64,000 nucleotides of DNA from Neoroseomonas terrae (GTDB lineage: Bacteria > Pseudomonadota > Alphaproteobacteria > Acetobacterales > Acetobacteraceae), in assembly GCF_018129025.1 (NCBI RefSeq), contig NZ_JAAEDI010000031.1, positions 1-64,000 of the forward strand. The letters run 5' to 3'. The notes beneath the pieces were generated by a model. That model saw nothing but the letters and a program-made list of their open reading frames with translations, searched no databases and was not told where the DNA came from. How positions within the stretch are numbered: the stretch's first letter is position 1; each line of letters opens with the position of its first letter. Below are positions 1 to 64,000 of this stretch, piece by piece. The translations under genes and the position numbers were made by a program.

Positions 1-1
1 C

Positions 2-397
2 GCCGGGCTGCCGATCGACGCCGCGGCACTGGCCGCCACCGCCCCGCGCCTTGCCGCCGCACCGGCCGTGGTGCGGCTGGCGGGGCACGCCGGGGTGGAC
101 GCCGCCACGGCGGCCGTCGCCTGGGCAGCGGTCGAGGAACAGTTCGCGCTGGACGTGCTGCGGTCCGCGATCGCCGCGGCACCGGCCGCCGGGGCGTTCG
201 GACCCCGCGCCCGCGCGGCGTTGGCGGACGACGTGACGGCAAGCCAGATGCGGTTCGCGACGCTGCGCCTGGCAGGCAGCACGCCGGATTCCGTCCGCGC
301 AGCAGCCGTGGCCGGGCTGATCCAGGAAGCCGCCGCCGCACGGGACCTCGCGGCGGTGACGGTGGCCGTGCGGGGGCTCGGGGCGCTGGGGGCCTGA
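2..397 (+). CDS. C-terminal fragment, probable NAD-specific glutamate dehydrogenase
   Basis: The reading frame is open from the left edge of the window, so only the last 131 residues are present. It is a helical, alanine-rich segment with a pattern like FALDVLRSAI followed about 25 residues on by LADDVTASQMRFATLRL. That resembles the extreme C-terminus of the large (about 1600-residue) NAD-dependent glutamate dehydrogenases of alphaproteobacteria, which convert glutamate to 2-oxoglutarate and ammonia. No catalytic residues fall in this fragment, so the identity rests on tail similarity recalled from the family. The gene ends 9 bases before a composite hairpin element and converges on the Bug gene at 663-1619. 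Confidence 0.5.
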   Translation, partial: AGLPIDAAALAATAPRLAAAPAVVRLAGHAGVDAATAAVAWAAVEEQFALDVLRSAIAAAPAAGAFGPRARAALADDVTASQMRFATLRLAGSTPDSVRAAAVAGLIQEAAAARDLAAVTVAVRGLGALGA

Positions 398-405
398 GCG
401 GAGAT

Positions 406-631
406 CGGAGGGGCGCTGCCCCTCCGAACCACCCCGCCAGGTGCTTGGAGCACCTGGACCGCAATCTGTTGGTGCCGGGCACGGCAGGCACACTGGAACC
501 CTTCACGCACGCTTCGTGCGCAGGAGCGGGTCTCGGTATCGGTCCTGCCTGCGTCGCCCGGCGCCAAGTGGAGGTTTGCAAAGGCCTTTCGGCCTTTGCT
601 GGGGTGGCTTGGAGGGGCAAAGCCCCTCCAA
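406..631. repeat. Composite hairpin element, copy A (L arm then inverted R arm)
   Basis: Four hairpins lie in order. The outer L hairpin (406-426) has CGGAGGGGC pairing with GCCCCTCCG. The inner L hairpin (437-457) has CCAGGTGC pairing with GCACCTGG. The inner R hairpin (578-599) has GCAAAGGCC pairing with GGCCTTTGC. The outer R hairpin (609-631) has TTGGAGGGGC pairing with GCCCCTCCAA. The element sits between two convergent genes, 9 bases after one stop codon and 31 bases from the other. Seven more copies occur in this window. There is no T-run after the stems. A bidirectional transcription-end role is inference. Confidence 0.85.
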
Positions 632-662
632 CATCAACAGTGGCCGCGAGGGCGCGCCCCCC

Positions 663-1619
663 TCAATCCAGGCTGATCCCCCGCGCCCGCACGATCGCCC
701 CCCATACATCCGTCTCCGCCGCGAGTTGCCGGCGAAACGCCTCCGGCCCTTCGGTGCGGATGGAGGCGCCGAGGCTGGTCATGCGCGCCACCATGGGCGG
801 TTCGGCCAGCACCTGGCGGAAGGCGTTGTAGAGGCGCTGGATCGCGGCGTCCGGCGTGCGGGTCGGGGCGAGCGTGCCCTGGCCGATGCCGGCGTCCCAG
901 GCGGGCCAGCCGAGTTCGCGGAAGGTCGGGACGCCGGGCAGGTCCGGCAGGCGGTTCGGGCCGGTCACGGCAATGGCGCGCAGGCGGCCGTCCTTCACGA
1001 AGGGCAGCACGGCCGTGGCGCCGTTCACGATGAGCTGGCTCTCGTTGGTGACGGCGGCCTGGATGCCGATCATGCCGCCCCGGTAGAAGACCTCGGTGAC
1101 CGTGCCGCCCCAGTGCTGCATGACGACGAGCATGGTCAGGTGGTTCAGCGCGCCGACACCGGAATGCGCGAAGTTCAGGCGGCCCGGGTCGGCTTGCACC
1201 AAGGCGGCGAGTTCCGCGCCGGTCTGCGCCGGCACCGAGGGGTGAACCGCCATGATGTAGGGCGCGAAGGTCAGCATCGTGATCGGCGCGAGATCGGTCG
1301 CCGGATCGTAGGGCAGGCGGGCGAACAGGCTCGGCCCGGCGGTCAGGATGCCGGTGTCGGTCAGCAGGATGGAGGTGCCGTCGGGTGGCGACTTCGCGAC
1401 GTTGTCGGCGCCGAGGTTGCCGGCCGCGCCGCCGCGATTGTCGATCACCACGACCTGGTTCAGCACGCGCTGCAGCTCCGGCTGCAGGATGCGGGCAAGG
1501 ATGTCGGAGGAACCGCCGGGCGGGAACGGCACCACGATGCGCAGCGGGCGGTCCTGCGCCGCGGCAGGGCCGGCCAGAAGCAGCGCCGGCGCGGCCAGCA
1601 GGGAACGGCGGGTTGTCAT
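663..1619 (-). CDS. Bug/TctC-family tripartite tricarboxylate transporter binding protein
   Basis: A periplasmic solute receptor of 318 residues, the usual Bug length. The N-terminus MTTRRSLLAAPALLLAGPAAAQ is a signal peptide with an Arg-Arg pair and an AQ cleavage end. It is followed by the family signature RPLRIVVPFPPGGSSDILAR, then a conserved PYDPATDLAPI segment and the GxVGALNHLT region. Such receptors capture carboxylated substrates for TctA/TctB permeases, but no permease genes are nearby. The start codon overlaps the stop of the mannonate dehydratase-like gene by four bases, so the two are probably co-transcribed and the ligand may be a sugar acid (inference). Its 3' end faces hairpin element A. 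Confidence 0.9.
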   Translation of the reverse strand: MTTRRSLLAAPALLLAGPAAAQDRPLRIVVPFPPGGSSDILARILQPELQRVLNQVVVIDNRGGAAGNLGADNVAKSPPDGTSILLTDTGILTAGPSLFARLPYDPATDLAPITMLTFAPYIMAVHPSVPAQTGAELAALVQADPGRLNFAHSGVGALNHLTMLVVMQHWGGTVTEVFYRGGMIGIQAAVTNESQLIVNGATAVLPFVKDGRLRAIAVTGPNRLPDLPGVPTFRELGWPAWDAGIGQGTLAPTRTPDAAIQRLYNAFRQVLAEPPMVARMTSLGASIRTEGPEAFRRQLAAETDVWGAIVRARGISLD

Positions 1620-2650
1620 GGCGTTGTTCCTCCCGTCTCCGCGCCGAGCGCGCGGATGATTCCGGCGATGTACCCAGTGGCATAGGCGCGGCTGCGATGG
1701 CCCCAGACCGTGTCCTCCGCGACATGCGGGACGTGGTCGTCGATGATAGAGCCGTCGAAGCCTTCGTCCCGCAGCACGCGCAACACGGCGACCGGATCGA
1801 CGCTGCCTTCATCGATGAAGGCTTCCGCGAAACGCGGCAGCGCACCGGCGACCGAGCGCAAATGGACGTAGTGGATGCGGCCGTCCCGCGCGAAGCGGCG
1901 CAGCGCTGCCATCATGGCGTCGGCCCCCGCCTCGGCGAAGGTGCCGGTGCAGAAGCACACGCCGTGGCTGGGGCTGTCGGCGAAGGACATGGCGCGGGCG
2001 AAGGCGGCCTCGTCGCGGAAGATGCGGGCGACGCCGTCCAGCACGGGCACGGGCGGATCGTCCGGATGCAGTGAGAGTTTCACGCCGGCGGCTTCGGCGA
2101 CGGGCAGGACCTCGGTGATGAAGCGTTCCCAGTTCGCCCACATCGCGGCCTCGTCGCGCGGCGGCAGGCTGCCGGTCGCGACGCGCTGGCCGACATCGTC
2201 GTCATAGGCGGTGATCAGTGCGCCGCCGCGGCCATGGGCAGCCTTCGCCGTGCGCCAGACGCCGTCGGGGATCCAGTTGTAGCCGAGGATAGGGATGCCC
2301 GCCTGGCCCATGGCGCGGATCGTCGCCTTGAAGTGGTCGATCTGCTCATCCGCGCCCGGCAGGCCGAGCATCGCCTTGTCGATCAGGTTGCGCGGCACGC
2401 CCTCGATGCAGTCGAGCGTCAGGCCGTGCGCTTCGACGGCCGCGCGCATCTGTGCGAGGTCGAGCGCGGACCAGCGCTTCGTCGGCGGTCGCGGGCCGGC
2501 GGCGGCAGTGAATTCCTTGTTCAGGAACGCCACCCAGGCGGGGCTGTCGAGGTCAGGCTTGTTGACCATGACGCCGGCGCAGCCGATTTGCCGCGCGAAG
2601 GCGAGGTCGGCCTGGGTCAATTCCCGGAATTGCCCGGCGAGGACGCGCAT
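1616..2650 (-). CDS. uxuA: Mannonate dehydratase-like enzyme (UxuA family)
   Basis: A TIM-barrel enzyme of 344 residues. The family converts D-mannonate to 2-dehydro-3-deoxy-D-gluconate in hexuronate breakdown. Visible family features are the metal-site segments LSLHPDDPP, GVCFCTGTFAEAG, IHYVHLRSV and DDHVPHVAEDT, and a GYNWIPDGVW segment. The chosen start MRVLAGQFRELT follows a good ribosome site (GGGAGAAACC); an upstream in-frame extension would run through the promoter. It forms an operon with the downstream Bug receptor and is divergent from a GntR regulator, a typical sugar-acid cassette. A related sugar-acid dehydratase activity cannot be excluded from sequence alone. Confidence 0.85.
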   Translation of the reverse strand: MRVLAGQFRELTQADLAFARQIGCAGVMVNKPDLDSPAWVAFLNKEFTAAAGPRPPTKRWSALDLAQMRAAVEAHGLTLDCIEGVPRNLIDKAMLGLPGADEQIDHFKATIRAMGQAGIPILGYNWIPDGVWRTAKAAHGRGGALITAYDDDVGQRVATGSLPPRDEAAMWANWERFITEVLPVAEAAGVKLSLHPDDPPVPVLDGVARIFRDEAAFARAMSFADSPSHGVCFCTGTFAEAGADAMMAALRRFARDGRIHYVHLRSVAGALPRFAEAFIDEGSVDPVAVLRVLRDEGFDGSIIDDHVPHVAEDTVWGHRSRAYATGYIAGIIRALGAETGGTTP

Positions 2651-2706
2651 TGGACTGGTTTCTCCCAACAGGATTTTATCTAATCTCTCCGATATGATCG
2701 AATCAA
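2651..2706. promoter_or_regulatory. Divergent control region between uxuA-like gene and gntR
   Basis: This short AT-rich stretch stands out from its surroundings. On the minus strand TTGATT (2701-2706) and TTAGAT (2678-2683) are spaced by 17 bases, giving a plausible sigma-70 promoter for the uxuA-Bug operon. The -35 element lies inside the first codons of gntR, so GntR synthesis and operon initiation share DNA. No Shine-Dalgarno is visible just before the gntR ATG at 2694. A GntR binding site is likely here, but I could not define a clean palindrome. Confidence 0.45.
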
Positions 2707-3362
2707 CCCCCATCACGCATGAGGACGCCGTCACCGCCCAGCTTCGCCGGCTGATCGTGGAGGGCGCGCTGCCGCCCGGTGCGAAGCTGACGGTCTCGGC
2801 CCTGGCGGCGCGGCTCGGGGCGGGCGCGACGCCGGTCCGGGCGGCGCTGAAGCTGTTGGAAGGCGAAGGGCTGGTGGAGGCCCTGCCCTATCGCGGCGCC
2901 CGCGTCCGGGCGCTGGCGACCGAGGACATCCGCAACATCTACCGCCTGCGTGCCGCCGTGCTCGGCGTGCTGGTCCCGGACGTCGTCCGGCATGTCTCGA
3001 ACGCCGATCTCGATGCGCTGGACGCGTTGGAAGCTCGGTTCGAGGCGGCCGCCGAGGCTGGCGACGGCGCCGGGGCCATGGCGGTGAACCAGCAGTTCCA
3101 CCGCCTGCTGTTCGCCACGGCACGCAACCCGGATGCCGCGGCGGTGATGGAACGGAGCTGGGCGCTGGTGGAGGCATTGCGCCTGCGCCTCGGCTTCAGC
3201 CCCGGGCGGCTCCAGCGTTCGGCCGAGAGCCATCGCGCGCTGCTGGCCGCGCTACGGGGACGTGATACGGCGGCGGCCGCCGGGCTGGCCGTCGCCTCAT
3301 CGAACGAGGCGATGGCCGATCTGCTGGCCCGGGCCGCAGCGCCCCGCCGCGAGGCGGTGTAG
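2694..3362 (+). CDS. GntR-family transcriptional regulator (FadR/FCD type)
   Basis: 222 residues. The N-terminal winged helix-turn-helix spans about residues 5-75, with LTVSALAARLGAGATPVR as the recognition region and a VEALPYRGARV wing. The C-terminal all-helical effector domain of the FCD type contains NQQFHRLLFATARN and ESHRALLAAL, which carry the usual metal or ligand histidines. Members bind small carboxylates and repress adjacent catabolic genes. It is divergent from the mannonate dehydratase-like gene 43 bases away, so it probably controls that operon. The chosen ATG (MIESTPITHEDA) lacks an obvious ribosome-binding site; longer in-frame versions would run antisense through uxuA and are unlikely. 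Confidence 0.88.
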   Translation: MIESTPITHEDAVTAQLRRLIVEGALPPGAKLTVSALAARLGAGATPVRAALKLLEGEGLVEALPYRGARVRALATEDIRNIYRLRAAVLGVLVPDVVRHVSNADLDALDALEARFEAAAEAGDGAGAMAVNQQFHRLLFATARNPDAAAVMERSWALVEALRLRLGFSPGRLQRSAESHRALLAALRGRDTAAAAGLAVASSNEAMADLLARAAAPRREAV

Positions 3363-3401
3363 GGTGTGCGCCGTAACCATCACGAGGCATGAGTCCAGCC
3401 C

Positions 3402-3734
3402 ATGAGCGACACCAAGATCGGCACCGGCGCCGAAGCGACGGCCGGCCAGTACATCCAGGTCCACTACACGGGCTGGCTGTTCGACGAATCCGCGCCGGAC
3501 AAGAAGGGCCGCAAGTTCGACAGTTCCCGCGACCGCGGTCAGCCCTTCTCCTTCCAGCTTGGGGTCGGCCAGGTGATCGGCGGTTGGGACCAGGGTTTCG
3601 CGGGCATGAAGGTCGGCGGGGAACGCACGCTGATCATTCCGCCCGAACTCGGCTACGGGGCGCGCGGCGCCGGCGGCGTCATTCCGCCCAACGCGACGCT
3701 GATCTTCGAGGTTGAGCTGCTCGGCGTCGAATAA
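3402..3734 (+). CDS. FKBP-type peptidyl-prolyl cis-trans isomerase
   Basis: A single-domain FKBP of 110 residues that speeds proline isomerisation during protein folding. The sequence has the core signatures [47 protein letters not shown] and the hydrophobic-pocket run [11 protein letters not shown], ending with [11 protein letters not shown]. There is no signal peptide, so it is cytoplasmic. It stands alone, upstream of a 283-base spacer and lysA. Confidence 0.93.
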
Positions 3735-3811
3735 CGCACGCCGTCGGATCGCGGCCACGCCGCGATCCGCGAGCGCGGAGCGACCAGACGACCCGCCGCA
3801 TCCCGCGAATA

Positions 3812-3939
3812 CAAGGCCGGCGGATTGCCGGCCGCCGGCCTTCCGGGGGTCCAAAAGCCCTCGCGAGCGCGAAGCGCGACCGCGCCCGATTTCACCACCG
3901 CCCCCGCCAGCGCATGGCGCGCAGGCAAGGCCGGCGGAT
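3812..3939. repeat. Two-copy direct repeat in the spacer before lysA
   Basis: The 14-base string CAAGGCCGGCGGAT occurs exactly at 3812-3825 and again at 3926-3939, 114 bases apart. Both are followed by degenerate matching sequence including GCGCGAAGCGCG-like and TTGCGAAGCAAGG-like palindromes before CGCGC. The 3735-4017 spacer carries no gene I can support; the reading frame open through it is low-complexity Pro/Arg-rich and continues lysA backwards. Confidence 0.5.
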
Positions 3940-4017
3940 GTCGGACGCCCGCCGTCTGAGGGCCAGAAACCGCACTCGGCCCTTGCGAAGCAAGGGCGCG
4001 CTCCCGACAATGGCGGG

Positions 4018-5358
4018 ATGGCCTCCCCGCTTGCCCTGACCGACGCTGACGACCCCTCCTTTGCCGAGCTCCTGGCCCTGCGCCCGCATCTCGCCCTGCA
4101 CGCCATGGACGGGCTGGTGATGGAGGAAGTGCCGCTCGCCCGTATCGCGGCCGAGGTCGGCACGCCGGCCTGGGTCTATTCCGCCGGGGCGCTACGCCGC
4201 CGCGCTCGCGCCCTGAAGGCCGCGCTGACCGGCGCCGGGCTGACCGCCACCGTGCATTTCGCCATGAAGTGCAACGACAACCTCGCGGTGCTGAAGGTGC
4301 TGGCTGGCGAGGGCCTCGGCGCCGACGTCGTCAGCGAGGGCGAGCTGCGTATCTCCCGCGCGGCCGGCATCCCGGCCTCGGGCATCGTCTTCTCCGGCGT
4401 CGGCAAGACGGCCGACGAGATCCGCCACGCGCTGGAGGAGGACATCTTCCAGATCAATGCCGAGAGCGTGGAGGAGATCGAGATGATCTCCGCCATCGCC
4501 GCCGGCATGGGCCGCACGGCGCGCGTCGCCATCCGCGTGAACCCGGATGTGGATGCCAAGACCCACGCCAAGATCACGACGGGCAAGAGCGAGAACAAGT
4601 TCGGCGTCGCGATCTCCGACGCCGCGGCGATCTATGCCCGCATGGCCGCGCTGCCGGGGATCGAGCCGATCGGCATCGCGACGCATATCGGCAGCCAGAT
4701 CACGTCGGGCATGGCGGCCTATCGCGCGGCCTATGCGCGGCTTGCCGAGCTGGTGAAGGCGCTCCGGGCGGATGGCCTGCCGGTGCAGCGCGTCGATTGC
4801 GGCGGCGGGCTCGGCATTTCCTATCGCGACGAACCGGCGCCCTCCCCCGAGGCGCTGGCCGGTGCGATCCGCGCGACGCTTGGTGAACTCGACCTGCCGG
4901 TCATGCTGGAACCGGGCCGCTGGATCGCCGGTCCGGCCGGGGTGCTGCTGGCCTCGGTCGTGTTGCAGAAGCAGGGTGCGGCGCATCGCTTCGTCGTTGT
5001 GGATGCGGCGATGAACGACCTGGTGCGGCCGGCTATGTATGAGGCGTGGCACGGCATCGTGCCGGTTTCGTCCGTGCAGGCAGTGGCGCCGCTGACGGCG
5101 GCCGAGGTGGTCGGGCCGGTCTGCGAATCCGGCGACACCTTCGCCCGCGGCCGGATGCTGCCGTCCCTGGTGACGGGCGACGTCGTCGCCTTCCTGGATG
5201 CCGGCGCCTACGGGGCGGTGATGTCCTCCACCTACAATGCCCGGCCGCTGGCGCCGGAGGTGCTGGTGGATGGGGATCGCTTCGCCGTCGTGCGGGCCCG
5301 GCAGACGCATGATGCACTGCTGCATGGGCAGCAGGTGCCCCCATGGCTGGCGGCGTGA
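4018..5358 (+). CDS. lysA: Diaminopimelate decarboxylase
   Basis: The last enzyme of lysine synthesis: it decarboxylates meso-diaminopimelate using pyridoxal phosphate. It has 446 residues, close to family length. Visible features are the PLP lysine in TVHFAMKCNDN, the glycine-rich phosphate loop CGGGLGISYRDE, the EPGRWIAGPAG segment and the active-site cysteine motif GPVCESGDTFARGRMLP. I chose ATG 4018 (MASPLALTDADD) because the upstream in-frame part is low-complexity repeat sequence. The next gene but one element is a TIGR02302 gene, the usual alphaproteobacterial neighbour of lysA. Confidence 0.95.
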   Translation: MASPLALTDADDPSFAELLALRPHLALHAMDGLVMEEVPLARIAAEVGTPAWVYSAGALRRRARALKAALTGAGLTATVHFAMKCNDNLAVLKVLAGEGLGADVVSEGELRISRAAGIPASGIVFSGVGKTADEIRHALEEDIFQINAESVEEIEMISAIAAGMGRTARVAIRVNPDVDAKTHAKITTGKSENKFGVAISDAAAIYARMAALPGIEPIGIATHIGSQITSGMAAYRAAYARLAELVKALRADGLPVQRVDCGGGLGISYRDEPAPSPEALAGAIRATLGELDLPVMLEPGRWIAGPAGVLLASVVLQKQGAAHRFVVVDAAMNDLVRPAMYEAWHGIVPVSSVQAVAPLTAAEVVGPVCESGDTFARGRMLPSLVTGDVVAFLDAGAYGAVMSSTYNARPLAPEVLVDGDRFAVVRARQTHDALLHGQQVPPWLAA

Positions 5359-5372
5359 CGCTCGCGGTGGAG

Positions 5373-5578
5373 TTGGAGGGGCGCTGCCCCTCCAAGCCAC
5401 CCCGCCAAAGGCCCGAGGCCTTTGGAAACCATGACATGGCGCCAGGCGCCGCTGCCAGGATGAACGCCCCGATCCGCCTTCGGGAACCTGGCGTGACCGT
5501 CGTGCCGGGCACCAAAAGATTGCGGTCCAGGATGCCCAGCATCCTGGCGGGGTGGCTCGGAGGGGCGGCGCCCCTCCG
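5373..5578. repeat. Composite hairpin element, copy B (R arm then inverted L arm)
   Basis: Same family as copy A but in the opposite orientation. The outer R hairpin is at 5373-5395 (TTGGAGGGGC/GCCCCTCCAA) and the inner R hairpin at 5405-5425 (CCAAAGGCC/GGCCTTTGG). The inner L hairpin is at 5527-5547 (CCAGGATGC/GCATCCTGG) and the outer L hairpin at 5558-5578 (CGGAGGGGC/GCCCCTCCG). It begins 15 bases after the lysA stop. Here the flanking genes run in the same direction, and the downstream gene starts 46 bases after the element. Confidence 0.85.
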
Positions 5579-5623
5579 ATCAGCCTTCCCCCGGAAAAGC
5601 GCCGGCGCCGGAAAGCTCGCGCC

Positions 5624-8179
5624 ATGACCCAGCTCGCCCGCCGTACCCGCCTTGCGCGCCTCGTCCTCTGGTGGGAAGCGGCGTGGCCGGCGCTCTGGCC
5701 ACCGCTGGGCGTCCTCGGCCTGTTCCTGCTGGTCGCGCTGCTTGGCCTGCCGCTCCACCTGCCAGGCACGCTGCATGCGCTCCTGCTCCTCGGCTTTGCC
5801 GCCGCCCTGGGCTGGACGGGCTGGCGGGCGGCACGGCTGCTGGCGTTGCCGGGCACCGAGGCGGCGCAACGGCGCCTGGAACGCGATTCCGGACTGGCGC
5901 ACCGCCCAATCGCGACGCTGGGCGACCGGCCGAGCGGCAACGACCCCGTCGGCCTCGCGCTGTGGGAGGCGCATCGCCGCCGGGCAGCCGAGCGGCTGTC
6001 CGCTCTGCGTGTCACCGCGCCGCGGCCGGGCTTGGCGAAGCGCGACCGCCTGGCGCTTCGCGGCGGCCTGCTGGTGGCGCTGGCGGCAGCCTTCATGATT
6101 GCCGGAGTGGAAACCCCCGAACGCCTGCGCCGGGCCCTGGTGCCGCATTTCTCCGGCGCGGCCCTGCCCACCACGCCGGGCGTGCGGCTGGAGGCCTGGA
6201 TCACCCCGCCGGCCTATACCGGCGCCGCGCCGGTCTTCCTCGACACTGCCGGCGGCGCAGTGAGCGTGCCGGCGGGCAGCCGCCTGCAGGTCGCGCTGTC
6301 GGGCGGCGCCGGGGGCGTGCCCGATCTGGTGCTCGGCGGCAGGGCGATGCCGTTCCGCACGCTCGACCGCGGCTCCTACACGATGGAAACGGTGCTCGAC
6401 ACCGGCGCGCGGCTCGCGGTGCGGCGAGACGGCACCGAGATCGCCCAATGGACCCTGACGGTACGCGCGGATGCCCCGCCGGTGGCGGCGTGGGAACAGG
6501 CGCCGGCCCGTGCCGCGCGCGGCCTGGCCATCCGTCTGCCATGGCGGGTGGAGGATGATTGGGGTGTCGCCGCACTTCGCGTCGAACTTCGCCTCAAGCT
6601 GCGGCCGGAGGCGGAGCCGGTGGTGCTGGACCTGCCGCTGCCGCCGGGCAGCCCGCGCAGTGCGCAGGGGGCCGGCCAGCCTGACCTGTCCGCCCATCCC
6701 TGGGCAGGGCTGGAGGTCGAGGCACGGCTCGTCGCCCGCGACCATGCTGGCCAGGAAGGGCGGAGCGAGGGCGCGTTCCTGGAACTGCCGGAACGTTCCT
6801 TCACGCATCCGGTGTCGCAACTGCTGATCGCGCTGCGCAAGGCGCTGTCGGTCGACCCCTCGGGGCGCGAGCCGGCGCGGCAGGAGCTCGACCGCATCGC
6901 CAATGCGCCGGACGCCTTCGAGCACGATACCGGTACCTTCCTCGCGCTGCGCAGCGCCCGGCACCGCCTTCTGCGCGACCGCCGCCCGGCAGCGGTCACC
7001 GAGGTGCAGGAGACGTTGTGGGACATTGCCGTGGCGCTTGAGGAAGGGCGCACGGACCGTACCGCGCGCGCCCTGGCCGCCGCACGGGAGGCGCTGCGCG
7101 AAGCGTTGGAGGAAGCCCGTCGCAACCCCGAGCAGCAGACCGCCGAGCAGCGCGCCGAACTCGAACGCCGCATCCAGGACCTGCGGGAGGCCATCCGCCG
7201 CCACCTCGAAGCGCTTGCCGAACGGTTGCAGCGCGAGAATGCCGAGGCCCTGCCCTATGACCCGCAGCAGCGGCTGATGGACCAGCGCGAGTTGGACCGC
7301 CGCACCCGTCGCATGGAGGAAGCCGCCCGCCAGGGCCGCACCGAGGACGCGCAGCGCGAACTCGCCGAATTGGAGGAGATGCTCCGCGCCCTGGAGGAAG
7401 GCCGCAACATGCGCGCCGAGGATCGCCAGCGGCAGCAGCAGCGCCAGCGCGGGCAGCAGCAGATGGGCGCCGTGCAGGACATGGTTCAGCGACAGGCGCA
7501 GATGCTCGACCGCGGCCACCAGCGGGCCGAGCAGACCGACCGCGAACGCGCCCAGCAGCGCCGCCAGTCGCAAAGCTTCACTTGGCCGCAGCGCCCGCAG
7601 CCGCCGCAGCAGGCCCAGCCCAACCCGCAGCAGCAGGCGGAAAGCCAGCAGGATGCACGCATCCAGCGCGCGCTCCGCCGCGCGCTCGGGGAGCTGATGC
7701 AGCAATTCGGCGACCTGACCGGCGACGTGCCGCAACAGCTCGGCGAGGCCGACCGCGCCATGCGCGATTCAGCCGAGGCGCTGGGCGAAGGCGGCGACGC
7801 CCGCGACGCGCAGCAGCGTGCCATCCGCGCCCTGACCGAAGGCGGCCGCCAGATGGCCCAGCAGATGCAGCGCCAGTTCGGCCAGTCCCAGCCCGGCGAG
7901 GGCGAGGAGGACGGCGAAGGCGACGGCATGGCCAATGGCGAGCAGGGCGGCGAAGGCCAGGACCAGGCGCAGGAACAGGGGCCCGGGCGCGACCCGCTCG
8001 GCCGCCGGACGCGGGAACAGACCGGCGGGCAGGACAATGCCTCCGACACCCGCGTGCCGGATGAGGCCGAACTGCTGAAGACCCGGCGCCTGCAGGAAGA
8101 ACTGCGGCGGCGGGGCGCTGAGCGCGAACGGCCGCCGGCGGAGCTGGACTACATCGATCGGCTGTTGCGGCAGTTCTGA
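5624..8179 (+). CDS. TIGR02302 / DUF4175 family large membrane-anchored protein
   Basis: 851 residues, function unknown. The N-terminal 160 residues contain hydrophobic segments at about 30-75 (PLGVLGLFLLVALLG and a second stretch) and at about 150-165 (GGLLVALAAAFMIAGVE). A beta-rich middle follows, with a VEDDWGVAALRVELRLKL segment. The C-terminal half is long helical, rich in Gln, Arg and Glu (about residues 480-700), and ends in an acidic Gly/Glu tail and a KTRRLQEELRRRGAER end. Composition, length and position right after lysA match the alphaproteobacterial TIGR02302 family. ATG 5624 was chosen because it precedes the first membrane segment; the upstream frame crosses hairpin element B. 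Confidence 0.85.
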   Translation: MTQLARRTRLARLVLWWEAAWPALWPPLGVLGLFLLVALLGLPLHLPGTLHALLLLGFAAALGWTGWRAARLLALPGTEAAQRRLERDSGLAHRPIATLGDRPSGNDPVGLALWEAHRRRAAERLSALRVTAPRPGLAKRDRLALRGGLLVALAAAFMIAGVETPERLRRALVPHFSGAALPTTPGVRLEAWITPPAYTGAAPVFLDTAGGAVSVPAGSRLQVALSGGAGGVPDLVLGGRAMPFRTLDRGSYTMETVLDTGARLAVRRDGTEIAQWTLTVRADAPPVAAWEQAPARAARGLAIRLPWRVEDDWGVAALRVELRLKLRPEAEPVVLDLPLPPGSPRSAQGAGQPDLSAHPWAGLEVEARLVARDHAGQEGRSEGAFLELPERSFTHPVSQLLIALRKALSVDPSGREPARQELDRIANAPDAFEHDTGTFLALRSARHRLLRDRRPAAVTEVQETLWDIAVALEEGRTDRTARALAAAREALREALEEARRNPEQQTAEQRAELERRIQDLREAIRRHLEALAERLQRENAEALPYDPQQRLMDQRELDRRTRRMEEAARQGRTEDAQRELAELEEMLRALEEGRNMRAEDRQRQQQRQRGQQQMGAVQDMVQRQAQMLDRGHQRAEQTDRERAQQRRQSQSFTWPQRPQPPQQAQPNPQQQAESQQDARIQRALRRALGELMQQFGDLTGDVPQQLGEADRAMRDSAEALGEGGDARDAQQRAIRALTEGGRQMAQQMQRQFGQSQPGEGEEDGEGDGMANGEQGGEGQDQAQEQGPGRDPLGRRTREQTGGQDNASDTRVPDEAELLKTRRLQEELRRRGAERERPPAELDYIDRLLRQF

Positions 8180-8194
8180 GGGGCGGCGCGGGAG

Positions 8195-8255
8195 TTGGAG
8201 GGGCTTTGCCCCTCCAAGCCACCCCACCAAAGGCCGAAGGGCCTTTGGAAACCTC
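8195..8255. repeat. Solo R-type arm of the hairpin element, copy C
   Basis: Only one arm is present. The outer hairpin (8195-8217) has TTGGAGGGGC pairing with GCCCCTCCAA, and the inner hairpin (8227-8248) has CCAAAGGCC pairing with GGCCTTTGG, followed by AAACCTC. It lies 16 bases after the stop of the TIGR02302 gene and 97 bases from the 3' end of the convergent DUF1835 gene. I find no matching inverted arm in the remaining spacer. Confidence 0.8.
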
Positions 8256-8352
8256 CTTCTGGTACAGGGCGGCTCGGGCGGCCGCCCCTACGCACCACGG
8301 ATGTCGTGGGCGCAACGCTGCGACACGGCGTGCATCCGGTGCGAAACCTCGG

Positions 8353-9648
8353 CTACGCCTTCGTCACCGCCACCATCGCCTCATCCCACCGCCAGCATGG
8401 CGCCGCATCCGGGATGAAAACGCCGCCCACCCAGCGGGGTGGTGGGCGCAGGGCCATCCAGTCCACCTCGCCGGCCAGCACCGCGCGGCCGAGTGGCGTC
8501 GCCGTCAGGCGCTCCTGCGGCCACTGCCGATCCTCCGTCTCCTCGAAGCTGCCCGAGAAGACGGGCTCGGCCGCGCGGCGCATCGCCTCGACCGTGTCGT
8601 GGAACATCAGGTCGGTCATCCAGGGCAGCGGCTCCCGCTCCATCATCAGCCGGCTGTAGACCTCTCCGGCACGGCGCGGAGCCTCGGCGACGAGCTGGAG
8701 GATCAGGCGCTGCGTCAGGCCTAACCCATCGCGGGTTCCGGGCAATTCCTGACAATGCCGCCGCACCGCGCGGCCGAGCTGCGGCAGGGCGGCCGTCCCG
8801 GTGCTCGCGATCCCGGCCAGCGCGCGCGGGTCGGGAGCGCGCAGCGCATCCCACACCGCCTGGCCGGCGCGCAGGGCGCAGTCGGAAACGGGCACCCGTT
8901 CCGCCCACAGTAGCCGCAGCGCCTCGGGCGGCAACTGGCCGAGGCCGATGAACCGCGTGCCGCCCGGGTAGCCGGCCGGCGAGATCAGCTCGAGGCAGCG
9001 CGGCGGCGCCTCGGCAAAGGCCGACAGGCACCGGGCGAGGATGAGCTGGTCGTAGCTGTCATGCTCGAACCACAGCACCACGCGCCCGTAGCGCGCGGCG
9101 GCGGAGGCAAGGCCATCCTCCTCCCGCGCCAGCTTTGCCGCGATCGTCTCCCGCGTCATCCCGGCGCCCTGCCCGTAGGCGTCCGTCAGGAAATCGACGC
9201 GCTGCTCGAGCCATCCCGGCGCGGCGGTGACCGGCCCCTGGCAGAAGGGGTCGGAGTATTCCAGGAAGTCGCCGGTGAAGCCCGCCTCGACCAGCGCCGC
9301 GCCGATATCGGAGCCGCAGCGGATGTGCAGCGTTGCGCTGTCGCGGTCCGGCGCCGGCTCGCCCTGCGTGATGCGCTGCCAGCTCCGGTCCATCGCCTCG
9401 ACATGCGCCTTCAGCTTCGGCCAGCTCGGCAGGCCCAGCTCGCGCGCTATGACGAACTGCGCCTCGCTCAGCCGCAGCAGGTCGTCCTGCGCGGCGCGCG
9501 GATGGTGCAGGCGGAAGCGGCGCTGCGCCTCCGCGTCGCCGTCGCGCAGCGCGCGCAGCAGATCCTTCGCCCGCTTGCGCTGCTGATCGAGGTTGATCCG
9601 GAATGGCGAGGCATGCCGCGCAGGCACGGTGTCAGATCGGTCGGACAC
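8353..9648 (-). CDS. DUF1835 domain-containing protein
   Basis: 431 residues. Residues about 20-95 are a helical N-terminal region (DQQRKRAKDLLRALRDGD, then ELGLPSWPKLKAHVEAMDR) like the short repeat found in ankyrin-type and DUF1835-associated proteins. From about residue 105 the DUF1835 pattern appears: LHIRCGSDIGAALVEAGF, FLEYSDPFCQGPV, then VVLWFEHDSYDQLILARCL and LGQLPPEAL. The domain's function is unknown. There is no signal peptide, so it is predicted cytosolic. It stands alone. The 223 bases upstream (9649-9871) show no further gene or clear element. Confidence 0.8.
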   Translation of the reverse strand: MSDRSDTVPARHASPFRINLDQQRKRAKDLLRALRDGDAEAQRRFRLHHPRAAQDDLLRLSEAQFVIARELGLPSWPKLKAHVEAMDRSWQRITQGEPAPDRDSATLHIRCGSDIGAALVEAGFTGDFLEYSDPFCQGPVTAAPGWLEQRVDFLTDAYGQGAGMTRETIAAKLAREEDGLASAAARYGRVVLWFEHDSYDQLILARCLSAFAEAPPRCLELISPAGYPGGTRFIGLGQLPPEALRLLWAERVPVSDCALRAGQAVWDALRAPDPRALAGIASTGTAALPQLGRAVRRHCQELPGTRDGLGLTQRLILQLVAEAPRRAGEVYSRLMMEREPLPWMTDLMFHDTVEAMRRAAEPVFSGSFEETEDRQWPQERLTATPLGRAVLAGEVDWMALRPPPRWVGGVFIPDAAPCWRWDEAMVAVTKA

Positions 9649-9871
9649 GGGAATCCCCTTCCTTCGCGTCTGTGTCCGCCGCTCAGACAGGAAAGGGTGG
9701 ATGATCCGTCAGCCACTCGATCTGGGACGCGGGCGCAGCCCTTTCCGCGGACACGGAGGCTCCGGCCGAGCCTTGGCCCGCAGCCAAACAGGCGCTGGGG
9801 ATGCGGTCAAGGTTCGGACATCCCTGCGAGGGGCGGCTCACCCCGTCCCCCCGCGGCAGGTCGACCCCCGA

Positions 9872-10696
9872 CTACTCCACCGCCATCTGTTCGATCAGGC
9901 TCCGCAGCAAGCCTGCGCCATCAGCCAGCGCCTCGATCGTCCCGGCCTGTCCCTCCGCGCTGCCGGTACCCGGCGGAAAGGCCAGCCGGTCCCACCCCAG
10001 CTCCGCCAGCGAGAGGCGTCCGTCGCCGTCGTAATCGAGGCTCGCCACTAACAGCCGTGCCGCCGCGAGCGCCGCGATGCCACCGAGACCGCCGGCCGCG
10101 GCGATGGCATCCGGCTCGCTGCCCTGCTGCAGCGCCAGCGCCCAGGCGGCGCCGCGCAGCAGCCGGGCGATTTCGGCCGGGCTCAGCGCGCCGTCGCCGG
10201 AGACGTCCGCCTCCGCCACCAGGCTGTTGATGCAGGCCTGCACGGCACCGCCTTGGCAGGCCGCTTCCAGGCGTTCCAGCGTCCCGAGGAAGGCCATGCC
10301 CTCGCCATGCAGCACCGCGGGGCCGACGCTGCCGGCGGAGCAGCGCGTCCAGCGTGTCACCCGCGTCGCCCCGGGCAGGCGGTCGTCGCGCAGTTTTACG
10401 TCGGGCTCCGCTAGGTCGAGGGCGGCACCATCCGGGCGCAGCATGATTCGCGGGGCCTCGGCACCCGCGCCGATACCGAGCGTCCAGCCGTCCTGCTCGC
10501 GCATCGCGCGGAAACGCACCAGCCGCGCCGGTCCCGCGGCCGGCAGCTTCGCGACACTGCGCGCCGTGACGTGCAGCAGCGCGTCAGGCGAGGTGCAGGA
10601 GCCGGCGGCCCAGGTGCCGCGCATCGCTTCGGGAACACCGCTGGCTGTCGCGGGCGCCGCCGCCATCAGCAGCGCCGCCAGCACTAAGCGCTTCAT
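9872..10696 (-). CDS. Exported EF-hand calcium-binding protein
   Basis: 274 residues with a clear signal peptide (MKRLVLAALLMAAAPATASG). Two calcium-binding loops are visible near the C-terminus: DVSGDGALSPAEI at about residue 170 and DYDGDGRLSLAEL at about 225, each with the Asp-x-Asp/Ser-Gly-x-x-x-x-x-Glu layout of a true EF-hand. The N-terminal half has a WAAGSCTSPDALLHVT segment with a paired-cysteine pattern that I do not recognise. Its start overlaps the end of the upstream five-repeat protein gene by four bases, so the two exported proteins are probably translated together and may act together in the periplasm (inference). Confidence 0.8.
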   Translation of the reverse strand: MKRLVLAALLMAAAPATASGVPEAMRGTWAAGSCTSPDALLHVTARSVAKLPAAGPARLVRFRAMREQDGWTLGIGAGAEAPRIMLRPDGAALDLAEPDVKLRDDRLPGATRVTRWTRCSAGSVGPAVLHGEGMAFLGTLERLEAACQGGAVQACINSLVAEADVSGDGALSPAEIARLLRGAAWALALQQGSEPDAIAAAGGLGGIAALAAARLLVASLDYDGDGRLSLAELGWDRLAFPPGTGSAEGQAGTIEALADGAGLLRSLIEQMAVE

Positions 10697-12150
10697 CGCA
10701 GAACGAGTTCCTCACCGGCGCAAAGATCCTGCCCGGTCAGCACAACCTCCCGCCCATCGCGGAAGATCGCCAGCAGATCCGCCTGGCAGCCGGTGCCGTC
10801 CGGCGGGGCGAAGTCGAGAGCCTCCCCCACGCCGAGCACGGTGCGGCCCAGGCGGTCCGGCCCGCGATCCTGCCCGGCCGGATAGGCGTAGAGCTCGGCG
10901 ACCGGCACGTCCGCCCCGTTGCGCAGCCGGACGCTGCCCGGTCGCGGGCCGGTCTCGGGCGGCTCTCCGGCATCGAGCCGGTCCGTGAGCGTCCAGCCGG
11001 GACGCAGCACGATCACCGGCGTCTCGCACAGGTTGATCGAGGCACGTTCCTCCGCCGCGCGGCGCTCCTCGAAGACGATGCGCAGATCGGCCTCGCAGTC
11101 GCGCAGCCGGGCGCCGACCTCGATCCGGCCGCCGCGCGGCAGCGACGCGTCGTCGCCCATGCGATCGGGGCCCCAATCTTCCTCGGCGGCACCGGAGATG
11201 TAGACCTCCTGCACCGCGGCCTCGTGGCGGTTGACCAGCGTCACGCGCCGATCCGGCGGGCGGGGCGCGCCGGAACCGTCGAAGACCACGTCGCGCTGGC
11301 GGCACAGGTCGACGCCCTGCTTCACCTCCTCGGCCTCATCCTCATAGACGGCGCGGAGGTCCCAAAGGCAGGCGGCCCCCCGGAGGCGAAGCGTGAACTC
11401 CCCACCGGCGGGCAACAGGTCGGATGCCAGGCGGTCGGGCCCCCAGATCAGCGGCGCGCGGGTGGAGGCGTAGAATTCGCGCATCGCGCGGTCGCCGGTG
11501 TTGTTGATGCGCGCCTCGCGCCGCGGCGCGTTGGGGTCGCCGAAGGTCAGGCGCGGCTGGCGGCAGAGGTTCACGGCCGGGCGCATCTCCTCCTCCCCAT
11601 CCTCGAAGACGGCCGTCACGTCGAACACGCAGTCCCGTGTGCGGCCGAGTCGAACGCGCGACTCGCGGTCGGCGGGGATGATGTTCTCGCCCAGCCGGTC
11701 CGGCCCGCGGCCCGGCGCGTTCGGGGGGGCGGCGAAGATCTGCAGCAGGATGCCGTCGGTCTCGTTGCGCACGGTCATCTCGCGCACTGGAACGGAGGGG
11801 TCGCCGAACTGCACGCGCCGGTTCTGGCAGATGTTCTGGCGCCGCCGGCCCTCCGTCCCGTCCTGGTACACGGCGCGGAACTCCAGCTCGCAGGCTGCGC
11901 CCGCGATGCGCGCACGGAAATTGCCCCGGTCCGGCACGGTCTCGGCGCCGAGCAGATCCGGCCCGAAATCCGCGGCGCCCGGCGGGGCGGCATAGAGCTC
12001 GCGCAGCGTCTGGCCGGACTGGTTGCTGATCGTTGCCTCGCGCTCGCGCGGCTGCGCCTGGGGGGCGGCGGCCCGCGGCGCGGGCTGGGCCACGGCGACA
12101 AGGGGAACCAGGGCGAGACAAGTGGCCATCGCCAGGGAAGGCAGGCGCAT
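10693..12150 (-). CDS. Exported protein of five tandem approx. 85-residue repeats
   Basis: 485 residues with a signal peptide (MRLPSLAMATCLALVPLVAVAQ). The mature part is five copies of one module at about residues 39-120, 122-205, 207-292, 296-385 and 405-483. Each copy has an Asn-Gly/Asp-x-x-x-x-Glu-Leu/Phe-Tyr-like strand, a GPDRLG motif, a first cysteine before a strand such as FRAVYQDG or FDVTAVFEDG, and a second cysteine in a NLCRQ-like motif. The two cysteines per repeat suggest one disulfide per module. Similar modules occur in uncharacterised Acetobacteraceae proteins (recall). Function is unknown. The start at 12150 sits right before the signal peptide. The 275-base divergent spacer to the next gene shows no further gene. 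Confidence 0.8.
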   Translation of the reverse strand: MRLPSLAMATCLALVPLVAVAQPAPRAAAPQAQPREREATISNQSGQTLRELYAAPPGAADFGPDLLGAETVPDRGNFRARIAGAACELEFRAVYQDGTEGRRRQNICQNRRVQFGDPSVPVREMTVRNETDGILLQIFAAPPNAPGRGPDRLGENIIPADRESRVRLGRTRDCVFDVTAVFEDGEEEMRPAVNLCRQPRLTFGDPNAPRREARINNTGDRAMREFYASTRAPLIWGPDRLASDLLPAGGEFTLRLRGAACLWDLRAVYEDEAEEVKQGVDLCRQRDVVFDGSGAPRPPDRRVTLVNRHEAAVQEVYISGAAEEDWGPDRMGDDASLPRGGRIEVGARLRDCEADLRIVFEERRAAEERASINLCETPVIVLRPGWTLTDRLDAGEPPETGPRPGSVRLRNGADVPVAELYAYPAGQDRGPDRLGRTVLGVGEALDFAPPDGTGCQADLLAIFRDGREVVLTGQDLCAGEELVLR

Positions 12151-12425
12151 GAAAGGCCTTTCCGGGGGGGTTATGCGCCGGCCAGGATGGAGGCTGCGCG
12201 ATGCCCTACGCAAGCGCAGGCAGGACACGGCAAGCGGGAAAAACGCATGAAGTAAGGGGGTTTGCGAGAGGTTCGCAGCTGCCGGGGGCGCCCTCTCATC
12301 ACGCCTGCCGGACAGTCGCCCGATGGTCCGCCGCAACGGTACGACCGGGTGCCACGATGGCGATCATCGGTCGGGGTGGACCCCGCCTCTCCGGTTTCGG
12401 CACCGACCGTGCTAATGAGCCGCCG

Positions 12426-14261
12426 ATGCCCCGTGCCGTCGCGCCGCGGGTGCGGCGTGCCCCCGCTGCCGCTCCTGCCCGACCAGCACCCCCCGCTCGC
12501 TCGCGACGCCGCCTGGCGCCGCGCTTTTTTCGTTGGGCGGTCACGCTCACCGTCTGGGGCCTCGTCGCCGGCTTCGTCGCGCTGATCTTCTTCGCCTGGG
12601 ACCTGCCGCGGCCGGAGGATGCCCTCGCGGCAACGCGCCGGCCCGCGATCACCATGGTCGCGGCCAATGGCGCGCTGCTGTCGACCAGCGGGGACCTGTA
12701 TGGGGAAACGGTGCGGCTGCGGGATCTGCCGCCGCATGTCCCGGCGGCCTTCGTCGCCATCGAGGATCGCCGCTTCCGGGATCATATGGGCCTCGACGTG
12801 ATCGGCATGATCCGCGCGGCGGTGGCCAATGTCACGGCGGGGCGAGTGGTGCAGGGCGGCTCGACGCTGACGCAGCAGCTCGCGAAGAACCTGTTCCTGA
12901 CGCCCGAGCGCAGCCTCCGGCGCAAGGTGCAGGAAGCCCTGCTGGCGCTGTGGCTGGAAGCGCGCTTCACCAAGGATGAACTGCTGACGATCTACCTCAA
13001 TCGCGTCTATCTCGGCGCCGGGACGTTCGGGATCGATGCGGCGGCGCGGCTGTATTTCGGCGTGCCGGCACGGCGGCTGACGCCCGGGCAGGCGGCGGTG
13101 CTGGCCGGCCTGCCGAAGGCGCCGTCCCGCTACAACCCGCGCGTCAACCCCAGCGCCGCCGTGGACCGCGCCATCGAGGTCCTGGGCGCCATGGTGGAAA
13201 CCGGCGTGCTGCCCGCCGCCGCGGCGATGGCCGAGGCCGAGCGGATCCACTTCCCGCCCGCCCCGTCCCGCGACGCCGGGTGGTTCGCGGATTGGGTGCG
13301 CGACGGCATCGGCGACCATGCCCCGCCGACCTCGGACCTGTTGTTGCGCACGACGCTCGATGCCCGACTCCAGGCAGCGGTGGAACTGCGGCTGGAGGCG
13401 ATGCTCGCCAGCCAGGGCCGCGCCGCCGGCGTTTCGCAGGGCGCGGTGGTGGCGATCGAGGCGGCGAGCGGCGCCGTGCGGGCCATGGCCGGCGGCCGCG
13501 ACTACCGCCGCAGCCCCTTCAACCGCGCAACCCAGGCGCGGCGGCAGCCGGGTTCCGCCTTCAAGCCCTTCGTCTTCCTCGCCGCCATCGAGGCCGGGGT
13601 GCGGCCGGATGACGGCGTCGCCGACGGGCCGATCAACCTGGGCGGCTGGACGCCCGGCAACGGCAACTGGCGCAGCCGCGGCGAGATCACCGTCGAGGAC
13701 GCCTTCGCCCATTCCGTGAACACGGCCGCGGTGCGGCTGATGCAGCGCGCCGGCGGGGCGCGGAAAGTGGGGGCGGTCGCGCAGCGGCTCGGCCTGCCGG
13801 GCCCCTTTCCGCGGGATGCGTCGATTGCCCTGGGCACGGCGGAAGTGACGCTGCTCGACCTCGTCACCGCCTATGCCCCCTTCGCCAATGGCGGCCGCCG
13901 CGTCGCGCCTTTCGGCATTGCCGAGATGCGCGCGGAGGGCCGCCCGATCGCCTGGCTGCCGCCCGGCCCCACGCCGGTGATCACGGCGGATGCCGCCGAG
14001 GCGATGCGGCGGATGATGGCGGCAACCGTCGCCCGCGGCACCGGCCGGGCGGCGGCCGTGTCCGGCCTCGCGGTCGCCGGCAAGACCGGGACGACGCAGG
14101 ACAATCGCGATGCGTGGTTCATCGGCATCGCCGGCGGTCTGGTGATGGGCATCTGGCTCGGCAATGACGACGCGACGCCGATGGAAGGCGTGGCCGGCGG
14201 CGGCCTGCCCGCCCGGCTGTTCCGCGATATCCTGGAAACCCATCGCGGCAGGGGCGCCTGA
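12426..14261 (+). CDS. Class A penicillin-binding protein (peptidoglycan glycosyltransferase/transpeptidase)
   Basis: A bifunctional cell-wall synthase of 611 residues. There is an Arg/Pro-rich cytoplasmic start and one membrane anchor (WAVTLTVWGLVAGFVALIFF). A GT51 glycosyltransferase domain follows, with the catalytic glutamate in VAIEDRRFRDHMG (about residue 112), GGSTLTQQLAKNLFL and IYLNRVYLGAGTFGI. The transpeptidase domain has the serine motif SAFKPF (about 376), the SVNTAAV triad and KTGTT (about 552). It is shorter than typical PBP1a and lacks a long insert. ATG 12426 is my choice; ATG 12357 in the same frame would add 23 residues, and neither has a strong ribosome site. It overlaps the next gene by one base. 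Confidence 0.92.
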   Translation: MPRAVAPRVRRAPAAAPARPAPPARSRRRLAPRFFRWAVTLTVWGLVAGFVALIFFAWDLPRPEDALAATRRPAITMVAANGALLSTSGDLYGETVRLRDLPPHVPAAFVAIEDRRFRDHMGLDVIGMIRAAVANVTAGRVVQGGSTLTQQLAKNLFLTPERSLRRKVQEALLALWLEARFTKDELLTIYLNRVYLGAGTFGIDAAARLYFGVPARRLTPGQAAVLAGLPKAPSRYNPRVNPSAAVDRAIEVLGAMVETGVLPAAAAMAEAERIHFPPAPSRDAGWFADWVRDGIGDHAPPTSDLLLRTTLDARLQAAVELRLEAMLASQGRAAGVSQGAVVAIEAASGAVRAMAGGRDYRRSPFNRATQARRQPGSAFKPFVFLAAIEAGVRPDDGVADGPINLGGWTPGNGNWRSRGEITVEDAFAHSVNTAAVRLMQRAGGARKVGAVAQRLGLPGPFPRDASIALGTAEVTLLDLVTAYAPFANGGRRVAPFGIAEMRAEGRPIAWLPPGPTPVITADAAEAMRRMMAATVARGTGRAAAVSGLAVAGKTGTTQDNRDAWFIGIAGGLVMGIWLGNDDATPMEGVAGGGLPARLFRDILETHRGRGA

Positions 14262-14767
14262 TGACCGAGACGACCGACTTCCTGACCACGCTCGCGCGCC
14301 CGGTTCGGCATGAGGCGAACAACCTGCTTGCCGCGCTGTCCGGCACCGCCGAGCTGATGCTGCGCGCCCGCGACGCGACCGAACGGGACATCACCCGGGC
14401 CGAGCGGCTGCGCGACGCCTCGGCGCGGCTGAAGACTCTCCTGCATGGCTATCTGGCACTCGGCGCACCGCCGGCGGAGTCGGACGCCGCCGTGCTGCTC
14501 GACCTGATGCAACCGGTCGTCCGGCTGGCCTTCGGCGGCGGCCGCCCGGTGACGGTGGAGGCAGCGGCCGGGCTCCCGGCGCTGACGGCCTCCACGAGCG
14601 AGCTGCAACAGGCGATGCTGCGCCTCGCGGTCGAGGCCGGGCCGATGGTGCCGGCGACCGGTGGGCTGCACATGACATTGGAAGCGGCGCCCGGCGGCGC
14701 CCTGCTGCGCGCCCGCCCGACCCCCGCCGGCGAGGGGCCGGCACCGGTCTTTCTGGTGGCGGCGTGA
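14261..14767 (+). CDS. Small histidine-kinase-like dimerisation protein
   Basis: 168 residues. Its first 60 resemble a histidine-kinase dimerisation and phosphoacceptor domain: ARPVRHEANNLLAALSGTAEL places a histidine followed by Glu-x-Asn-Asn, as in an H-box, and a second helix (ERLRDASARLKTLLHGYLAL) follows. The C-terminal part has the size of a degenerate ATPase-like fold (TSTSELQQAMLRLAVEAG resembles the N-box region), but the ATP-binding glycine boxes are absent. This is the layout of ChpT-like histidine phosphotransferases, though identity is not certain. Its start codon overlaps the stop of the penicillin-binding protein gene and ftsK follows, so it is embedded in a cell-wall and division context. 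Confidence 0.6.
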   Translation: MTETTDFLTTLARPVRHEANNLLAALSGTAELMLRARDATERDITRAERLRDASARLKTLLHGYLALGAPPAESDAAVLLDLMQPVVRLAFGGGRPVTVEAAAGLPALTASTSELQQAMLRLAVEAGPMVPATGGLHMTLEAAPGGALLRARPTPAGEGPAPVFLVAA

Positions 14768-14889
14768 TGCCGCCCGCCGTGTCCCATCGGCAACGCCCGC
14801 CGTGACGATCGGACCCACCACCGCTGAAACGCTGCGCCAACAGGCGCTTCCGGTATAGCATTGCCAGCCAGGATCAAGACGAAAGCCCG

Positions 14890-17454
14890 ATGCCCCGCGC
14901 TGCCCTGACCGACCATTCCGCTGCCTCCCTCCGGTCCGAGGGGGCCAGCTCCGGCCGTTTCGCCTCCGCGGCGGTTCGTGCCGTGCTGCGGCGCCGGGCG
15001 ATGGAACTCACCGGGCTGCTGGTGGCGCTGGGCGCCGTCGCGCTGGCCGTCGCGCTGGGCAGCCACAACGCGGCGGACCCGTCGCTCAACACCGCGACGT
15101 ATGGACCGACGACGAACCTTGCCGGACCGGCGGGCGCCATCGTCTCCGACCTGATGCTGCAGGTGTTCGGCTTCGCCGCGGCGCTGCCCTGCGTCGTGCT
15201 GCTCGCCTGGGCGTTCCGGCTGGCGACGCATCGGGGCCTCGGTTCCGTGCCGGCGCGGGTGCTCGGGCTGCTGGCCGGCATGCCGATGGCCGCGGCGGCG
15301 ACGTCGCTGCTGCCGCTGCCCCGCATGCTGCCGATCGAGGCCGGGCCCGGCGGCATCATGGGGCCCGCCGTTGCCGGGCTGGTGGTGGAGGGGCTGGCGA
15401 GCCTGTTCGGCCCGCTCGGCAGCCTCGCCGGCCAGGGGATCGTCATGGTCGCCGCGGTCGGCACAGCCTTCATCGCCTGCGGGCTGACGGTCGGCGAGTG
15501 GCGCGGCGCCGGCCGTGTTGCGGTCGGCGCGGGCCAGGTGGCCGTGGTCGCCGCCCGCAACGGCGCGGCGAGCCTGCGCCGCAACGGCCCGGACGACGAC
15601 GAGGAGGACCACGAGCCGCCGCCCGCCCGCCCGCGTCGCCCTGGCCTGATCGCGCGGCTGAGCATGCCCTTTCAGCGCATGGGCCGCGGCGCCGGCGCGC
15701 TGCTGAGGCGGGAGCCCGGCACGACGACCACCCTGGGTGCGATGCTGCGCGCGGCGGATGAGGCGGCGACTGCCGCCCCGCCTAGCCCGGCCGACCCGCC
15801 CGCCCCGCTGCCCGGCCAGGATGGCGATGCGCGGCCGGGTACCGAACCCGCCGCCAAGCCCCGCCTCGCCGCGCGCAGCAAGGTGCTCGACCGCGCGCCG
15901 GACCGCACCCGCCGCCCGCCGGAACAGCGCGCTCTCGATCTCGGCACCGATGGCTGGAAGCTCCCGCCGCTCGACCTGCTGACCGAGGCGCCGGCGCGAC
16001 GCACGGGGCGGCCTTCGGAGGAATCGCTGCAGGCCAATGCACGGCTGCTGGAATCGGTGCTGGAGGATTACGGCGTGCGCGGCCGCATCGCCGAGATCCG
16101 CCCCGGTCCGGTGGTTACGCTGTATGAGCTGGAACCGGCGCCGGGCACCAAATCCTCGCGCGTCATCGGCCTCGCCGACGACATCGCGCGGTCGATGTCG
16201 CTGATCGCCGTGCGCATCGCGACCGTGCCCGGCCGCAACGTCATCGGCATTGAGATGCCGAATGCCAAGCGCGAGACGGTCTATCTGTCGGAGATGTTCG
16301 CGGACGAAGCCTGGACGCGCCATCAGGCGAAGCTGCCGCTCGCGCTCGGCAAGGATATCGGCGGCAGCCCGGTCATCGCCGACCTCGCCCGCATGCCGCA
16401 TCTGCTGATCGCGGGCACCACCGGCTCGGGCAAGTCGGTCGGGATCAACACCATGATCCTGTCGCTGCTGTATCGCTTCGGGCCGGACGAGTGCCGCTTC
16501 ATCATGATCGACCCGAAGATGCTGGAACTGTCGGTCTATGACCGCATCCCGCATCTGCTGGCCCCGGTAGTGACCGAGCCGCCCAAGGCGATCGGCGCGC
16601 TGAAGTGGACGGTGCGGGAGATGGAGCGCCGCTACCGCGCCATGTCCCAGCTCGGCGTGCGAAACATCGGCGGCTACAACGAGAAGGTCACCGCGGCCCG
16701 CGCGCGCAGCGAGGTCCTGACCCGCAAGGTGCAGACCGGATTCGATCCGGATACCGGCAAGCCGGTTTTCGAGGAACAGCCGCTCGCCCTCGAACCCCTG
16801 CCCATGATCGTCGTCGTCATCGACGAGATGGCCGACCTGATGATCGTCGCGGGCAAGGAGATCGAGGCGGCGGTGCAGCGCCTCGCGCAGATGGCGCGCG
16901 CCGCCGGCATCCATGTGATCATGGCGACGCAGCGCCCGTCGGTGGACGTCATCACCGGCACCATCAAGGCGAACTTCCCGACCCGCATCTCCTTCCAGGT
17001 GACGTCGAAGATCGACAGCCGCACCATCCTCGGCGAGCAGGGGGCGGAGCAGCTCCTCGGCCAGGGCGACATGCTGCACATGCCGGGCGGCGGACGGCTT
17101 GCCCGCGTCCACGGCCCGTTCGTGTCCGATACCGAGGTCGAGCGCGTCGTCGAGTTCCTGCGCGAGCAGGGCGAGCCCGCCTATATCGAGGAAGTCACCG
17201 AGGAAGCCGACGAGGACGGCGCGCAGCCCGGCATGCTCGGCGGCAACACCGATGCCGAGGGCTCGCTCTACGACCAGGCGGTGGCGCTGGTGACGCGGGA
17301 AGGCAAGGCGAGCACGAGCTTCGTCCAACGCCACCTCAACATCGGCTACAACCGCGCCGCGAAGCTGATCGAGCAGATGGAGAAGGAAGGCGTCGTCGGC
17401 GCCGCCAACCATGTCGGCAAGCGCGAGGTCCTCGCGCCGGGTCCGCGGGACTAG
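14890..17454 (+). CDS. ftsK: DNA translocase FtsK
   Basis: An inner-membrane, septum-located ATPase that pumps chromosomal DNA and promotes dimer resolution during division. It has 854 residues. N-terminal membrane segments lie between about 35 and 210 (for example [19 protein letters not shown]). An Arg/Pro/Asp-rich linker runs from about 225 to 375. The motor domain has Walker A GTTGSGKS (about 509) and Walker [13 protein letters not shown] (about 637). The C-terminal winged-helix gamma domain (about 791-854, with [18 protein letters not shown]) reads polar DNA motifs. The length fits alphaproteobacterial FtsK, which has a short linker. Only 116 bases separate it from the gene upstream. Confidence 0.95.
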
Positions 17455-17482
17455 GCGGTTTCCCTCGGCGGATCGCCGCCCG

Positions 17483-17539
17483 GAAATCATTCCGAAATCA
17501 TTCTATTTCTTGACGGGAATGTTCTAGCCCACCGAGAAT
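17483..17539 (+). promoter_or_regulatory. Promoter with tandem 10-base direct repeat
   Basis: GAAATCATTC occurs at 17483-17492 and again at 17494-17503, an 11-base period that places both copies on one DNA face. Seven bases on lies TTGACG (17510-17515), and 18 bases further GAGAAT (17534-17539), a plausible -35/-10 pair. The GTG start of the next gene is at 17573. An activator site just upstream of the -35 box is inference. Confidence 0.4.
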
Positions 17540-17572
17540 TGCCGCCTCGAACATGCCACCCCGAGGCGAGCC

Positions 17573-19405
17573 GTGGGTATCCGCGCCTGGTTGCGAAGCA
17601 AATTCTGGCCGGCACCCAGGCAGCAGGTGCCCCCGAGGCCACCGGCCCGTACCGCTAGCCGGCCGCGCCCGGCCGCACCGTCGCCCACCCAGCCAGAGCA
17701 GGAGGCCGCGCAACGGCCTGTGGAGGACGACCTCCGCGATGCCGATGGCGAACTGCGCGGCATCGAAGTCAGTGCCCGGCTGGGCCGGCGGTCGCTCATC
17801 GCAGGCCTTGCGGTGCTGTTGCTCTGGGCCATCGCCGCCGGCACATGGCGCGCCGCGGCGACGGCCGCTGCGGGATGGCCATTCGCCTGGTCCGACGCCT
17901 GGTCGGCGATCGGCCTGCTCATCCTCGGCGCGCCATTCCATATCATCGGTGCCTTCGCGACCGTTGCCGGCCTTGTCGTCGCGGCGGGCCTCATCGGCGC
18001 CTTCTTCGGCTTCCTCTTCGGGCTGCCCCGCCTCGATCCACGAAGCCAGGCGCTTGCCGCGACACAGGGCGGCGCCGGCGCGGCGCGCGGGTCCGACCAG
18101 CGCCCGCCTGCCGTCGATGACGCCACGCCGACGGAACCTGCCGCGGCCGGTGGCACGCGGTCGCATTCCGCCACCGTGGCCCAGCAGATCCTCGCCAGCT
18201 ACCGCGCGAGCCCCGCGCTGAACGAGATCGCCGACTGGCTCACCAAGATCATCGTCGGTGTCGGGCTGGTGCAGGCCCGGGACATTGGCCACGGCTTCAC
18301 GTCGCTGCTCCACTACCTGCTGATGGATGCGGGGCTCGTGCGTTACCCCGCCGCTGGCGCCGTCGTGCCCGCGGCGCTCATCGCGGGGACGATCGGCGGC
18401 TTCCTCTGGGCGTATCTGCTGATGACGCTGCTGCTGAGCCGCGAACTGGCGGAAGCGGCGATGGACCTCGAGAACGCGGGCGTGCGTCGGGCGGAGGCCC
18501 AAGCGCGCAAGGCCAGGAAGGAAGCCGAGAAGGCGCAGCGCGACCGCGCCGCCGCGGACCGCGTCGCCGAAGCGGCGGAGTTCGACCGCGACGCCGCGAA
18601 CAGGGAGGCCTCGCGCGAACAGGCGCTCCGGATGGCCGTGGGCGTGCTGCGATACCGGGACGTCTCGGAACTGCTGCGCGATGCCACGTTGGATGGCGGA
18701 CAGGTCCACGCCGATGCCGATCTGCGGGAGGCGGTGGACCTCCTGTCGAGCGAGGAACTGACGGAGGAAATGACGGCGGACGAAGTGCGCGCCTGGGCCA
18801 ATGCGCAGGCGCGGCGCCTGCGACTTGGCGACGCCATCGACGGCTTCACGCGCCTCGCGGAGCTGCGCCGGAACGCCTACAGTCAGAGCGATCTCGCGGT
18901 CGTCCTCGACGCCGCCGGGGCGCACGAGGCGGCGCATGCCGCGCGAGCGGGCGCCCAGGCTGAGAGTATCGACGTCGCACCGCGCGTCACGGCGATGAAC
19001 CGCATCCTCGACGCCCTGTACCGCCAGCCCCCGCAGCCCGATCTGGCGCTGAGCCTGATCACCGCGCTCGAGGCCGCCGACCCCGCGACCGGCGAGGACG
19101 CGACGATCCAGATGTACAAGGCCTGCGCGCTTGGCCAGAAGCATCGGGAGCTGGTGGCGCAGGCCGCCGAAGGCGGCGCGTCCCAGGCGCTTCAGGATGA
19201 GATCGGGATGGTCGAGGACGAGGCATTCGCGGCGCTGCAAGCCTCGCTCGACGCCCATATGTCGCGCGACTGGCTCCAACTGCTGATGGACCCGGCGCAT
19301 CCGGCCAAGACGGGTCTGGGCGGGCCGGAGCGCGAGGATGACCTGGAAACCTTTGCCGGGATCGAGCGCTTCCGGAGGCTTGTGGGGCCCTGGCCGGCCC
19401 GGTAG
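17573..19405 (+). CDS. Uncharacterised membrane protein with coiled coil and helical repeat domain
   Basis: 610 residues starting at a GTG with a good ribosome site (CGAGGCGAG). A Pro-rich cytoplasmic region spans 1-60. Hydrophobic segments lie at about 74-92 and 112-150, the latter ending in GAFFGFLFGLPR. A conserved amphipathic stretch, NEIADWLTKIIVGVGLVQ, is at 217-234, and a further membrane segment at about 262-288. A charged Ala/Arg/Glu coiled coil covers about 290-355, and the rest is a helical, TPR-like C-terminal domain. The GFLFGLPR plus DWLTKIIVGVGL pairing recurs in uncharacterised bacterial membrane proteins (recall), but no function is known to me. It stands alone between ftsK and a lipid kinase-like gene, with its own promoter-like region. 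Confidence 0.75.
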   Translation: MGIRAWLRSKFWPAPRQQVPPRPPARTASRPRPAAPSPTQPEQEAAQRPVEDDLRDADGELRGIEVSARLGRRSLIAGLAVLLLWAIAAGTWRAAATAAAGWPFAWSDAWSAIGLLILGAPFHIIGAFATVAGLVVAAGLIGAFFGFLFGLPRLDPRSQALAATQGGAGAARGSDQRPPAVDDATPTEPAAAGGTRSHSATVAQQILASYRASPALNEIADWLTKIIVGVGLVQARDIGHGFTSLLHYLLMDAGLVRYPAAGAVVPAALIAGTIGGFLWAYLLMTLLLSRELAEAAMDLENAGVRRAEAQARKARKEAEKAQRDRAAADRVAEAAEFDRDAANREASREQALRMAVGVLRYRDVSELLRDATLDGGQVHADADLREAVDLLSSEELTEEMTADEVRAWANAQARRLRLGDAIDGFTRLAELRRNAYSQSDLAVVLDAAGAHEAAHAARAGAQAESIDVAPRVTAMNRILDALYRQPPQPDLALSLITALEAADPATGEDATIQMYKACALGQKHRELVAQAAEGGASQALQDEIGMVEDEAFAALQASLDAHMSRDWLQLLMDPAHPAKTGLGGPEREDDLETFAGIERFRRLVGPWPAR

Positions 19406-19447
19406 CGCCGCGCGCAACCGCACGGTCGTTGCGGGCGTTGCGCCTGC

Positions 19448-20350
19448 ATGTCCGACGTGCCGACCGATGAGACACCAGCCGGAACCGCGGCGGCGCGCCC
19501 CATGCGCGCCGCCCTGCTGATCAATCCGGCTGCCGGATCGGCGCGGCTGGACCACACCGGCATCGGCGGCCTCACAACAGCGCTCGGCGAGGCGGGCTAC
19601 GACCTCGCCATCCCGCCGCAGCCCGAGCGGCCGCTCGACGCGCAGCTCGACGCCGCGCTCGAAGCGCAGCCAGATGTGGTCTTCGTCATCGGCGGCGATG
19701 GCACCATTCGCGCCGTCGCGGAACGGCTGGTCGGGCGGGACATCACGCTCGGCATCCTGCCGGGCGGCACGATGAACCGGCTGGCGGCGCGGCTCGGCCT
19801 GCCCGGGGACCCCCTGCAGGCCGCCCGCAGCCTGGCCGGCGCCATGGCTGAACCGCTGGCCCATGGCGCGCTGAACGGCCGCGTCTTCCTGTATCAGTCA
19901 ATCGTCGGCCGCACCTCCCGCCTCGTGCGCTTTCGCGAGATGCAGCGCGGCACCGGCATCGCCGGCTGGCTGCCGCTGATCCGCGCGGCACTGCGCGCCG
20001 TCGCCCGGCCGCCGCGCCGCGCCCTGCGGCTGCGCGTGAACGGCCGCCGCCTGCGGGCGGATGTAGCGGTCGTGACGCTGCCGGTCCCGGGCGACGAGCC
20101 GCACTTCCAGGTCGATGCCGTGAAGCGCGGCGGCGTGCTGCGGGGGCTGCGGCAGGGCTGGCGCTGGATCCGCGGGCGGCTCGCCGGGGATCAGGGCGTC
20201 ACCACCTTCCATCGCCCGTATCTGGCCGTGCAGGGCGTGGACCGCCGGCTTCGCGTCACGCTGGATGGGGAGCAGCACCTCCTCACACCCCCGCTGCGCT
20301 TCCGCCTGCGGCCCGGCAGCCTGCGGGTGCTGCGGCCGGCGCGCGGATGA
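19448..20350 (+). CDS. Diacylglycerol kinase-family lipid kinase-like protein
   Basis: 300 residues. The N-terminal catalytic domain has ALLINPAAGSARL and the nucleotide-binding motif VVFVIGGDGTIRAVAERLVG, followed by LGILPGGTMNRLAARLGLP, all characteristic of the DAGK/YegS/sphingosine kinase fold. These enzymes phosphorylate lipid hydroxyls. The substrate here cannot be told from sequence. The C-terminal beta-rich domain (about 130-300) is shorter and more basic than in YegS. A methionine at residue 19 (MRAALLINPA) is an alternative start. It overlaps the next gene, a phosphoesterase, by four bases, so the two form an operon, possibly for lipid or phosphate turnover. Confidence 0.85.
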   Translation: MSDVPTDETPAGTAAARPMRAALLINPAAGSARLDHTGIGGLTTALGEAGYDLAIPPQPERPLDAQLDAALEAQPDVVFVIGGDGTIRAVAERLVGRDITLGILPGGTMNRLAARLGLPGDPLQAARSLAGAMAEPLAHGALNGRVFLYQSIVGRTSRLVRFREMQRGTGIAGWLPLIRAALRAVARPPRRALRLRVNGRRLRADVAVVTLPVPGDEPHFQVDAVKRGGVLRGLRQGWRWIRGRLAGDQGVTTFHRPYLAVQGVDRRLRVTLDGEQHLLTPPLRFRLRPGSLRVLRPARG

Positions 20351-21099
20351 TCCGCGTCGCGCATCTCTCGGACATCCATTTCGGCGCGCATCAGCCGGAC
20401 CTGGTTGCCCCGCTGATTGAGGACATCGCGCGCTTCGCCCCGGACGCGATCGCCATCAGCGGCGACCTGACGCAGCATGCCCGCGACATCGAGTTCGAGG
20501 CCGCGGCCGCGTTCATCGCGGCCCTGCCCGCGCCGGTCGTCGCCGTGCCGGGCAACCACGACATCCCGGCACGCGCCGTCTTCGAGCGCATGTTCGATCC
20601 GCGCCGTCGCTGGCGGCGCTTCATCAGCGCCACGACCGAGCCGGTCCTGACGCTGCCAGGCCTTGCGCTGATCGGCCTCGACACCGTGCGCCGCGCGCAA
20701 CCGCATCCCGACTGGTCGGCCGGTGGCGTCTCCCGCGGGCGGCTCGCGCGCCTTGCCGCGCATATCGAGGCGGCGGCGGGGCGCATCGTCGTGGTGGTCG
20801 CCCATCATCCGATGCGCCATCCGCCGACCGCGATGAACCGCGCGCGGCCCTTGGGCGCCTCCGCCGCGCTTGCCACGATGCGGGGGGCAGGCGTTGCCGC
20901 GATCCTGTCCGGGCACCTGCACCGCCCGACGGAGCCGCTCGGCACGCCGCCGGTGCTGATCTGCGGCAGCAGCCTGTCCCACCGCGTCCGCGGCGTGCCG
21001 AACGGCTGGACGCTGGTGGAATTCGGCAATGGCCCTCCGCACGCCCGATACCGCACGGCGGAAGGGCTGGTTTGGCGCGACGCGACCGTCCTCGCGTGA
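20347..21099 (+). CDS. Calcineurin-like metallophosphoesterase
   Basis: 250 residues with the complete dimetal motif set: HLSDIHFG near the N-terminus, ISGDLTQHA, VPGNHDIP, VVVVAHHPM and a C-terminal LSGHLHR. This pattern and size match class III cyclic-nucleotide phosphodiesterases (CpdA-like), but members of this family also hydrolyse other phosphodiesters, so the substrate is open. There is no signal peptide, so it is cytosolic. The ATG overlaps the stop of the lipid kinase-like gene. Confidence 0.88.
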   Translation: MIRVAHLSDIHFGAHQPDLVAPLIEDIARFAPDAIAISGDLTQHARDIEFEAAAAFIAALPAPVVAVPGNHDIPARAVFERMFDPRRRWRRFISATTEPVLTLPGLALIGLDTVRRAQPHPDWSAGGVSRGRLARLAAHIEAAAGRIVVVVAHHPMRHPPTAMNRARPLGASAALATMRGAGVAAILSGHLHRPTEPLGTPPVLICGSSLSHRVRGVPNGWTLVEFGNGPPHARYRTAEGLVWRDATVLA

Positions 21100-21183
21100 C
21101 CGGCCGCGGCTTCCGGTTCCAATCCGCCCCCGCCATGCCCTAGGCTTCCGGCCAAGGCCCCGGAGGCCGGGAGGAAACACGCA

Positions 21184-22155
21184 TTGATCACCCGTCGCAC
21201 CCTTGCGGCCACGGCTGCTGCCGTGCTCGCCGCACCGGCCCTCCACGCCCAGGGCAGTTGGCCGGACAAGCCGGTCCGCTTCATCCTGGGTGGCGCCGCC
21301 GGCGGCGTCTCCGACATCTTCCTGCGGATGATGGAGAACCGGCTGCGCGAGACGCTCGGCCAGCCGATGATCATGGAGCCGAGGCCGGGCGCGGGCGGCA
21401 TGGTGGGGGCGGAGGTCACGGCGCGCTCCGCGCCCGATGGCTACACCCACTTCGTCAACCACATCGCATCCCACGGCATCGGCCCTACGCTGTACCGGCG
21501 CCTCTCCTTCGATCCGCTGAAGGACCTGCCGGGCGTCGCCCGCATCGCCGCGATGCCCAACGTGCTGATCGTCAAGGGAGACGGGCCGATCCAGTCGGTG
21601 CAGGACCTCGTCGCCTTCTGTCGCGCCAATCCGGGCCGGGCCAATTTCTCCTCGGCGGGATCAGGGACATCGTCGCACCTGTCCGGCCTGCTGTTCGGCA
21701 TGCGGATGGGGATCGAGGTGACGCATGTGCCCTATCGCGGCACGGCCCCATCCATGGCGGCGGTGCTGAACGGGGAGGTGCTGTTCAACATCGACAACGC
21801 CCCCGTCTCCCGCCAGCAGGTGCTGGCCGGCATGCTGCGGGCGCTCGGCGTGTCCACGGCGCAGCGCTCGTCCACGATGCCGGAACTCGTGCCGCTGCAG
21901 GACCAGGGCGTGCCGGATTTCGACGTCGCTTCCTGGTACGGCATCGCCATGCCGGTGGGCGTGCCACGGGCGATCCGCGACCGGCTGGGGACCGAGATCG
22001 TCTCGGCACTGAACGACCCGGGCATCGCACAGCGCCTGCAGGAATACGGCGCAGAACCCTGGCCACTCGGCCCGGATGCCTATGACGCCTTCATGCGGGC
22101 CGAGGTGGTGAAATGGGCTCCGGTCGTGCGGGCATCTGGGGCGCAGGTGGACTGA
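21184..22155 (+). CDS. Bug/TctC-family binding protein (TTG start)
   Basis: A periplasmic solute receptor of 323 residues. The start appears to be TTG at 21184, preceded by a strong ribosome site (GGGAGGAAAC) at the right distance; no ATG fits the signal peptide. The signal sequence ITRRTLAATAAAVLAAPALHAQ has twin arginines. Then come DKPVRFILGGAAGGVSDIFLR, LSFDPLKDLPGVARI and VPYRGTAPSMAAVLNGE, typical Bug landmarks. No TctA/TctB genes are adjacent. A large spacer (22156-22597) carrying hairpin element D follows. Confidence 0.9.
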   Translation: MITRRTLAATAAAVLAAPALHAQGSWPDKPVRFILGGAAGGVSDIFLRMMENRLRETLGQPMIMEPRPGAGGMVGAEVTARSAPDGYTHFVNHIASHGIGPTLYRRLSFDPLKDLPGVARIAAMPNVLIVKGDGPIQSVQDLVAFCRANPGRANFSSAGSGTSSHLSGLLFGMRMGIEVTHVPYRGTAPSMAAVLNGEVLFNIDNAPVSRQQVLAGMLRALGVSTAQRSSTMPELVPLQDQGVPDFDVASWYGIAMPVGVPRAIRDRLGTEIVSALNDPGIAQRLQEYGAEPWPLGPDAYDAFMRAEVVKWAPVVRASGAQVD

Positions 22156-22238
22156 TATCGGCGGCCGTTCTTGGTCGTGCCGCTCCCGGATGGCGATCGG
22201 TGTCGGACGGGGTTTGCCCCCTTCTTGCGAAGGTAAAA

Positions 22239-22469
22239 CTGGAGAGGGGCGCCGCCCCTCTCCAGACCTCACCCCGCCAGGCCATTGCATGGCCTGGACC
22301 GTCGGCACCTGGCGTTGGGCAGAAGGTCGTTCTGGCCCCGGCAAACGCGCGGGGCGCAGGCGCGGGTTTCGGCACCATTCTGCCAGCGGCGCCCGACGCC
22401 CGGTTGAGGTTTGCAAAGGCCCTTCGGCCTTTGCCGGGGTGGGGTTCGGGGAGGGGCGGCGCCCCTCCC
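22239..22469. repeat. Composite hairpin element, copy D (L arm then inverted R arm)
   Basis: The outer L hairpin is at 22239-22265 (CTGGAGAGGGGC/GCCCCTCTCCAG), the inner L at 22277-22297 (CCAGGCCAT/ATGGCCTGG), the inner R at 22413-22434 (GCAAAGGCC/GGCCTTTGC) and the outer R at 22449-22469 (GGGAGGGGC/GCCCCTCCC). Outer stems are extended relative to copy A by compensating bases. It lies 83 bases after the Bug gene stop. The 442-base spacer around it holds no gene I can support. Confidence 0.82.
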
Positions 22470-22597
22470 TGATCCAACCGACGAGGCTCAACCCCGCGCC
22501 AATGAGGTAGCACCCAGGGACGGGCGGTCGCACCGTCTGCTTTCGGATCGGCCTTGCCGCTCGCAATCCCGCCACGCTGCGGGCATAGACCCGCGGC

Positions 22598-24280
22598 GTG
22601 ACCGAGCCGATCCTGCTGCGCCGCATCCTGTTCGTCCTGCTGGCCCTGGCCATCGTGGCCGGCCTGCTGCGCCTTGCTGTCGCCGTGCTGGCGCCAGGCG
22701 GCTGGACGCTGTGGGAAGGGCTGATTCTGCTCTGCTTCCTCGGCACCATCCCCTGGAGCGCGCTGTCGGCCGCCAATGCGCTGGTGGGGCTCGCGATCCG
22801 GCTGTTCGCCCGCGACCCCGTCGCCGCCGCGCTGCCGGCGCTCCGGCAGGTCCGTCCCGGCCCGCCGCAGGGCCGTACCGCCATCGCCATCTGCATTCGC
22901 AATGAGGACATGGACGCCGTCCTGCCGCCGCTCCGCAGGCTGATGGATGGGCTCGCGGCCCACGGCGTGGCGGATCTCTTCGCGCTGTGGATCCTGTCCG
23001 ACACACCGGCCGGCCCGACCGCAGAGGCCGAGGAAGCCGCCATCCGCGCCTTCGCTGCCGGCCGCATCGACACGCAGTATCGCCGCCGCGTCGTGAATGA
23101 CGGTTTCAAGGCTGGCAACGTCATGGACTTCCTCGACCACCACGCCGAGGGGCTCGACCACTTCCTCTGCCTCGACGCCGATTCCGGGATGACGCCGGAG
23201 GCCGTGCTGCGCCTCGTCGCCATTCTCGAAGCCGACCCGAAGCTCGCCATCGTGCAGCAGCTCATCCACGGCAGGCCGGCGGGCGCGGCGTTCCCGCGGC
23301 TGTTCCAGTTCGGGATGCGCCAGGGCATGCGGACTTGGGCGACGGGGCAGGCCTGGTGGCAGGGTGATGAGGGTCCGTACTGGGGCCATAACGCCGTCAT
23401 CCGCATCGCCCCGTTCCGGGAACACTGCCGGCTGGAACCGCTGCGGGACGGGTCGCGCATCCTGTCCCACGACCAGGTGGAGGCGACGCGGCTGACGGCC
23501 GCCGGCTGGAAGGTGCGCGTGCTGCCCGACGACACCGGCAGCAGCGAGGGCAATCCACCCACCTTCGGCGACTTCGTCACGCGCGACCTGCGCTGGGCCG
23601 GCGGCAACATGCAGTACCTCGCGCTGCTGCGCCTGCCGGGGCAGACCCTGATGGCGCGCTGGCAACTGGTGCAGGCGATGCTGCTGTTCCTCGGCGCGCC
23701 GCTGTGGTGCGCGATCCTGCTGCTGGCCGCGATCAATGCGCTGACCGGCGGCGGGGCCACGACGCCGACAGGCGGGCTGCTGCTGCTCCTGCTCGCCGGC
23801 TGGACCTGCCACTACGCGCCGAAGCTTGCCGGCTACGTCGAACTTCTGCTGCGCCGCGACCTCTCGGACGCCTATGGCGGGCGCGACGACGTGCTGCGCG
23901 GCGCAGCGGCCGAGATCGCCTTCACCACGCTGATGGAACCGGCGCGGCTGATGGCGCAGTCGCTGTTCATGCTGGCGCTGCCCTTCGGGCTGAAGGTCGG
24001 CTGGGTGCCGCAGAACCGCGCCGACCGCGGCGTGTCCTGGGCGGATGCGGCGCAGCAGTTCTGGCCGCCGACGCTGGCCGGCGTGCTGCTGGCGGTCGCC
24101 TTCGCGGCCGCTTCGCCCTTCGCGCTGCTGCTGGCGATGCCGGTGCTGGCGTCGCTCCTGCTCGCCATTCCCTTCGCGGTGGTCACGGCCGATGCGGATT
24201 TCTCCGCCTGGCTGCGGCAGGAGGAAATCGGCGCGCTGCCGGAGGAACGGCTCGGCTTCGCCGCGCGGGGCGCTGCGTGA
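22598..24280 (+). CDS. mdoH: Glucans biosynthesis glucosyltransferase MdoH (OpgH)
   Basis: An inner-membrane family 2 glycosyltransferase that builds the beta-glucan backbone of osmoregulated periplasmic glucans from UDP-glucose. It has 560 residues, GTG start. Two N-terminal membrane segments precede the catalytic domain, which has AIAICIRNEDMD, the DxD-type CLDADSGM (about 192), GHNAVIRIAPF, the base motif SHDQVEATRL (about 289) and SSEGNPPTFGDFVTRDLRWA with the product-site RW motif. Several C-terminal membrane spans follow. It is much shorter than the E. coli protein (847 residues) because terminal extensions are missing, as in other alphaproteobacterial versions. The partner periplasmic gene mdoG is not in the window. 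Confidence 0.9.
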   Translation: MTEPILLRRILFVLLALAIVAGLLRLAVAVLAPGGWTLWEGLILLCFLGTIPWSALSAANALVGLAIRLFARDPVAAALPALRQVRPGPPQGRTAIAICIRNEDMDAVLPPLRRLMDGLAAHGVADLFALWILSDTPAGPTAEAEEAAIRAFAAGRIDTQYRRRVVNDGFKAGNVMDFLDHHAEGLDHFLCLDADSGMTPEAVLRLVAILEADPKLAIVQQLIHGRPAGAAFPRLFQFGMRQGMRTWATGQAWWQGDEGPYWGHNAVIRIAPFREHCRLEPLRDGSRILSHDQVEATRLTAAGWKVRVLPDDTGSSEGNPPTFGDFVTRDLRWAGGNMQYLALLRLPGQTLMARWQLVQAMLLFLGAPLWCAILLLAAINALTGGGATTPTGGLLLLLLAGWTCHYAPKLAGYVELLLRRDLSDAYGGRDDVLRGAAAEIAFTTLMEPARLMAQSLFMLALPFGLKVGWVPQNRADRGVSWADAAQQFWPPTLAGVLLAVAFAAASPFALLLAMPVLASLLLAIPFAVVTADADFSAWLRQEEIGALPEERLGFAARGAA

Positions 24281-24330
24281 CCGTGGAAAGCCGTTTCCGC
24301 GCCAATCGCGACGGCCGTATTCTACGGGTC

Positions 24331-24894
24331 ATGCCGCATCTCCGCCGCATCCTGCGCGCGCCGCTGCTGATCCTCGCCTTCCTCTGGGTCGTGCTGGAGG
24401 AAACGATCTGGCGCTGGGCCGGGCAACTCGGCGCGGCGATCGCGCGGCTGCCGGTCTTCGCCGGGCTCGAACGGCTGGTCGCGCGGCTGGATGCGCGTAT
24501 CGTGCTGCTGCTGTTCCTGCTGCCGCTGCTCGCGCTGATCCCGCTGAAGCTCGCCGCGGTCTGGCTGATCGGCGGCGGGCATGCGATCAAGGGGGTGATG
24601 TTGCTGGTTAGCGCAAAATTCCTGGGCACCGCGGTCTCGGCGCATCTCTATGCCCTGGCCGAGCCGAAGCTGATGACCATCGCCGCCTTCGCGCGGGTGC
24701 GGAACGTCGTCGTCGGGCTGTTGGCGCGGGCCCATGCCTATCTTGAGGCGCTGCGGGTCTGGCAGGCCGTGCGGCGGGCCAAGGCGATGGCGCGCGTCCT
24801 CGCCGCGCGGGTGCACATCCTGGTGTTCGGCGACGGCCCGGGGCTGATCGGCCGGGTACGCGCTGTGCGCGCCCGCTGGCGGCATCGCGCATGA
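24331..24894 (+). CDS. Uncharacterised small membrane protein
   Basis: 187 residues. A hydrophobic helix lies at about 10-25 (APLLILAFLWVVLEETI), a strong one at about 55-80 (IVLLLFLLPLLALIPLKLAAVWLIGG) and a third amphipathic stretch at about 85-105. The C-terminus is basic (RRAKAMARVLAAR onward) and presumably cytoplasmic. I do not recognise the family. A GTG at 24277 overlapping the mdoH stop is an alternative start adding 18 residues, which would make the genes translationally coupled. The 3' end overlaps the next gene by four bases, so mdoH, this gene and the reductase-like gene form one operon. Confidence 0.7.
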   Translation: MPHLRRILRAPLLILAFLWVVLEETIWRWAGQLGAAIARLPVFAGLERLVARLDARIVLLLFLLPLLALIPLKLAAVWLIGGGHAIKGVMLLVSAKFLGTAVSAHLYALAEPKLMTIAAFARVRNVVVGLLARAHAYLEALRVWQAVRRAKAMARVLAARVHILVFGDGPGLIGRVRAVRARWRHRA

Positions 24895-25415
24895 CCGCGC
24901 GGGTCATCCTTTATGCCGCCATGTCCATCGACGGCTGCCTCGCGGATGAAGAAGGCGGCATCGGCTGGCTCGCCCCCTTCGACGCGCAGGACTACGGCAT
25001 GGCCGGCTTCCTCGCGCGCATCGGGGCTCTGCTGACCGGCCGCGCGACCTACGACCAAGTACGCGACTTCGCCGAGTGGCCCTATGCCGGGAAGCGCGTG
25101 GTGGTGCTGACGCACCGGCCGCTCGACCCCAACCCGCCGGCCGGAGTGGAGGCGGCGGAAGGCGACCTGGGCGCCGTGATCGCTCGGCTGAAAGCCGAGA
25201 CGGCGGGCGACATCTGGCTGCTGGGCGGCGCGGCGGTCGCGCAGGCGGCCATGGCGCGCGGCCTCGTGGACCGGCTCGAACTGTTCGTCATTCCGGTCAC
25301 ACTCGGTGCCGGCATCCGGCTGTTCGGCACTTCCGGCGCGTTGCAAGGCTGGCGGCTTGCCGCGACGCGGTCCTTTCCGAACGGTGTGGTCGAGCTGGAC
25401 TACGACCGCGGCTGA
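24891..25415 (+). CDS. Dihydrofolate reductase-family (RibD C-terminal-like) protein
   Basis: 174 residues. The fold signature is visible as VILYAAMSIDGCLADEEGGIGWL at the N-terminus, LLTGRATYDQVRDF with the NADPH-binding arginine region, VVLTHRPLDPN, and GDIWLLGGAAVAQAAM, which binds the dinucleotide diphosphate. Members reduce pterins or ribosylamino-pyrimidines, but many are uncharacterised and the substrate here is unknown. It is translationally coupled to the membrane protein gene upstream and followed 80 bases later by an esterase gene. Confidence 0.85.
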   Translation: MTARVILYAAMSIDGCLADEEGGIGWLAPFDAQDYGMAGFLARIGALLTGRATYDQVRDFAEWPYAGKRVVVLTHRPLDPNPPAGVEAAEGDLGAVIARLKAETAGDIWLLGGAAVAQAAMARGLVDRLELFVIPVTLGAGIRLFGTSGALQGWRLAATRSFPNGVVELDYDRG

Positions 25416-25495
25416 TTCCGCCCCTGCCGGGGTGGATCGTCGGCGCCTTACCCGGCACGCTCCGCGGACGGCCATCGCGGAGTGACGGAAAGACC

Positions 25496-26446
25496 ATGCC
25501 CCTCGACCCCGGCGCACAAAGCGTCCTTGACCTGATCCGCGAGAGCGGCCGCCCCGCCCTCCACACACTGACGCCGGAGCAGGCGCGCGAGGTCTCCGCC
25601 GCCGCGGTTCCCGTGCTGCAGCCCGACCCGCAGGACGTCGCCGAGGTCGAGGATCTGGCCTGCCCCGGCCCCGCCCGCCCGATCGGGCTGCGGCGGTATC
25701 GCGGCCGCGGCACCGACCCCGCCGCCGTCCTGCCCTGCCTCGTCTTCATCCATGGCGGCGGCTGGGTAATCGGCAGCCTGTACACCTACGACCAGCTCTG
25801 CCGCAGCCTCGCCAACCACCTCGGCGCCTGCGTCATCTCGGTGGATTACCGGCTCTCGCCCGAACACCGCTTCCCCGCCGCCGTCGAGGATTGCGCCGCC
25901 GCCCTGCGCTTCATCCACGCCGAGGCAGCGACGCTGCGCATCGACCCGGCACGCATCGCCGTCGGCGGCGACAGCGCCGGTGGCAACCTCTCCGCCGTCA
26001 TGGCGCTGATGGGTCGCGACGGGACGGTGCCGGCGCCGGGATTCCAACTGCTGCTGTATCCGGCGACCGACCTCGGCGGCGCCGAGCGTGCTTCCTACCA
26101 CCGCTGCATCGACGGCTATCCGCTGACCGCAGCGACGATGCGCTGGTTCGTCGACCACTACATCCCCGATGCGGCCGAGCGTTCCGACTGGCGTGCCTCC
26201 CCACTGCGTGCCGCCTCGCTCGCGGGCGTCGCGCCCGCCTTCGTGATGACCTGCGGCCACGACCCGCTGCACGACGAAGGCGCGGCCTACGCGCACCGTC
26301 TGGCGGCGGAAGGCGTGCCGGTGACGCATCTGCACGTCGCGAACCAGATGCACGCCTATCTGACGATGGGGCGGTTCATCCCGACCTCGGACCTGACGCT
26401 ACGACAAGCCGCGGCGGCGCTGCGGGCGCATTGGGGGGTGGGGTAG
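25496..26446 (+). CDS. Alpha/beta hydrolase, hormone-sensitive lipase-like esterase
   Basis: 316 residues with all family landmarks: the oxyanion motif FIHGGGWVIGS (about residue 83), YRLSPEHRFPAAVED, the nucleophile serine in GGDSAGGNL (about 158), the acid in MTCGHDPLHDEG and the histidine in QMHAYL. This is the type IV (HSL) esterase layout; it probably cleaves short-chain esters. There is no signal peptide. ATG 25496 is chosen since upstream sequence is antisense-like low complexity. It converges on cmk with hairpin element E between them. Confidence 0.9.
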   Translation: MPLDPGAQSVLDLIRESGRPALHTLTPEQAREVSAAAVPVLQPDPQDVAEVEDLACPGPARPIGLRRYRGRGTDPAAVLPCLVFIHGGGWVIGSLYTYDQLCRSLANHLGACVISVDYRLSPEHRFPAAVEDCAAALRFIHAEAATLRIDPARIAVGGDSAGGNLSAVMALMGRDGTVPAPGFQLLLYPATDLGGAERASYHRCIDGYPLTAATMRWFVDHYIPDAAERSDWRASPLRAASLAGVAPAFVMTCGHDPLHDEGAAYAHRLAAEGVPVTHLHVANQMHAYLTMGRFIPTSDLTLRQAAAALRAHWGVG

Positions 26447-26508
26447 GCGCGGCATTTGCTCCCGCGGTGCGCGTGATCGGAAGGGAGCTTTGCCCCTTAG
26501 CTGGATCA

Positions 26509-26740
26509 GGAAGGGGCTCTGCCCCTTCCCGAACCCTACCCCGGCAAAGGCCGAAAGGCCTTTGCAAACCTCGACCTGGCGCTGCGCGCATAGGGCCGGA
26601 CGATGATGGTCATATGCTCTGCGCACGGAAGCGATTTGACATCAGGAGAATGGCCTTCGCGCCCGGCGCCAAATGATGGCGGTCCAGGCCATCCATGGCC
26701 TGGCGGGGTGAGGCTCGGAGAGGGGCAGTGCCCCTCTTCG
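26509..26740. repeat. Composite hairpin element, copy E (R arm then inverted L arm)
   Basis: The outer R hairpin is at 26509-26529 (GGAAGGGGC/GCCCCTTCC), the inner R at 26544-26565 (GCAAAGGCC/GGCCTTTGC), the inner L at 26684-26703 (CCAGGCCAT/ATGGCCTGG) and the outer L at about 26716-26740 (an imperfect GAGAGGGGC/GCCCCTC). It lies between the convergent esterase and cmk genes. The 341-base spacer has no gene. Confidence 0.8.
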
Positions 26741-26787
26741 ATCCACCTTCGCGCAGATAAGGCTTTGCCGCTCTCTCCGAGGAACTC

Positions 26788-27420
26788 TCACCTCAGCCGC
26801 GCGCGCACCATCTCCAGCGCCGTCACGAATGCGGCCTCCGCGTCCAGTGCCGTCGTATCCAACATCACGGCGTCCGCCGCCGGCCGCAGCGGTGCCACCG
26901 GCCGATTGGCGTCCTGGGCATCGCGGTCGCGGATCTCGGACTCCACCTGCGCCGCGTCCGCTGCCACGCCACGGCCGCGCAGTTCCAGGAAACGCCGGCG
27001 TGCGCGTTCCTCGACGCTGGCGGTGACGAACAGCTTCACCGGCGCCTGGGGGAAGACGACCGTGCCGATGTCACGGCCGTCGAGCACCGCACCGCGCTCG
27101 CGCCCGAAGGCGCGCTGGAAGTCGAGCAGCGCGGCGCGCACCGCCGGGATCGCGGCGACCGCGCTCGCCGCCATATCGGCCATCGGGCCGCGGAGATCGG
27201 GCCGTTCCAGGTCATCCGGCGTCAGGCTGCGCGCGGCGGCCTCGGCCTCGGCGGCGTCACGCGGGTCGGCGCCGCGATCGAGCACGCGCCGCCCTACCGC
27301 CCGGTAGAGCAGGCCGGTGTCGAGATAGGGCAGGCCGAGCGCCGCCGCGAGGCGCCGCGCCAGCGTCCCCTTCCCCGCCGCCGCCGGACCGTCGACCGCG
27401 ATGACGGTGCCGGCCGTCAC
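26788..27420 (-). CDS. cmk: Cytidylate kinase
   Basis: Phosphorylates CMP and dCMP to diphosphates. It has 210 residues, normal length. The P-loop [17 protein letters not shown] is at the N-terminus, followed by [12 protein letters not shown], the CMP-binding insert region, [21 protein letters not shown] and [15 protein letters not shown]. The start is GTG at 27420 and overlaps the aroA stop by four bases, so the two are translationally coupled, the normal alphaproteobacterial arrangement. The rpsA gene that often follows is absent; hairpin element E and a convergent gene follow instead. Confidence 0.95.
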
Positions 27421-28763
27421 GGGGCGGCCATCGCCTCGGTGCCGGCCAGGCCGTTCATCAACGTGGCGAAGCCCGGGAAGGAGGTGTCGATGAAGGCAGC
27501 GTCGTCCGCCGTGACGGGCGCGCGGGCGGCGAGGCCCATCACCAGCGCCGACATGGCGATGCGGTGGTCCATGTGCGTCTCGACCGTGCCGCCGCCAGGG
27601 ATGGCGCCCGCGGTGCCTTCCACGATCAGGTCGTCGCCCTCGATCGTGGCCTTCACGCCATTGGCGGCAAGGAGGGCAAAGGTGGCGGCCAGCCGGTCGC
27701 TCTCCTTCACGCGCAGCTCGGCAAGGCCGGTCATCCGCGTCACGCCGCGCGCGGCCGCGGCCGCGACCGCCAGCACGGGGTATTCGTCGATCATCGAGGG
27801 CGCGCGGCCCGGCGGCACGGTTACGCCAGTCAGCTCCGTGTATTCGGCGACGAGGTCGCCAACCGGCTCCCCGCCGGCGACGCGCTCGTTCTCGACGCGC
27901 AGCGCGGCGCCCATCTCGCGCAACGTGGTGATAAGGCCGGTGCGCAGCGGGTTCAGGCCAATATTCTCGACCACCACGCGCGATCCCGGCACCAGCAGCG
28001 CCGAGACGATCGGAAAGGCGGCGGAGGACGGGTCGCCGGGCACCAGCACCGGGGCCGCGACCAGTTCGGGCTGGCCTTCCAGCGTCACCAGGCGGCCCTG
28101 CGCCGTGTCCTCCACCGACACGGTCGCGCCGAAGTGACGCAGCATGTTCTCGGTGTGGTCGCGGGTGGGTTCGCGCTCCACCACGCGCGTCGTGCCCGGC
28201 GCGCACAGCCCGGCAAGCAGGCAGGCGCTCTTCACCTGTGCCGAAGCCACCGGCAGCGTGTAGTCGATGGGCAGCGGGTCGGCCGCGCCGCGGATGGCGA
28301 GCGGCAGGCGGCCCCCTTCCCGCGTCCAGAACGCCGCGCCGGTCGCTGACAGCGGTTCCGTCACGCGCTTCATCGGCCGCTTCCGAAGGGAGGCATCGCC
28401 GGTCATCGTCGCGAAGACCGGGTGGCCGGCGAGCAGGCCAAGCAGCAGCCGCGCCGCGGTGCCGGAATTGCCCATGTCGAGCACATCCGCCGGTTCCACC
28501 AGGCCGCCCACGCCGCGGCCCGACACGCGCCAGGCGCCGGGGCCGACCCGTTCCACCTCCGCACCCAGGGCACGCATGGCGGCGGCGGTGCGCAGCACGT
28601 CCTCGCCTTCCAGCAGGCCGCTGATCTCGGTGGTCCCGACCGCGAGCGCCCCGAACATCAGGGCCCGGTGGCTGATCGACTTGTCTCCCGGCACGCCGAG
28701 CCGGCCGGCAAGCGGGGAACCTGGCGCGCGGGCCTGGAGGGGGCGGGGATCGGGATGCGACAT
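27417..28763 (-). CDS. aroA: 3-phosphoshikimate 1-carboxyvinyltransferase (EPSP synthase)
   Basis: Sixth step of the shikimate pathway: it joins phosphoenolpyruvate to shikimate 3-phosphate. It has 448 residues. Landmarks are [19 protein letters not shown] near the N-terminus, [51 protein letters not shown] and the C-terminal [16 protein letters not shown]. The start MSHPDPRP lies 93 bases from the divergent TIGR02300 gene. It forms an operon with cmk. Confidence 0.96.
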
Positions 28764-28856
28764 GGGCGGCGTTTGACATGGCCCGGCAGGGCGTGGCAAT
28801 GCGCCCGACCCTTTGCACAGGCGCGCGGGGCCCCGTGCGCGAGACGGATGTGACCC

Positions 28857-29183
28857 ATGGCTAAGCCCGAACTCGGCCTGAAGCGCAGCTGCGTGGCCTG
28901 CGGCACCCGATTCTACGACCTTGCCCGTACCCCTGCCGTCTGCCCGAAATGCGGCACCGAGCAGCCGGCCGAGCAGCCGCGCCTGCGCCGCGCGGCACCG
29001 GCCCCGGTGCCGGACGAAAAGCTGAAGAAGCGCGCCGCCACCCCGGAGGCCGAGGCCGACGACATCGAGGTGGAGGATGTCGAGGGCGACGAGGCGATCG
29101 AAGACGCCGAGGAGCTCGAGGACGAGTCCGACGGCATCGACGACGCGATCGAGGTCGAGGCCGACCGGGACGAGGAAGGCTGA
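28857..29183 (+). CDS. TIGR02300 family zinc-ribbon/acidic protein
   Basis: 108 residues. The N-terminus has a zinc-ribbon pattern, [22 protein letters not shown], with two CxxC pairs and the hallmark FYDL. The rest is a low-complexity acidic tail dominated by Asp, Glu and Ala. This architecture defines TIGR02300, of unknown function and largely restricted to alphaproteobacteria, usually placed beside aroA as here. Two-metal or RNA-polymerase-like roles would be guesswork. Confidence 0.9.
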
Positions 29184-29190
29184 TTCTGCG

Positions 29191-29211
29191 GCGGTCGCCT
29201 GCAGCGACCGC
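29191..29211 (+). terminator. Possible terminator hairpin after the TIGR02300 gene
   Basis: GCGGTCGC and GCGACCGC form an eight-base stem around a five-base loop, starting 7 bases after the stop. Only a weak T-rich stretch (TTCAGGTCTTTGCTTTG) follows, so termination is plausible but not strong. The remaining spacer to 29443 shows no further gene. Confidence 0.4.
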
Positions 29212-29443
29212 TTCAGGTCTTTGCTTTGTCCTCGAATGGTGGGCGGGCCGCGGCCCCTGAGCCCTGCGCTACCGCTCTGGCGGCCACTGATGGTCCGGAC
29301 GCGGTCGCGCGCCACGCTCACGGAGCGCGGCGCGGTCGCCATCCGATAAGGTGATTGCCGGCCCTGCGGCCACGCTTGCCTTCACGGTTGCGGTCGGGGG
29401 GCGCCGTGCCCATCCTCTCCCCTCCTGGAGGAAGGGCCTGTCC

Positions 29444-30166
29444 ATGACCATGATGAACCGTCGCGGCATGCTGGTCGGCGCCGCCGGCCTGCTGACCGCC
29501 GCCGCCATGCGCCGCCCCGCCTACGCCCAGGCGCCTTCGGGCCCGTTCACACTGCCGCCGCTGCCCTATGCGCCCAACGCCAATGAGCGCGCCATCGACG
29601 CCATGACGATGGAAATCCATCATGGCCGCCACCATGCGGCCTATGTCGCGAACCTGAACGCCGCGGTGAAGGACCATTCGGCGCTCGCGCAGATGCCGGT
29701 CGATGATCTGCTGAAGCGCCTGTCCGAAGTGCCGGAGGCCGTTCGCACCGCCATCCGCAACAACGGCGGCGGCCACGCCAACCACAGCATGTTCTGGGAG
29801 CTGATGGGCGGCCAGGGCGGCGAGCCGACCGGCGAGTTGAAGGCCGCGATCGACCGCGACCTCGGCGGCATGGAGAAGTTCCGCACCGACTTCAACGGTG
29901 CCGGCGCCCGCGTCTTCGGCTCCGGCTGGGTGTTCGTGGCCGTCACGCCGCAGGGCGGGCTCTCGCTGGTGTCGAAGCCCAACCAGGATACGCCGCTGAT
30001 GGATGGCGGACGGGTGCTGATGGGCAACGACGTGTGGGAGCACGCCTACTACCTGCGTTATCAGAACCGGCGCGCGGACTACCTGACGGCGTGGTGGAAC
30101 GTACTGAACTGGGGGAAGATCGGGGAGCGGTACGCGGCCGCGAAAGCCGGCACGCTGCGCGTGTGA
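29444..30166 (+). CDS. Exported Fe/Mn superoxide dismutase
   Basis: Converts superoxide to peroxide and oxygen. It has 240 residues, longer than cytosolic enzymes (about 200) because of an N-terminal signal with twin arginines (NRRGMLVGAAGLLTAAAM, then AYAQA), pointing to Tat export of the folded, metal-loaded enzyme. All four metal ligands are present: His59 in MEIHHGRHH, His114 in GGGHANHSMFW, Asp196 and His200 in DVWEHAYYLRY. I chose ATG 29444 because GGAGGAAGG lies upstream; ATG 29453 would also work. Metal choice (Fe or Mn) cannot be read from sequence with certainty. Confidence 0.92.
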   Translation: MTMMNRRGMLVGAAGLLTAAAMRRPAYAQAPSGPFTLPPLPYAPNANERAIDAMTMEIHHGRHHAAYVANLNAAVKDHSALAQMPVDDLLKRLSEVPEAVRTAIRNNGGGHANHSMFWELMGGQGGEPTGELKAAIDRDLGGMEKFRTDFNGAGARVFGSGWVFVAVTPQGGLSLVSKPNQDTPLMDGGRVLMGNDVWEHAYYLRYQNRRADYLTAWWNVLNWGKIGERYAAAKAGTLRV

Positions 30167-30182
30167 TACTCCCGGCCCGCCG

Positions 30183-30737
30183 TCAGCCCGGCGGGCCGAT
30201 CATCCCACGGATGAGGGCGGCGCGTTCCGTCACCGGGCGGCATGGCAGTTCGACGATCTCGTATCCCAGATCGGCATAGGCCTGTGCCACGACCTGGCAG
30301 GTGCGGCGGGCAGTTTCCCCGTCCTGCCGCCGCTCCGCATCGCGGCCGTAGATCTCCGGCCAGAACGGAGCCAAGAAGACTCGCTTTGCATAGCGACACA
30401 GGTGCGCCGCGCCGGAGAGGTGCGCGGGCACCGGCAAGCCCTCGAGCCGCCGGTAGCCGATGATGTCCGGCACGCCGCGGTCGAACAGTACCGGGCCGGG
30501 GTGGCCCTGCATCATGGCGTGGGACCGCATCTCCCAGCCCAGCATCAGCTCCGCGAATAATTCCTTGTCGCGCCACGGCAGGGCCGGGCCGTCGATCGCC
30601 GTCTGCGCCTGGATGATGGCGCGCCCCGCCTCGGGTGCGTGGGCATAGCCTTCAGAGGCCAGGCGCTCGATCAGCGTCGTCTTGCCCGAACCGGGCCCGC
30701 CGGTGATGACGATGAAGCGCGGTTCCTGTTCCTTCAT
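30183..30737 (-). CDS. P-loop AAA-type ATPase/kinase-like protein
   Basis: 184 residues. The N-terminus has a clear Walker [21 protein letters not shown], and a Walker B-like [13 protein letters not shown]. This matches the small AAA_28-type nucleotide-binding proteins seen in many bacteria, sometimes resembling nucleoside or nicotinamide riboside kinases; substrate unknown. It converges on the superoxide dismutase gene (16 bases between stops) and is divergent from argG. Confidence 0.8.
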
Positions 30738-30853
30738 TGCATGTTCCTGCTTTCAGGGCGGGACGGCGTAGTGCCGGACCCGGCCGGTTGACCTTGCCCT
30801 CTGCCCCGCCGGGCGCCATACCCGCCCGGTTTCGTAAGACCTGGGAGCGCCCG

Positions 30854-32089
30854 ATGCGCGTGAAGGACGTGAAGAAGGTCGTGCTCGCCTATTCCGGCGG
30901 GCTCGACACCAGCGTGATCCTGAAGTGGCTGCAGACCACCTACCGATGCGAGGTGGTGACCTTCACCGCGGATCTCGGCCAGGGCGAGGAACTCGGCCCG
31001 GCGCGCGACAAGGCCCTGCTGCTCGGCATCAAGCCCGAGAACATCTACATCGACGACCTGCGCGAGACCTTCGTGAAGGACTTCGTCTTCCCGATGTTCC
31101 GCGCCAACGCCCTGTATGAGGGCATGTACCTGCTCGGCACCTCGATCGCCCGCCCGCTGATCTCCCAGCGCCAGATCGAGATCGCTGAGAAGGTGGGCGC
31201 TGATGCCGTTGCCCATGGCGCGACCGGCAAGGGCAACGACCAGGTCCGGTTCGAGCTGAGCTACTACGCGCTGAAGCCCGACATCAAGATCATCGCGCCC
31301 TGGCGTGAATGGGAACTGACCAGCCGCACGGCGCTGATCGCCTTCGCCGAGGAACACCAGATCCCGATCGCCAAGGACAAGCGCGGCGAATCGCCCTTCA
31401 GCGTCGATGCGAACCTTCTGCATTCCTCCTCGGAGGGCAAGATCCTCGAGGAACCGTGGGATGCGCCGGACGAGATGGTCTGGCAGCGCACCATCAGCCC
31501 GATGGACGCGAAGGACGAGGTCACCGAGATCACCATCGAGTTCGAGCGCGGCGACGCAGTCGGCATCAATGGCGAGCGCCTGTCGCCCGCCACGCTGCTG
31601 ACCAAGCTGAACGCGCTCGGCAAGGAGAACGGAATCGGCCGGCTCGACCTGGTGGAGAACCGCTTCGTCGGCATGAAGTCCCGCGGCTGCTACGAGACCC
31701 CCGGCGGCACGATCCTTTACGTCGCCCATCGCGCGATGGAATCGATCACGCTGGATCGCGAGGCGGCGCACCTCAAGGACAGCCTGATGCCGCGCTACGC
31801 CGAGATCATCTACAACGGCTTCTGGTTCGCCCCGGAGCGCCGGATGCTGCAGGCGATGATCGACGAGAGCCAGAAGAGCGTGACCGGCACCGTCCGGCTG
31901 AAGCTCTACAAGGGCAACACGATCGTGACGGGCCGGCAGTCGCCGCACAGCCTGTACTCGATGAAGCACGTCACCTTCGAGGACGACCAGGGCGCCTACG
32001 ACCAGTTCGACGCGCAGGGCTTCATCAAGCTGAACGCGCTGCGGCTGCGGCTTGGCGGTATGGCGGGACGGAAGGGCGGCGCGCTGTAG
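30854..32089 (+). CDS. argG: Argininosuccinate synthase
   Basis: Joins citrulline and aspartate using ATP in arginine synthesis. It has 411 residues, normal length. The pyrophosphatase-type loop [17 protein letters not shown] is at residues 8-24. [14 protein letters not shown], the aspartate-site segment SREGKILE-like ([10 protein letters not shown]) and [13 protein letters not shown] are family landmarks. ATG 30854 is chosen at the first residues conserved in the family. In the divergent spacer TTGCCC (30794-30799) and CATACC (30817-30822), 17 bases apart, could form its promoter (low confidence). A 568-base gene-free stretch with hairpin element F follows. Confidence 0.96.
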
Positions 32090-32160
32090 TCGCGTCTCGG
32101 AGGGGGGCGTTTCCCCTCCCCGAACTTCCTAGTTGCGCCGCTACCTCTGTGATCGGAGAT

Positions 32161-32387
32161 CGGAGGGGCTCTGCCCCTCCGAACCACCCCGCCAGGGGGT
32201 TGGACCCCCTGGACCGCAATCTGTTGGTATCGCGCGCGGCGGGCTTTGCTGTTCCCGTCAGACTCGCTTTGTGCACAAGGGCGGGTTCCGGCACCAATTC
32301 TGCCAGCGGCGCACCGGCGCCAAGTCGAGGTTTGCAAAGGCCCTTCGGCCTTTGCTGGGGTGGCTTGGAGGGGCAAAGCCCCTCCAA
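32161..32387. repeat. Composite hairpin element, copy F (L arm then inverted R arm)
   Basis: The outer L hairpin is at 32161-32181 (CGGAGGGGC/GCCCCTCCG), the inner L at 32192-32212 (CCAGGGGGT/ACCCCCTGG), the inner R at 32334-32355 (GCAAAGGCC/GGCCTTTGC) and the outer R at 32365-32387 (TTGGAGGGGC/GCCCCTCCAA). A GGAGGGG/CCCCTCC stem right after the argG stop (about 32098-32120) and an R-arm-like remnant at about 32415-32455 suggest that older copies have decayed around it. The rest of the spacer to 32657 has no gene I can support. Confidence 0.85.
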
Positions 32388-32657
32388 TCGACAGCGGAAG
32401 TATCGGTGTAACCAGAAGGGCCTTCGGAACCGTTACCTGGCGCCGGGCGGCACAGTTGCGTTCCGCATGGCGATGCCCGTCGCGCGCAGCGCCGGCCAGC
32501 GCTCCCCGCCAAATGGGCAGCACACCCCCAACCGCGCGCTGGTGGCAGACAGAAAACGGTGGGTCTGCGGGGAGTTCCCTCCCCCCGCTTCTGACGCAGT
32601 TCCAGCCGGGCGCCGGCTGACCTACTCTCGGCGTCTCGACCCAGCCGAGGAACGCCC

Positions 32658-33218
32658 ATGCGCGGCACTGCCCTTCGTCCCTTCCTGTTCGCCGCGCTGC
32701 TGTTCGGCGCCACGCCGGCCTTCGCGCAATCGGCCTGTCCGGGCCGGATCTCGGCCAATGTCTTCGCGCCCGTGCCGCGGGATGCGGCGGTCGCGGTGCC
32801 TGAGCGGCCGGGCGGCGGCCCCAATGACCGGCGGCTGCGGGAAGCGGTGCTCGGCGCGCTCGCCACGGCCGGACGGCGCGTGGATGCGAATGCGCCCTAC
32901 ATCCTGTCCTGGCGCGGCGGCACCTCGATCGAGGGTGACAATTTCGGTGGCTTCAACGACCGCAGCTCCGGCCGCACCTTCCGCGAGAGCGACGACATCT
33001 CCTGGACACAGAATGTGCCGCGGGCAGGCGGGCGGAACGTGCCGACCATCCGCGTGTCCGGCACGGTGGACCTGCGGGAACGCGCGACGCAGCGCATCGT
33101 CTGGACGGCGGTGATAACCTGCAGCAGCCAGGCACGCGACGATGCTTCGCTGTTCACCTTCCTGGCCAACGCGGTGATGCCGCATATCGGCCAGGCGGCG
33201 GCGGGGCGGCCCTTCTGA
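32658..33218 (+). CDS. Exported protein of unknown function
   Basis: 186 residues with a signal peptide (RPFLFAALLFGATPAFAQ) and a ribosome site GAGGAACG before the ATG. The mature part has cysteines at the start (SACPGRI) and near the end (VITCSSQ), which could form one disulfide, and a beta-strand-rich middle with a VSGTVDLRERATQRIVWTA segment. I do not recognise the family. It is followed directly by addA, whose frame opens inside or right after this gene. Confidence 0.7.
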   Translation: MRGTALRPFLFAALLFGATPAFAQSACPGRISANVFAPVPRDAAVAVPERPGGGPNDRRLREAVLGALATAGRRVDANAPYILSWRGGTSIEGDNFGGFNDRSSGRTFRESDDISWTQNVPRAGGRNVPTIRVSGTVDLRERATQRIVWTAVITCSSQARDDASLFTFLANAVMPHIGQAAAGRPF

Positions 33219-33292
33219 ACGCGCCGGCGAGCCCGCGCGCGCGCGCCGAGGCGGCGCAGTCACGTGCCTCGGACCCCGCCGCTTCTGCCTGG

Positions 33293-36200
33293 GTGGAGGC
33301 ATCGGCCGGGTCGGGCAAGACCAAGCTGCTGACCGACCGGGTGCTGCGGCTGCTGCTCGCGGGGGTGGAGCCGGGGCGCATCCTGTGCCTGACCTTCACC
33401 AAGGCGGCCGCGGCGGAGATGGCGACGCGGCTGGCTCGCGCGCTGGGTGGCTGGGCGACGGCGGAGGATGCCGCGCTGGCGCAGACGCTCGCCGCGCTGA
33501 CCGGGCGCGTCCCGGATGCGCAGGAATTGCTGGCCGCACGCGCTCTGTTCGTGCGCGTGCTGGAACAGCCGGGCGGGATGCGGATCTCGACCATCCATGC
33601 CTTCGCGCAATCGCTGTTGCGGGCCTTCCCGCTGGAAGCCGGCCTCGCGCCGCAATTCGCGGTGGTGGAGGAGCAGGAAGCGCGCAGCATGCTGGCGCGT
33701 GAGCGCGAGGCGGTGCTGGCCGCGGCCCCGGACCGCGTGGCGCTCGAAAACCTCGCGCGGCTGGTCCCGCCGACGCGCTTCGCCGAGGTTGTCGGCACGC
33801 TCGCACAGGATCGCGGCCGGCTGCTGCGTGCGGTTGAATCCCGGCAGGGCATCGCCGGGCTGGAACCGGCGCTGGCGCGAAAGCTCGGCCTGACCGGCGA
33901 GTCGCGGGAAGATGCGCTGATCTGCGCCGCCTGCGATGTCGACGCCGCCCCGCTGCTCGGCATCGCGCGGCGGCTCGGGCAGAGCGGCAATGAGAAGACC
34001 GACCAGCGCAACGCGGAGCGGATGGCGGAGTGGCTGACGCTCGACATCGCTGGCCGCGCCGCGCGGTGGGGGGACTGGAAATCGGTCTTCCTGACCGCTG
34101 AGGAAGCGGTGCGGAAGACGCTCGTCACCAAGGACAAGCGCATCGCCGCCCAGTACGAGGAGCTGGTCGCAGCGATGCAGGCGGAAGGCGAGCGCCTCGC
34201 GGCCGTGCAGGAAGCGCGTGCTGCCTGCCGGCTGCTCGCCGCAACCATCGCGCTGCTGTCGATCGGCGCGCCGGTGCTGCAGCGATACGACGCGGCGAAG
34301 CGCCGCGCGGGCATGCTGGACTATGACGACCTGATCCGCGGCGCCGAGCGGCTGCTGGACGACCCCGGCAGCGCCTGGGTGCTGTTCAAACTGGATGGCG
34401 GCCTCGACCACGTGCTGCTGGACGAGGCGCAGGATTCCAACCCCGACCAGTGGGGCATCGTGCGCGCCCTGACCTCCGAGTTCTTCGCGGGCATCGGTGC
34501 GCGCGAAGCCGGCCGCACTATCTTCGCCGTGGGCGACGAGAAGCAGTCGATCTATCGCTTCCAGGGCGCGGATGCGGAAGGCTTCGCGCGGGAACGCGCG
34601 CACTACGCCGGCACCGTGCCGCAGGAAGTCCAGGAATTCCGCCCGGTCACGCTCGACGTGTCCTTCCGCTCCACCGCGCCTGTGCTGGCGCTGGTGGATG
34701 CTGTCTTCGCGGAGGGTTCGGCGCGTGAGGGCGTCGTCGGTGGCGACGACCCGCTGCGCCACTTCGCCGACCGAGCCGGCCATGCGGGCGAGGTGGAGTT
34801 GTGGCCGCTGCTGACCACGACCGACGCAGCGGAACCGCCGCCCTGGGCGCCACCCGATGCGCCGGTCGATGCCGAGGGCGCGCCGCAGCGCCTGGCCGCG
34901 CTGCTGGCCCAGCGCATCCACCACATGATCGCGACCGGGACACTGCCAGCCCGCGTCGAGGAAGGCCGCGAGGCCGAACAGCCCCGGGGCCGCCGCGTGC
35001 GCGCGGGCGACATCCTGGTGCTGGTCCGCGCCCGTGCGCGTGGCGGCTTCGTGCCGGCGCTGGTGCGCGCGCTGAAGGATCTCCGCATTCCGGTCGGCGG
35101 CGTCGATCGCATGGTCCTCGCCGACCAGATTGCCGTGCAGGACATGCTGGCACTGGCCGATGTGCTGCTGCTGCCGGAGGACGACCTTTCGCTCGCCGCG
35201 CTGCTGAAATCGCCGCTGGTGGGGCTGGAGGAGGATGAATTGCTCGCGCTGGCGCAGCCGCGCGAAGGTTCGCTGTGGGCGGCGCTCGCTGCGCATCGCG
35301 GCGGCGAGGCGCGGGTCGGCCGCGTCGCCGATTGGCTCGATGCGCTGTTGCGGCGGGCGGATTTCGCGACACCGCATGCGCTGTTCGCCGGCGTGCTCGG
35401 CGCGCCCGGCCCGCTGGATGCCCGGGCCGGGCGCGCGCGGATGCTGGCTCGGCTCGGGCCGGATGCCGCCGACCCGCTCGACGAGTTCCTCAACGCCGCG
35501 CTCGAGCACGAACGCGCCCACGCGCCGTCGTTGCAGGGCTTCGTGCAGCAGCTTCGCCAGGGCGGCGCCGAGGTGAAGCGCGAAGCGGAAGGTGCCGGCG
35601 ACGCCGTGCGGATCATGACCGTGCACGGCGCGAAGGGCCTGCAGGCGCCGATCGTCATCCTGCCCGACACCACCGCGGAGCCGACGGACCGCACGACGCT
35701 GCGCTGGCTCGATGGCGACCTGCCGGTCTGGGCGCCACGCAAGGAAGGCTTCGATGCCGGCGCCCTGGCCGAACGCCGCCAGCAGGACCAGGCGGCGGAT
35801 GCGCGGGAACGCCACCGCCTCCTCTACGTCGCGCTGACGCGGGCCGAGGACCGCATCCTCGTCTGCGGCTGGCAGGGCCAGAAGAAGGTGCCGGACGGGT
35901 CCTGGTACCGGCTGGTCGAACGGGGCTTCGAGCGGTTGGGCGCCCCGGCGGAACCATTCGACCCGACGACCTTCGGCGGCGCGGGCGACCTGTTTCCACC
36001 GGACGCGACGCAACGCCGGCTCGGCGGCGCCCAGACCCTGCCCGCCCGGCCGGAGCCGCCGCCGCGGGCACGCGTCGCGGCCGCCGCCCTGCCCGACTGG
36101 GCGTATCGCCCGGCACCGCGCGAAGCACCGGAAGGTGCCGTCGCCCCCTCCGCCCTGCCTGGCGAGGAGGAGACGCCCGCGGCGCCGCCGCGCCCCGCCG

Positions 36201-36712
36201 ACGATCCGCGCGGCCTGCGCTTCCGGCGCGGCCGGCTGGTCCATGCGCTGCTGCAGCACCTGCCCGATCATCCGCCGGCGGAGCGCGCCACGATGGCCCG
36301 CCGCTTCCTGGCGCGACCCGGCCACGGGCTGGAGGAAGCCGAGCGCGAGGCGGTGCTCGCCGAAGTTCTCGCACTGCTCGCCGACCCGATGCTCGCCGCC
36401 GCGCTGGGCGCCGACAGCCTCGCCGAGGCGCCGCTCGCGGGGCGCGTCGGCGGAACGCTGATTGCCGGTCAGGTGGACCGGCTGCTCGTCACGCCCGACC
36501 GCGTGCTGGTGCTGGACTACAAGACCAACCGGCCGCCGCCCGCGGCGCCGGAAGCAGTGGCACCGCTCTACCTGCGCCAGATGGCGGCGTACCGCGCGTT
36601 GCTGCGCGCGGCCTTCCCCGGCCGGCGCGTGGAATGCGCGCTGGTCTGGACCTATGGCGCAAGGGTGATGCCGCTGCCGGACACGCTGCTGGACCGGCAC
36701 GCGCCGGTCTGA
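33293..36712 (+). CDS. addA: Double-strand break repair helicase-nuclease AddA
   Basis: The helicase/nuclease subunit of AddAB, which processes broken DNA ends for recombination. From the first canonical start (GTG 33293) it has 1139 residues. Walker A SAGSGKTKLLTDRVLRLLL is at the N-terminus, then LCLTFTKAAAAEMATRL, the DEAQDSNPDQW Walker B, FAVGDEKQSIYRFQGA, VHGAKGLQAPIVILPDT and the nuclease motif VLVLDYKTNR (about 1074). The frame is open upstream and encodes AAQSRASDPAASAW, the conserved Q-motif region of AddA, so the true start probably lies near 33215, where only a CTG is available. AddB is not in the window; it normally sits directly upstream. Confidence 0.93.
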   Translation: MEASAGSGKTKLLTDRVLRLLLAGVEPGRILCLTFTKAAAAEMATRLARALGGWATAEDAALAQTLAALTGRVPDAQELLAARALFVRVLEQPGGMRISTIHAFAQSLLRAFPLEAGLAPQFAVVEEQEARSMLAREREAVLAAAPDRVALENLARLVPPTRFAEVVGTLAQDRGRLLRAVESRQGIAGLEPALARKLGLTGESREDALICAACDVDAAPLLGIARRLGQSGNEKTDQRNAERMAEWLTLDIAGRAARWGDWKSVFLTAEEAVRKTLVTKDKRIAAQYEELVAAMQAEGERLAAVQEARAACRLLAATIALLSIGAPVLQRYDAAKRRAGMLDYDDLIRGAERLLDDPGSAWVLFKLDGGLDHVLLDEAQDSNPDQWGIVRALTSEFFAGIGAREAGRTIFAVGDEKQSIYRFQGADAEGFARERAHYAGTVPQEVQEFRPVTLDVSFRSTAPVLALVDAVFAEGSAREGVVGGDDPLRHFADRAGHAGEVELWPLLTTTDAAEPPPWAPPDAPVDAEGAPQRLAALLAQRIHHMIATGTLPARVEEGREAEQPRGRRVRAGDILVLVRARARGGFVPALVRALKDLRIPVGGVDRMVLADQIAVQDMLALADVLLLPEDDLSLAALLKSPLVGLEEDELLALAQPREGSLWAALAAHRGGEARVGRVADWLDALLRRADFATPHALFAGVLGAPGPLDARAGRARMLARLGPDAADPLDEFLNAALEHERAHAPSLQGFVQQLRQGGAEVKREAEGAGDAVRIMTVHGAKGLQAPIVILPDTTAEPTDRTTLRWLDGDLPVWAPRKEGFDAGALAERRQQDQAADARERHRLLYVALTRAEDRILVCGWQGQKKVPDGSWYRLVERGFERLGAPAEPFDPTTFGGAGDLFPPDATQRRLGGAQTLPARPEPPPRARVAAAALPDWAYRPAPREAPEGAVAPSALPGEEETPAAPPRPADDPRGLRFRRGRLVHALLQHLPDHPPAERATMARRFLARPGHGLEEAEREAVLAEVLALLADPMLAAALGADSLAEAPLAGRVGGTLIAGQVDRLLVTPDRVLVLDYKTNRPPPAAPEAVAPLYLRQMAAYRALLRAAFPGRRVECALVWTYGARVMPLPDTLLDRHAPV

Positions 36713-36752
36713 CCGCGGCGCCGGCGATCGCCGCCTTCCATTGCCGGTCTGT

Positions 36753-36774
36753 ATAGGGTAGGGGACTACCCTAT
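36753..36774. promoter_or_regulatory. Palindromic operator overlapping the dmeR start codon
   Basis: Nine-base arms ATAGGGTAG (36753-36761) and CTACCCTAT (36766-36774) surround GGGA. The last two bases are the first two of the dmeR ATG at 36773. RcnR/DmeR-type regulators bind inverted repeats containing G-tracts (established), and this site has that form, so autoregulation of dmeR-dmeF by the adjacent gene product is likely. TATAGG within the left arm could serve as the -10 box, which would make the mRNA almost leaderless. Confidence 0.7.
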
Positions 36775-37048
36775 GGGTCACATCGCATCGGACAAGGACC
36801 GGCTGCTGGCGCGCGTGCGGCGCATCGCGGGCCAGGTCGCCGCCATCGAGAAGGCGATCGCCGGCGATGCCGGCTGTGCCGCCGTCCTGCACCAGGTCGC
36901 CGGGGTGCGCGGCGCCATCGGCGGGCTGATGGACGGGCTCATCGAGGACCATCTGCGCGAGCACGTCGCCCACCCTGATCTGACCGACGCGGAGCGCCGC
37001 GCGGGTGCGGAGGAACTCATCGCGGTCGTGCGGCGCTACGCCCGGTAG
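36773..37048 (+). CDS. dmeR: RcnR/DmeR-type nickel/cobalt-responsive repressor
   Basis: 91 residues, all-helical CsoR/RcnR fold. The metal ligands known from RcnR are all at the expected positions: His3, Cys35 (in DAGCAAVLHQ), His60 and His64 (in EDHLREHV) and His67. This set specifies Ni(II)/Co(II) sensing rather than the copper pattern of CsoR. A DNA-binding basic helix (RLLARVRRIAGQV) is present. It lies 11 bases upstream of a histidine-rich cation-diffusion transporter gene, the dmeR-dmeF arrangement known from rhizobia. Metal binding should release it from the palindrome over its own start. Confidence 0.88.
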   Translation: MGHIASDKDRLLARVRRIAGQVAAIEKAIAGDAGCAAVLHQVAGVRGAIGGLMDGLIEDHLREHVAHPDLTDAERRAGAEELIAVVRRYAR

Positions 37049-37059
37049 GGAACGTTCCA

Positions 37060-37956
37060 ATGACCCCTCATCAGCACGTCTTCCTCGGCGACCGCCACGA
37101 CGAGAACGCCCGGCGCACCCTGTGGGTCGTCGCGCTGACCGCGGCGATGATGGTGGGCGAGATCACCGCCGGCATGGCCTTCAATTCGATGGCGCTGCTT
37201 GCCGACGGCTTCCACATGGCCACGCATGCCGGCGCGCTGGCGGTCTCGGCCATCGCCTACGCCTTCGCGCGGCGCAACGCGCACAATCCCCGCTTCAGCT
37301 TCGGTACCGGCAAGGTCGGCGACCTCGCAGGCTTCGCCTCGGCGCTGATCCTCGCGGTGATCGCGCTCGGCATCGGCGTGGAATCGGCGGTCCGGCTGTT
37401 CGACCCGCAACCCGTCGCCTTCACCGAGGCGACCATCGTCGCCGTGCTCGGCCTCGCCGTGAACGTCGCGAGCGCGCTGCTGCTAGGCGGCGGCCACGAT
37501 CACGGACACGATCACGGGCACCGTCGCGACCACGGCCATCATCACCATCATCACGACAACAACCTCCGCTCGGCCTACGTCCATGTCCTTGCCGATGCGC
37601 TGACCTCGGTGCTCGCCATCGTCGCATTGCTCGGCGGGCGTCATCTCGGCTGGGTCTGGCTCGATCCGGCGATGGGCATCGTTGGCAGCGTCGTCATCGC
37701 CGCCTGGGCCTGGACGCTGCTGCGCGACACTGCCGGCGTGCTGCTCGATACCACCGACCCGCAGCTCGCCGCCGAAGTGCGCAGCGAGGTCGAAGGCCCC
37801 GGCGATGCGAGCATCACCGACCTGCACATCTGGCGGATCGGCCCCGGCGCCCATGCGGCGATCGTCAGCGTCACCGGGCCGGTGAGCGGCGAGGCCATCC
37901 GCGCGCGGCTCGCGCCGGTGCACGAGCTCGCGCACCTCACGGTCGAGACGCGGTAG
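37060..37956 (+). CDS. dmeF: Cation diffusion facilitator, cobalt/nickel efflux (DmeF-like)
   Basis: 298 residues. Six membrane segments are visible, with the CDF metal motifs in TM2 (ALLADGFHMATHAGAL) and TM5 (VHVLADALTSVLAIVALL). Between TM4 and TM5 is a very His/Asp-rich cytoplasmic loop (about residues 142-168: HDHGHDHGH, then a run of six histidines) that captures metal. A C-terminal cytoplasmic domain includes DLHIWRIGPGAHAAIVSV. It exports divalent metal by proton antiport. The coupled DmeR gene points to cobalt and nickel. Confidence 0.9.
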   Translation: MTPHQHVFLGDRHDENARRTLWVVALTAAMMVGEITAGMAFNSMALLADGFHMATHAGALAVSAIAYAFARRNAHNPRFSFGTGKVGDLAGFASALILAVIALGIGVESAVRLFDPQPVAFTEATIVAVLGLAVNVASALLLGGGHDHGHDHGHRRDHGHHHHHHDNNLRSAYVHVLADALTSVLAIVALLGGRHLGWVWLDPAMGIVGSVVIAAWAWTLLRDTAGVLLDTTDPQLAAEVRSEVEGPGDASITDLHIWRIGPGAHAAIVSVTGPVSGEAIRARLAPVHELAHLTVETR

Positions 37957-38014
37957 CAACCGCCCTTCCCAAGCGGCGCCCGCCGGCGCAGCATCGCCGG
38001 TGGAGGAAACCATA

Positions 38015-38974
38015 ATGACCACCCGCCGCGCCCTGCTCGCCGCGCCGGCGCTGCTGCCGGCCATGCCGGCGCGCGCCCAGCAGCGGCCGCTCCGCATCAT
38101 CACGCCCTTCGCGCCCGGGGGCACGACCGATTCCCTCGCCCGCATCATCGGGCAGCGCATCACCGCGCTGACCGGCCAGGCGGCGGTGGTGGAACCGAAG
38201 CCCGGCGCGGGCGGCGACCTCGCCATGCAGGCCGGCGCATCGGCGGAACCCGATGGGCACACGCTGATCCTCGGCAGCGATTCATCGCTCGTCCGCAACC
38301 CGATGCTGCGCCGGAACATCCCCTACGACCCGGAACGCGACTTCGCGCCGATCGCGCGGCTGGTCATCTCCTGGTACGCGATCGCCGTGCATGCCTCGGT
38401 GCCGGCGCGCACCGTCGCGGAATTCTTCGACTGGGCGCGCGCCAATCCGGGCAGCGTGAACTACGGCTCGGCCGGGCCCGGCACCCTCGCCCATGTGATC
38501 GGCGAGATGATGAGCCAGGGCCGGCAGCTCCAGATGCAGCACATTCCCTATCGTGGCGCCGCGCCGGCGTTGCAGGAACTCGTCGCGGGGCGGCTGCAGT
38601 TCTACGCGGTGTCCGCCGCCGGGCTGCTGCCGCTGCTGCGCGAAGGCAGCGTGCGCGTCCTCGCCGTCACCGGCCCCGCGCGCCAGCCTTCCCTGCCCGA
38701 CGTGCCGACGATGATCGAGGCCGGCTTCGCCGAATACGACCATTCGGCCTTCTATTCGCTGTCCGGCCCCGCGCGGATGCCCTCGGCGCTGGTCGATCGG
38801 ACCGGTGCGCTGCTTGGCCGCATCATGGCGGAACCGGAAACGGTGGAGCGGCTGCGCGAGCTCGCCTTCGACCCGGCTTTCCTCGGCCCCGAGGCGTTCC
38901 GCGCCTTCCTCGCCGCCGATCGCATCCGTTGGCGCGAGATCATCGCCCGCACCGGGCTGACGCTGGAGAGCTGA
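38015..38974 (+). CDS. Bug/TctC-family binding protein
   Basis: A periplasmic receptor of 319 residues. ATG 38015 follows TGGAGGAAAC at good spacing; a GTG at 38000 would put the ribosome site inside the gene. The signal peptide TTRRALLAAPALLPAMPARAQ is followed by RPLRIITPFAPGGTTDSLAR, PYDPERDFAPIARL and IPYRGAAPALQELVAG. No permease genes are nearby. It is followed after 5 bases by a NIPSNAP-like gene and then a SnoaL-like gene, so the three probably form one operon for uptake and breakdown of an unknown acid (inference). Confidence 0.9.
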   Translation: MTTRRALLAAPALLPAMPARAQQRPLRIITPFAPGGTTDSLARIIGQRITALTGQAAVVEPKPGAGGDLAMQAGASAEPDGHTLILGSDSSLVRNPMLRRNIPYDPERDFAPIARLVISWYAIAVHASVPARTVAEFFDWARANPGSVNYGSAGPGTLAHVIGEMMSQGRQLQMQHIPYRGAAPALQELVAGRLQFYAVSAAGLLPLLREGSVRVLAVTGPARQPSLPDVPTMIEAGFAEYDHSAFYSLSGPARMPSALVDRTGALLGRIMAEPETVERLRELAFDPAFLGPEAFRAFLAADRIRWREIIARTGLTLES

Positions 38975-38979
38975 GCCAC

Positions 38980-39576
38980 ATGCCGCTGCTGCGTTTCGAG
39001 GAATTCACCGCGCAGCCGCGCCGTGCCGCCGCGCTGCGCGCGAAGCTCGGCGCCGTGCCGGGCGGGCGGCTGTTCGGCCTGTGGCAGGCGCAGATCGGCC
39101 CGTCGATGAACCGCGTCACCCGCGTCTCGCTGTGGGATGGCGAGCCGACCGCGACGCCCGAAGCCGGCGACCCGGACGTGGCATCGGTGACCACGCGCGT
39201 GCTGACCATCCTGACGCGCGGGCAGACGCCGGTCGATCCCGCGCGCGGCGGCATCGTCACGCATCGCTGGTTCATCCTGCCCTCGGCCGATGTCGCGGAG
39301 ATGGTCGCCATCACCACGGAGGCCTGGACCGGCTTCGAGGGTGACACCGGCAGCGAACCGCTCGGCCTGTGGCTCGACCGCGAGCAGCGCGAACCCGCCC
39401 ATGTGCTGCTGATGACCTGGTACCCGTCGCTGACGCATTGGGAGCGGAGCCGCTTCTGGAACAGCGCGGCCGCCGGGCCGGAACAGCAGCAGCGGGCGAA
39501 ATGGGGTGCGCTGTTCGCGCGCCGCCGCCAGATGCTGTTCGACAGCTGGGTCACCGTACATGGAGCCGAAGCATGA
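38980..39576 (+). CDS. NIPSNAP-like protein
   Basis: 198 residues, made of two ferredoxin-like halves: LLRFEEFTAQPRRAAALRAK at the start, and THRWFILPSADVAEMVAITT with LLMTWYPSLTHWERSRFW in the second half, where a Trp/Tyr-rich edge is typical of NIPSNAP domains. Function is unknown; the family is often found beside catabolic genes. The assignment is moderate. It overlaps the next gene by four bases. Confidence 0.55.
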   Translation: MPLLRFEEFTAQPRRAAALRAKLGAVPGGRLFGLWQAQIGPSMNRVTRVSLWDGEPTATPEAGDPDVASVTTRVLTILTRGQTPVDPARGGIVTHRWFILPSADVAEMVAITTEAWTGFEGDTGSEPLGLWLDREQREPAHVLLMTWYPSLTHWERSRFWNSAAAGPEQQQRAKWGALFARRRQMLFDSWVTVHGAEA

Positions 39577-39959
39577 GCGAGAGCGACATCGCGGCGGCAC
39601 GCGCCGCCATGGACGGTTTCATGGCCGCCTTCAGCGCCGAGGATGCCGAGGCCATCCGCACGCGCTGGTACCACTTCCCGCATGTGCGCTTCCACAGCGG
39701 CAAGGTCACCATCTTCGAGCGCCCGGAGGATTTCAGCTCCATCGTCTTCGACCGCAAGGGCCAGGCCCGCGAATGGGCGAAGAGCGCCTGGGACTATGTG
39801 GAACTCGTCGATGCGGGCCCGAACAAGGTGCATTTCCGCGTGCAGTTCAGCCGCTTCCGCGACGACGGCTCGCGCATCGGGTCGTACAAGTCGTTCTACA
39901 TCGTCACGCTGAAGGATGGCCGCTGGGCGATCCAGGGCCGCTCGTCCTGGGCTGAGTAA
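39573..39959 (+). CDS. SnoaL/NTF2-like protein
   Basis: 128 residues. An alpha+beta cone fold is suggested by the opening helices (IAAARAAMDGFMAAFSAEDAEAI), the YHFPHVRFHSG turn and the C-terminal strands KVHFRVQFSRF and SFYIVTLKDGRWAIQGRSSWA, the usual end of NTF2-like proteins. These bind or convert small ligands; this one has no assigned reaction. It is translationally coupled to the NIPSNAP-like gene. Confidence 0.7.
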   Translation: MSESDIAAARAAMDGFMAAFSAEDAEAIRTRWYHFPHVRFHSGKVTIFERPEDFSSIVFDRKGQAREWAKSAWDYVELVDAGPNKVHFRVQFSRFRDDGSRIGSYKSFYIVTLKDGRWAIQGRSSWAE

Positions 39960-39994
39960 GCCATCACGATGGGCCTCGATCCTCGGGAGCCGCT

Positions 39995-40591
39995 TCAGCG
40001 ATCCCCGAGCAGGAATCCCTCGGCCATCAGGCGGAAAGCATGGACGGCCTTCGGCAGCACGGATTGCGGGTCGTCGCTGGCCGCCACCCACAACGCCGCG
40101 TTCAGGGCTGCCCCGCACAGAAGACGGGCCGCGGCCTCGATGTCGACGCGCTTCATGACGCCGTCCGCGATCAACCCGGCAACGGTCCGCTTCGTCGCGT
40201 CCAGGCACGCATTCTGGCTGGGCCAGCGAGACGGGTCGCCAAGGAAGGCGGGCCCGTCGAGCAGCACGATCCGGCGCACCTCCGGGTCCAGCGCCATGGC
40301 GATATAGGCCGCGCCCTCGGCCAGCAGCCGCTCCCAGCCATCTGCCGCCGCTGCGCTGGCTTCCCGAGCGCGCGCCGCCATCTCGCCATCGACCTGCGCC
40401 ACCACGGCCGCCAGCAGCCCCGCCTTGTCGCCGAAATTGTGATAGAGCGCGCCGCGCGTCAGGCTGACGGATGCGGTCAGTTCATCCATCGACGCGGCGG
40501 CGAACCCTTCCGCCGCGAATGCCTTGCGTCCGGCGGCAATCAGCTTGCTGCGGTTCTGCTCCATCGCTTCCAGGCGACGCCGTGCGACCAT
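39995..40591 (-). CDS. TetR/AcrR-family repressor
   Basis: 198 residues. The N-terminal DNA-binding domain is clear: KLIAAGRKAFAAEGFAAASMDELTASVSLTRGALYHNFGDKAGLL, with the helix-turn-helix around SVSLTRGALYHNF. The remaining helices form a ligand-binding domain. I chose ATG 40591; ATG 40633 is in frame but lies inside the operator described next. It is divergent from a RidA-family gene and probably controls that gene and itself. Confidence 0.88.
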   Translation of the reverse strand: MVARRRLEAMEQNRSKLIAAGRKAFAAEGFAAASMDELTASVSLTRGALYHNFGDKAGLLAAVVAQVDGEMAARAREASAAAADGWERLLAEGAAYIAMALDPEVRRIVLLDGPAFLGDPSRWPSQNACLDATKRTVAGLIADGVMKRVDIEAAARLLCGAALNAALWVAASDDPQSVLPKAVHAFRLMAEGFLLGDR

Positions 40592-40626
40592 CACAGATCC
40601 TTCATGCGCTCCGCGCTGCGCATCGG

Positions 40627-40668
40627 TTGACATACGAGACGTATGTTATCTTCATATACGGCACGTAT
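40627..40668. promoter_or_regulatory. Promoter and tandem palindromic operator between tetR and ridA-like gene
   Basis: ATACGnnnCGTAT occurs at 40632-40644 (in the longer palindrome CATACG-AGA-CGTATG, 40631-40645) and again at 40656-40668, 24 bases apart. A perfect -35 hexamer TTGACA (40627-40632) abuts the first copy, and TTCATA (40651-40656) 18 bases on could be the -10 box for rightward transcription. The two operators therefore cover the promoter spacer and start region, the expected layout for repression by the adjacent TetR protein. Confidence 0.72.
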
Positions 40669-40734
40669 GCTGAGCTGCGCACCGACGTTATGCCGCCGGC
40701 ATCGCGTTTCCGCGACCCCCGAGGAGACTGCCCC

Positions 40735-41127
40735 ATGGCCAAGCGTGACGCCGTTTTTCCTGCCGGCCGGCATGACCTCTACACCGCGCAGACCTATTCC
40801 GCGGCGATCAGGTCCGACAGCCTCCTGTTCGTGTCCGGCCAGGTCGGCAGCCGCAGCGATGGCTCGCCCGAGCCGGAGTTCGAGGCCCAGGTCCGTCGGG
40901 CATTCGCCAATCTCGAGGCGACCCTGGCGGCTGGTGGATGCGGTCTGGACGACATCGTCGACGTGACGACCTTCCACACCGATCCCGAGAAGCAGTTCGC
41001 GACCGTCATGGCCGTCAAGGCGGAGGTCTTCCCGCAGGCGCCCTATCCGAACTGGACGGCGGTCGGCGTCACCTGGCTCGCCGGGTTCGACTTCGAGATC
41101 AAGGTCATCGCGCGGATCCCCGCCTGA
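40735..41127 (+). CDS. RidA family protein
   Basis: 130 residues. The family pattern is visible in YSAAIRSDSLLFVSGQVG, VRRAFANLEATLAAGGCGLDDIVDVTTFHTDPE, and the C-terminal YPNWTAVGVTWLAGFDFEIKVIARI. RidA proteins hydrolyse reactive enamine/imine intermediates; the arginine that anchors substrate in true RidA is not evident at the usual C-terminal place, so another subfamily role is possible. ATG 40735 follows GAGGAGA. It is transcribed away from the TetR gene through the tandem operator. Confidence 0.85.
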   Translation: MAKRDAVFPAGRHDLYTAQTYSAAIRSDSLLFVSGQVGSRSDGSPEPEFEAQVRRAFANLEATLAAGGCGLDDIVDVTTFHTDPEKQFATVMAVKAEVFPQAPYPNWTAVGVTWLAGFDFEIKVIARIPA

Positions 41128-41206
41128 ACGTCAGCGGCTGCCGCCCGGAAGCCACGCGTGCGGCGATCCCGCACGCCGGATCCTTCGACCGGCGCGCGGT
41201 CGTCGC

Positions 41207-42061
41207 CTACCCTTCCACCGGCACCAGCCGCGTCAGCCGCGCCGGGTTCTGCTCCGACAGATAGATGCATGCATCCGGCCCGCACCACATGCCGTGTGCC
41301 CCGTTCAGCACCGGCCGGCAGCGCCCGAGAATTGTCCCGTCCGGCCCCAGCAGCGAGAGTTGCGGCACCTGGTCCGTCACATACAGCCCGCCGCCCGGCG
41401 CGCCGTGCACGCTCATCGGCTTGTGGTTGCCGTGCCAGGTGTCCAGCCAGGACCCGTCCGGCGTGAAGACCTGAACGCGGTTGTTCTCGCGATCCGCCAC
41501 GGTTACGCGCCCGTCCGGCAGCACCCAGACCGAATGCGGGGTGGAGAACTCGCCGGGGCCGGTGCCCTCATGCCCCCAGCGGGCCATCGGCGTGCCCTCG
41601 GCGCTGAAGCGGTGCACGACCGAGGCCGCGTAGCCATCGGCGACGTAGATTGATCCGTCCGGGCCGAAGGCGACATCGCAGGGTGCGTTGAAGGGCTCGC
41701 CCGGGTGGTCGCGGCGACCGAGGCCGCCCAGTCGCTTTCCATCTCGCGAGAAGACGATGATCTCATGCGCGTCGCGGTCCACGACGAAGACGCGGCCATC
41801 GGGATGGACAGACAGCATGTGGCCGTCCGCGACCTCCGCCCCGCCCCAGGCATCGATGCGCCGGCCATCGGGGGCGAGCACGACGACGGCCGGATTCTCC
41901 GGGTCCGTCATCGGATCCCGGCGAAGCTGGACATAGACGCGGCCCTCCGCATCGCAGGCGACGTCGCTCGGCACGCCCATGCCTTGGGGAACCTCACCCC
42001 AGGGACGCTCGACGCGATAGCGCGTGTCGCCGAGGCGGACGTAGAGCTGGTGGCGCGCCAT
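41207..42061 (-). CDS. NHL-repeat beta-propeller protein
   Basis: 284 residues. NHL-type blades are visible: SDVACDAEGRVYVQL, MLSVHPDGRVFVVDRDAHEIIVFSRDG, CDVAFGPDGSIYVADGYAASVVHRFSAEG, FSTPHSVWVLPDGRVTVADRENNRVQVFTPDG and GLYVTDQVPQLSLLGPDG. This resembles peptidylglycine alpha-hydroxyglycine lyase-like or gluconolactonase-like propellers, but no signal peptide is present and the enzymatic role is unknown. It is convergent with the RidA-like gene and divergent from a lipoprotein gene. Confidence 0.85.
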   Translation of the reverse strand: MARHQLYVRLGDTRYRVERPWGEVPQGMGVPSDVACDAEGRVYVQLRRDPMTDPENPAVVVLAPDGRRIDAWGGAEVADGHMLSVHPDGRVFVVDRDAHEIIVFSRDGKRLGGLGRRDHPGEPFNAPCDVAFGPDGSIYVADGYAASVVHRFSAEGTPMARWGHEGTGPGEFSTPHSVWVLPDGRVTVADRENNRVQVFTPDGSWLDTWHGNHKPMSVHGAPGGGLYVTDQVPQLSLLGPDGTILGRCRPVLNGAHGMWCGPDACIYLSEQNPARLTRLVPVEG

Positions 42062-42227
42062 GATCTGAACCCTCCGAAAGCCAGCGCAGCGTGGCCCGGA
42101 GAGGAGCGAGGGGCAACGGCCGGGGCCTGCGCAACGGTTCACTGGCGCGCCGATGCCACGCCCCGGCATGGGTATGATCCGGGTGAGGTTTCGGCATAGC
42201 CTGCGCCCGTCACAGGAGAACGACGCC

Positions 42228-43016
42228 ATGCCGGACCGCCGCCTGCTCTTCCGCCCCGCCTTTCTGGTGCTCGGGCTCGGCCTGCTGGCCGGGTGCGAGC
42301 AGGCCACGGGCGCCGCAGGTTCGCTGGCCGGCAGCGCTGCGGGCTCAGCCGCCTCCAGCGCGGTCGCGGGCGCGGTTGCGGGGCCGGTGGGGCAGGTCGC
42401 CGCCGGCGCCGCCGGCAGTGCCGCCAATGCCGGCACCGCCCAGCTCACCCGGATGGCCGCCGCCGCAGCGCAGGGCGCCTGGGGCGACGTGGCGCAGGAA
42501 CCCGTGGCCGCCTGCAACGGCGCGGCCGACAAGCCCTGTGCCGAGGCCCAGGCTCTGCGCGCCCGCGCCTGCCGTCGCCAGGCGGCGAGCGCCGCCGCCG
42601 GCCAGCGCGCCGGCTATCTCGATTGCGCCGTCACGGCGGGGCAAGCCGCGCTCGCCGCCGGCGGCGCCAATACCCCGGCCGAACGCAATACCTGGCGGGA
42701 GGAACTGCTCGCCGCCATCTACGACCGCCGCTCCGGTCAGCCCCGCGCGAACATCTGCCCCGACAACGACCTGCTGCGTGCGGAGGCCGACACGCTGCTG
42801 CGCGATTCGCCGGGCAACAGCTCGGCCCGGTTCTACGGTGGCAGCGCACGGATGATGGGTGTGTCGGTGTCCTGCGGTGCGGAGGACCAGCGCTGCAGTG
42901 ATCTTGCCGAAGCCTCGCGGCTGCTGAACCCGCCCCAGTCCGACGCGCGATGGACGCAGACTGCGGAAGGGGTGCAGACGTTGCAGCGGGTGGTGGTGGG
43001 CTGCCCGGGGGCGTGA
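42228..43016 (+). CDS. Lipoprotein with glycine-zipper-like N-terminal region
   Basis: 262 residues. ATG 42228 follows CAGGAGAA. The signal ends in a lipobox LLAGC, so Cys22 should be lipidated. An Ala/Gly/Ser-rich stretch with small-residue periodicity follows (about 25-75), resembling glycine-zipper segments that insert in membranes. The C-terminal two thirds contain six or more cysteines (for example VAACNGAADKPCAEA, ARACRRQ, LDCAV, NICPDND, VSCGAEDQRCSD) consistent with several disulfides in the periplasm. Family not recognised. It converges on the HAD gene with hairpin element G between. Confidence 0.75.
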   Translation: MPDRRLLFRPAFLVLGLGLLAGCEQATGAAGSLAGSAAGSAASSAVAGAVAGPVGQVAAGAAGSAANAGTAQLTRMAAAAAQGAWGDVAQEPVAACNGAADKPCAEAQALRARACRRQAASAAAGQRAGYLDCAVTAGQAALAAGGANTPAERNTWREELLAAIYDRRSGQPRANICPDNDLLRAEADTLLRDSPGNSSARFYGGSARMMGVSVSCGAEDQRCSDLAEASRLLNPPQSDARWTQTAEGVQTLQRVVVGCPGA

Positions 43017-43043
43017 CGCCAGCACTCTGAGCGCTCAGGGTTT

Positions 43044-43289
43044 CCGGAGAGGGGCTTTGCCCCTCTCCGGACCTCACCCCACCAAAGGCCGAAGGGCCTT
43101 TGGAAACCTCGACCGGGTGCCGGGCCCGAAATGCGCGCCCCACTGCTCCTCGGCCGAGATGCATCAGGCGCGAACCCTAAGACTGTCCTGCCCCTGACAG
43201 CACTTCCATCGCGTCCAACGCCAAGTGGAGGTTTCCAAAGGCCCTTCGGCCTTTGGCGGGGAGGGTCCGGGAGGGGCAGCGCCCCTCTC
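43044..43289. repeat. Composite hairpin element, copy G (R arm and inverted R arm)
   Basis: Both arms are R type. The outer hairpin is at 43044-43070 (CCGGAGAGGGGC/GCCCCTCTCCGG) and the inner at 43082-43103 (CCAAAGGCC/GGCCTTTGG). The inverted inner hairpin is at 43235-43256 (CCAAAGGCC/GGCCTTTGG) and the outer at 43269-43289 (GGGAGGGGC/GCCCCTCTC). It lies between convergent genes, 27 and 32 bases from their stops. The 305-base spacer holds nothing else I can support. Confidence 0.85.
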
Positions 43290-43321
43290 GGTTCCGCCTG
43301 TCGCTCAATCAGAGCCCATCG

Positions 43322-43966
43322 CTACAGCCCCAGCAGCCCGCCGAGCTCATCCATCGAACCGAACGGCTCCGCACCATGCGCCGCCAGCACGCCGCGCGGC
43401 GTCTCGTGCGCGAAACCCAGTACGCGGCACCCCGCGGCCACCCCGGCGCGCACGCCAGGCACGCTGTCCTCGACCACAACGCAATCCTGCGGGGCGGCGT
43501 CGCAGGCCGCCGCCGCGGCCAGGTAGATGTCCGGGTAGGGCTTCGGCCGGTCGACGTCCTCGAAGGAGAAGATGCGCCCGGCGAAAACCGGCGCGAGGCC
43601 AAGGGCGCGCATCTTAGCCGCCAGCTCGACCCGGCCGGAATTCGACGCCACCGCGACCGGGATGCCCGCCGCGACGACGCGACGCACCGCCTCGGCCGCG
43701 CCAGGCACGGCCGGCGTGCGCCGGGCCATCTCGCGGGCGATGAGGATCGACATCTCCTCCGCCCACCCCGGTGCCAGGGGGCCGACGCGCGCCTCGATGT
43801 GCGGCACCATGTCCGGCAGCGCGAGGCCGAGGAAGGCATTGCGCGCTTCCGCCGCCGTCATCGGCCAGCCCAGCGCGGTGAGTTGTTCGGCGACCAGCGC
43901 GTTCACCACCATCTCGCTGTCCGCCAGCACGCCATCGCAGTCGAACAGGACGGCGCGCGGCCTCAT
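43322..43966 (-). CDS. HAD-superfamily phosphatase (beta-phosphoglucomutase-like)
   Basis: 214 residues. Motif I is VLFDCDGVLADSE at the N-terminus (Asp nucleophile and Asp+2 acid), motif II is the VASNSG serine, motif III a lysine-bearing GLAPVFAGRIFSFEDV and KPYPDIYL, and motif IV is CVVVEDSVPGVRAG. The four-helix cap suits small phosphosugars or similar, with substrate unknown. The start at 43966 overlaps the hemH stop by four bases, so it is coupled to hemH. Confidence 0.9.
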   Translation of the reverse strand: MRPRAVLFDCDGVLADSEMVVNALVAEQLTALGWPMTAAEARNAFLGLALPDMVPHIEARVGPLAPGWAEEMSILIAREMARRTPAVPGAAEAVRRVVAAGIPVAVASNSGRVELAAKMRALGLAPVFAGRIFSFEDVDRPKPYPDIYLAAAAACDAAPQDCVVVEDSVPGVRAGVAAGCRVLGFAHETPRGVLAAHGAEPFGSMDELGGLLGL

Positions 43967-45045
43967 GCGGCGGCTTCCGCGATCCGGGCGCGGGCATGCG
44001 GGCAGTCGCCCTGCTGCTTCGGGCATTGCCGCGCGCCGGCGTAGGAACAGAGCGTGCGCCCCGACGCGAGCGCCCCGCGGGCGAGATCGGCCAGGGCGGC
44101 GATGAAGCCGGCGTCGCTATTCTGCGCCGGCACGCGGAAATACCCGGGCACGCCTAGCTTGTGCGCGACCTCGCGATACTCGATGTCGAGCTCCACCAGC
44201 GTCTCCGAATGCTCGGAGACGAAGGCGATCGGGCAGACCAGCAGCGCGACCTTGTCATGCGCGGCGCGCTCGATCTCGGCCTCGGTGGACGGCCCGATCC
44301 AGACCTGGGGCGTGACGCGGGACTGGTAGCAGACCGCATGGTCCATCTCGGCAATGTCGCCGAGTTCCCGACGCACGGCCGCGACGGTGCGTTCCACCTG
44401 CCACTGATACGGGTCGCCGGCCTTCACGATGCTCTCGGGCAGGCCGTGGGCGGAGAACAGCAGGCGCAGCGGCACGTCGTCCGGCAGCGCCGCGCGCGCT
44501 TGCGCATAAGCGCCGCGGACCAGCGCCGCCGTGGCGGATGCGAAACCGCCATGCGAATGCCAGCAGCAGAGCATCGTCGTCGGCACCGACAGGCCGATGG
44601 CCGCGCAGGCCTCGTCCCAGGCGGTGGCGGAACTGCCGGTCGTGGTGGTCGAATACTGCGGGTAGAGTGGCAGCAGCAGCACCTCGTCGGGCTTCCAGGC
44701 CTGGACGTCGCGCGCGACGGCATCCGACAGGGGGTGCCAGTAGCGCATGGCGACGAAGCTGCGCGCCTCGATGGCCGGGTCGCCGGCGAGGGCGGCATCG
44801 AGTGCCCGGCCCTGTTCCTGCGTCAGTTCCAGCAGCGGCGAACGGCCGCCGATGAAGGCGTAGTTCTCGAGCGCCGGCTTCGTGCGGCGCCAGGCGATGA
44901 GGCGACCGAGCCAAGGCCGCACGAAGCCCGGCACCCGCAGGATCGCCGGATCGGTGAAAAGGTTCGTCAGGAACGGACGAACGCTTTCCGGGCGATCGGG
45001 ACCGCCCAGGTTGAACAGCACGATGGCGACGCGGCGCTTGGTCAT
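43963..45045 (-). CDS. hemH: Ferrochelatase
   Basis: The last haem synthesis step: it inserts ferrous iron into protoporphyrin IX. It has 360 residues, a typical length. Landmarks are VLFNLGGPDRPESVRPFL, LLLPLYPQYSTTTTG, the LLFSAHGLPESIV catalytic histidine region, and LLVCPIAFVSEHSETLVELDIEY with the metal-path glutamates. It lacks the C-terminal extension of animal enzymes. Cysteines near the C-terminus (TLCSYAGARQCPKQQGDCPHA) could bind an Fe-S cluster, as in several alphaproteobacterial ferrochelatases. It is followed by the coupled HAD gene, with secB 54 bases upstream on the same strand. Confidence 0.95.
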   Translation of the reverse strand: MTKRRVAIVLFNLGGPDRPESVRPFLTNLFTDPAILRVPGFVRPWLGRLIAWRRTKPALENYAFIGGRSPLLELTQEQGRALDAALAGDPAIEARSFVAMRYWHPLSDAVARDVQAWKPDEVLLLPLYPQYSTTTTGSSATAWDEACAAIGLSVPTTMLCCWHSHGGFASATAALVRGAYAQARAALPDDVPLRLLFSAHGLPESIVKAGDPYQWQVERTVAAVRRELGDIAEMDHAVCYQSRVTPQVWIGPSTEAEIERAAHDKVALLVCPIAFVSEHSETLVELDIEYREVAHKLGVPGYFRVPAQNSDAGFIAALADLARGALASGRTLCSYAGARQCPKQQGDCPHARARIAEAAA

Positions 45046-45099
45046 GGTGCTGGCCGAGATGACGCGGGGCGACCCCGCGTCAGCACAAGGCGTGTGGCC

Positions 45100-45603
45100 T
45101 CAGGCGTTCGCGACCGGCGCGGCCTCGGGCTGGCCGCGGCGCGACTGCCAGAGCTGCACGAAGTCGATCGGCGAGAGCAGCACCGGCGGGAAGCCGCCGT
45201 CGCGGGTGACGTCGGCGAGGATGTTGCGCGCGAAGGGGAACAGCAGCCGCGGGCATTCCACGAGCAGCACCGGCTCCAGCATCTCGTTGGGCAGGCCGTT
45301 CAGGGTGAAGATGCCGCAATAGACCAGCTCGGCGATGAAGGCCGTCTTGCCCTCGTTCGTCTTGGCGTCGCAGCGGATCTGCAGGGAGACTTCGTAGGTC
45401 TCCTGCCCGTCCTGCAGGCGGCGGGCCTGGACGTCGAGCGCGATGTCGATCCGCGGGGCGTCGCGCAGGGTCAGGTAGATCTCCGGGGCGCCCGGCACCT
45501 CGAAGGACAGGTCCTTGGTGAACTGGATGTTCAGCACCACCGGGCCGGTGGCGGGGTTGGCACCCCCGTTGATGCCCTGGGGCGGGATCGGCTGGTCGGA
45601 CAT
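45100..45603 (-). CDS. secB: Protein-export chaperone SecB
   Basis: A tetrameric cytosolic chaperone that keeps secretory precursors unfolded and hands them to SecA. It has 167 residues, the family size. Visible features are the strand pattern IQFTKDLSFEVPGAPEIY, YEVSLQIRCDAKTNEGKTAFIAELVYCGIFTL, VECPRLLFPFARNILADVTRDGGFPPVLLSPIDFVQLW (the most conserved region) and a short C-terminal tail. It is divergent from a Bug gene. The 171-base spacer between them shows only the Bug gene's ribosome site. Confidence 0.96.
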   Translation of the reverse strand: MSDQPIPPQGINGGANPATGPVVLNIQFTKDLSFEVPGAPEIYLTLRDAPRIDIALDVQARRLQDGQETYEVSLQIRCDAKTNEGKTAFIAELVYCGIFTLNGLPNEMLEPVLLVECPRLLFPFARNILADVTRDGGFPPVLLSPIDFVQLWQSRRGQPEAAPVANA

Positions 45604-45774
45604 GTCAGGGCCTCTCGAAGTCGGGCACGACGGGCGCGCCGGAAGGGTGGCGGCGCGTTAGCACGCGGGGGCGGGGGCGGCAAACGGCGTGCCGTTTCAT
45701 CTCGCATCGCCGGGCCGGGCCGTCCTAGGCTTCGGCCTGACCGGCCGCGAAGACGGCCCGGGGGAGGAAGCCGC

Positions 45775-46752
45775 ATGACACCAGTCGCCATCGGGCGCCG
45801 CGCCATGCTTGCCGCCGCCGCGCTGGGGGTGCCGCGCATCGCCATGGCGCAGGATGCCTGGCCCAGCCGGCCCGTGCGCTACATCAACCCCTATGCCGCC
45901 GGCGGACCGACCGACACGCTTTCGCGCCAGGTCTGCCAGAAGATGTCCGACCTGTCGGGCCAGCAATTCGTGGTGGAGAACCGTACCGGTTCGGGCGGGC
46001 TGGTCGGCAACCAGGCCATCGCGCAGGCACCGCCGGACGGATACACGATCGGCCTCGGGGGCATCGCCTCCCACGCCATCTCGCCGACGCTCTACGCGCG
46101 CATGCCCTTCGACGCGCAGCGCGACTTCTCCTTCGTGAGCGGCCTGTGGCAGTTGCCCAACCTGCTGGTGGTGAACAACGACATCCCGGCGCGTTCGGTG
46201 CCGGAGCTGATCGCGCTGCTGAAGGCGAATCCGGGCAAGTACTCCTATGGCTCGGCCGGCGCCGGCACGACGCTGCACATCGCCGGGGCGCTGTTCTGCA
46301 CCATGGCCGGCGTCGACATGACACATGTCCCCTATCGCGGCAGCGCTGCGGCCTATCCGGACATCATCGCCGGGCGTGTCCACATGATCTTCGACAACAT
46401 CCCCGGCGCCCTGGCCCAGGCGAAGGAGGGGCGGGTCCGCGCGCTCGGCGTCACCTCGGCACAGCGCAGCCCGGTGGTGCCGGATACGCCGTCCATCGCC
46501 GAAACGCTGTCCGGCTACGACATGTCGTCCTGGACCTGCATCTGCGGCCCGGCCGGGATTCCGCCGGCGGTCGTGCAGCGCATCTCCGCGCTGGCACGCC
46601 GCGCGCTGGAATCGGAGGACCTGAAGCGTCAGTATCTCGAGCAGGGGGCGACTGCCTGGTGGACCACGCCCGAGCAGATCGCCGATTTCCGCGCCGCCGA
46701 GGAACGACGGCTGGCGCCGATCATCCGGGCATCCGGGGCGCGGGTGGAATAG
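45775..46752 (+). CDS. Bug/TctC-family binding protein
   Basis: A periplasmic receptor of 325 residues. ATG 45775 follows GGGGGAGGAAG, a strong ribosome site. The signal AIGRRAMLAAAALGVPRIAMAQ contains twin arginines. It is followed by RPVRYINPYAAGGPTDTLSRQV, MPFDAQRDFSFVSG, YSYGSAGAGTTLHIAG and VPYRGSAAAYPDIIAG. There is no permease nearby. The last 32 bases overlap the end of the convergent glycosyltransferase gene, an unusually tight arrangement. The in-frame sequence upstream of 45775 runs antisense to secB and hemH and is not coding. Confidence 0.9.
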   Translation: MTPVAIGRRAMLAAAALGVPRIAMAQDAWPSRPVRYINPYAAGGPTDTLSRQVCQKMSDLSGQQFVVENRTGSGGLVGNQAIAQAPPDGYTIGLGGIASHAISPTLYARMPFDAQRDFSFVSGLWQLPNLLVVNNDIPARSVPELIALLKANPGKYSYGSAGAGTTLHIAGALFCTMAGVDMTHVPYRGSAAAYPDIIAGRVHMIFDNIPGALAQAKEGRVRALGVTSAQRSPVVPDTPSIAETLSGYDMSSWTCICGPAGIPPAVVQRISALARRALESEDLKRQYLEQGATAWWTTPEQIADFRAAEERRLAPIIRASGARVE

Positions 46753-47689
46753 GGGCGTCGTTCGTCGGCTCGAAGGGGCGCTGGGCCAAATAGGCCATGC
46801 GCTTCGCCTCCTGCCTCCCGCGCGTCACGGTGTTGAGGATCAGCCCACAGGCGAGGGAGATGAAGGAGAGCAGCACCAGCCCGGTGGACAGCAGAGCTGT
46901 CGGCAGGCGCGGCACTAGCCCGGTCTCGGCGTACTGGACGAAGACCGGCACCGACAGGCCAAGGCCCAGTACCAGCAGCACCGCCGCGATACCGCCGAAG
47001 AACGGCAGCGGCCGTTCCCGCTTCACCAGGGCGAAGATCGTGCACAGGATGCGGAAGCCGTCGCGCCAGGTGTTGAGCTTGCTCGCCGACCCGGCCGGGC
47101 GTTCGCGATAGGCGGTCACCACCTCGCCAACCGGCAGGCGCAGTTCCAGCGCATGGACGGTGAATTCGGTCTCCGTCTCGAACCCCGTCGCCAGGGCGGG
47201 GAAGGATTTCACGAAGCGGCGCGAGAAGACGCGGAAGCCCGACAGCATGTCGGTGATGCGCTTGCCGAAGACGAGCCGCACCGCGCCCGTCAGCACATGG
47301 TTGCCGAGACGGTGGCCGGGCCTGTAGGCCGCGATCGCCTCCGTGACGCGCGTGCCGGTCACCATGTCGAGCCGTTCGCTGAGCAGCAGGCGCACCATCT
47401 CCGGCGCCGCCGCGGCGTCGTAGGTGTCGTCGCCATCGACCAGCACATAGGCGTCGGCATCGATGTCGGCGAACATGCGGCGGATGACGTTGCCCTTGCC
47501 CTGCAGCGTTTCGATCCGCACCACGGCGCCGGCCGCGGCCGCGACCTCACGCGTGCGGTCGCGGGAGTTGTTGTCGAAGACGTAGACGACGGCTTCCGGC
47601 AGCACGGCACGAAAAGCCGCGACGACTTGCGGGATCGCCACTTCCTCGTTGTAGCAGGGGATCAGGACGGCGATGCGCGGTTGGGACAT
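46721..47689 (-). CDS. Family 2 glycosyltransferase (dolichyl-phosphate-mannose-synthase-like)
   Basis: 322 residues. The GT-A domain has IAVLIPCYNEEVAIPQVV, VVYVFDNNSRDRT, GKGNVIRRMFADIDAD and the DxD motif VDGDDTYD, then MLSGFRVFSRRFVKSFP. Two C-terminal membrane spans lie at about 230-250 (GGIAAVLLVLGLGLSVPVFV) and 265-288. Such enzymes transfer a sugar to undecaprenyl phosphate, which then feeds a membrane transferase. The large membrane protein gene upstream at 47818-49551 may be functionally linked. Its 3' end overlaps the convergent Bug gene. Confidence 0.88.
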   Translation of the reverse strand: MSQPRIAVLIPCYNEEVAIPQVVAAFRAVLPEAVVYVFDNNSRDRTREVAAAAGAVVRIETLQGKGNVIRRMFADIDADAYVLVDGDDTYDAAAAPEMVRLLLSERLDMVTGTRVTEAIAAYRPGHRLGNHVLTGAVRLVFGKRITDMLSGFRVFSRRFVKSFPALATGFETETEFTVHALELRLPVGEVVTAYRERPAGSASKLNTWRDGFRILCTIFALVKRERPLPFFGGIAAVLLVLGLGLSVPVFVQYAETGLVPRLPTALLSTGLVLLSFISLACGLILNTVTRGRQEAKRMAYLAQRPFEPTNDAPIPPAPRMPG

Positions 47690-47817
47690 GAGGGGCCTGG
47701 AGCAGATCCCATCCGGATGGATGCACCCGGACCGGGGACGGGACCTGCGAGGCTAGTGCGCTTCGATCGCGGGGGAAACCAGATCGAGCCGCTCGGAAGC
47801 CTCGCGCAGCCGGTACG

Positions 47818-49551
47818 TCAGGACGGATCCCGCACCCACCACGTCCAGAGGAACGGCTCATGGACAAGGCCGGCCTTCAGATGCGGGGTGCAGAGCCTCG
47901 GCGCGTCCCAACACTGGTTACCCTGCACCGGTATCGTGATCGGAATGCCGGCATGCTCGCCGCGCAGCGCGACCGCGGTCGCCGGGTAGTGCGGCAAGGC
48001 AGTGTCGGCTAGCCGCGCCCGGGGCTGCCTGGCCGTCTGGACGATGGCGACGAGCGCCAGCACGGCTGCGAGCGCGGCGGCGGCGCGGCGGCCATCCGGC
48101 CACGGCAGCGCCCGGCCGCGGAAGCTCACGGGCCAGCATTGTGCGATTGCCAGCATCGGCAGCAGGGCGATCCAACTCTGCCCATACCTCACCAGCGGTG
48201 CGGAGACGAACCAGAAAGCCATGCCGGCCACGGCGACCCCGGCCAGCACCCAGATATCGGCGCAGGGTGCCCGTGACGCGCCCGCCGATGCCGTCGCGAT
48301 ACCGGGCGGCAGCAGCCGTGCAAGCGCCAGCAGCGCCGCCGCGGCGGCGAGCGCGACAATGGTCGGCAGGCCCGGCTCCCGCGTCAGTGCTGCGACCCAG
48401 TCGGGGAACCAGGACCAGTCGGCCAGCACGATCTCGGGCGGCACCTCCGGGCGGCGAGCCCAGGACCGCATCCAATCGAGGTCCGATTGTGCGACGGAGG
48501 CATGGATGCGCCACGGCACCGGCAGGCAGGAGGATGGCTGCGGATAGGCGATGCAGCCCGAGGTCGCAACGCCGCGCAGCAGCCATGGCACGCCGATCGC
48601 GGCCGCAGCGCCGATGCCGAGCACGAGGTCCCGCCCGGCGATCGCCGCGCGGCGCCAGGCAAGCAGCGGCAGCACGGCGAGCAGAACCGCCGGCGCCGCC
48701 GACAGCTTCAGCGTCACCGCCAGCGCGACCACGCAGAACAGCAGGACAGCCGTGCCGCCCCGCCGGTCCGTCGCCGCCGCATCGCGCTGGAGGTCCGAGA
48801 GGTGCAGCGCCAAGGCGAAGGCGTAGAACACCATGATTCCGCTCGGGATGTCGGAATTCGGCGTGCCGACGGTACCGCGGAACGACAGGATCGGCGTGAC
48901 GACCGCGACCGCGCAGACCGCCAGCGCAAAGACCGCCGACCGGCGCCAGTTGGCGGGCGTCGCGATCGCCCTTTGCAGTGAGGCCAGCAGCACGAAGGCC
49001 ATCAGCAGCGCATTGCTGGTGATCGCTCCAGCCATGCCGAACAGCCCGCCGCCCGACAGCAGCGCCGCCGTCTGGAACAGGCTGGAATTGTAGCCGAAGC
49101 GCATGTGGATGTTCGCGCTGCCCAGGATCAGCGGATACTCCATGGCCAGCCGGATCGCCTGCACATGATACAGACCGCTATCGTAATGGGCGGCGGTGGA
49201 GCGGGGAATGAGCAGGCCAAGCAGGACACACAGCGCGCCAAGCGTGGCCACCGTCGGCAGGGCAGCCCAGCCGAAGCCCGCACCCTGCGCGAAGAACCGC
49301 CGCGCCCCCATCGCCAGCAGGATCAGGCCGAACACGCAGGCCGTTCCCGCCACCACCGGCGACAGCGGCACCGCGACGTTCAGCAGCGTCGCCAGCAGGC
49401 TGACCGCGATGTAGCCGAGGATGCCGACGTCCCCGGCCGTGACACCCGCCGACAGGCCGGGCCGCAGCCGCTCCGCCAGGCGCAGCATGACAACGCCATA
49501 ACCGAGGCAGATCGCTGCCGTGACCAGCACCAATCCAGCCGCGATCAGCAT
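47818..49551 (-). CDS. Large polytopic membrane protein (LIC_10190-like family)
   Basis: 577 residues with a dozen or so predicted membrane spans. A conserved extracytoplasmic motif after the early spans (HYDSGLYHVQAIRLAMEYPLI and NIHMRFGYNSSLFQ) matches the LIC_10190 family, whose spacing of Asp, Tyr-His and Asn-Ser resembles GT-C type glycosyltransferases. A cysteine pair (CIAYPQPSSC) and a long C-terminal tail (VQGNQCWDAPRLCTP) lie on one side. A role in surface glycan transfer together with the GT2 gene is inference. It ends 128 bases upstream of the GT2 gene, same strand. Confidence 0.75.
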   Translation of the reverse strand: MLIAAGLVLVTAAICLGYGVVMLRLAERLRPGLSAGVTAGDVGILGYIAVSLLATLLNVAVPLSPVVAGTACVFGLILLAMGARRFFAQGAGFGWAALPTVATLGALCVLLGLLIPRSTAAHYDSGLYHVQAIRLAMEYPLILGSANIHMRFGYNSSLFQTAALLSGGGLFGMAGAITSNALLMAFVLLASLQRAIATPANWRRSAVFALAVCAVAVVTPILSFRGTVGTPNSDIPSGIMVFYAFALALHLSDLQRDAAATDRRGGTAVLLFCVVALAVTLKLSAAPAVLLAVLPLLAWRRAAIAGRDLVLGIGAAAAIGVPWLLRGVATSGCIAYPQPSSCLPVPWRIHASVAQSDLDWMRSWARRPEVPPEIVLADWSWFPDWVAALTREPGLPTIVALAAAAALLALARLLPPGIATASAGASRAPCADIWVLAGVAVAGMAFWFVSAPLVRYGQSWIALLPMLAIAQCWPVSFRGRALPWPDGRRAAAALAAVLALVAIVQTARQPRARLADTALPHYPATAVALRGEHAGIPITIPVQGNQCWDAPRLCTPHLKAGLVHEPFLWTWWVRDPS

Positions 49552-49567
49552 GCAGCGCCGTCTCCGG

Positions 49568-50164
49568 TCAGCCGCCTTCGATCAACGCGCCGGTGCTGCG
49601 TCCGCGGCCAGGTTCGAGCGTCTTCATGTAGTACCGCCCGGCGACGGTCTGCCCGCGCACCCGCGCATAGAACGGATGCGTGCCCCAATGCTGGTAGCCG
49701 AGGCTCTCGAACAGCGCGATGGCGGTCGCCTGCGTCTCCCGCACATCCAGGTTGATGACCCGATGGCCGAGGGCGGCGGCGCGCTCCTCGACCTTCGCCA
49801 CCATCAGCCGGGCGAGGCCGAAGCCGCGCGCGTAAGGCGCTACGTAGGCGTGGGTCAGCGTCGCGGCGATGGCCTGCGCCTCGTTGTTGCGCGGCGGACG
49901 GACCAGCAGGGCGGAGCCGACCACATGGCCGTCCAGCCGCGCCACGAACAGCTCCCGCTCCGGCACCAGCAGCACGCCGCGGAAATGGCGTTCCAGCGCG
50001 CCGCGGCCCTGCGGCTCGATCCAGCCGAAGCCGCCGCCCTCGATGATCGCGGCGTCGGTCGCCTCGGCGAGGTCGGCGAGGTCGGCATCGGACAGACGCT
50101 CGACCCGCTCGACAGCCAGGCTTCCGGGCGGCTTGACGGCGACGGATGCGTTCAAGGTTCCCAC
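49568..50164 (-). CDS. GNAT-family N-acetyltransferase
   Basis: 198 residues. The acetyl-CoA pyrophosphate-binding motif A is THAYVAPYARGFGLARLMVAKVEERA (Arg-Gly-Phe-Gly-Leu-Ala), preceded by the beta strands FVARLDGHVVGSALLV and followed by VINLDVRETQATAIALFESLGYQHWGTH, the standard C-terminal half. The acceptor substrate is unknown. Its start overlaps the end of hisH by 13 bases, so it is translated with the his genes. GNAT genes beside hisH recur in related genomes (recall). Confidence 0.9.
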   Translation of the reverse strand: MGTLNASVAVKPPGSLAVERVERLSDADLADLAEATDAAIIEGGGFGWIEPQGRGALERHFRGVLLVPERELFVARLDGHVVGSALLVRPPRNNEAQAIAATLTHAYVAPYARGFGLARLMVAKVEERAAALGHRVINLDVRETQATAIALFESLGYQHWGTHPFYARVRGQTVAGRYYMKTLEPGRGRSTGALIEGG

Positions 50165-50811
50165 CGCATGAAGTTGGCGAGCATGACGAGCCCGATCGGC
50201 CCGCTTTTCTCGACGTGGAACTGGAGGCCGGCAAGATTGCCGCGTGCGATGATGGCGGTCACGGGACCACCATAGTCGGCGGTGGCGGCAACGTCCTTGG
50301 GGTCATCCGCCTCGAAGGCGAAGGAATGGACGAAATACACCTGGTCGCCTGGATTCACGCCATCCAGCACCGGATGGTGGCCTTCCTCGAAGGAAAGCGC
50401 ATTCCAGCCCATCTGCGGCAGCGGCAGTGGCGCGCCGTCGATGCCGCGCGGGTCCATCGGGGTGACGGTGCCGGGAATCCAGCCGAGGCCCGGCGTCTCG
50501 CCGTGCTCCAGGCCGCGGTCGCCCATCAGTTGCATGCCGACGCAGATACCGAGGAAGGGCACGCCATGGCCCCGCACCCGCTCCTCCAGCGCATCCACCA
50601 TGCCCGGCAGGGCATCGAGGCCGCGCCGGCAGGCGGCGAAGGCCCCCTGGCCGGGCAGCACGATCCGGTCGGCCATGCGCAGGTCGGCGGCGGCGGTAAC
50701 CACCTTCACCACCGCCTCGATGTCATGTTCCTCGGCCGATTTCTCGAAGGCGCGGACGACCGACGCTAGATTGCCCGACCCCGGATCCACCACTGCGATA
50801 CGCTGCGCCAT
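50152..50811 (-). CDS. hisH: Imidazole glycerol phosphate synthase subunit HisH
   Basis: The glutaminase subunit that feeds ammonia to HisF in histidine synthesis. It has 219 residues. It has the class I amidotransferase nucleophile cysteine in FLGICVGMQLMGD, the oxyanion region IVLPGQGAFAAC, the GLGWIPGTV segment, and the His-Glu pair in LQFHVEKSGPIGL. HisF is not adjacent in this window; the downstream gene is the GNAT gene instead of hisA. Confidence 0.95.
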   Translation of the reverse strand: MAQRIAVVDPGSGNLASVVRAFEKSAEEHDIEAVVKVVTAAADLRMADRIVLPGQGAFAACRRGLDALPGMVDALEERVRGHGVPFLGICVGMQLMGDRGLEHGETPGLGWIPGTVTPMDPRGIDGAPLPLPQMGWNALSFEEGHHPVLDGVNPGDQVYFVHSFAFEADDPKDVAATADYGGPVTAIIARGNLAGLQFHVEKSGPIGLVMLANFMRWEP

Positions 50812-50826
50812 GCCCCTGCTCCCCCG

Positions 50827-51201
50827 TCAGTCCGCCGCGCGCGCCAGGTCGGGCCGCCAGGCGGCGAGTTGCAGGAAGGCCGCATCCGCGTCCCGCCCCA
50901 TCACCACCGCCTCGGTCCGCCAGCCGCGCAGACTAAGCCACCACCCTTGCAGGGTGCGGGCCTCGAAGCCGATGAAAAGGTTCACACCGAGAACCAGCGC
51001 AAGCGCCGCGGCGGGCTGCAGCGTGATGCAAATCACGGCGACGAGAGCCACATAGGCGGCCGTAGCCGCAACCAGCCCATGAGCGAGGAACCACAGCGGC
51101 GGCGCCAGCAGCGCGATCGGCGCGAAGCCGTCCCGCAGCAGCGTCGCCCGCGCCGGCACTCCTTCTGCCGGCGGCCTGACATGCACGGTCCACACCCGCA
51201 T
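50827..51201 (-). CDS. DUF2628 membrane protein
   Basis: 124 residues. The start MRVWTVHVRPP lies 2 bases beyond the hisB stop. Three hydrophobic stretches at about 28-48, 50-66 and 68-82 (FAPIALLAPPLWFLAHGLVAAT, VALVAVICITLQPAAALALVLG) and a C-terminal WWLSLRGWRTEAVVMGRD follow, the DUF2628 layout. Such small proteins sit between hisB and hisH in many alphaproteobacteria; function is unknown. It is clearly part of the his operon by spacing. Confidence 0.85.
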   Translation of the reverse strand: MRVWTVHVRPPAEGVPARATLLRDGFAPIALLAPPLWFLAHGLVAATAAYVALVAVICITLQPAAALALVLGVNLFIGFEARTLQGWWLSLRGWRTEAVVMGRDADAAFLQLAAWRPDLARAAD

Positions 51202-51203
51202 CC

Positions 51204-51818
51204 TCAGGCCTCCAGCACCCCTTTGGTGGAGGGAATTGTACCACCCGCGCGCGGGTCCGGTTCCACGGCCTCCCGCAGGGCGCGGGCTGCGGCCTTGAAG
51301 CAGGCCTCCGCCACATGATGCGCGTTGGTGCCCGCCTTCAGCGTCATGTGCAGCGTGATGCCCGCGTTGAAGGCGAAGGCGCGGAAGAACTCCTCGAACA
51401 GCTCGGTGTCCATCTCCCCCACCTTGTCGCGGGCGAAGGGCACGGACCAGGCGAGGAAGGGCCGGCCCGAAATGTCGATGGCGCATTCCGCCAGCGCCTC
51501 GTCCATCGGCAGCAGCGCGGCGCCGTACCGGCGGATGCCGCGCTTGTCGCCCAGCGCCTTCTTCAGACACTGGCCGAGGACGATGCCGACATCCTCGGCC
51601 GTATGGTGGAAGTCGATATGCAGGTCGCCCTTGGCGGCGACGCCGAGGTCGATCATCGCGTGCCGGGCCAGCGCCGTCAGCATGTGGTCGAGGAAGCCGA
51701 TCCCCGTTGCCACCTCCGCACGGCCGGCGCCGTCGAGGTCGATGGCGACGTGGATCGAGGTCTCGGCGGTTTCGCGCTGGATCTCGGCGCGGCGCGGCGG
51801 GGTGTGGAGGCCATCCAT
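51204..51818 (-). CDS. hisB: Imidazoleglycerol-phosphate dehydratase
   Basis: Dehydrates imidazole glycerol phosphate to imidazole acetol phosphate in histidine synthesis, using two Mn ions. It has 204 residues, the monofunctional form without the phosphatase domain. The two metal-binding repeats are visible as [16 protein letters not shown] and [18 protein letters not shown], with [13 protein letters not shown] between. It is the first gene of the visible his unit hisB-DUF2628-hisH-GNAT. Confidence 0.96.
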
Positions 51819-51882
51819 GGGCCGCTTCCTACGCCGCTCCGCCCCGGTCCCGCAATCGTTGCGCGAGGAAAGTCCGGCGACG

Positions 51883-52239
51883 TCAGGACGCGAGGGCAGG
51901 TTCCCGAAGGCCGATCAGCAACCGGTGGAGCGCCGCCTCGGCCGCCTGCGGCAGGGGCCGGAAGGCCAGATGTGCCCGCCCCTCGGACACCGCGACGACG
52001 ACAGCGGGCAACAGCACGGTGTCGATCACCAGCGCCACCGCCATGCCCGGCTGGAGCGCCGTGCCGAAGGCTGCAACCGCGGCCCCGCCCCCGGAAAGGT
52101 CCAGCAGATTGACCGCCGTGCGGCGCCGCCCAGGTAGTTCGAGCAACGCGCCCCGGCGCAACGGCACCCGTTCGCCGCCGCGGCGCTCCGGCGGCGGCGC
52201 TGTGTCGGGGCGGAAGGCGATCGCGTGCTGCCTGGTCAT
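51883..52239 (-). CDS. PilZ-domain protein
   Basis: 118 residues, one PilZ domain. The c-di-GMP contact motifs are present as an arginine cluster ([14 protein letters not shown]) and [12 protein letters not shown], matching RxxxR and D/NxSxxG. It therefore probably binds cyclic di-GMP. No partner gene is adjacent; it lies on the minus strand between hisB and the AI-2E-family transporter gene, so it may be a stand-alone adaptor. Confidence 0.85.
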
Positions 52240-52290
52240 CCCCGGAGCTAAGCACCGGCCGCCCTACCGAATCGTAACCATCGGCGGCCA

Positions 52291-54051
52291 TCAGGCCGGC
52301 GCGGGCGCACCCAGATCGAGCGGCAGCTCGCCATCCGTCGCCTTCGCCGCCTTCAGTTGGCCGACGGGCGCCTGGCCGAGACGCGCCACCAGCGCCTCCA
52401 GGCTGCGCGCCACCGGCGCGGGGGCGACGGTGGGGGCAAGCTGCGTTGCCGCAAGGTCGTCGATCGCGATGCCCGCCGTGCCACGCGCATCGCGGGACGC
52501 CTCGGCGCGCGCCCGGCGCAGCCGCGGCGCCGATACCGGCTGCGACATGCACAGGATCGCCACGGCGCAGCTTTCGCCCGCCTCCGCCTCCCGCCAGCCG
52601 CGTAGCCGGGCGGCGGCGGCCACCGCGGCGGCAAGCGCGCGGTCCGCCGGGCCGGCGACCGGGACGGCACGGATGGCATGGGCCTCGGGCGACACGGCCT
52701 CATCTGCCGTGAGGGTGGTGGCCAGGGCCGTGATGTCCGCCGCGATACGCCGGGCGACCGAAACCGGCAGCGTGCCTGCGGCACGGTCCGCGACCAGGGC
52801 ATGGATTGCCGGCACGACCAGATCCCGCAGCGTTGCGGCCACGCCTTCGGCCTCCGCATGCTCCTCGGCGATCTGCTGGGCGCCTTCGGAATCGTCGGCC
52901 AGGTAACGCTGGTAGAAGCGCAGCGGCGCCGGCAGCGCCTCCCCGTCGCCTAGCAGAATCTCCAGGAAGCCAAAGGCCGGCACGTGGCGGCCGAGGATCG
53001 CGAGGCAGGCGGTGATCGGGGGCGCCAGCAGCAGGCCGATCGGGCCCCAAAGCACGGTCCACACCGCCGAGGAGATGAGCAGCGCCAAGGGTGAGATGCC
53101 GACGGTGCGGCCGTAGATCAGCGGTTCCAGCACGTGCGTGACGCCACCATCCACCACGGCGAACAGGGCAATGACCAGGAGCGGCCCGGTCCACCCCTCC
53201 CCTGTCGCGAAGGCCACGATCAGCGGCAGCGAGACGGCGATCCAGGCACCCAGGAACGGGATGAAGCGCAGCACGAAGGCGAGCACGCCCCACAGCGGCG
53301 CGTTCGGCACGCCGATCAGCATCAGGCCGATGCCCATGCCGAGGCCGAATATGCCGTTCAGCATCATCTGCATCAGCAGGAAGCGGCCAACGCGCTCGGT
53401 CGCATCGGCCATCGCGCGAGTGGTGCGATGGATGTCCTTCAGCCCGGCGAGACGCAGGAAGCGGTCGCGCACATCCTCCCGCTGCATCAGCAGATAGGCC
53501 ATGAGCAGCAGCGCGACGGCGAGCGAGGCCGCGGGCGCGGCGACGAAGCTCGCCATATCCAGCAGGGTCGCCAGCGTGCTGCCGCTGCTGTCGACCGGGG
53601 CCGCCGGAGCCGTGGTGGTGAAGGCCGCCTGCCCGCCGCTGAGCTCTTCCGATAGGCGGCGCAGCGTGCCGGCGGCGCGGTCGAGGACGCCCGACCCCTC
53701 CGACACCGCGCGCAGCTTCGCCCGCAGGTTGCTCTCCCAGTTCGGAAGGTCGGCGGCGAGGCTCAGCGCCTGGGAGATCACCAGCAGCATCGTCGCGCCG
53801 ATCGCCGACAGGCTCAGCAGCAGCAGCAGCGCGACGGTGAGCGCCCGCGGCAGCCCCATGCGCTGCAGCATCCGCGCGGGCGGGATCAGCACCACGGAAA
53901 GCAGCAGCGCCAGCGCCATCGGGATGAAGACATCCCGGCCGAGATGGAGCGCCGTCAGCACCATCAGCGCTGCGATCAGCCACAAGGGGTCGGGTCCGGC
54001 GGCGCTGGGTCCGGCGGGCGGTTCCGATGCGCGGCGCATCCACTTCTCCAC
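52291..54051 (-). CDS. AI-2E family transporter (PerM-like)
   Basis: 586 residues starting with GTG 54051 (MEKWMRRAS; an ATG at residue 5 is alternative). The first 360 residues contain about eight membrane spans, with the family signatures LRFIPFLGAWIAVSLPLIVAFA and VVDGGVTHVLEPLIYGRTVGISPLALLISSAVWTVLWGPIGLLLAPP. A roughly 210-residue cytosolic C-terminal extension (LLGDGEALPAPLRFYQRYLADD and onward) is of the long-form type. The transported substrate is unknown; the name comes from a distant homologue linked to autoinducer-2 export. It is divergent from the DUF883 gene. Confidence 0.88.
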   Translation of the reverse strand: MEKWMRRASEPPAGPSAAGPDPLWLIAALMVLTALHLGRDVFIPMALALLLSVVLIPPARMLQRMGLPRALTVALLLLLSLSAIGATMLLVISQALSLAADLPNWESNLRAKLRAVSEGSGVLDRAAGTLRRLSEELSGGQAAFTTTAPAAPVDSSGSTLATLLDMASFVAAPAASLAVALLLMAYLLMQREDVRDRFLRLAGLKDIHRTTRAMADATERVGRFLLMQMMLNGIFGLGMGIGLMLIGVPNAPLWGVLAFVLRFIPFLGAWIAVSLPLIVAFATGEGWTGPLLVIALFAVVDGGVTHVLEPLIYGRTVGISPLALLISSAVWTVLWGPIGLLLAPPITACLAILGRHVPAFGFLEILLGDGEALPAPLRFYQRYLADDSEGAQQIAEEHAEAEGVAATLRDLVVPAIHALVADRAAGTLPVSVARRIAADITALATTLTADEAVSPEAHAIRAVPVAGPADRALAAAVAAAARLRGWREAEAGESCAVAILCMSQPVSAPRLRRARAEASRDARGTAGIAIDDLAATQLAPTVAPAPVARSLEALVARLGQAPVGQLKAAKATDGELPLDLGAPAPA

Positions 54052-54094
54052 GTGCTGCGGCGAGGCAAACGCCGGGCGCCGCGCACAGTTGCGT

Positions 54095-54119
54095 GCAACC
54101 CTCGCCGCCGCGGCCCGTT
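54095..54119 (+). promoter_or_regulatory. EcfG-like stress promoter of the DUF883 gene
   Basis: GCAAC (54095-54099) and CGTT (54116-54119) are separated by 16 bases. The EcfG general-stress sigma factor of alphaproteobacteria recognises GGAAC-N16/17-CGTT (established); this site differs in the second base. Two more sites with the same variant occur at 55142-55167 and 55189-55214. The DUF883 ATG lies at 54153. Confidence 0.55.
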
Positions 54120-54152
54120 GTGTCGGCGAGATATCGATCGAGGAGAGCGAGC

Positions 54153-54440
54153 ATGTCGAGTGCCAGAAGCGCTGCCGAAGACGCCAAGGATGCCGTGAAG
54201 GACACCGTGCAGCACGAGATCGCCGCGCTCCGCGCGAAGGTGGAGGCGCTGATGGCGGATCGCGTCACCCCGGCCATCGCCGGCGTCGCCGGCCAGGCCG
54301 AGGAACTGGCGACCAGCGCGGCCGCGATGGCGAGGCGCCAGAGCGACAGCCTGGCCAGCACCGTCCGCGCGCAGCCCTTCGCCGCCATCGCGACCGCCGC
54401 GGTGGCCGGCTTGGCGATCGGCCTGCTGATGCGGCGGTAG
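54153..54440 (+). CDS. DUF883/ElaB-like inner-membrane protein
   Basis: 95 residues. A hydrophilic helical N-terminal part (AAEDAKDAVKDTVQHEIAALRAKVEALM) is followed by more amphipathic helix and a single C-terminal membrane segment (FAAIATAAVAGLAIGLLMRR) ending in arginines. That is the layout of DUF883/ElaB/YqjD proteins, which anchor to the inner membrane and are often stress-induced. AGGAGAG precedes ATG 54153. A holin-like gene follows 5 bases later, so they form an operon under the EcfG-like promoter. Confidence 0.8.
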   Translation: MSSARSAAEDAKDAVKDTVQHEIAALRAKVEALMADRVTPAIAGVAGQAEELATSAAAMARRQSDSLASTVRAQPFAAIATAAVAGLAIGLLMRR

Positions 54441-54445
54441 TCGCG

Positions 54446-54835
54446 ATGCGCCTGTTCCGCATGCTGGGCGTCGCGGCGGAGGCGGAGGGCATCCGGCTCC
54501 GGCGCGAGCTACGCAGTACCGCGCTCCAGGCCGGGTGGATCGCCGCGGCTGCCGTGTTCGGCGTTGCGGCGGTCGCAACCGCGCATGTCGCGGCCGTCGC
54601 GGCGCTCACGGGGCGGTACGGATTTCCTACCGCGGCTGGGATGGTGGCGGCGGGCGATCTCGTCGTCGCCGTGATCCTCCTGCTGTGTTCCCGACGCCGG
54701 CCCGACCCGGTTGCGGAGGAAGCGCGGCTGCTGCGCCAGACGATGATGACGGCGGTGACGCGAAGCCCGTTGCAGGGCGCACTGGGTCTCGTTGCGACGC
54801 AGGCGATCTCCGCCTGGGTGCGTCGGCGCCGCTGA
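54446..54835 (+). CDS. Phage-holin-family-like membrane protein
   Basis: 129 residues. Membrane segments lie at about 28-50 (AGWIAAAAVFGVAAVATAHVAAVAA) and 62-82 (TAAGMVAAGDLVVAVILLLC), flanked by amphipathic charged helices. This matches small phage-holin-family (Phage_holin_3_6-like) proteins found beside DUF883/YqjD-type genes; it is not evidence for a phage. ATG 54446 lies 5 bases after the DUF883 stop. Confidence 0.7.
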   Translation: MRLFRMLGVAAEAEGIRLRRELRSTALQAGWIAAAAVFGVAAVATAHVAAVAALTGRYGFPTAAGMVAAGDLVVAVILLLCSRRRPDPVAEEARLLRQTMMTAVTRSPLQGALGLVATQAISAWVRRRR

Positions 54836-54864
54836 GGGGCCGCATTATTTTGGCATTGGGGACG

Positions 54865-54889
54865 AAGGGCCGCTCGATAAGCGGCCTTT
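54865..54889 (+). terminator. Intrinsic terminator after the DUF883/holin-like operon
   Basis: AAGGGCCGCT and AGCGGCCTTT pair (one G-T pair) around CGATA, and the stem runs into TTTA. It starts 29 bases after the operon's last stop codon. It also faces the 3' end of the small minus-strand gene at 54940. Confidence 0.7.
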
Positions 54890-54939
54890 ATGCTGCGTGA
54901 AAAGGAATGCGGTCAGTGGACCGCACCGGTCCCGCCCCG

Positions 54940-55107
54940 TCAGACCCCGGTGGCATCAGCGACCATCGTCGTCAGCCAGCGGCCCTGCTTGTCGCGATAG
55001 ATCACCCACCAGGGATCACCGGCGCGGGCCGGCTCAATTCCGTATCGGGCCAGGCAACGGCCATGCGGCGTCCGCGCCGGCACGGGGATGGTGAAGATGC
55101 GAAACAT
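54940..55107 (-). CDS. Small protein of 55 residues, unknown function
   Basis: The frame runs MFRIFTIPVPARTPHG at the start and ends DKQGRWLTTMVADATGV before TGA. Support comes from a good ribosome site (GGAGAG) 6 bases before the ATG, codon use like neighbouring genes, a charged and aromatic-rich middle (DPWWVIYRDKQ) and a divergent EcfG-like promoter (55142-55167). No signal peptide or membrane segment is visible, and I do not recognise it. Its context suggests a general-stress gene. It is short enough to be missed by most gene callers. Confidence 0.6.
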   Translation of the reverse strand: MFRIFTIPVPARTPHGRCLARYGIEPARAGDPWWVIYRDKQGRWLTTMVADATGV

Positions 55108-55141
55108 CGGTTCTCTCCGTTGGCTCGATTGCCGTGATCAC

Positions 55142-55167
55142 AACGGACAGCCCCGCATTCTGGTTGC
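55142..55167 (-). promoter_or_regulatory. EcfG-like promoter of the 55-residue gene
   Basis: On the minus strand GCAAC (complement of 55163-55167) and CGTT (complement of 55142-55145) are 17 bases apart. The -35 element is one arm of an inverted repeat, GGTTGCG (55162-55168) and CGCAACC (55188-55194). The other arm is the -35 element of the rightward PRC-barrel promoter, so the two promoters fire back to back. Confidence 0.55.
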
Positions 55168-55188
55168 GTCAGCCTAGCAACAACGTGC

Positions 55189-55214
55189 GCAACCCCAGGG
55201 TGGTAGGCGGCGTT
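55189..55214 (+). promoter_or_regulatory. EcfG-like promoter of the PRC-barrel gene
   Basis: GCAAC (55189-55193) and CGTT (55211-55214) are 17 bases apart, the same variant pattern as at 54095-54119. The PRC-barrel ATG is at 55268. PRC-barrel genes are common members of EcfG stress regulons (recall). Confidence 0.58.
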
Positions 55215-55267
55215 CGTCCCTCCGACCGGTGTCGATGCCGGCATCAATTGCCAGGAGACACGAAGCG

Positions 55268-55912
55268 ATGACCAGGAACCCGAGGATTCTTCCCGCCGCG
55301 CTGGCCGCGGCGATCGCTCTCAGCCCGGCACTGGCCGTCGCGCAACAGCGTGACGGGACGCCCGCGAACCCGCCTTCCGACGCGACGGGACGGACGATAG
55401 ATCGGGCGACCGGGCAGCAGACCATCCCGGATGGCCGGCCTGGCAATCCACCATCCACCGCCGTGGGCCGTGCGGTCGACCGGGTGACGGGCCAGCCGAC
55501 GAGCCCGGACGGCACCGGCAACAACCCGCCCGGCACGGCCGTGGGTCGCGCGGTCGACCGCGCGACGGGCAGCGGCACGGCAGGCAGCGGCCAGCCGGCC
55601 GCCACGGCGACGACCGCCGCGACTCAGGAGGTACGGCCCAGCAGCCGTGCCAGCCGCATCATCGGCGCCAACATCTACAACGACGAAGGCGCGTCGATCG
55701 GCGAGGTCGAGGACCTGATCATCCAGCGCGACGGCGCTGCGCCGATCGCCGTGGTGTCGGTCGGCGGCTTCCTCGGAATCGGCTCGCGGTTGGTGGCCGT
55801 GCCGCTGTCCGAGCTGCGCTTCGCCGAGGACAATGCGCGCTGGACGCTGGCCGGCGCGACCAAGGAAAGCCTGCAGGCCCGCCCCGTGATCAGCTTCGCG
55901 TCGCGCGGCTGA
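55268..55912 (+). CDS. Exported PRC-barrel domain protein with N-terminal repeats
   Basis: 214 residues. Signal peptide LPAALAAAIALSPALAVAQ. The mature N-terminus has three near-identical repeats of about 25-30 residues with the core NPPSTAVGRAVDRVTGQ (second copy), the third with GTAVGRAVDRATG and the first with SDATGRTIDRATG. The C-terminal PRC-barrel has SRIIGANIYNDEGASIGEVEDLII, a GGFLGIGSRLVAVPLSELRF middle and a final strand. PRC-barrels bind ligands or other proteins, and their exact role here is unknown. It is likely stress-controlled through the EcfG-like promoter and is followed by an intrinsic terminator. Confidence 0.85.
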   Translation: MTRNPRILPAALAAAIALSPALAVAQQRDGTPANPPSDATGRTIDRATGQQTIPDGRPGNPPSTAVGRAVDRVTGQPTSPDGTGNNPPGTAVGRAVDRATGSGTAGSGQPAATATTAATQEVRPSSRASRIIGANIYNDEGASIGEVEDLIIQRDGAAPIAVVSVGGFLGIGSRLVAVPLSELRFAEDNARWTLAGATKESLQARPVISFASRG

Positions 55913-55936
55913 TTCACCAGCGTCGGGATGCAAGCG

Positions 55937-55963
55937 CGCCGCCCGGGGGAAACCCGGGCGGCG
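55937..55963 (+). terminator. Terminator hairpin after the PRC-barrel gene
   Basis: CGCCGCCCGGG and CCCGGGCGGCG form a perfect 11-base stem around GGAAA. Only a short TTGT follows, but the stem is very strong. It starts 25 bases after the stop codon. Confidence 0.65.
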
Positions 55964-56077
55964 TTGTGCTGACCGTCACGGGCACCTTCCGTGTCGGAAG
56001 ACGCGCCCTTCCCTGTGAATGGTTTCATCCCACCGCCACATTCAGCGTGCCAGATTCACGCGCTTGAGGAGATTCGC

Positions 56078-56650
56078 ATGCGCAAGACTTTCGCCGCCGC
56101 CCTGATCGCCACCCTGCCGCTCGCTGCCCAGGCGCAGGACCGGCCGCCGCTGTTCCCCACGCGTGACGTCGCCGTGACCTATCGCGTCGCCGGCCCGGGC
56201 GGCCAGCCTGCGGAACTGACGATGCAGTGGCTGGCCGCGCAGCAGATGATGCGCATGAACATGCCGGGTGGCGTCGCCTATGTCGTCGCCGACCACCGCA
56301 ACCAGCGCGGCTTCATGGTGATGGAGGCCACGCGCTCCATCATGGATGTGCCGATGCAGCAGGCGGCCGGCATGCAGCGGGAACTGCAGAACGCCAACTT
56401 CACGCGCGGCGGCACGGCGACGGTCGCCGGGACGGAGTGCACCATCTGGCGCTACCAGGCGCAGGCGCAGAGCGGCGAGGCGTGCATCACCGCGGACGGC
56501 GTCATGCTGCGGGCGCAGGGTGCTTCCCAGGGACAGCAGGGCCAGATGGAGGCGGTGAACGTCGCCTATGGTGCGCAGAACCCGGCGCAGTTCCAGCGGC
56601 CGCAGGGCTATCAGACCATGCAGATGCCGCAGGGCGCAGCCCCGCGCTGA
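56078..56650 (+). CDS. Exported protein of unknown function
   Basis: 190 residues. ATG 56078 follows TTGAGGAGATT. Signal peptide KTFAAALIATLPLAAQAQ. The mature part has beta-strand signs (VAVTYRVAGPGGQPAELTMQW), a Met-rich helix region (MMRMNMPG, MDVPMQQAAGMQ), a cysteine pair around TVAGTECTIWRYQAQAQSGEACIT and a Gln-rich tail. It resembles DUF4412-like periplasmic proteins only loosely, so I leave it unassigned. It is followed 58 bases later by a LolA-like gene on the same strand. Confidence 0.7.
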   Translation: MRKTFAAALIATLPLAAQAQDRPPLFPTRDVAVTYRVAGPGGQPAELTMQWLAAQQMMRMNMPGGVAYVVADHRNQRGFMVMEATRSIMDVPMQQAAGMQRELQNANFTRGGTATVAGTECTIWRYQAQAQSGEACITADGVMLRAQGASQGQQGQMEAVNVAYGAQNPAQFQRPQGYQTMQMPQGAAPR

Positions 56651-56708
56651 GCATGCCGGCGAAGCAGGGGCTTCCAACGGCGGCGATGGCGCGCCACATG
56701 GCGCCATC

Positions 56709-57365
56709 ATGAACCGCCGCCTGCTCCTGCTCGCTCCTTCCCTGCTCGCCACCTCGGCGCTGGCCCAGCGCGCTGCGGGGCCGCCGGGCGCGGCGCTCAC
56801 CGACCGCGACCGCGCGGACCTCGCGCGGGTCGAGGCCTATCTGAACAACCTGACCACGTTGCGCGCCCGCTTCCTGCAGATCGCGCAGAACGGGGCGTCG
56901 GCCGAGGGTACCGCCTGGATCTGGCGGCCCGGCCGCATGCGCTTCGAGTATGATCCGCCGGAGCCGCTGCTGCTCGTCGCCGATTCCGGCCAGTTCCTGA
57001 TGTACGACCGCGAATTGCGGGCGCCGACCACCCTGCTGGTCAGCCAGACGCCGCTCGGCATCCTGCTGCGGCGGGAGGTACGGCTGTCCGGAGACGTGAC
57101 CGTCACGCGCATCGAGCGGTCCGGCGGCTTCCTGCGCGTCAGCATGTATCGCACCCGCGAGCCAGGCGAAGGCCTGCTGACCCTGGTCTTCAACCCCGAG
57201 CCGATGGAGCTGCGCCAGTGGTCCATCGTCGATGCGCAGCGGCGCGAGACGCGCGTGACCCTGTCCCGCATCGAGACGGGGCTGCGCTTCCAGGCCGGGC
57301 TGTTCCAGTTCAACGACCCGCGCTTCTTCGAACCCGGCGGCCTCGGGGCCCCGCAGGGCGGCTGA
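56709..57365 (+). CDS. lolA: LolA-like outer-membrane lipoprotein carrier protein
   Basis: Carries lipoproteins across the periplasm to the outer membrane. It has 218 residues. After the signal peptide (RRLLLLAPSLLATSALAQ), LARVEAYLNNLTTLRARFLQIAQNG is the classic LolA helix-strand start, followed by GTAWIWRPGRMRFEYDPPEPLLLVADSGQFLMYDREL and the C-terminal strands LTLVFNPEPMELRQWSIVDAQ. It is similar in length to alphaproteobacterial LolA. FtsK, its frequent neighbour, is elsewhere in this window at 14890-17454. Confidence 0.85.
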   Translation: MNRRLLLLAPSLLATSALAQRAAGPPGAALTDRDRADLARVEAYLNNLTTLRARFLQIAQNGASAEGTAWIWRPGRMRFEYDPPEPLLLVADSGQFLMYDRELRAPTTLLVSQTPLGILLRREVRLSGDVTVTRIERSGGFLRVSMYRTREPGEGLLTLVFNPEPMELRQWSIVDAQRRETRVTLSRIETGLRFQAGLFQFNDPRFFEPGGLGAPQGG

Positions 57366-57399
57366 AGCGCGCCAGCACAATGTTCCCTGATCGGGCGGC

Positions 57400-57433
57400 A
57401 ATCGTGTGCACGATTTGCATGGCTATGATGCAA
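57400..57433. promoter_or_regulatory. Paired inverted repeats upstream of the C26-type hydrolase gene
   Basis: AATCGTG and CACGATT (57400-57406 and 57409-57415) form a perfect palindrome with a two-base centre. TTGCAT and ATGCAA (57415-57420 and 57428-57433) form a second inverted repeat. A third, CGCCACGG and CCGTGGCG (57457-57490), abuts the ribosome site of the gene at 57508. These look like regulator sites or leader structure; no adjacent regulator gene identifies the protein. Confidence 0.45.
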
Positions 57434-57507
57434 CGCCGTCCGATCTTTCATTAATTCGCCACGGAACGCCTTGATCCTGACGCCGTGGCGGGAGAGGCTC
57501 CGATTCC

Positions 57508-58308
57508 ATGAGACCGTTGATCGGCATCTCCTGCTGCCAAAAGCCCTTCGGCGTTTTCGGAACGCCGAACCACGCCGCTTCCGACACCTATGTCCGCGTG
57601 GTCCGCGGTCCAGCGCGCGGCACGCCCGTACTGCTGCCCGCGGCGGGGGAGGACCTGTCGGCCGAGCTGATCCCCCATCTCGATGGGCTGATCCTGACCG
57701 GCAGCCGCTCCAACGTCTGGCCTGGTCACTACGATGGCCCGGCCCATGCGGAGGGCACGCCCGAGGACCAGCAGCGGGACGCCACGACCCTGCCGCTGAT
57801 CCGCGCCGCGATCGCGCAGGGCGTGCCGCTGCTCGCCATCTGCCGCGGCATGCAGGAACTCAACGTCGCCCTCGGCGGCAGCCTCGATCAGCGGATCCAG
57901 GACCTGCCGGGGCGGATGGACCATTCCACACCATCCGACCAGCCCATCCCGCGCGTGCGCACGGGCAAGGCCCATGGGGTACGGATCGAGAAGGACAGTG
58001 CACTCGCCCGCCTCCTCACGCCGCCCTCGCGCGGCACCGGGCGGCTTGCGGTGAATTCGCTGCACAATCAGGGGGTCCAGCGCCTGGCCCCCCGCCTGGT
58101 CGCCGAGGCGTGGGCCCCGGATGGCACCGTCGAGGCGGTGCGCGTGGACGGAGCGATCTCCTTCGCCATGGGCGTGCAGTGGCATCCAGAATACGATTGG
58201 GAACACGACGCCGACAGCCGGGCGATCTTCCTGGCCTTCGGCGCAGCCTGCGGCGCCCATCGCGCGGCGCGTCTCGGTCAGGCGGAGATTGCCCAGGCGG
58301 CGGAATAG
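57508..58308 (+). CDS. Gamma-glutamyl-gamma-aminobutyrate hydrolase-like peptidase C26
   Basis: 266 residues. A class I glutamine amidotransferase-like fold with nucleophile cysteine in [17 protein letters not shown] (about residue 115), a preceding [12 protein letters not shown] segment, [16 protein letters not shown] and the His-Glu of VQWHPEYDW. This is the PuuD/PF07722 pattern, cleaving gamma-glutamyl amides in polyamine (putrescine) breakdown. No other puu genes are nearby, so the substrate is tentative. GGGAGAGG precedes ATG 57508, and the leader contains inverted repeats. Confidence 0.85.
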
Positions 58309-58376
58309 GCCGCGTCAGATCTGCCGGGAGCGGTGGCCGCGGTGACCCGCGTCACCGGGAGTTGTCCAATTGCCTT

Positions 58377-58405
58377 TTGCGTCCCGCAGCACAGAGGTCT
58401 AATAT
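58377..58405 (+). promoter_or_regulatory. Sigma-70-like promoter of the candidate small RNA
   Basis: TTGCGT (58377-58382) and TAATAT (58400-58405) are separated by exactly 17 bases. The -10 hexamer is a near-consensus match in otherwise very GC-rich DNA. Transcription would start at about 58411. Confidence 0.55.
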
Positions 58406-58410
58406 CTGCG

Positions 58411-58525
58411 TGCCGGCAAGCAATACGCCGGTGGACGAGTACGGTGTCCCCTGCCGGCTCGCCCGACCATTCCGATCGGAATCAAATACGGCGCCCGGTC
58501 ACCCCCCTGACCGGGCGCTTCTTTT
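58411..58525 (+). ncRNA. Candidate small regulatory RNA, about 115 nt
   Basis: A stretch without a supported reading frame is bracketed by a good promoter and a strong intrinsic terminator. The start contains a small CCGGC/GCCGG hairpin around 58413-58431 and a GATTCCGATCGGAATC-like palindromic segment near 58470-58485 (TTCCGATCGGAA). The end is the terminator stem with a C-rich loop. It matches no RNA family I can name. The possibility that it is a leader for the FAH-family gene at 58677 is lowered by the terminator. Confidence 0.5.
58491..58525 (+). terminator. Strong intrinsic terminator
   Basis: GCGCCCGGTCA (58491-58501) and TGACCGGGCGC (58508-58518) form a perfect 11-base stem around six cytosines, followed by TTCTTTTT. 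It is the clearest Rho-independent terminator in the window, yet the nearest upstream gene ended 182 bases earlier, which is why I read it as the end of a small RNA. Confidence 0.85.
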
Positions 58526-58676
58526 TGTGCGTCGATTATCGCCCGAATACTTGGTGATCGCCCGCCTTCCTCATGTGACACATGAAGTTGCCGACAGCCG
58601 CCGGGCGCGCCTTTCGGCATGCGGCGGCGGCCTGTATAGGTGGCCGGTCCAGACCCTCGATCGGAGCCTTGCCCGC

Positions 58677-59363
58677 ATGGTGTCCTACGTCCTGCCCCCG
58701 CCGCCGGTCGCGGCCATCCCCGTGAAGGGGAGCGACGCGATGTTCCCGGTGCGCCGCATCTTCTGCGTCGGGCGCAATTATGCGGAGCACGCGATCGAGA
58801 TGGGCTCCGACCCGACCCGCGAGCCGCCCTTCTACTTCACCAAACCCGCCGATGCCGTCGTCACCAACGATGCCGACATGCCCTACCCGACCGTGACGAA
58901 GTCCCTGCACCACGAGATGGAACTGGTCGTCGCCATCGGCACGGGCGGGAAGAACATCGCCGTCGGCGATGCGCTGAAGCATGTGTGGGGCTATTGCTGC
59001 GGCCTCGACATGACGCGCCGCGACATCCAGAACGAGGCGAAGAAGACCGGCCGCCCCTGGGACATGGGCAAGGGCTTCGACAAATCGGCCCCGATGGGCC
59101 TGCTGGTCCCCGCGGCCGGCATCGACCCGGCCAAGGGCAAGATCGAGCTGAAGGTGAACGGCAAGGTCACGCAGACCTCCGACCTGTCCAAGCTGATCTG
59201 GTCGGTCGCCGAAGTCATCGCGAACCTGTCCGAACTCGTCGAGCTCGCGCCGGGCGACCTCATCATGACCGGCACGCCGGAAGGTGTCGCCGCGGTGCAG
59301 AAGGGCGACGTTCTCGAAGGCATGGTCGAGGGCGTGGGCGAGGTGAAGACGAAGATCGTCTGA
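58677..59363 (+). CDS. Fumarylacetoacetate hydrolase (FAH) family protein
   Basis: 228 residues. [15 protein letters not shown] at the start, then [32 protein letters not shown] with the metal-binding Glu-x-Glu, the [37 protein letters not shown] region and the C-terminal [18 protein letters not shown]. This matches acylpyruvase/FAHD1-type enzymes that split C-C bonds of acylpyruvates or similar keto acids. ATG 58677 was chosen because upstream sequence contains the small-RNA-like region. It is translationally coupled (TGATG) to the next gene, xthA. Confidence 0.9.
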
Positions 59364-60193
59364 TGCCGGCTAACGTCGCCGCCGGGAGCGGCACGCTGCG
59401 CATCGCGACCTGGAACATCAACAGCGTGCGGCTCCGGCTGCCGCTGTTGAGCGACCTCGTGATGCAGCTAGACCCCGACGTGCTCTGCCTGCAGGAGACA
59501 AAGTGCCCCGACGAGCACTTCCCGCATGAGGGCGTCGCGGCACTCGGCTTCACGCACCGTCTGGCGCGCGGGATGAAGGGCTACAACGGCGTCGCCATCC
59601 TCTCGAAGCGGCCGATCCTGCTGCGCACGGAAGACCCCGACTGGTGCCTCAAGGGCGATTGCCGGCACCTCGGCGTCGCAGTGGATGCACCCGGCGGGCC
59701 GATCGAGCTGCACAACTTCTACATCCCCGCCGGCGGCGACATCCCTGACCGCGAGAAGAACCCGAAATTCGGCCATAAGCTGGACTTCGTCGCCGAGGCC
59801 ACAGCGTGGTCCGCCGCGCGCCCCGCGAAGCGGTCGATCATGGTCGGCGACCTCAACATCGCACCGCTCGAACACGATGTCTGGTCGCACAGGCAATTGC
59901 TCGACGTCGTGTCCCACACGCCGATCGAGGTCGATGCGCTGAACGGCTGGCAGAAGGCGGGCGGCTGGCACGACGCGCTGCGCCACTTCGTTCCCGCCGA
60001 TCAGAAGCTCTACACATGGTGGTCCTATCGCGCGGCCGATTGGCGCGCCTCGGATCGCGGGCGGCGGCTCGACCATGTCTGGGTCAGCCCCGACCTCGCC
60101 GGCGGGCTCGCCCGCCATGTCGTTCTCAAAGATGCACGGGGCTGGGTGAAAGCTTCTGACCACGTGCCGGTGATGGTGGAACTCGCGACATGA
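59363..60193 (+). CDS. xthA: Exodeoxyribonuclease III
   Basis: An AP endonuclease and 3'-exonuclease in base excision repair. It has 276 residues. Catalytic motifs are visible in order: ATWNINSVR, LCLQETKCPDEHFP (metal glutamate), YNGVAILSK, NFYIPAGGD, VGDLNIAP, RLDHVWVSPDL and the final ASDHVPVMVEL with the catalytic histidine. An N-terminal extension of about 12 residues precedes the conserved start. The ATG overlaps the previous stop, and the stop overlaps the next start, so the three genes form one operon. Confidence 0.95.
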   Translation: MPANVAAGSGTLRIATWNINSVRLRLPLLSDLVMQLDPDVLCLQETKCPDEHFPHEGVAALGFTHRLARGMKGYNGVAILSKRPILLRTEDPDWCLKGDCRHLGVAVDAPGGPIELHNFYIPAGGDIPDREKNPKFGHKLDFVAEATAWSAARPAKRSIMVGDLNIAPLEHDVWSHRQLLDVVSHTPIEVDALNGWQKAGGWHDALRHFVPADQKLYTWWSYRAADWRASDRGRRLDHVWVSPDLAGGLARHVVLKDARGWVKASDHVPVMVELAT

Positions 60194-60612
60194 CGCGCCG
60201 ATTCGGACGCCGCGCCGGGCTGCTGGCGCTTCTGACGGGCCTTGCCGCCTGCGCGAGCACGCCGCCGGAGCAGCCCGCCGCGCCCGTCGTGCAGGACCCC
60301 GATCCGGAGCCGGAGGAAGTCTACTCCCCGGGCGCCATCCCCTGGGCCAACCTGACCGAGGAACACAAGCGCCGCGCCCGCGCCGCGCTGACCCGCCTCG
60401 GCGAGGACATCCCCGACGACGCGACGCTCCAGGCGCGCTGGATGCTCATGCCGCCGGCGCAGCAGCGCTACTCGATCCGCCGGCCGCCGCCGCCCCCGCC
60501 ACGACCGCGCGCCGCGCCGGCACGACGCGGTCGCGCCACGACGCCCGCGCGCCGGTCGCCGGCACCGACACGGCGGACACCGACGCCGCCACGGCGGACG
60601 CAGCAGCGCTGA
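60190..60612 (+). CDS. Small lipoprotein with proline/arginine-rich tail
   Basis: 140 residues. Lipobox LAAC after the signal RAGLLALLTGLAAC, so a periplasm-facing lipidated protein. A short acidic/hydrophobic middle (EEVYSPGAIPWANLTEEHKRRAR) is followed by a basic proline-rich tail (PPPPPPRPRAAPARRGRATT and onward) of low complexity. Function unknown. The start overlaps xthA; the stop lies 9 bases before hairpin element H. Confidence 0.7.
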   Translation: MTRRFGRRAGLLALLTGLAACASTPPEQPAAPVVQDPDPEPEEVYSPGAIPWANLTEEHKRRARAALTRLGEDIPDDATLQARWMLMPPAQQRYSIRRPPPPPPRPRAAPARRGRATTPARRSPAPTRRTPTPPRRTQQR

Positions 60613-60621
60613 CGGTGGGAA

Positions 60622-60882
60622 CCGGGCGGGGCTCTGCCCCTCCCGGACCCTCCCCGCCAAAGGCCGAAGGGCCTTTGGAAACCTTGACCTGGTACCGTGC
60701 GCTGCGGGTCATCGGAGAGCAGTGACCGGTTCCCTGCCCACCGCCCTGTTCGTAGTCTGACCGCCGGGCACGGCGTGCGTTCTCGTCGGCGATGAACAGT
60801 CCTGGCCGGCGCCAGTATCGGTTTGCAAAGGCCTCGGGCCTTTGCTGGGGTGAGGTTCGGAGAGGGGCAAGGCCCCTCTCCG
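60622..60882. repeat. Composite hairpin element, copy H (R arm and inverted R arm)
   Basis: The outer R hairpin is at 60622-60646 (CCGGGCGGGGC with GCCCCTCCCGG, one mismatch), the inner R at 60657-60678 (CCAAAGGCC/GGCCTTTGG), the inverted inner R at 60825-60845 (GCAAAGGCC/GGCCTTTGC) and the outer R at 60858-60882 (CGGAGAGGGGC/GCCCCTCTCCG). It lies between convergent genes, 9 and 11 bases from their stop codons. Confidence 0.85.
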
Positions 60883-60893
60883 AGACGCCGCTG

Positions 60894-61868
60894 TTACTCC
60901 ACCCGCGCGCCCGACAGCCGCACCGCTTCCTGCCAGGCCGGCCGGTCGCGATCGGCGCGCTCGGTCATCTGTTCGGGCGTGCTCCACTCGGCGAGGGCAC
61001 CGACGCGCAGGAAGCGTTCCTTCACCTCCTCCCGCGAGGCGATCTGCCGCAGCGCGCCGTTGGTGCGGTCGATCACCGCGCGCGGCGTGCCGGTCGGGAA
61101 GACGAAGCCCTGCCACGACGTCAGCACGAAGTTCGGCAGCCCGGCCTGTTCCATGGTCGGGATGTCCGGCAGGGTCGGCCAGCGCGCAGGCGTCGTGACG
61201 CCGAAGGCGCGCATCTGCCCACCGGTGATGACCGGCACGTAGGACGCCAGGTTGTCCAACGCGAAATCCACGTCGCCCGACAGCATGGCGGGAATGGTCT
61301 GCGCCGCGCCGCGGAACGGCACATGCGTCCCCTCGATGCCGGTGCGCGCGCAGAACAGCGCGCCCGACAGGTGGGGCGTGGTGCCGACGCCCGGCGAGCC
61401 ATAGGTGATCCCGCCGCGCTTCGCCTTCGCCCAGGTGATGAACTCCTGGAGGGTGCGCGCCGGGTTCTTCTCGGCGGCGACGACCGCGACGTTCGGCAGG
61501 TCCCACGCGACGCCGACCGGCGCGAGATCCTTCACCGGATCATAGGCAAGCCGGGCATACAGGGTCGGGTTGATGCAGAGATGGCCGACCGAGGCGATGC
61601 CCATGGTGTAGCCGTCCGGTGTCGCCTTCGCGACGGCGTCGAGGCCGATGTTGCCGCCGGCGCCGGCGCGGTTCTCCACCACGAAGGGCTGGCCGAGGAT
61701 GGGCGACAGCGCCTCCGCATAGAGCCGTACGAGCACGTCGGTGGACCCGCCGGGCGGCCAGGGCACGATCACGCGGACGGGACGGTCGGGCCAAGCGCCC
61801 TGGGCGTGGACGGCGGGCGCTGCGAGCAGGCCCGCACCGCCGGCGAGGAGGATGCGGCGAGTGGTCAT
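60894..61868 (-). CDS. Bug/TctC-family binding protein
   Basis: A periplasmic receptor of 324 residues. The start MTTRRILLAGGAGLLAAPAVHAQ is a signal peptide with Arg-Arg, preceded by GGGAGAAACC. It is followed by RPVRVIVPWPPGGSTDVLVRLY, LAYDPVKDLAPVGVAW, ITYGSPGVGTTPHLSG and VPFRGAAQTIPAMLSG. An orphan receptor without permease genes; its 3' end abuts hairpin element H. Confidence 0.9.
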   Translation of the reverse strand: MTTRRILLAGGAGLLAAPAVHAQGAWPDRPVRVIVPWPPGGSTDVLVRLYAEALSPILGQPFVVENRAGAGGNIGLDAVAKATPDGYTMGIASVGHLCINPTLYARLAYDPVKDLAPVGVAWDLPNVAVVAAEKNPARTLQEFITWAKAKRGGITYGSPGVGTTPHLSGALFCARTGIEGTHVPFRGAAQTIPAMLSGDVDFALDNLASYVPVITGGQMRAFGVTTPARWPTLPDIPTMEQAGLPNFVLTSWQGFVFPTGTPRAVIDRTNGALRQIASREEVKERFLRVGALAEWSTPEQMTERADRDRPAWQEAVRLSGARVE

Positions 61869-62056
61869 GGATTGGTTTCTCCCGGATGTGTTGGAATCGG
61901 GATATCGCGCATTCGCGATCAAGGCCAGATGAACCGTCGAGCACGGATTCCTCAGGGAAACACGCCCGAAGGCGCGTTTCCGTGCAGGTTACCGGTCCGC
62001 CCCTAGGTCAGTATCCTGGAACGCGCGGTCAGGTGCCGGACTGTCCAGACGGACTC

Positions 62057-62563
62057 TCAGCGATCCCGCTTCGCCTGCGCGTTCTTCACGAACTGGGAGA
62101 CGCGCCCGATCTCGCGCGGATCGGTGCGCACGGTCCGTTTGCGGCTCGGCTTCGCGTGCATCCCGGAACCCGCCGTGTCGCCGCCAGCCGGATGCGGGGC
62201 GGCAGCGGCGCGCTTGCGTTCCAGAACCTCATGCAGCGCGGCGGCGTGCCAGGCGCGGCGGGCCCGCCCGTGCAGAGCGTCCAGCCGGTGGTTCACTCGC
62301 TTCAGGGCGGCGGCGTAGACCTGCTTCCGGCGAGTCAGCGCGGCATCGTTGCCGGCGGCGGCACGCGCCTCCCCCTTGCCGCGGCCGGCGCGGCGGTTCG
62401 CGTGCACCATGCCGCGCAGCCGGTCCCGCTGTTCGCGCAGCGCACGGGCCAGGGCGAGCACCTCCTCCGCCGGCAGGTCTCCCAGAGCGGGATAGTGGCT
62501 CGGCGCGACAGCAGCGAAGTCGTCGCCGAGAAGGCGGCGCTCGGCGGCAATGCTGGTGGCCAT
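62057..62563 (-). CDS. Hypothetical basic helical protein
   Basis: 168 residues. The first part reads ATSIAAERRLLGDDFAAVAPSHYPAL, then ALREQRDRLRGMVHANRRAGRGKGEARAA, and TRRKQVYAAALKRVNHRLDALH. It is strongly basic and helical and ends in a Lys/Arg-rich tail, so nucleic-acid association is possible. Similar uncharacterised proteins occur in other alphaproteobacteria (recall). A strong ribosome site (GGAGGAGAACC) precedes the ATG. The 213-base spacer to the Nudix gene shows no other feature. Confidence 0.65.
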   Translation of the reverse strand: MATSIAAERRLLGDDFAAVAPSHYPALGDLPAEEVLALARALREQRDRLRGMVHANRRAGRGKGEARAAAGNDAALTRRKQVYAAALKRVNHRLDALHGRARRAWHAAALHEVLERKRAAAAPHPAGGDTAGSGMHAKPSRKRTVRTDPREIGRVSQFVKNAQAKRDR

Positions 62564-62776
62564 GGTGGTTCTCCTCCGTTTCCTCGAGACGAGAGTACCG
62601 GGCCGGATGTGCGTGGCGAAAGGCCTTGAAATCCCGTTTCAGGGCGCGCAGCACGGGCGAGGGACGTTGCACTGCCGGGGCCTTCCGTCTGCAACCGGCG
62701 GCCAAGCTGCCCTCGCGACGGCAAGCACCGATCAGGAGCGCCGCTGGATTTCCGAATTGCAGCGATCAGGCAACCG

Positions 62777-63427
62777 TCACGGCCCGCGGAGGACGCCCGA
62801 TAGCGTGACCAGCATCGAGGCAGTCGCACCCCAGATGTAGTGGCGCTCGTGCGGCCAGACCCAGAACTCCCGCATGCGGCCGCGGAATTCCTGCTGGCGG
62901 CGTTCGGGCGCGGCCGGGTCGAGCAATTGGGACAGCCTGTACTCGAACGCCTCCGCGACCTCTGCCGGGTCCTCCTGCAGCGCGAAGGGCGGCCGCAGCA
63001 ACGCCACGACCGGGGTAACGAGGTAGCCCGTGCCGGTCATCAGCGTCGGCAGCCGGCCGATGATCTCTGGAACCGAAGGGTCGAGGCCAACCTCCTCCTG
63101 CGCCTCGCGCAGGGCCGCCTCCTCCGGCGTCTCGCCGGGCTCGATACGGCCGCCGGGAAAGGCCACCTGGCCGGCATGGGCGGTCAGCCTGGCAGAGCGC
63201 AGCGTCAGCAGCACGGTCGGATCGTCGCGCAGGACGATCGGCACCAGCACGGCGGCTTCTATCGAACGCCCCCCCGCACGTGCGGCGCGTTCCAGGTCGT
63301 CCTCAGGCTCCGGCCGATCGCGGGGTATGGTGTCCGGGTCGGCAAGTCGCGCCCGCAGCAGCGCCGCGTCGAGCCGCAATGGGGGCGGGCCCGCCTCCGT
63401 GACGTCGCCGCCGCCGTCGAAGCCCAT
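62777..63427 (-). CDS. Nudix hydrolase, probable CoA pyrophosphatase
   Basis: 216 residues. Nudix box GRIEPGETPEEAALREAQEEVGL (about residues 93-115, pattern Gx5Ex7REUxEExGU) preceded by LTLRSARLTAHAGQVAFPGG, the extended motif characteristic of CoA/peroxisomal NUDT7-type pyrophosphatases that split coenzyme A to phosphopantetheine and 3',5'-ADP. It follows the DUF1285 gene directly (1 base after it), a common alphaproteobacterial pair that usually continues to the tRNA CCA-adding enzyme gene; that gene is absent here. Confidence 0.88.
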   Translation of the reverse strand: MGFDGGGDVTEAGPPPLRLDAALLRARLADPDTIPRDRPEPEDDLERAARAGGRSIEAAVLVPIVLRDDPTVLLTLRSARLTAHAGQVAFPGGRIEPGETPEEAALREAQEEVGLDPSVPEIIGRLPTLMTGTGYLVTPVVALLRPPFALQEDPAEVAEAFEYRLSQLLDPAAPERRQQEFRGRMREFWVWPHERHYIWGATASMLVTLSGVLRGP

Positions 63428-63994
63428 TCAATCCGCTGCCATGTCGACGGCTGGCACCTCGTCGATCGGGAAGAAGGTCCCTTCGCTCCAGACGCCCAGC
63501 ACTTCCCGCCCGTCCACCGTCTCCTGCTCGGCGAGCGCGACCAGTTCGTAGAACACGGCGCGGCTGATCCGTGCCTCGAGCCCGGGCCGCACGGTGATGT
63601 AGGGGCGCGGTTCGCGCGTCCGCGGGCAGAGCTGCACGCGGATGGGGTGCCCCGCATCGGCGGTCACCATTTCATCCAGGTTGGTGCGGAAGGTCAGGCA
63701 TTGCTGCGGCTCGCCGCCGCCGCAGTCGCAATCGCGCCAGAACAGCTCGACGGCGACGAAGGGGGCGTCCTCAACCTCGATCCGCCCGCGTTCCGCCGGT
63801 GTTTCGAGCCAATAGGCACCATCGTCCCCGCGCTTCAACACCGAGGCGAACAGGCAGACCAGCGGCTTCCGCTGGATCGCGCTGTCCTTGTAGTACCAGG
63901 TGCCGTCGCGCCCGATGCGGATCGCGTAGGCGCCGCATTCCTGCCGCGCGCGTGCCAGCACCGTGCCGGCGGGCGGCAGGCCGCCCGATGGCAC
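63428..63994 (-). CDS. DUF1285 family protein, start uncertain at window edge
   Basis: 188 residues from GTG 63994, but the frame stays open to the right edge, so a few more residues may precede it. The DUF1285 pattern is clear: YAIRIGRDGTWYYKDSAIQRKPLVCLFASVLKR, YWLETPAERGRIEVEDAPFVAVEL and FRTNLDEMVTADAGHPIRV, with RPYITVRPGLEARISRAVFYELVALA at the end. Function is unknown; the fold is a beta-rich two-domain barrel known from structural genomics. Short CDCGG and CLTF cysteines lie in the middle. Confidence 0.85.
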   Translation of the reverse strand: MPSGGLPPAGTVLARARQECGAYAIRIGRDGTWYYKDSAIQRKPLVCLFASVLKRGDDGAYWLETPAERGRIEVEDAPFVAVELFWRDCDCGGGEPQQCLTFRTNLDEMVTADAGHPIRVQLCPRTREPRPYITVRPGLEARISRAVFYELVALAEQETVDGREVLGVWSEGTFFPIDEVPAVDMAAD

Positions 63995-64000
63995 GCTTCC

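Follow-up and report, generated by a model that had tools for sequence, protein, structure and literature searches.

We investigated a family of composite hairpin elements in a 64-kb window (the whole stretch of DNA analyzed, 64,000 nt) of the Neoroseomonas terrae genome and found that they belong to a BIME-like, high-copy intergenic mosaic repeat. Judged from its sequence, the outer part of the arm could form an intrastrand triplex of the class I purine-motif type. Our preferred reading, which we consider probable, is that the repeat is built of class I triplex hairpins, is conserved as a DNA structure, and stands at gene ends through purging together with a barrier role. The arms would fold once their strand is exposed, on the lagging strand or near RNA polymerase. 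With less confidence, we suppose that the elements remain at gene ends for two reasons: insertions close to promoters would be purged, and the folded structure would act as a two-way barrier between adjoining transcription units. Functionally, they may form a barrier in the DNA at 3′ ends, or they may be mobile DNA that is tolerated at such positions.

Elements in the window and in the genome

The initial annotation had described eight elements in the window, and all eight were found in place: seven have two facing arms (no strand assigned), and element C (8195–8255, +) is a single arm with one class I triplex unit (8197–8225, +). Element A (406–631) has a right-type arm at left and a left-type arm at right, with units at 407–435 (+) and 601–629 (−). 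Element B (5373–5578) is flanked by a lysA-like decarboxylase gene (4018–5358) and a DUF4175 gene (5624–8179), with units at 5375–5403 (+) and 5549–5577 (−), and element F (32161–32387) lies 3′ of the argininosuccinate synthase gene (30854–32089), with units at 32162–32190 (+) and 32357–32385 (−). Single units with 9 triads occur in element D (22239–22469; unit 22241–22275, +) and in elements G (43044–43289; unit 43046–43080, +) and H (60622–60882; unit 60847–60881, −), the latter two having two left-type arms. Element E (26509–26740), between the esterase and cytidylate kinase genes, has imperfect outer stems and gave zero matches in the class I scan. On the codon-usage gene map, the gap from the last stop codon was 8 (A), 14 (B), 15 (C), 83 (D), 62 (E), 71 (F), 27 (G), and 9 nt (H), close to the 9–83 nt first reported. 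As the initial annotation had also stated, the neighbors are convergent for A, C, E, G, and H and co-directional for B, D, and F, and no element has divergent neighbors. DNA folding of seven single arms gave z-scores of −4.3 to −7.7, and Rfam at the gathering score returned 0 matches in the window.

A genome search with the arm pattern, which the initial annotation had proposed, revealed a dispersed family: the strict pattern had 66 + 69 = 135 matches in the 5.77-Mb genome, compared with 0 + 0 for the pattern read backwards. The window is dense in them, with 7 strict matches against a genome average of about 1.5 per 64 kb. In a 400-kb sample, taken at one fixed position on each of 20 contigs, two arm profiles had 24 and 23 matches (0 and 0 once that sequence was reversed), corresponding to 20 elements, and 257 inner hairpins were counted in the whole genome. 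Pooling the window, the 400-kb sample, and the strict places (100 of the 135 listed, leaving out 16 listed places on contigs C23–C30) yielded 113 distinct elements, of which 79 were two-armed and spanned 181–378 nt. Because the strict pattern is a left-type arm, right/right pairs could be missed by it; none occurred among the 20 elements of the unbiased 400-kb sample. The element codes for no protein, and in some copies similarity appears by eye to extend about 15–50 nt past the outer hairpin.

Arm architecture and the triplex pattern

The arm unit comprises, in order, an outer hairpin (mostly 9–12 bp), a linker (usually 3 nt), a pyrimidine tract, an inner hairpin (CAAAGGCC..GGCCTTTG or CCAGG..CCTGG), and either AAACC or ACCG. 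Although some arms stand alone, inward-facing pairs are more common. A point missed by the initial annotation is that the CCACCCC-type tract is the mirror of the 3′ (pyrimidine) arm of the outer hairpin. On the complementary strand, the order is accordingly a reverse-Hoogsteen (third) strand, N3, and a hairpin whose loop is preceded by the purine arm and followed by the pyrimidine arm. This is the sequence pattern of an intrastrand triplex, in which a single DNA strand supplies both a homopurine hairpin and its reverse Hoogsteen strand.

The mirror tract stays matched to the outer stem even as the letters of both vary. We picked 80 arms solely by their inner hairpin and AAACC; an outer stem of at least 6 bp was present in 65, and 64 of these 65 (one of which occurs in two sets) carried a mirror tract with 6–9 compatible triads, mismatch-free in 59, with tract length and linker optimized and the 15 arms lacking a 6-bp outer stem omitted. 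A net score of 7 was reached by 56 of the 65 arms, compared with a mean of 18.6 and a maximum of 28 in 300 runs in which halves were exchanged between arms; for distinct sequences, the figures were 37 of 45 against 11.5 (maximum 20). In the genome under study, outer stem positions 4 and 5 were Watson–Crick in 74 and 71 of 81 arms, whereas shuffling gave means of 35.6 and 34.0. All these comparisons with shuffled or exchanged arms overstate the number of events because related copies are not independent.

Opposite a stem T, the tract base was T in 17, A in 16, G in 1, and C in 0 cases among 23 distinct pairs; after exchange of tracts, A or T made up 43%. Across 34 distinct arms of the genome itself, the counts were A 25, G 5, and T 4, with G allowed by neither motif. 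A stem A-T pair mostly faces A or T in the third strand, as expected from the purine-motif triads A.A-T and T.A-T, which suggests that conservation concerns DNA structure and not RNA structure. Units of relatives, for example CTTCTCCCCCC-GCA-CCCCCCTCAAC, keep the base-by-base mirror fit with T swapped for A. A family-blind scan of 464 kb, whose scanner recovered the published TMECO pattern as a positive control, yielded 37 motifs of class I and 0 of class II (0 and 1 in one shuffle), 6 of the 37 lying outside the family. The joint change of hairpin arm and third strand, in a family accompanied by unrelated sequences of the same build, is evidence from evolution that the three-stranded pattern is itself conserved. 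The triplex letter pattern of the arms is an evolutionary hint that three-stranded DNA matters in living bacteria. A broader reading, which we think unlikely, is that several unrelated sequence families converged on the class I triplex hairpin after genes in this Acetobacteraceae clade because the folded triplex would work in GC-rich genomes as a two-way end or insulator free of a U tract.

Placement, turnover, and the alternatives they bear on

We found that 62 of the 113 sampled elements lay in co-directional gaps, 48 in convergent gaps, and 1 in a divergent gap, with 2 lacking a neighbor. The divergent count (1 of 111) contrasts with a divergent share of 22.8% among element-free intergenic bases of the 400-kb sample (binomial p = 2.6e-11); the random placement relative to gene ends that the initial annotation had named as fatal to its terminator reading was thus not observed. 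The distribution fits a 3′-end role or purging from promoters. In a check of 20 elements drawn at random among those with complete neighbors in longer loci, Pfam agreed with the called direction for 38 of 40 neighbors, and the 18 elements with both neighbors confirmed comprised 8 convergent, 10 co-directional, and 0 divergent cases. A crude flank test independent of gene calls had placed 21 of 94 elements in divergent gaps; it was dropped because Pfam-confirmed neighbors contradicted it. Under a gene model lacking the GC3 filter, which we judged worse (the Pfam check covered the filtered model only), class I matches fell in divergent gaps in 3 of 26 cases in the genome itself and 4 of 15 in three relatives, and in genes or elsewhere in 3 and 5 cases, respectively. 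A called gene was overlapped by more than 30 nt in 4 of the 113 elements. Within co-directional gaps, orientation showed no clear bias relative to gene direction (2>1< 14, 1>2< 11), and the elements were not significantly nearer the stop than the start (26 vs 63.5 nt, p = 0.10).

Judging by the junctions compared, individual sites have gained, lost, or exchanged elements from one species to the next. The lysA/DUF4175 junction carries two arms in this genome and three relatives (about 247–310 nt) and measures 17–38 nt in 18 of the 30 loci, the short junctions being too diverged for a base-exact empty site. The argG and cmk comparisons covered 20 of 35 genomes (19 of 20 loci for argG, one having too little downstream sequence), with near and distant relatives divided by identity cut-offs of our choosing. 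After argG, relatives carry half-elements or other class I sequences in place of the element, and a class I unit lies at most 300 nt upstream of argG in 2 of 11 near relatives, which counts against our preferred reading. After cmk (site E), arm matches at E 0.1 or better occurred in 5 of 20 loci, including that of this genome, and a mismatch-free class I unit in none of the 20. At site C, the nearest relative lacks the arm, and the next gene there also differs. Orthologous gene ends with and without an element offer natural test sites.

Such turnover partly supports the suggestion, also made in the initial annotation, that the family is a miniature transposable element. A non-autonomous, MITE-like element, spread by a transposase in trans and perhaps on single-stranded DNA, is an alternative to which we give almost even chances, and it is compatible with the triplex reading: hairpins and mirror tracts would be recognition marks, and placement after genes would be what selection leaves. 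Consistent with it are the terminal inverted repeats of the window elements (a MITE criterion), the inward-facing arm pairs, an inner-hairpin copy number of 0 to 334 across 35 genomes of one genus, the avoidance of divergent gaps, and the lysA/DUF4175 junction, which is occupied in four species but short in others. Against it, flank matches in 28 complete copies, whose true ends are uncertain, did not exceed permutation, so no target-site duplication was found. In addition, no two single arms faced inward within any one sampled locus, so that these loci point to no gene-bearing parent, and the genome had no match to Y1_Tnp (IS200/RAYT-type) at E 0.001. A RAYT link was rejected on this last ground, PF01797 being absent from a genome that is 98.27% complete and matched in 5 of 14 control genomes.

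Somewhat unlikely, in our estimation, is a two-way transcription terminator acting at the RNA level, lacking a U tract and serving genes that end on either side. Like intrinsic terminators, the elements place hairpins shortly past stop codons; they are enriched between convergent genes, and the inner hairpin AAAGGCC..GGCCTTT looks terminator-like. In addition, U-tract terminators were at chance level in the scanned 60 of 64 kb (17 found, 18.4 expected; 40001–44000 left out), and one follows argG in 7 of 8 distant but 0 of 11 nearer relatives. However, the left hairpin of D was the single element hairpin followed by a U tract and scored as a terminator in the same 60 kb, right-type inner hairpins lack a T run, and the free choice of A or T in the mirror tract suits DNA better than RNA. 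E. coli PIT elements are also reported to lack terminator activity (PMC4666352). A trade-off in which triplexes of near relatives take the place of U-tract terminators of distant ones holds after argG but not in general: compared with reversed sequence, U-tract terminators at 3′ ends numbered 4/136 vs 2 in distant relatives, 3/155 vs 1 in this genome, and 0/136 vs 1 in nearer relatives.

Relation to known repeats

REP/BIME elements, associated with RAYT transposases, are palindromic intergenic units with a GTAG or CGTC tag at the hairpin foot, found singly or in facing pairs, and RIME and other rhizobial intergenic mosaic elements are alphaproteobacterial intergenic palindromic mosaics. By description, the present family resembles the latter in being alphaproteobacterial, intergenic, and a palindromic mosaic. 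Like REP/BIME, it has palindromic units that lie between genes and frequently form inverted pairs; that it consists of ordinary palindromes of this kind with no triplex role is nevertheless quite improbable in view of the mirror covariation, a unit of two hairpins plus mirror tract, and the missing Y1_Tnp transposase. CGTC repeats are reported to be missing in Acetobacteraceae (PMC3733652).

The initial annotation had held that no element of this structure was described. The composite, and indeed the family, was not found among the literature matches listed, but its core belongs to a known kind, since PMC4666352 describes intrastrand-triplex hairpins in intergenic repeats. That paper, which cites Hoyne and Maher (2000, 2002), assigns the PIT/BoxC/TMECO repeats of E. 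coli and other proteobacteria to class II, and gives them no assigned role and no proof of folding in cells; in vivo footprints in the PIT work did not support stable triplexes, which, like the reported lack of terminator activity, counts against our preferred reading. As described there, they resemble our elements in being short multi-copy intergenic repeats with a hairpin and a third strand past a 3-nt linker, in having T opposite A-T, in differing greatly in copy number among relatives, and, in five E. coli cases, in having two units of different type as facing inverted repeats. The family differs from TMECO proper, as shown by the 0 class II matches in 464 kb: the TMECO order is pyrimidine, purine, third strand, whereas ours is third strand, purine, pyrimidine (class I). 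Moreover, our elements have a second hairpin, are mostly two-armed in the sampled copies, and lie mostly after genes, whereas TMECO is reported in the same source to lie more often upstream of ORFs.

A G-quadruplex-forming or protein-binding repeat, in which several short G runs on the G-rich strand would make the mirror symmetry a matter of G-tract spacing or of a symmetric protein site, is very improbable, given that the pyrimidine arm stays complementary although a quadruplex needs none, that the class I order is found to the exclusion of class II, and that the units of relatives mirror base by base with A replacing T.

Anatomy of a composite repeat

The initial annotation described eight hairpin elements (A–H) in the window, all of which were found at the positions it assigned; seven have two facing arms, as claimed, and element C (8195–8255) has one. 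Their genic contexts held as well: on a gene map derived from codon usage (training set: 28 long, high-GC3 ORFs from the window), five were convergent, three co-directional and none divergent, and each began shortly after a stop codon (gap of 8 to 83 nt). An arm-like remnant at 32418–32453 adjoins element F (32161–32387, after argG) downstream, which suggests tandem or nested copies.

Each arm comprises an outer hairpin, a linker, a mirror tract (CCACCCC-type), and an inner hairpin. The inner hairpin is CAAAGGCC..GGCCTTTG followed by AAACC in left-type arms, and CCAGG..CCTGG followed by ACCG in right-type arms, the latter with three main self-complementary middle-pair versions (30 arms). Among 101 elements, 48 were left/right, 25 left/left, 25 single left-type, and three three-armed; adding an unbiased sample (n = 113) gave 29 single, 79 two-armed, and five with at least three arms. 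Right/right pairs were found in none of the 113 elements, in sampling that favored left-type arms. Because sequence likeness runs on beyond the outer hairpin in some copies, the element ends are uncertain; this outer-flank likeness perhaps represents the remains of a longer ancestral element. Type I copies (e.g., loci L066, L075, L085, and L092) show GGCCTTTCTG..CTACTTCCGC-like outward likeness on both sides.

Mirror tracts and the class I triplex pattern

The family is real and stranger than first described: a mosaic repeat, whose role we infer, in which arms with a class I intrastrand-triplex pattern (third strand–purine–pyrimidine) are joined to a second hairpin. The 3' arm of the outer hairpin is mirrored by a tract downstream of the hairpin, a feature first seen in arms from relatives (CCCCTCTCC-N3-CCTCTCCCC, CCCCTCCC-N3-CCCTCCCC, and CCCCTCTC-N3-CTCTCCCC) and present in the window as CCCCTCC-N3-CCACCCC and CCCCTCTCC-N3-CCTCACCCC. 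Among arms picked without regard to the outer hairpin and tract region, 65 had an outer stem and 64 of these carried the mirror tract, far above the level with halves exchanged between arms. Simple copying or inversion does not yield mirror repeats, and a major-groove third strand needs a base-by-base mirror fit. PMC4666352 also gives this mirror-fit requirement.

Across 23 distinct pairs, 33 of the 34 tract bases opposite a stem T were T or A; among 34 N. terrae arms considered separately, the base was A in 25, T in four, and G in five. A tract T or A places A or T in the complementary-strand third strand. The purine motif allows both A and T triads here, and the pyrimidine motif T only. Because the tract T/A matches both purine-motif triads, we read the conserved structure of the arms, from this sequence pattern, as putatively DNA; RNA strands are reportedly excluded from purine-motif triplexes.

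A scan blind to the family (homopurine hairpin of at least 7 bp plus mirror third strand, no more than a single mismatched triad) covered 464 kb (the window plus 400 kb of the same genome) and returned 37 motifs of class I and none of class II, with one hairpin of element B (5373–5578) entered in both directions in the class I count. The 400 kb alone gave 26 and 0, and one block-wise shuffle of the scanned sequence 0 and 1. The repeat family accounted for 31 of the 37, and five of the six outside it have GGGGGA-type stems in common. These GGGGGA-type units (L185:6145–6173, L189:7373–7401, L189:14642–14669, L191:7406–7434, and L195:19907–19938) are a second class I triplex family in the genome, unrelated in sequence. 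Two are convergent, two co-directional, and one at an edge. The scan found three class I and two class II motifs in 80 loci of relatives (1.38 Mb) retrieved with the protein encoded at 14890–17454, which looks FtsK-like by eye and whose best relatives in named genomes were in an alphaproteobacterial MAG, Roseomonas MAGs, and other Acetobacteraceae. Further class I versions lie 3' of the DUF4175 gene in relatives, one with 11 triads; in this version (L208, L210, and L212), TT in the pyrimidine arm is faced by AA in the mirror tract.

According to Holder et al. (PMC4666352), the TMECO repeats are class II (pyrimidine–purine–third strand), number 23 in E. coli MG1655, are always intergenic, and in five cases form type A/type B pairs facing each other; they gave triplex signals in vitro, stable in vivo triplexes being unsupported, and lack promoter or terminator activity (Hoyne and Maher, cited therein). 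In contrast, the arms here are class I and carry a second hairpin. The paper counts class I motifs in general, the passages considered name no class I repeat family, and the main text lacks "Roseomonas" and words beginning "Acet". Literature searches for this repeat by name or sequence, with most subscription journals outside their scope, gave nothing relevant among the matches listed.

Family size and turnover between species

The N. terrae genome spans 5.77 Mb in 67 contigs, the window lying on contig C31. A strict left-arm pattern matched 135 times in it (backwards, 0) and was present in 15 of 299 Acetobacteraceae genomes, N. terrae included, and seven of 102 genera. The palindromic inner hairpin alone had sites in 32 of the 35 genomes of the genus (range 1 to 334; 257 in N. 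terrae). Copies numbered 334 in G299 and 174 in G303, against 0–4 in many other members of the genus. Arm profiles found 20 elements in 400 kb of the N. terrae genome (one fixed position on each of 20 contigs) and had no match in reversed sequence; scaling this sample suggests roughly 290 elements genome-wide.

At the lysA/DUF4175 junction, two arms occur in N. terrae (element B) and in its three closest genomes by DUF4175 protein (G322, G299, and G304); arms were looked for at this junction in the remaining loci and none were found. The arm-free junctions measured 17–23 nt in four, 38 nt in 14, 89–115 nt in three, and 160–286 nt in three loci, and two lacked lysA. The N. terrae copy is left/right and the other three are left/left; therefore, copies were replaced or converted in place. 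After argG, where N. terrae has element F, half-elements lie in G326 and G306 (right-type, with weak scores) and in G304 (left-type), and class I sequences of other kinds in G299 and G237; seven of eight distant relatives have a U-tract terminator there. Those in L310, L311, and L313–L317 are of the CCAGGAGG..CCTCCTGGGCTTTT type, and near relatives have GC-rich hairpins or none where distant ones have U-tract terminators. With near (N. terrae included) and distant relatives split by identity cut-offs of our choosing, class I units lay within 300 nt after argG in 4/11 near and 0/8 distant, after DUF4175 in 5/16 and 0/14, after lysA in 4/14 and 0/14, and after cmk in 0/15 and 0/5.

Placement relative to genes

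Of 113 distinct elements, 62 were co-directional, 48 convergent, one divergent, and two at an edge; in four, the overlap with a called gene exceeded 30 nt. Divergent gaps, 22.8% of element-free intergenic bases, were avoided (one element versus ~25 expected). A bias toward the stop side of co-directional gaps was not significant (median 26 nt to stop vs 63.5 nt to start, p = 0.10). The unbiased sample of 20 comprised 13 co-directional, seven convergent (one overlapping a gene call), and no divergent elements (chance of zero divergent, 0.006; convergent excess, p = 0.07). Pfam confirmed 38 of the 40 neighbors of 20 random elements. Two further tests argued against such placement: an unfiltered gene model put class I matches in divergent gaps in 3/26 cases in N. 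terrae and 4/15 in relatives, and a flank heuristic called 21 of 94 divergent. The heuristic was set aside, being at odds with Pfam-confirmed genes, e.g., those to the left of the elements in L061, L064, and L094. In other genomes, 13 of 27 loci were co-directional, 12 convergent, and two at an edge; one pair of these loci represents the arms of a single element.
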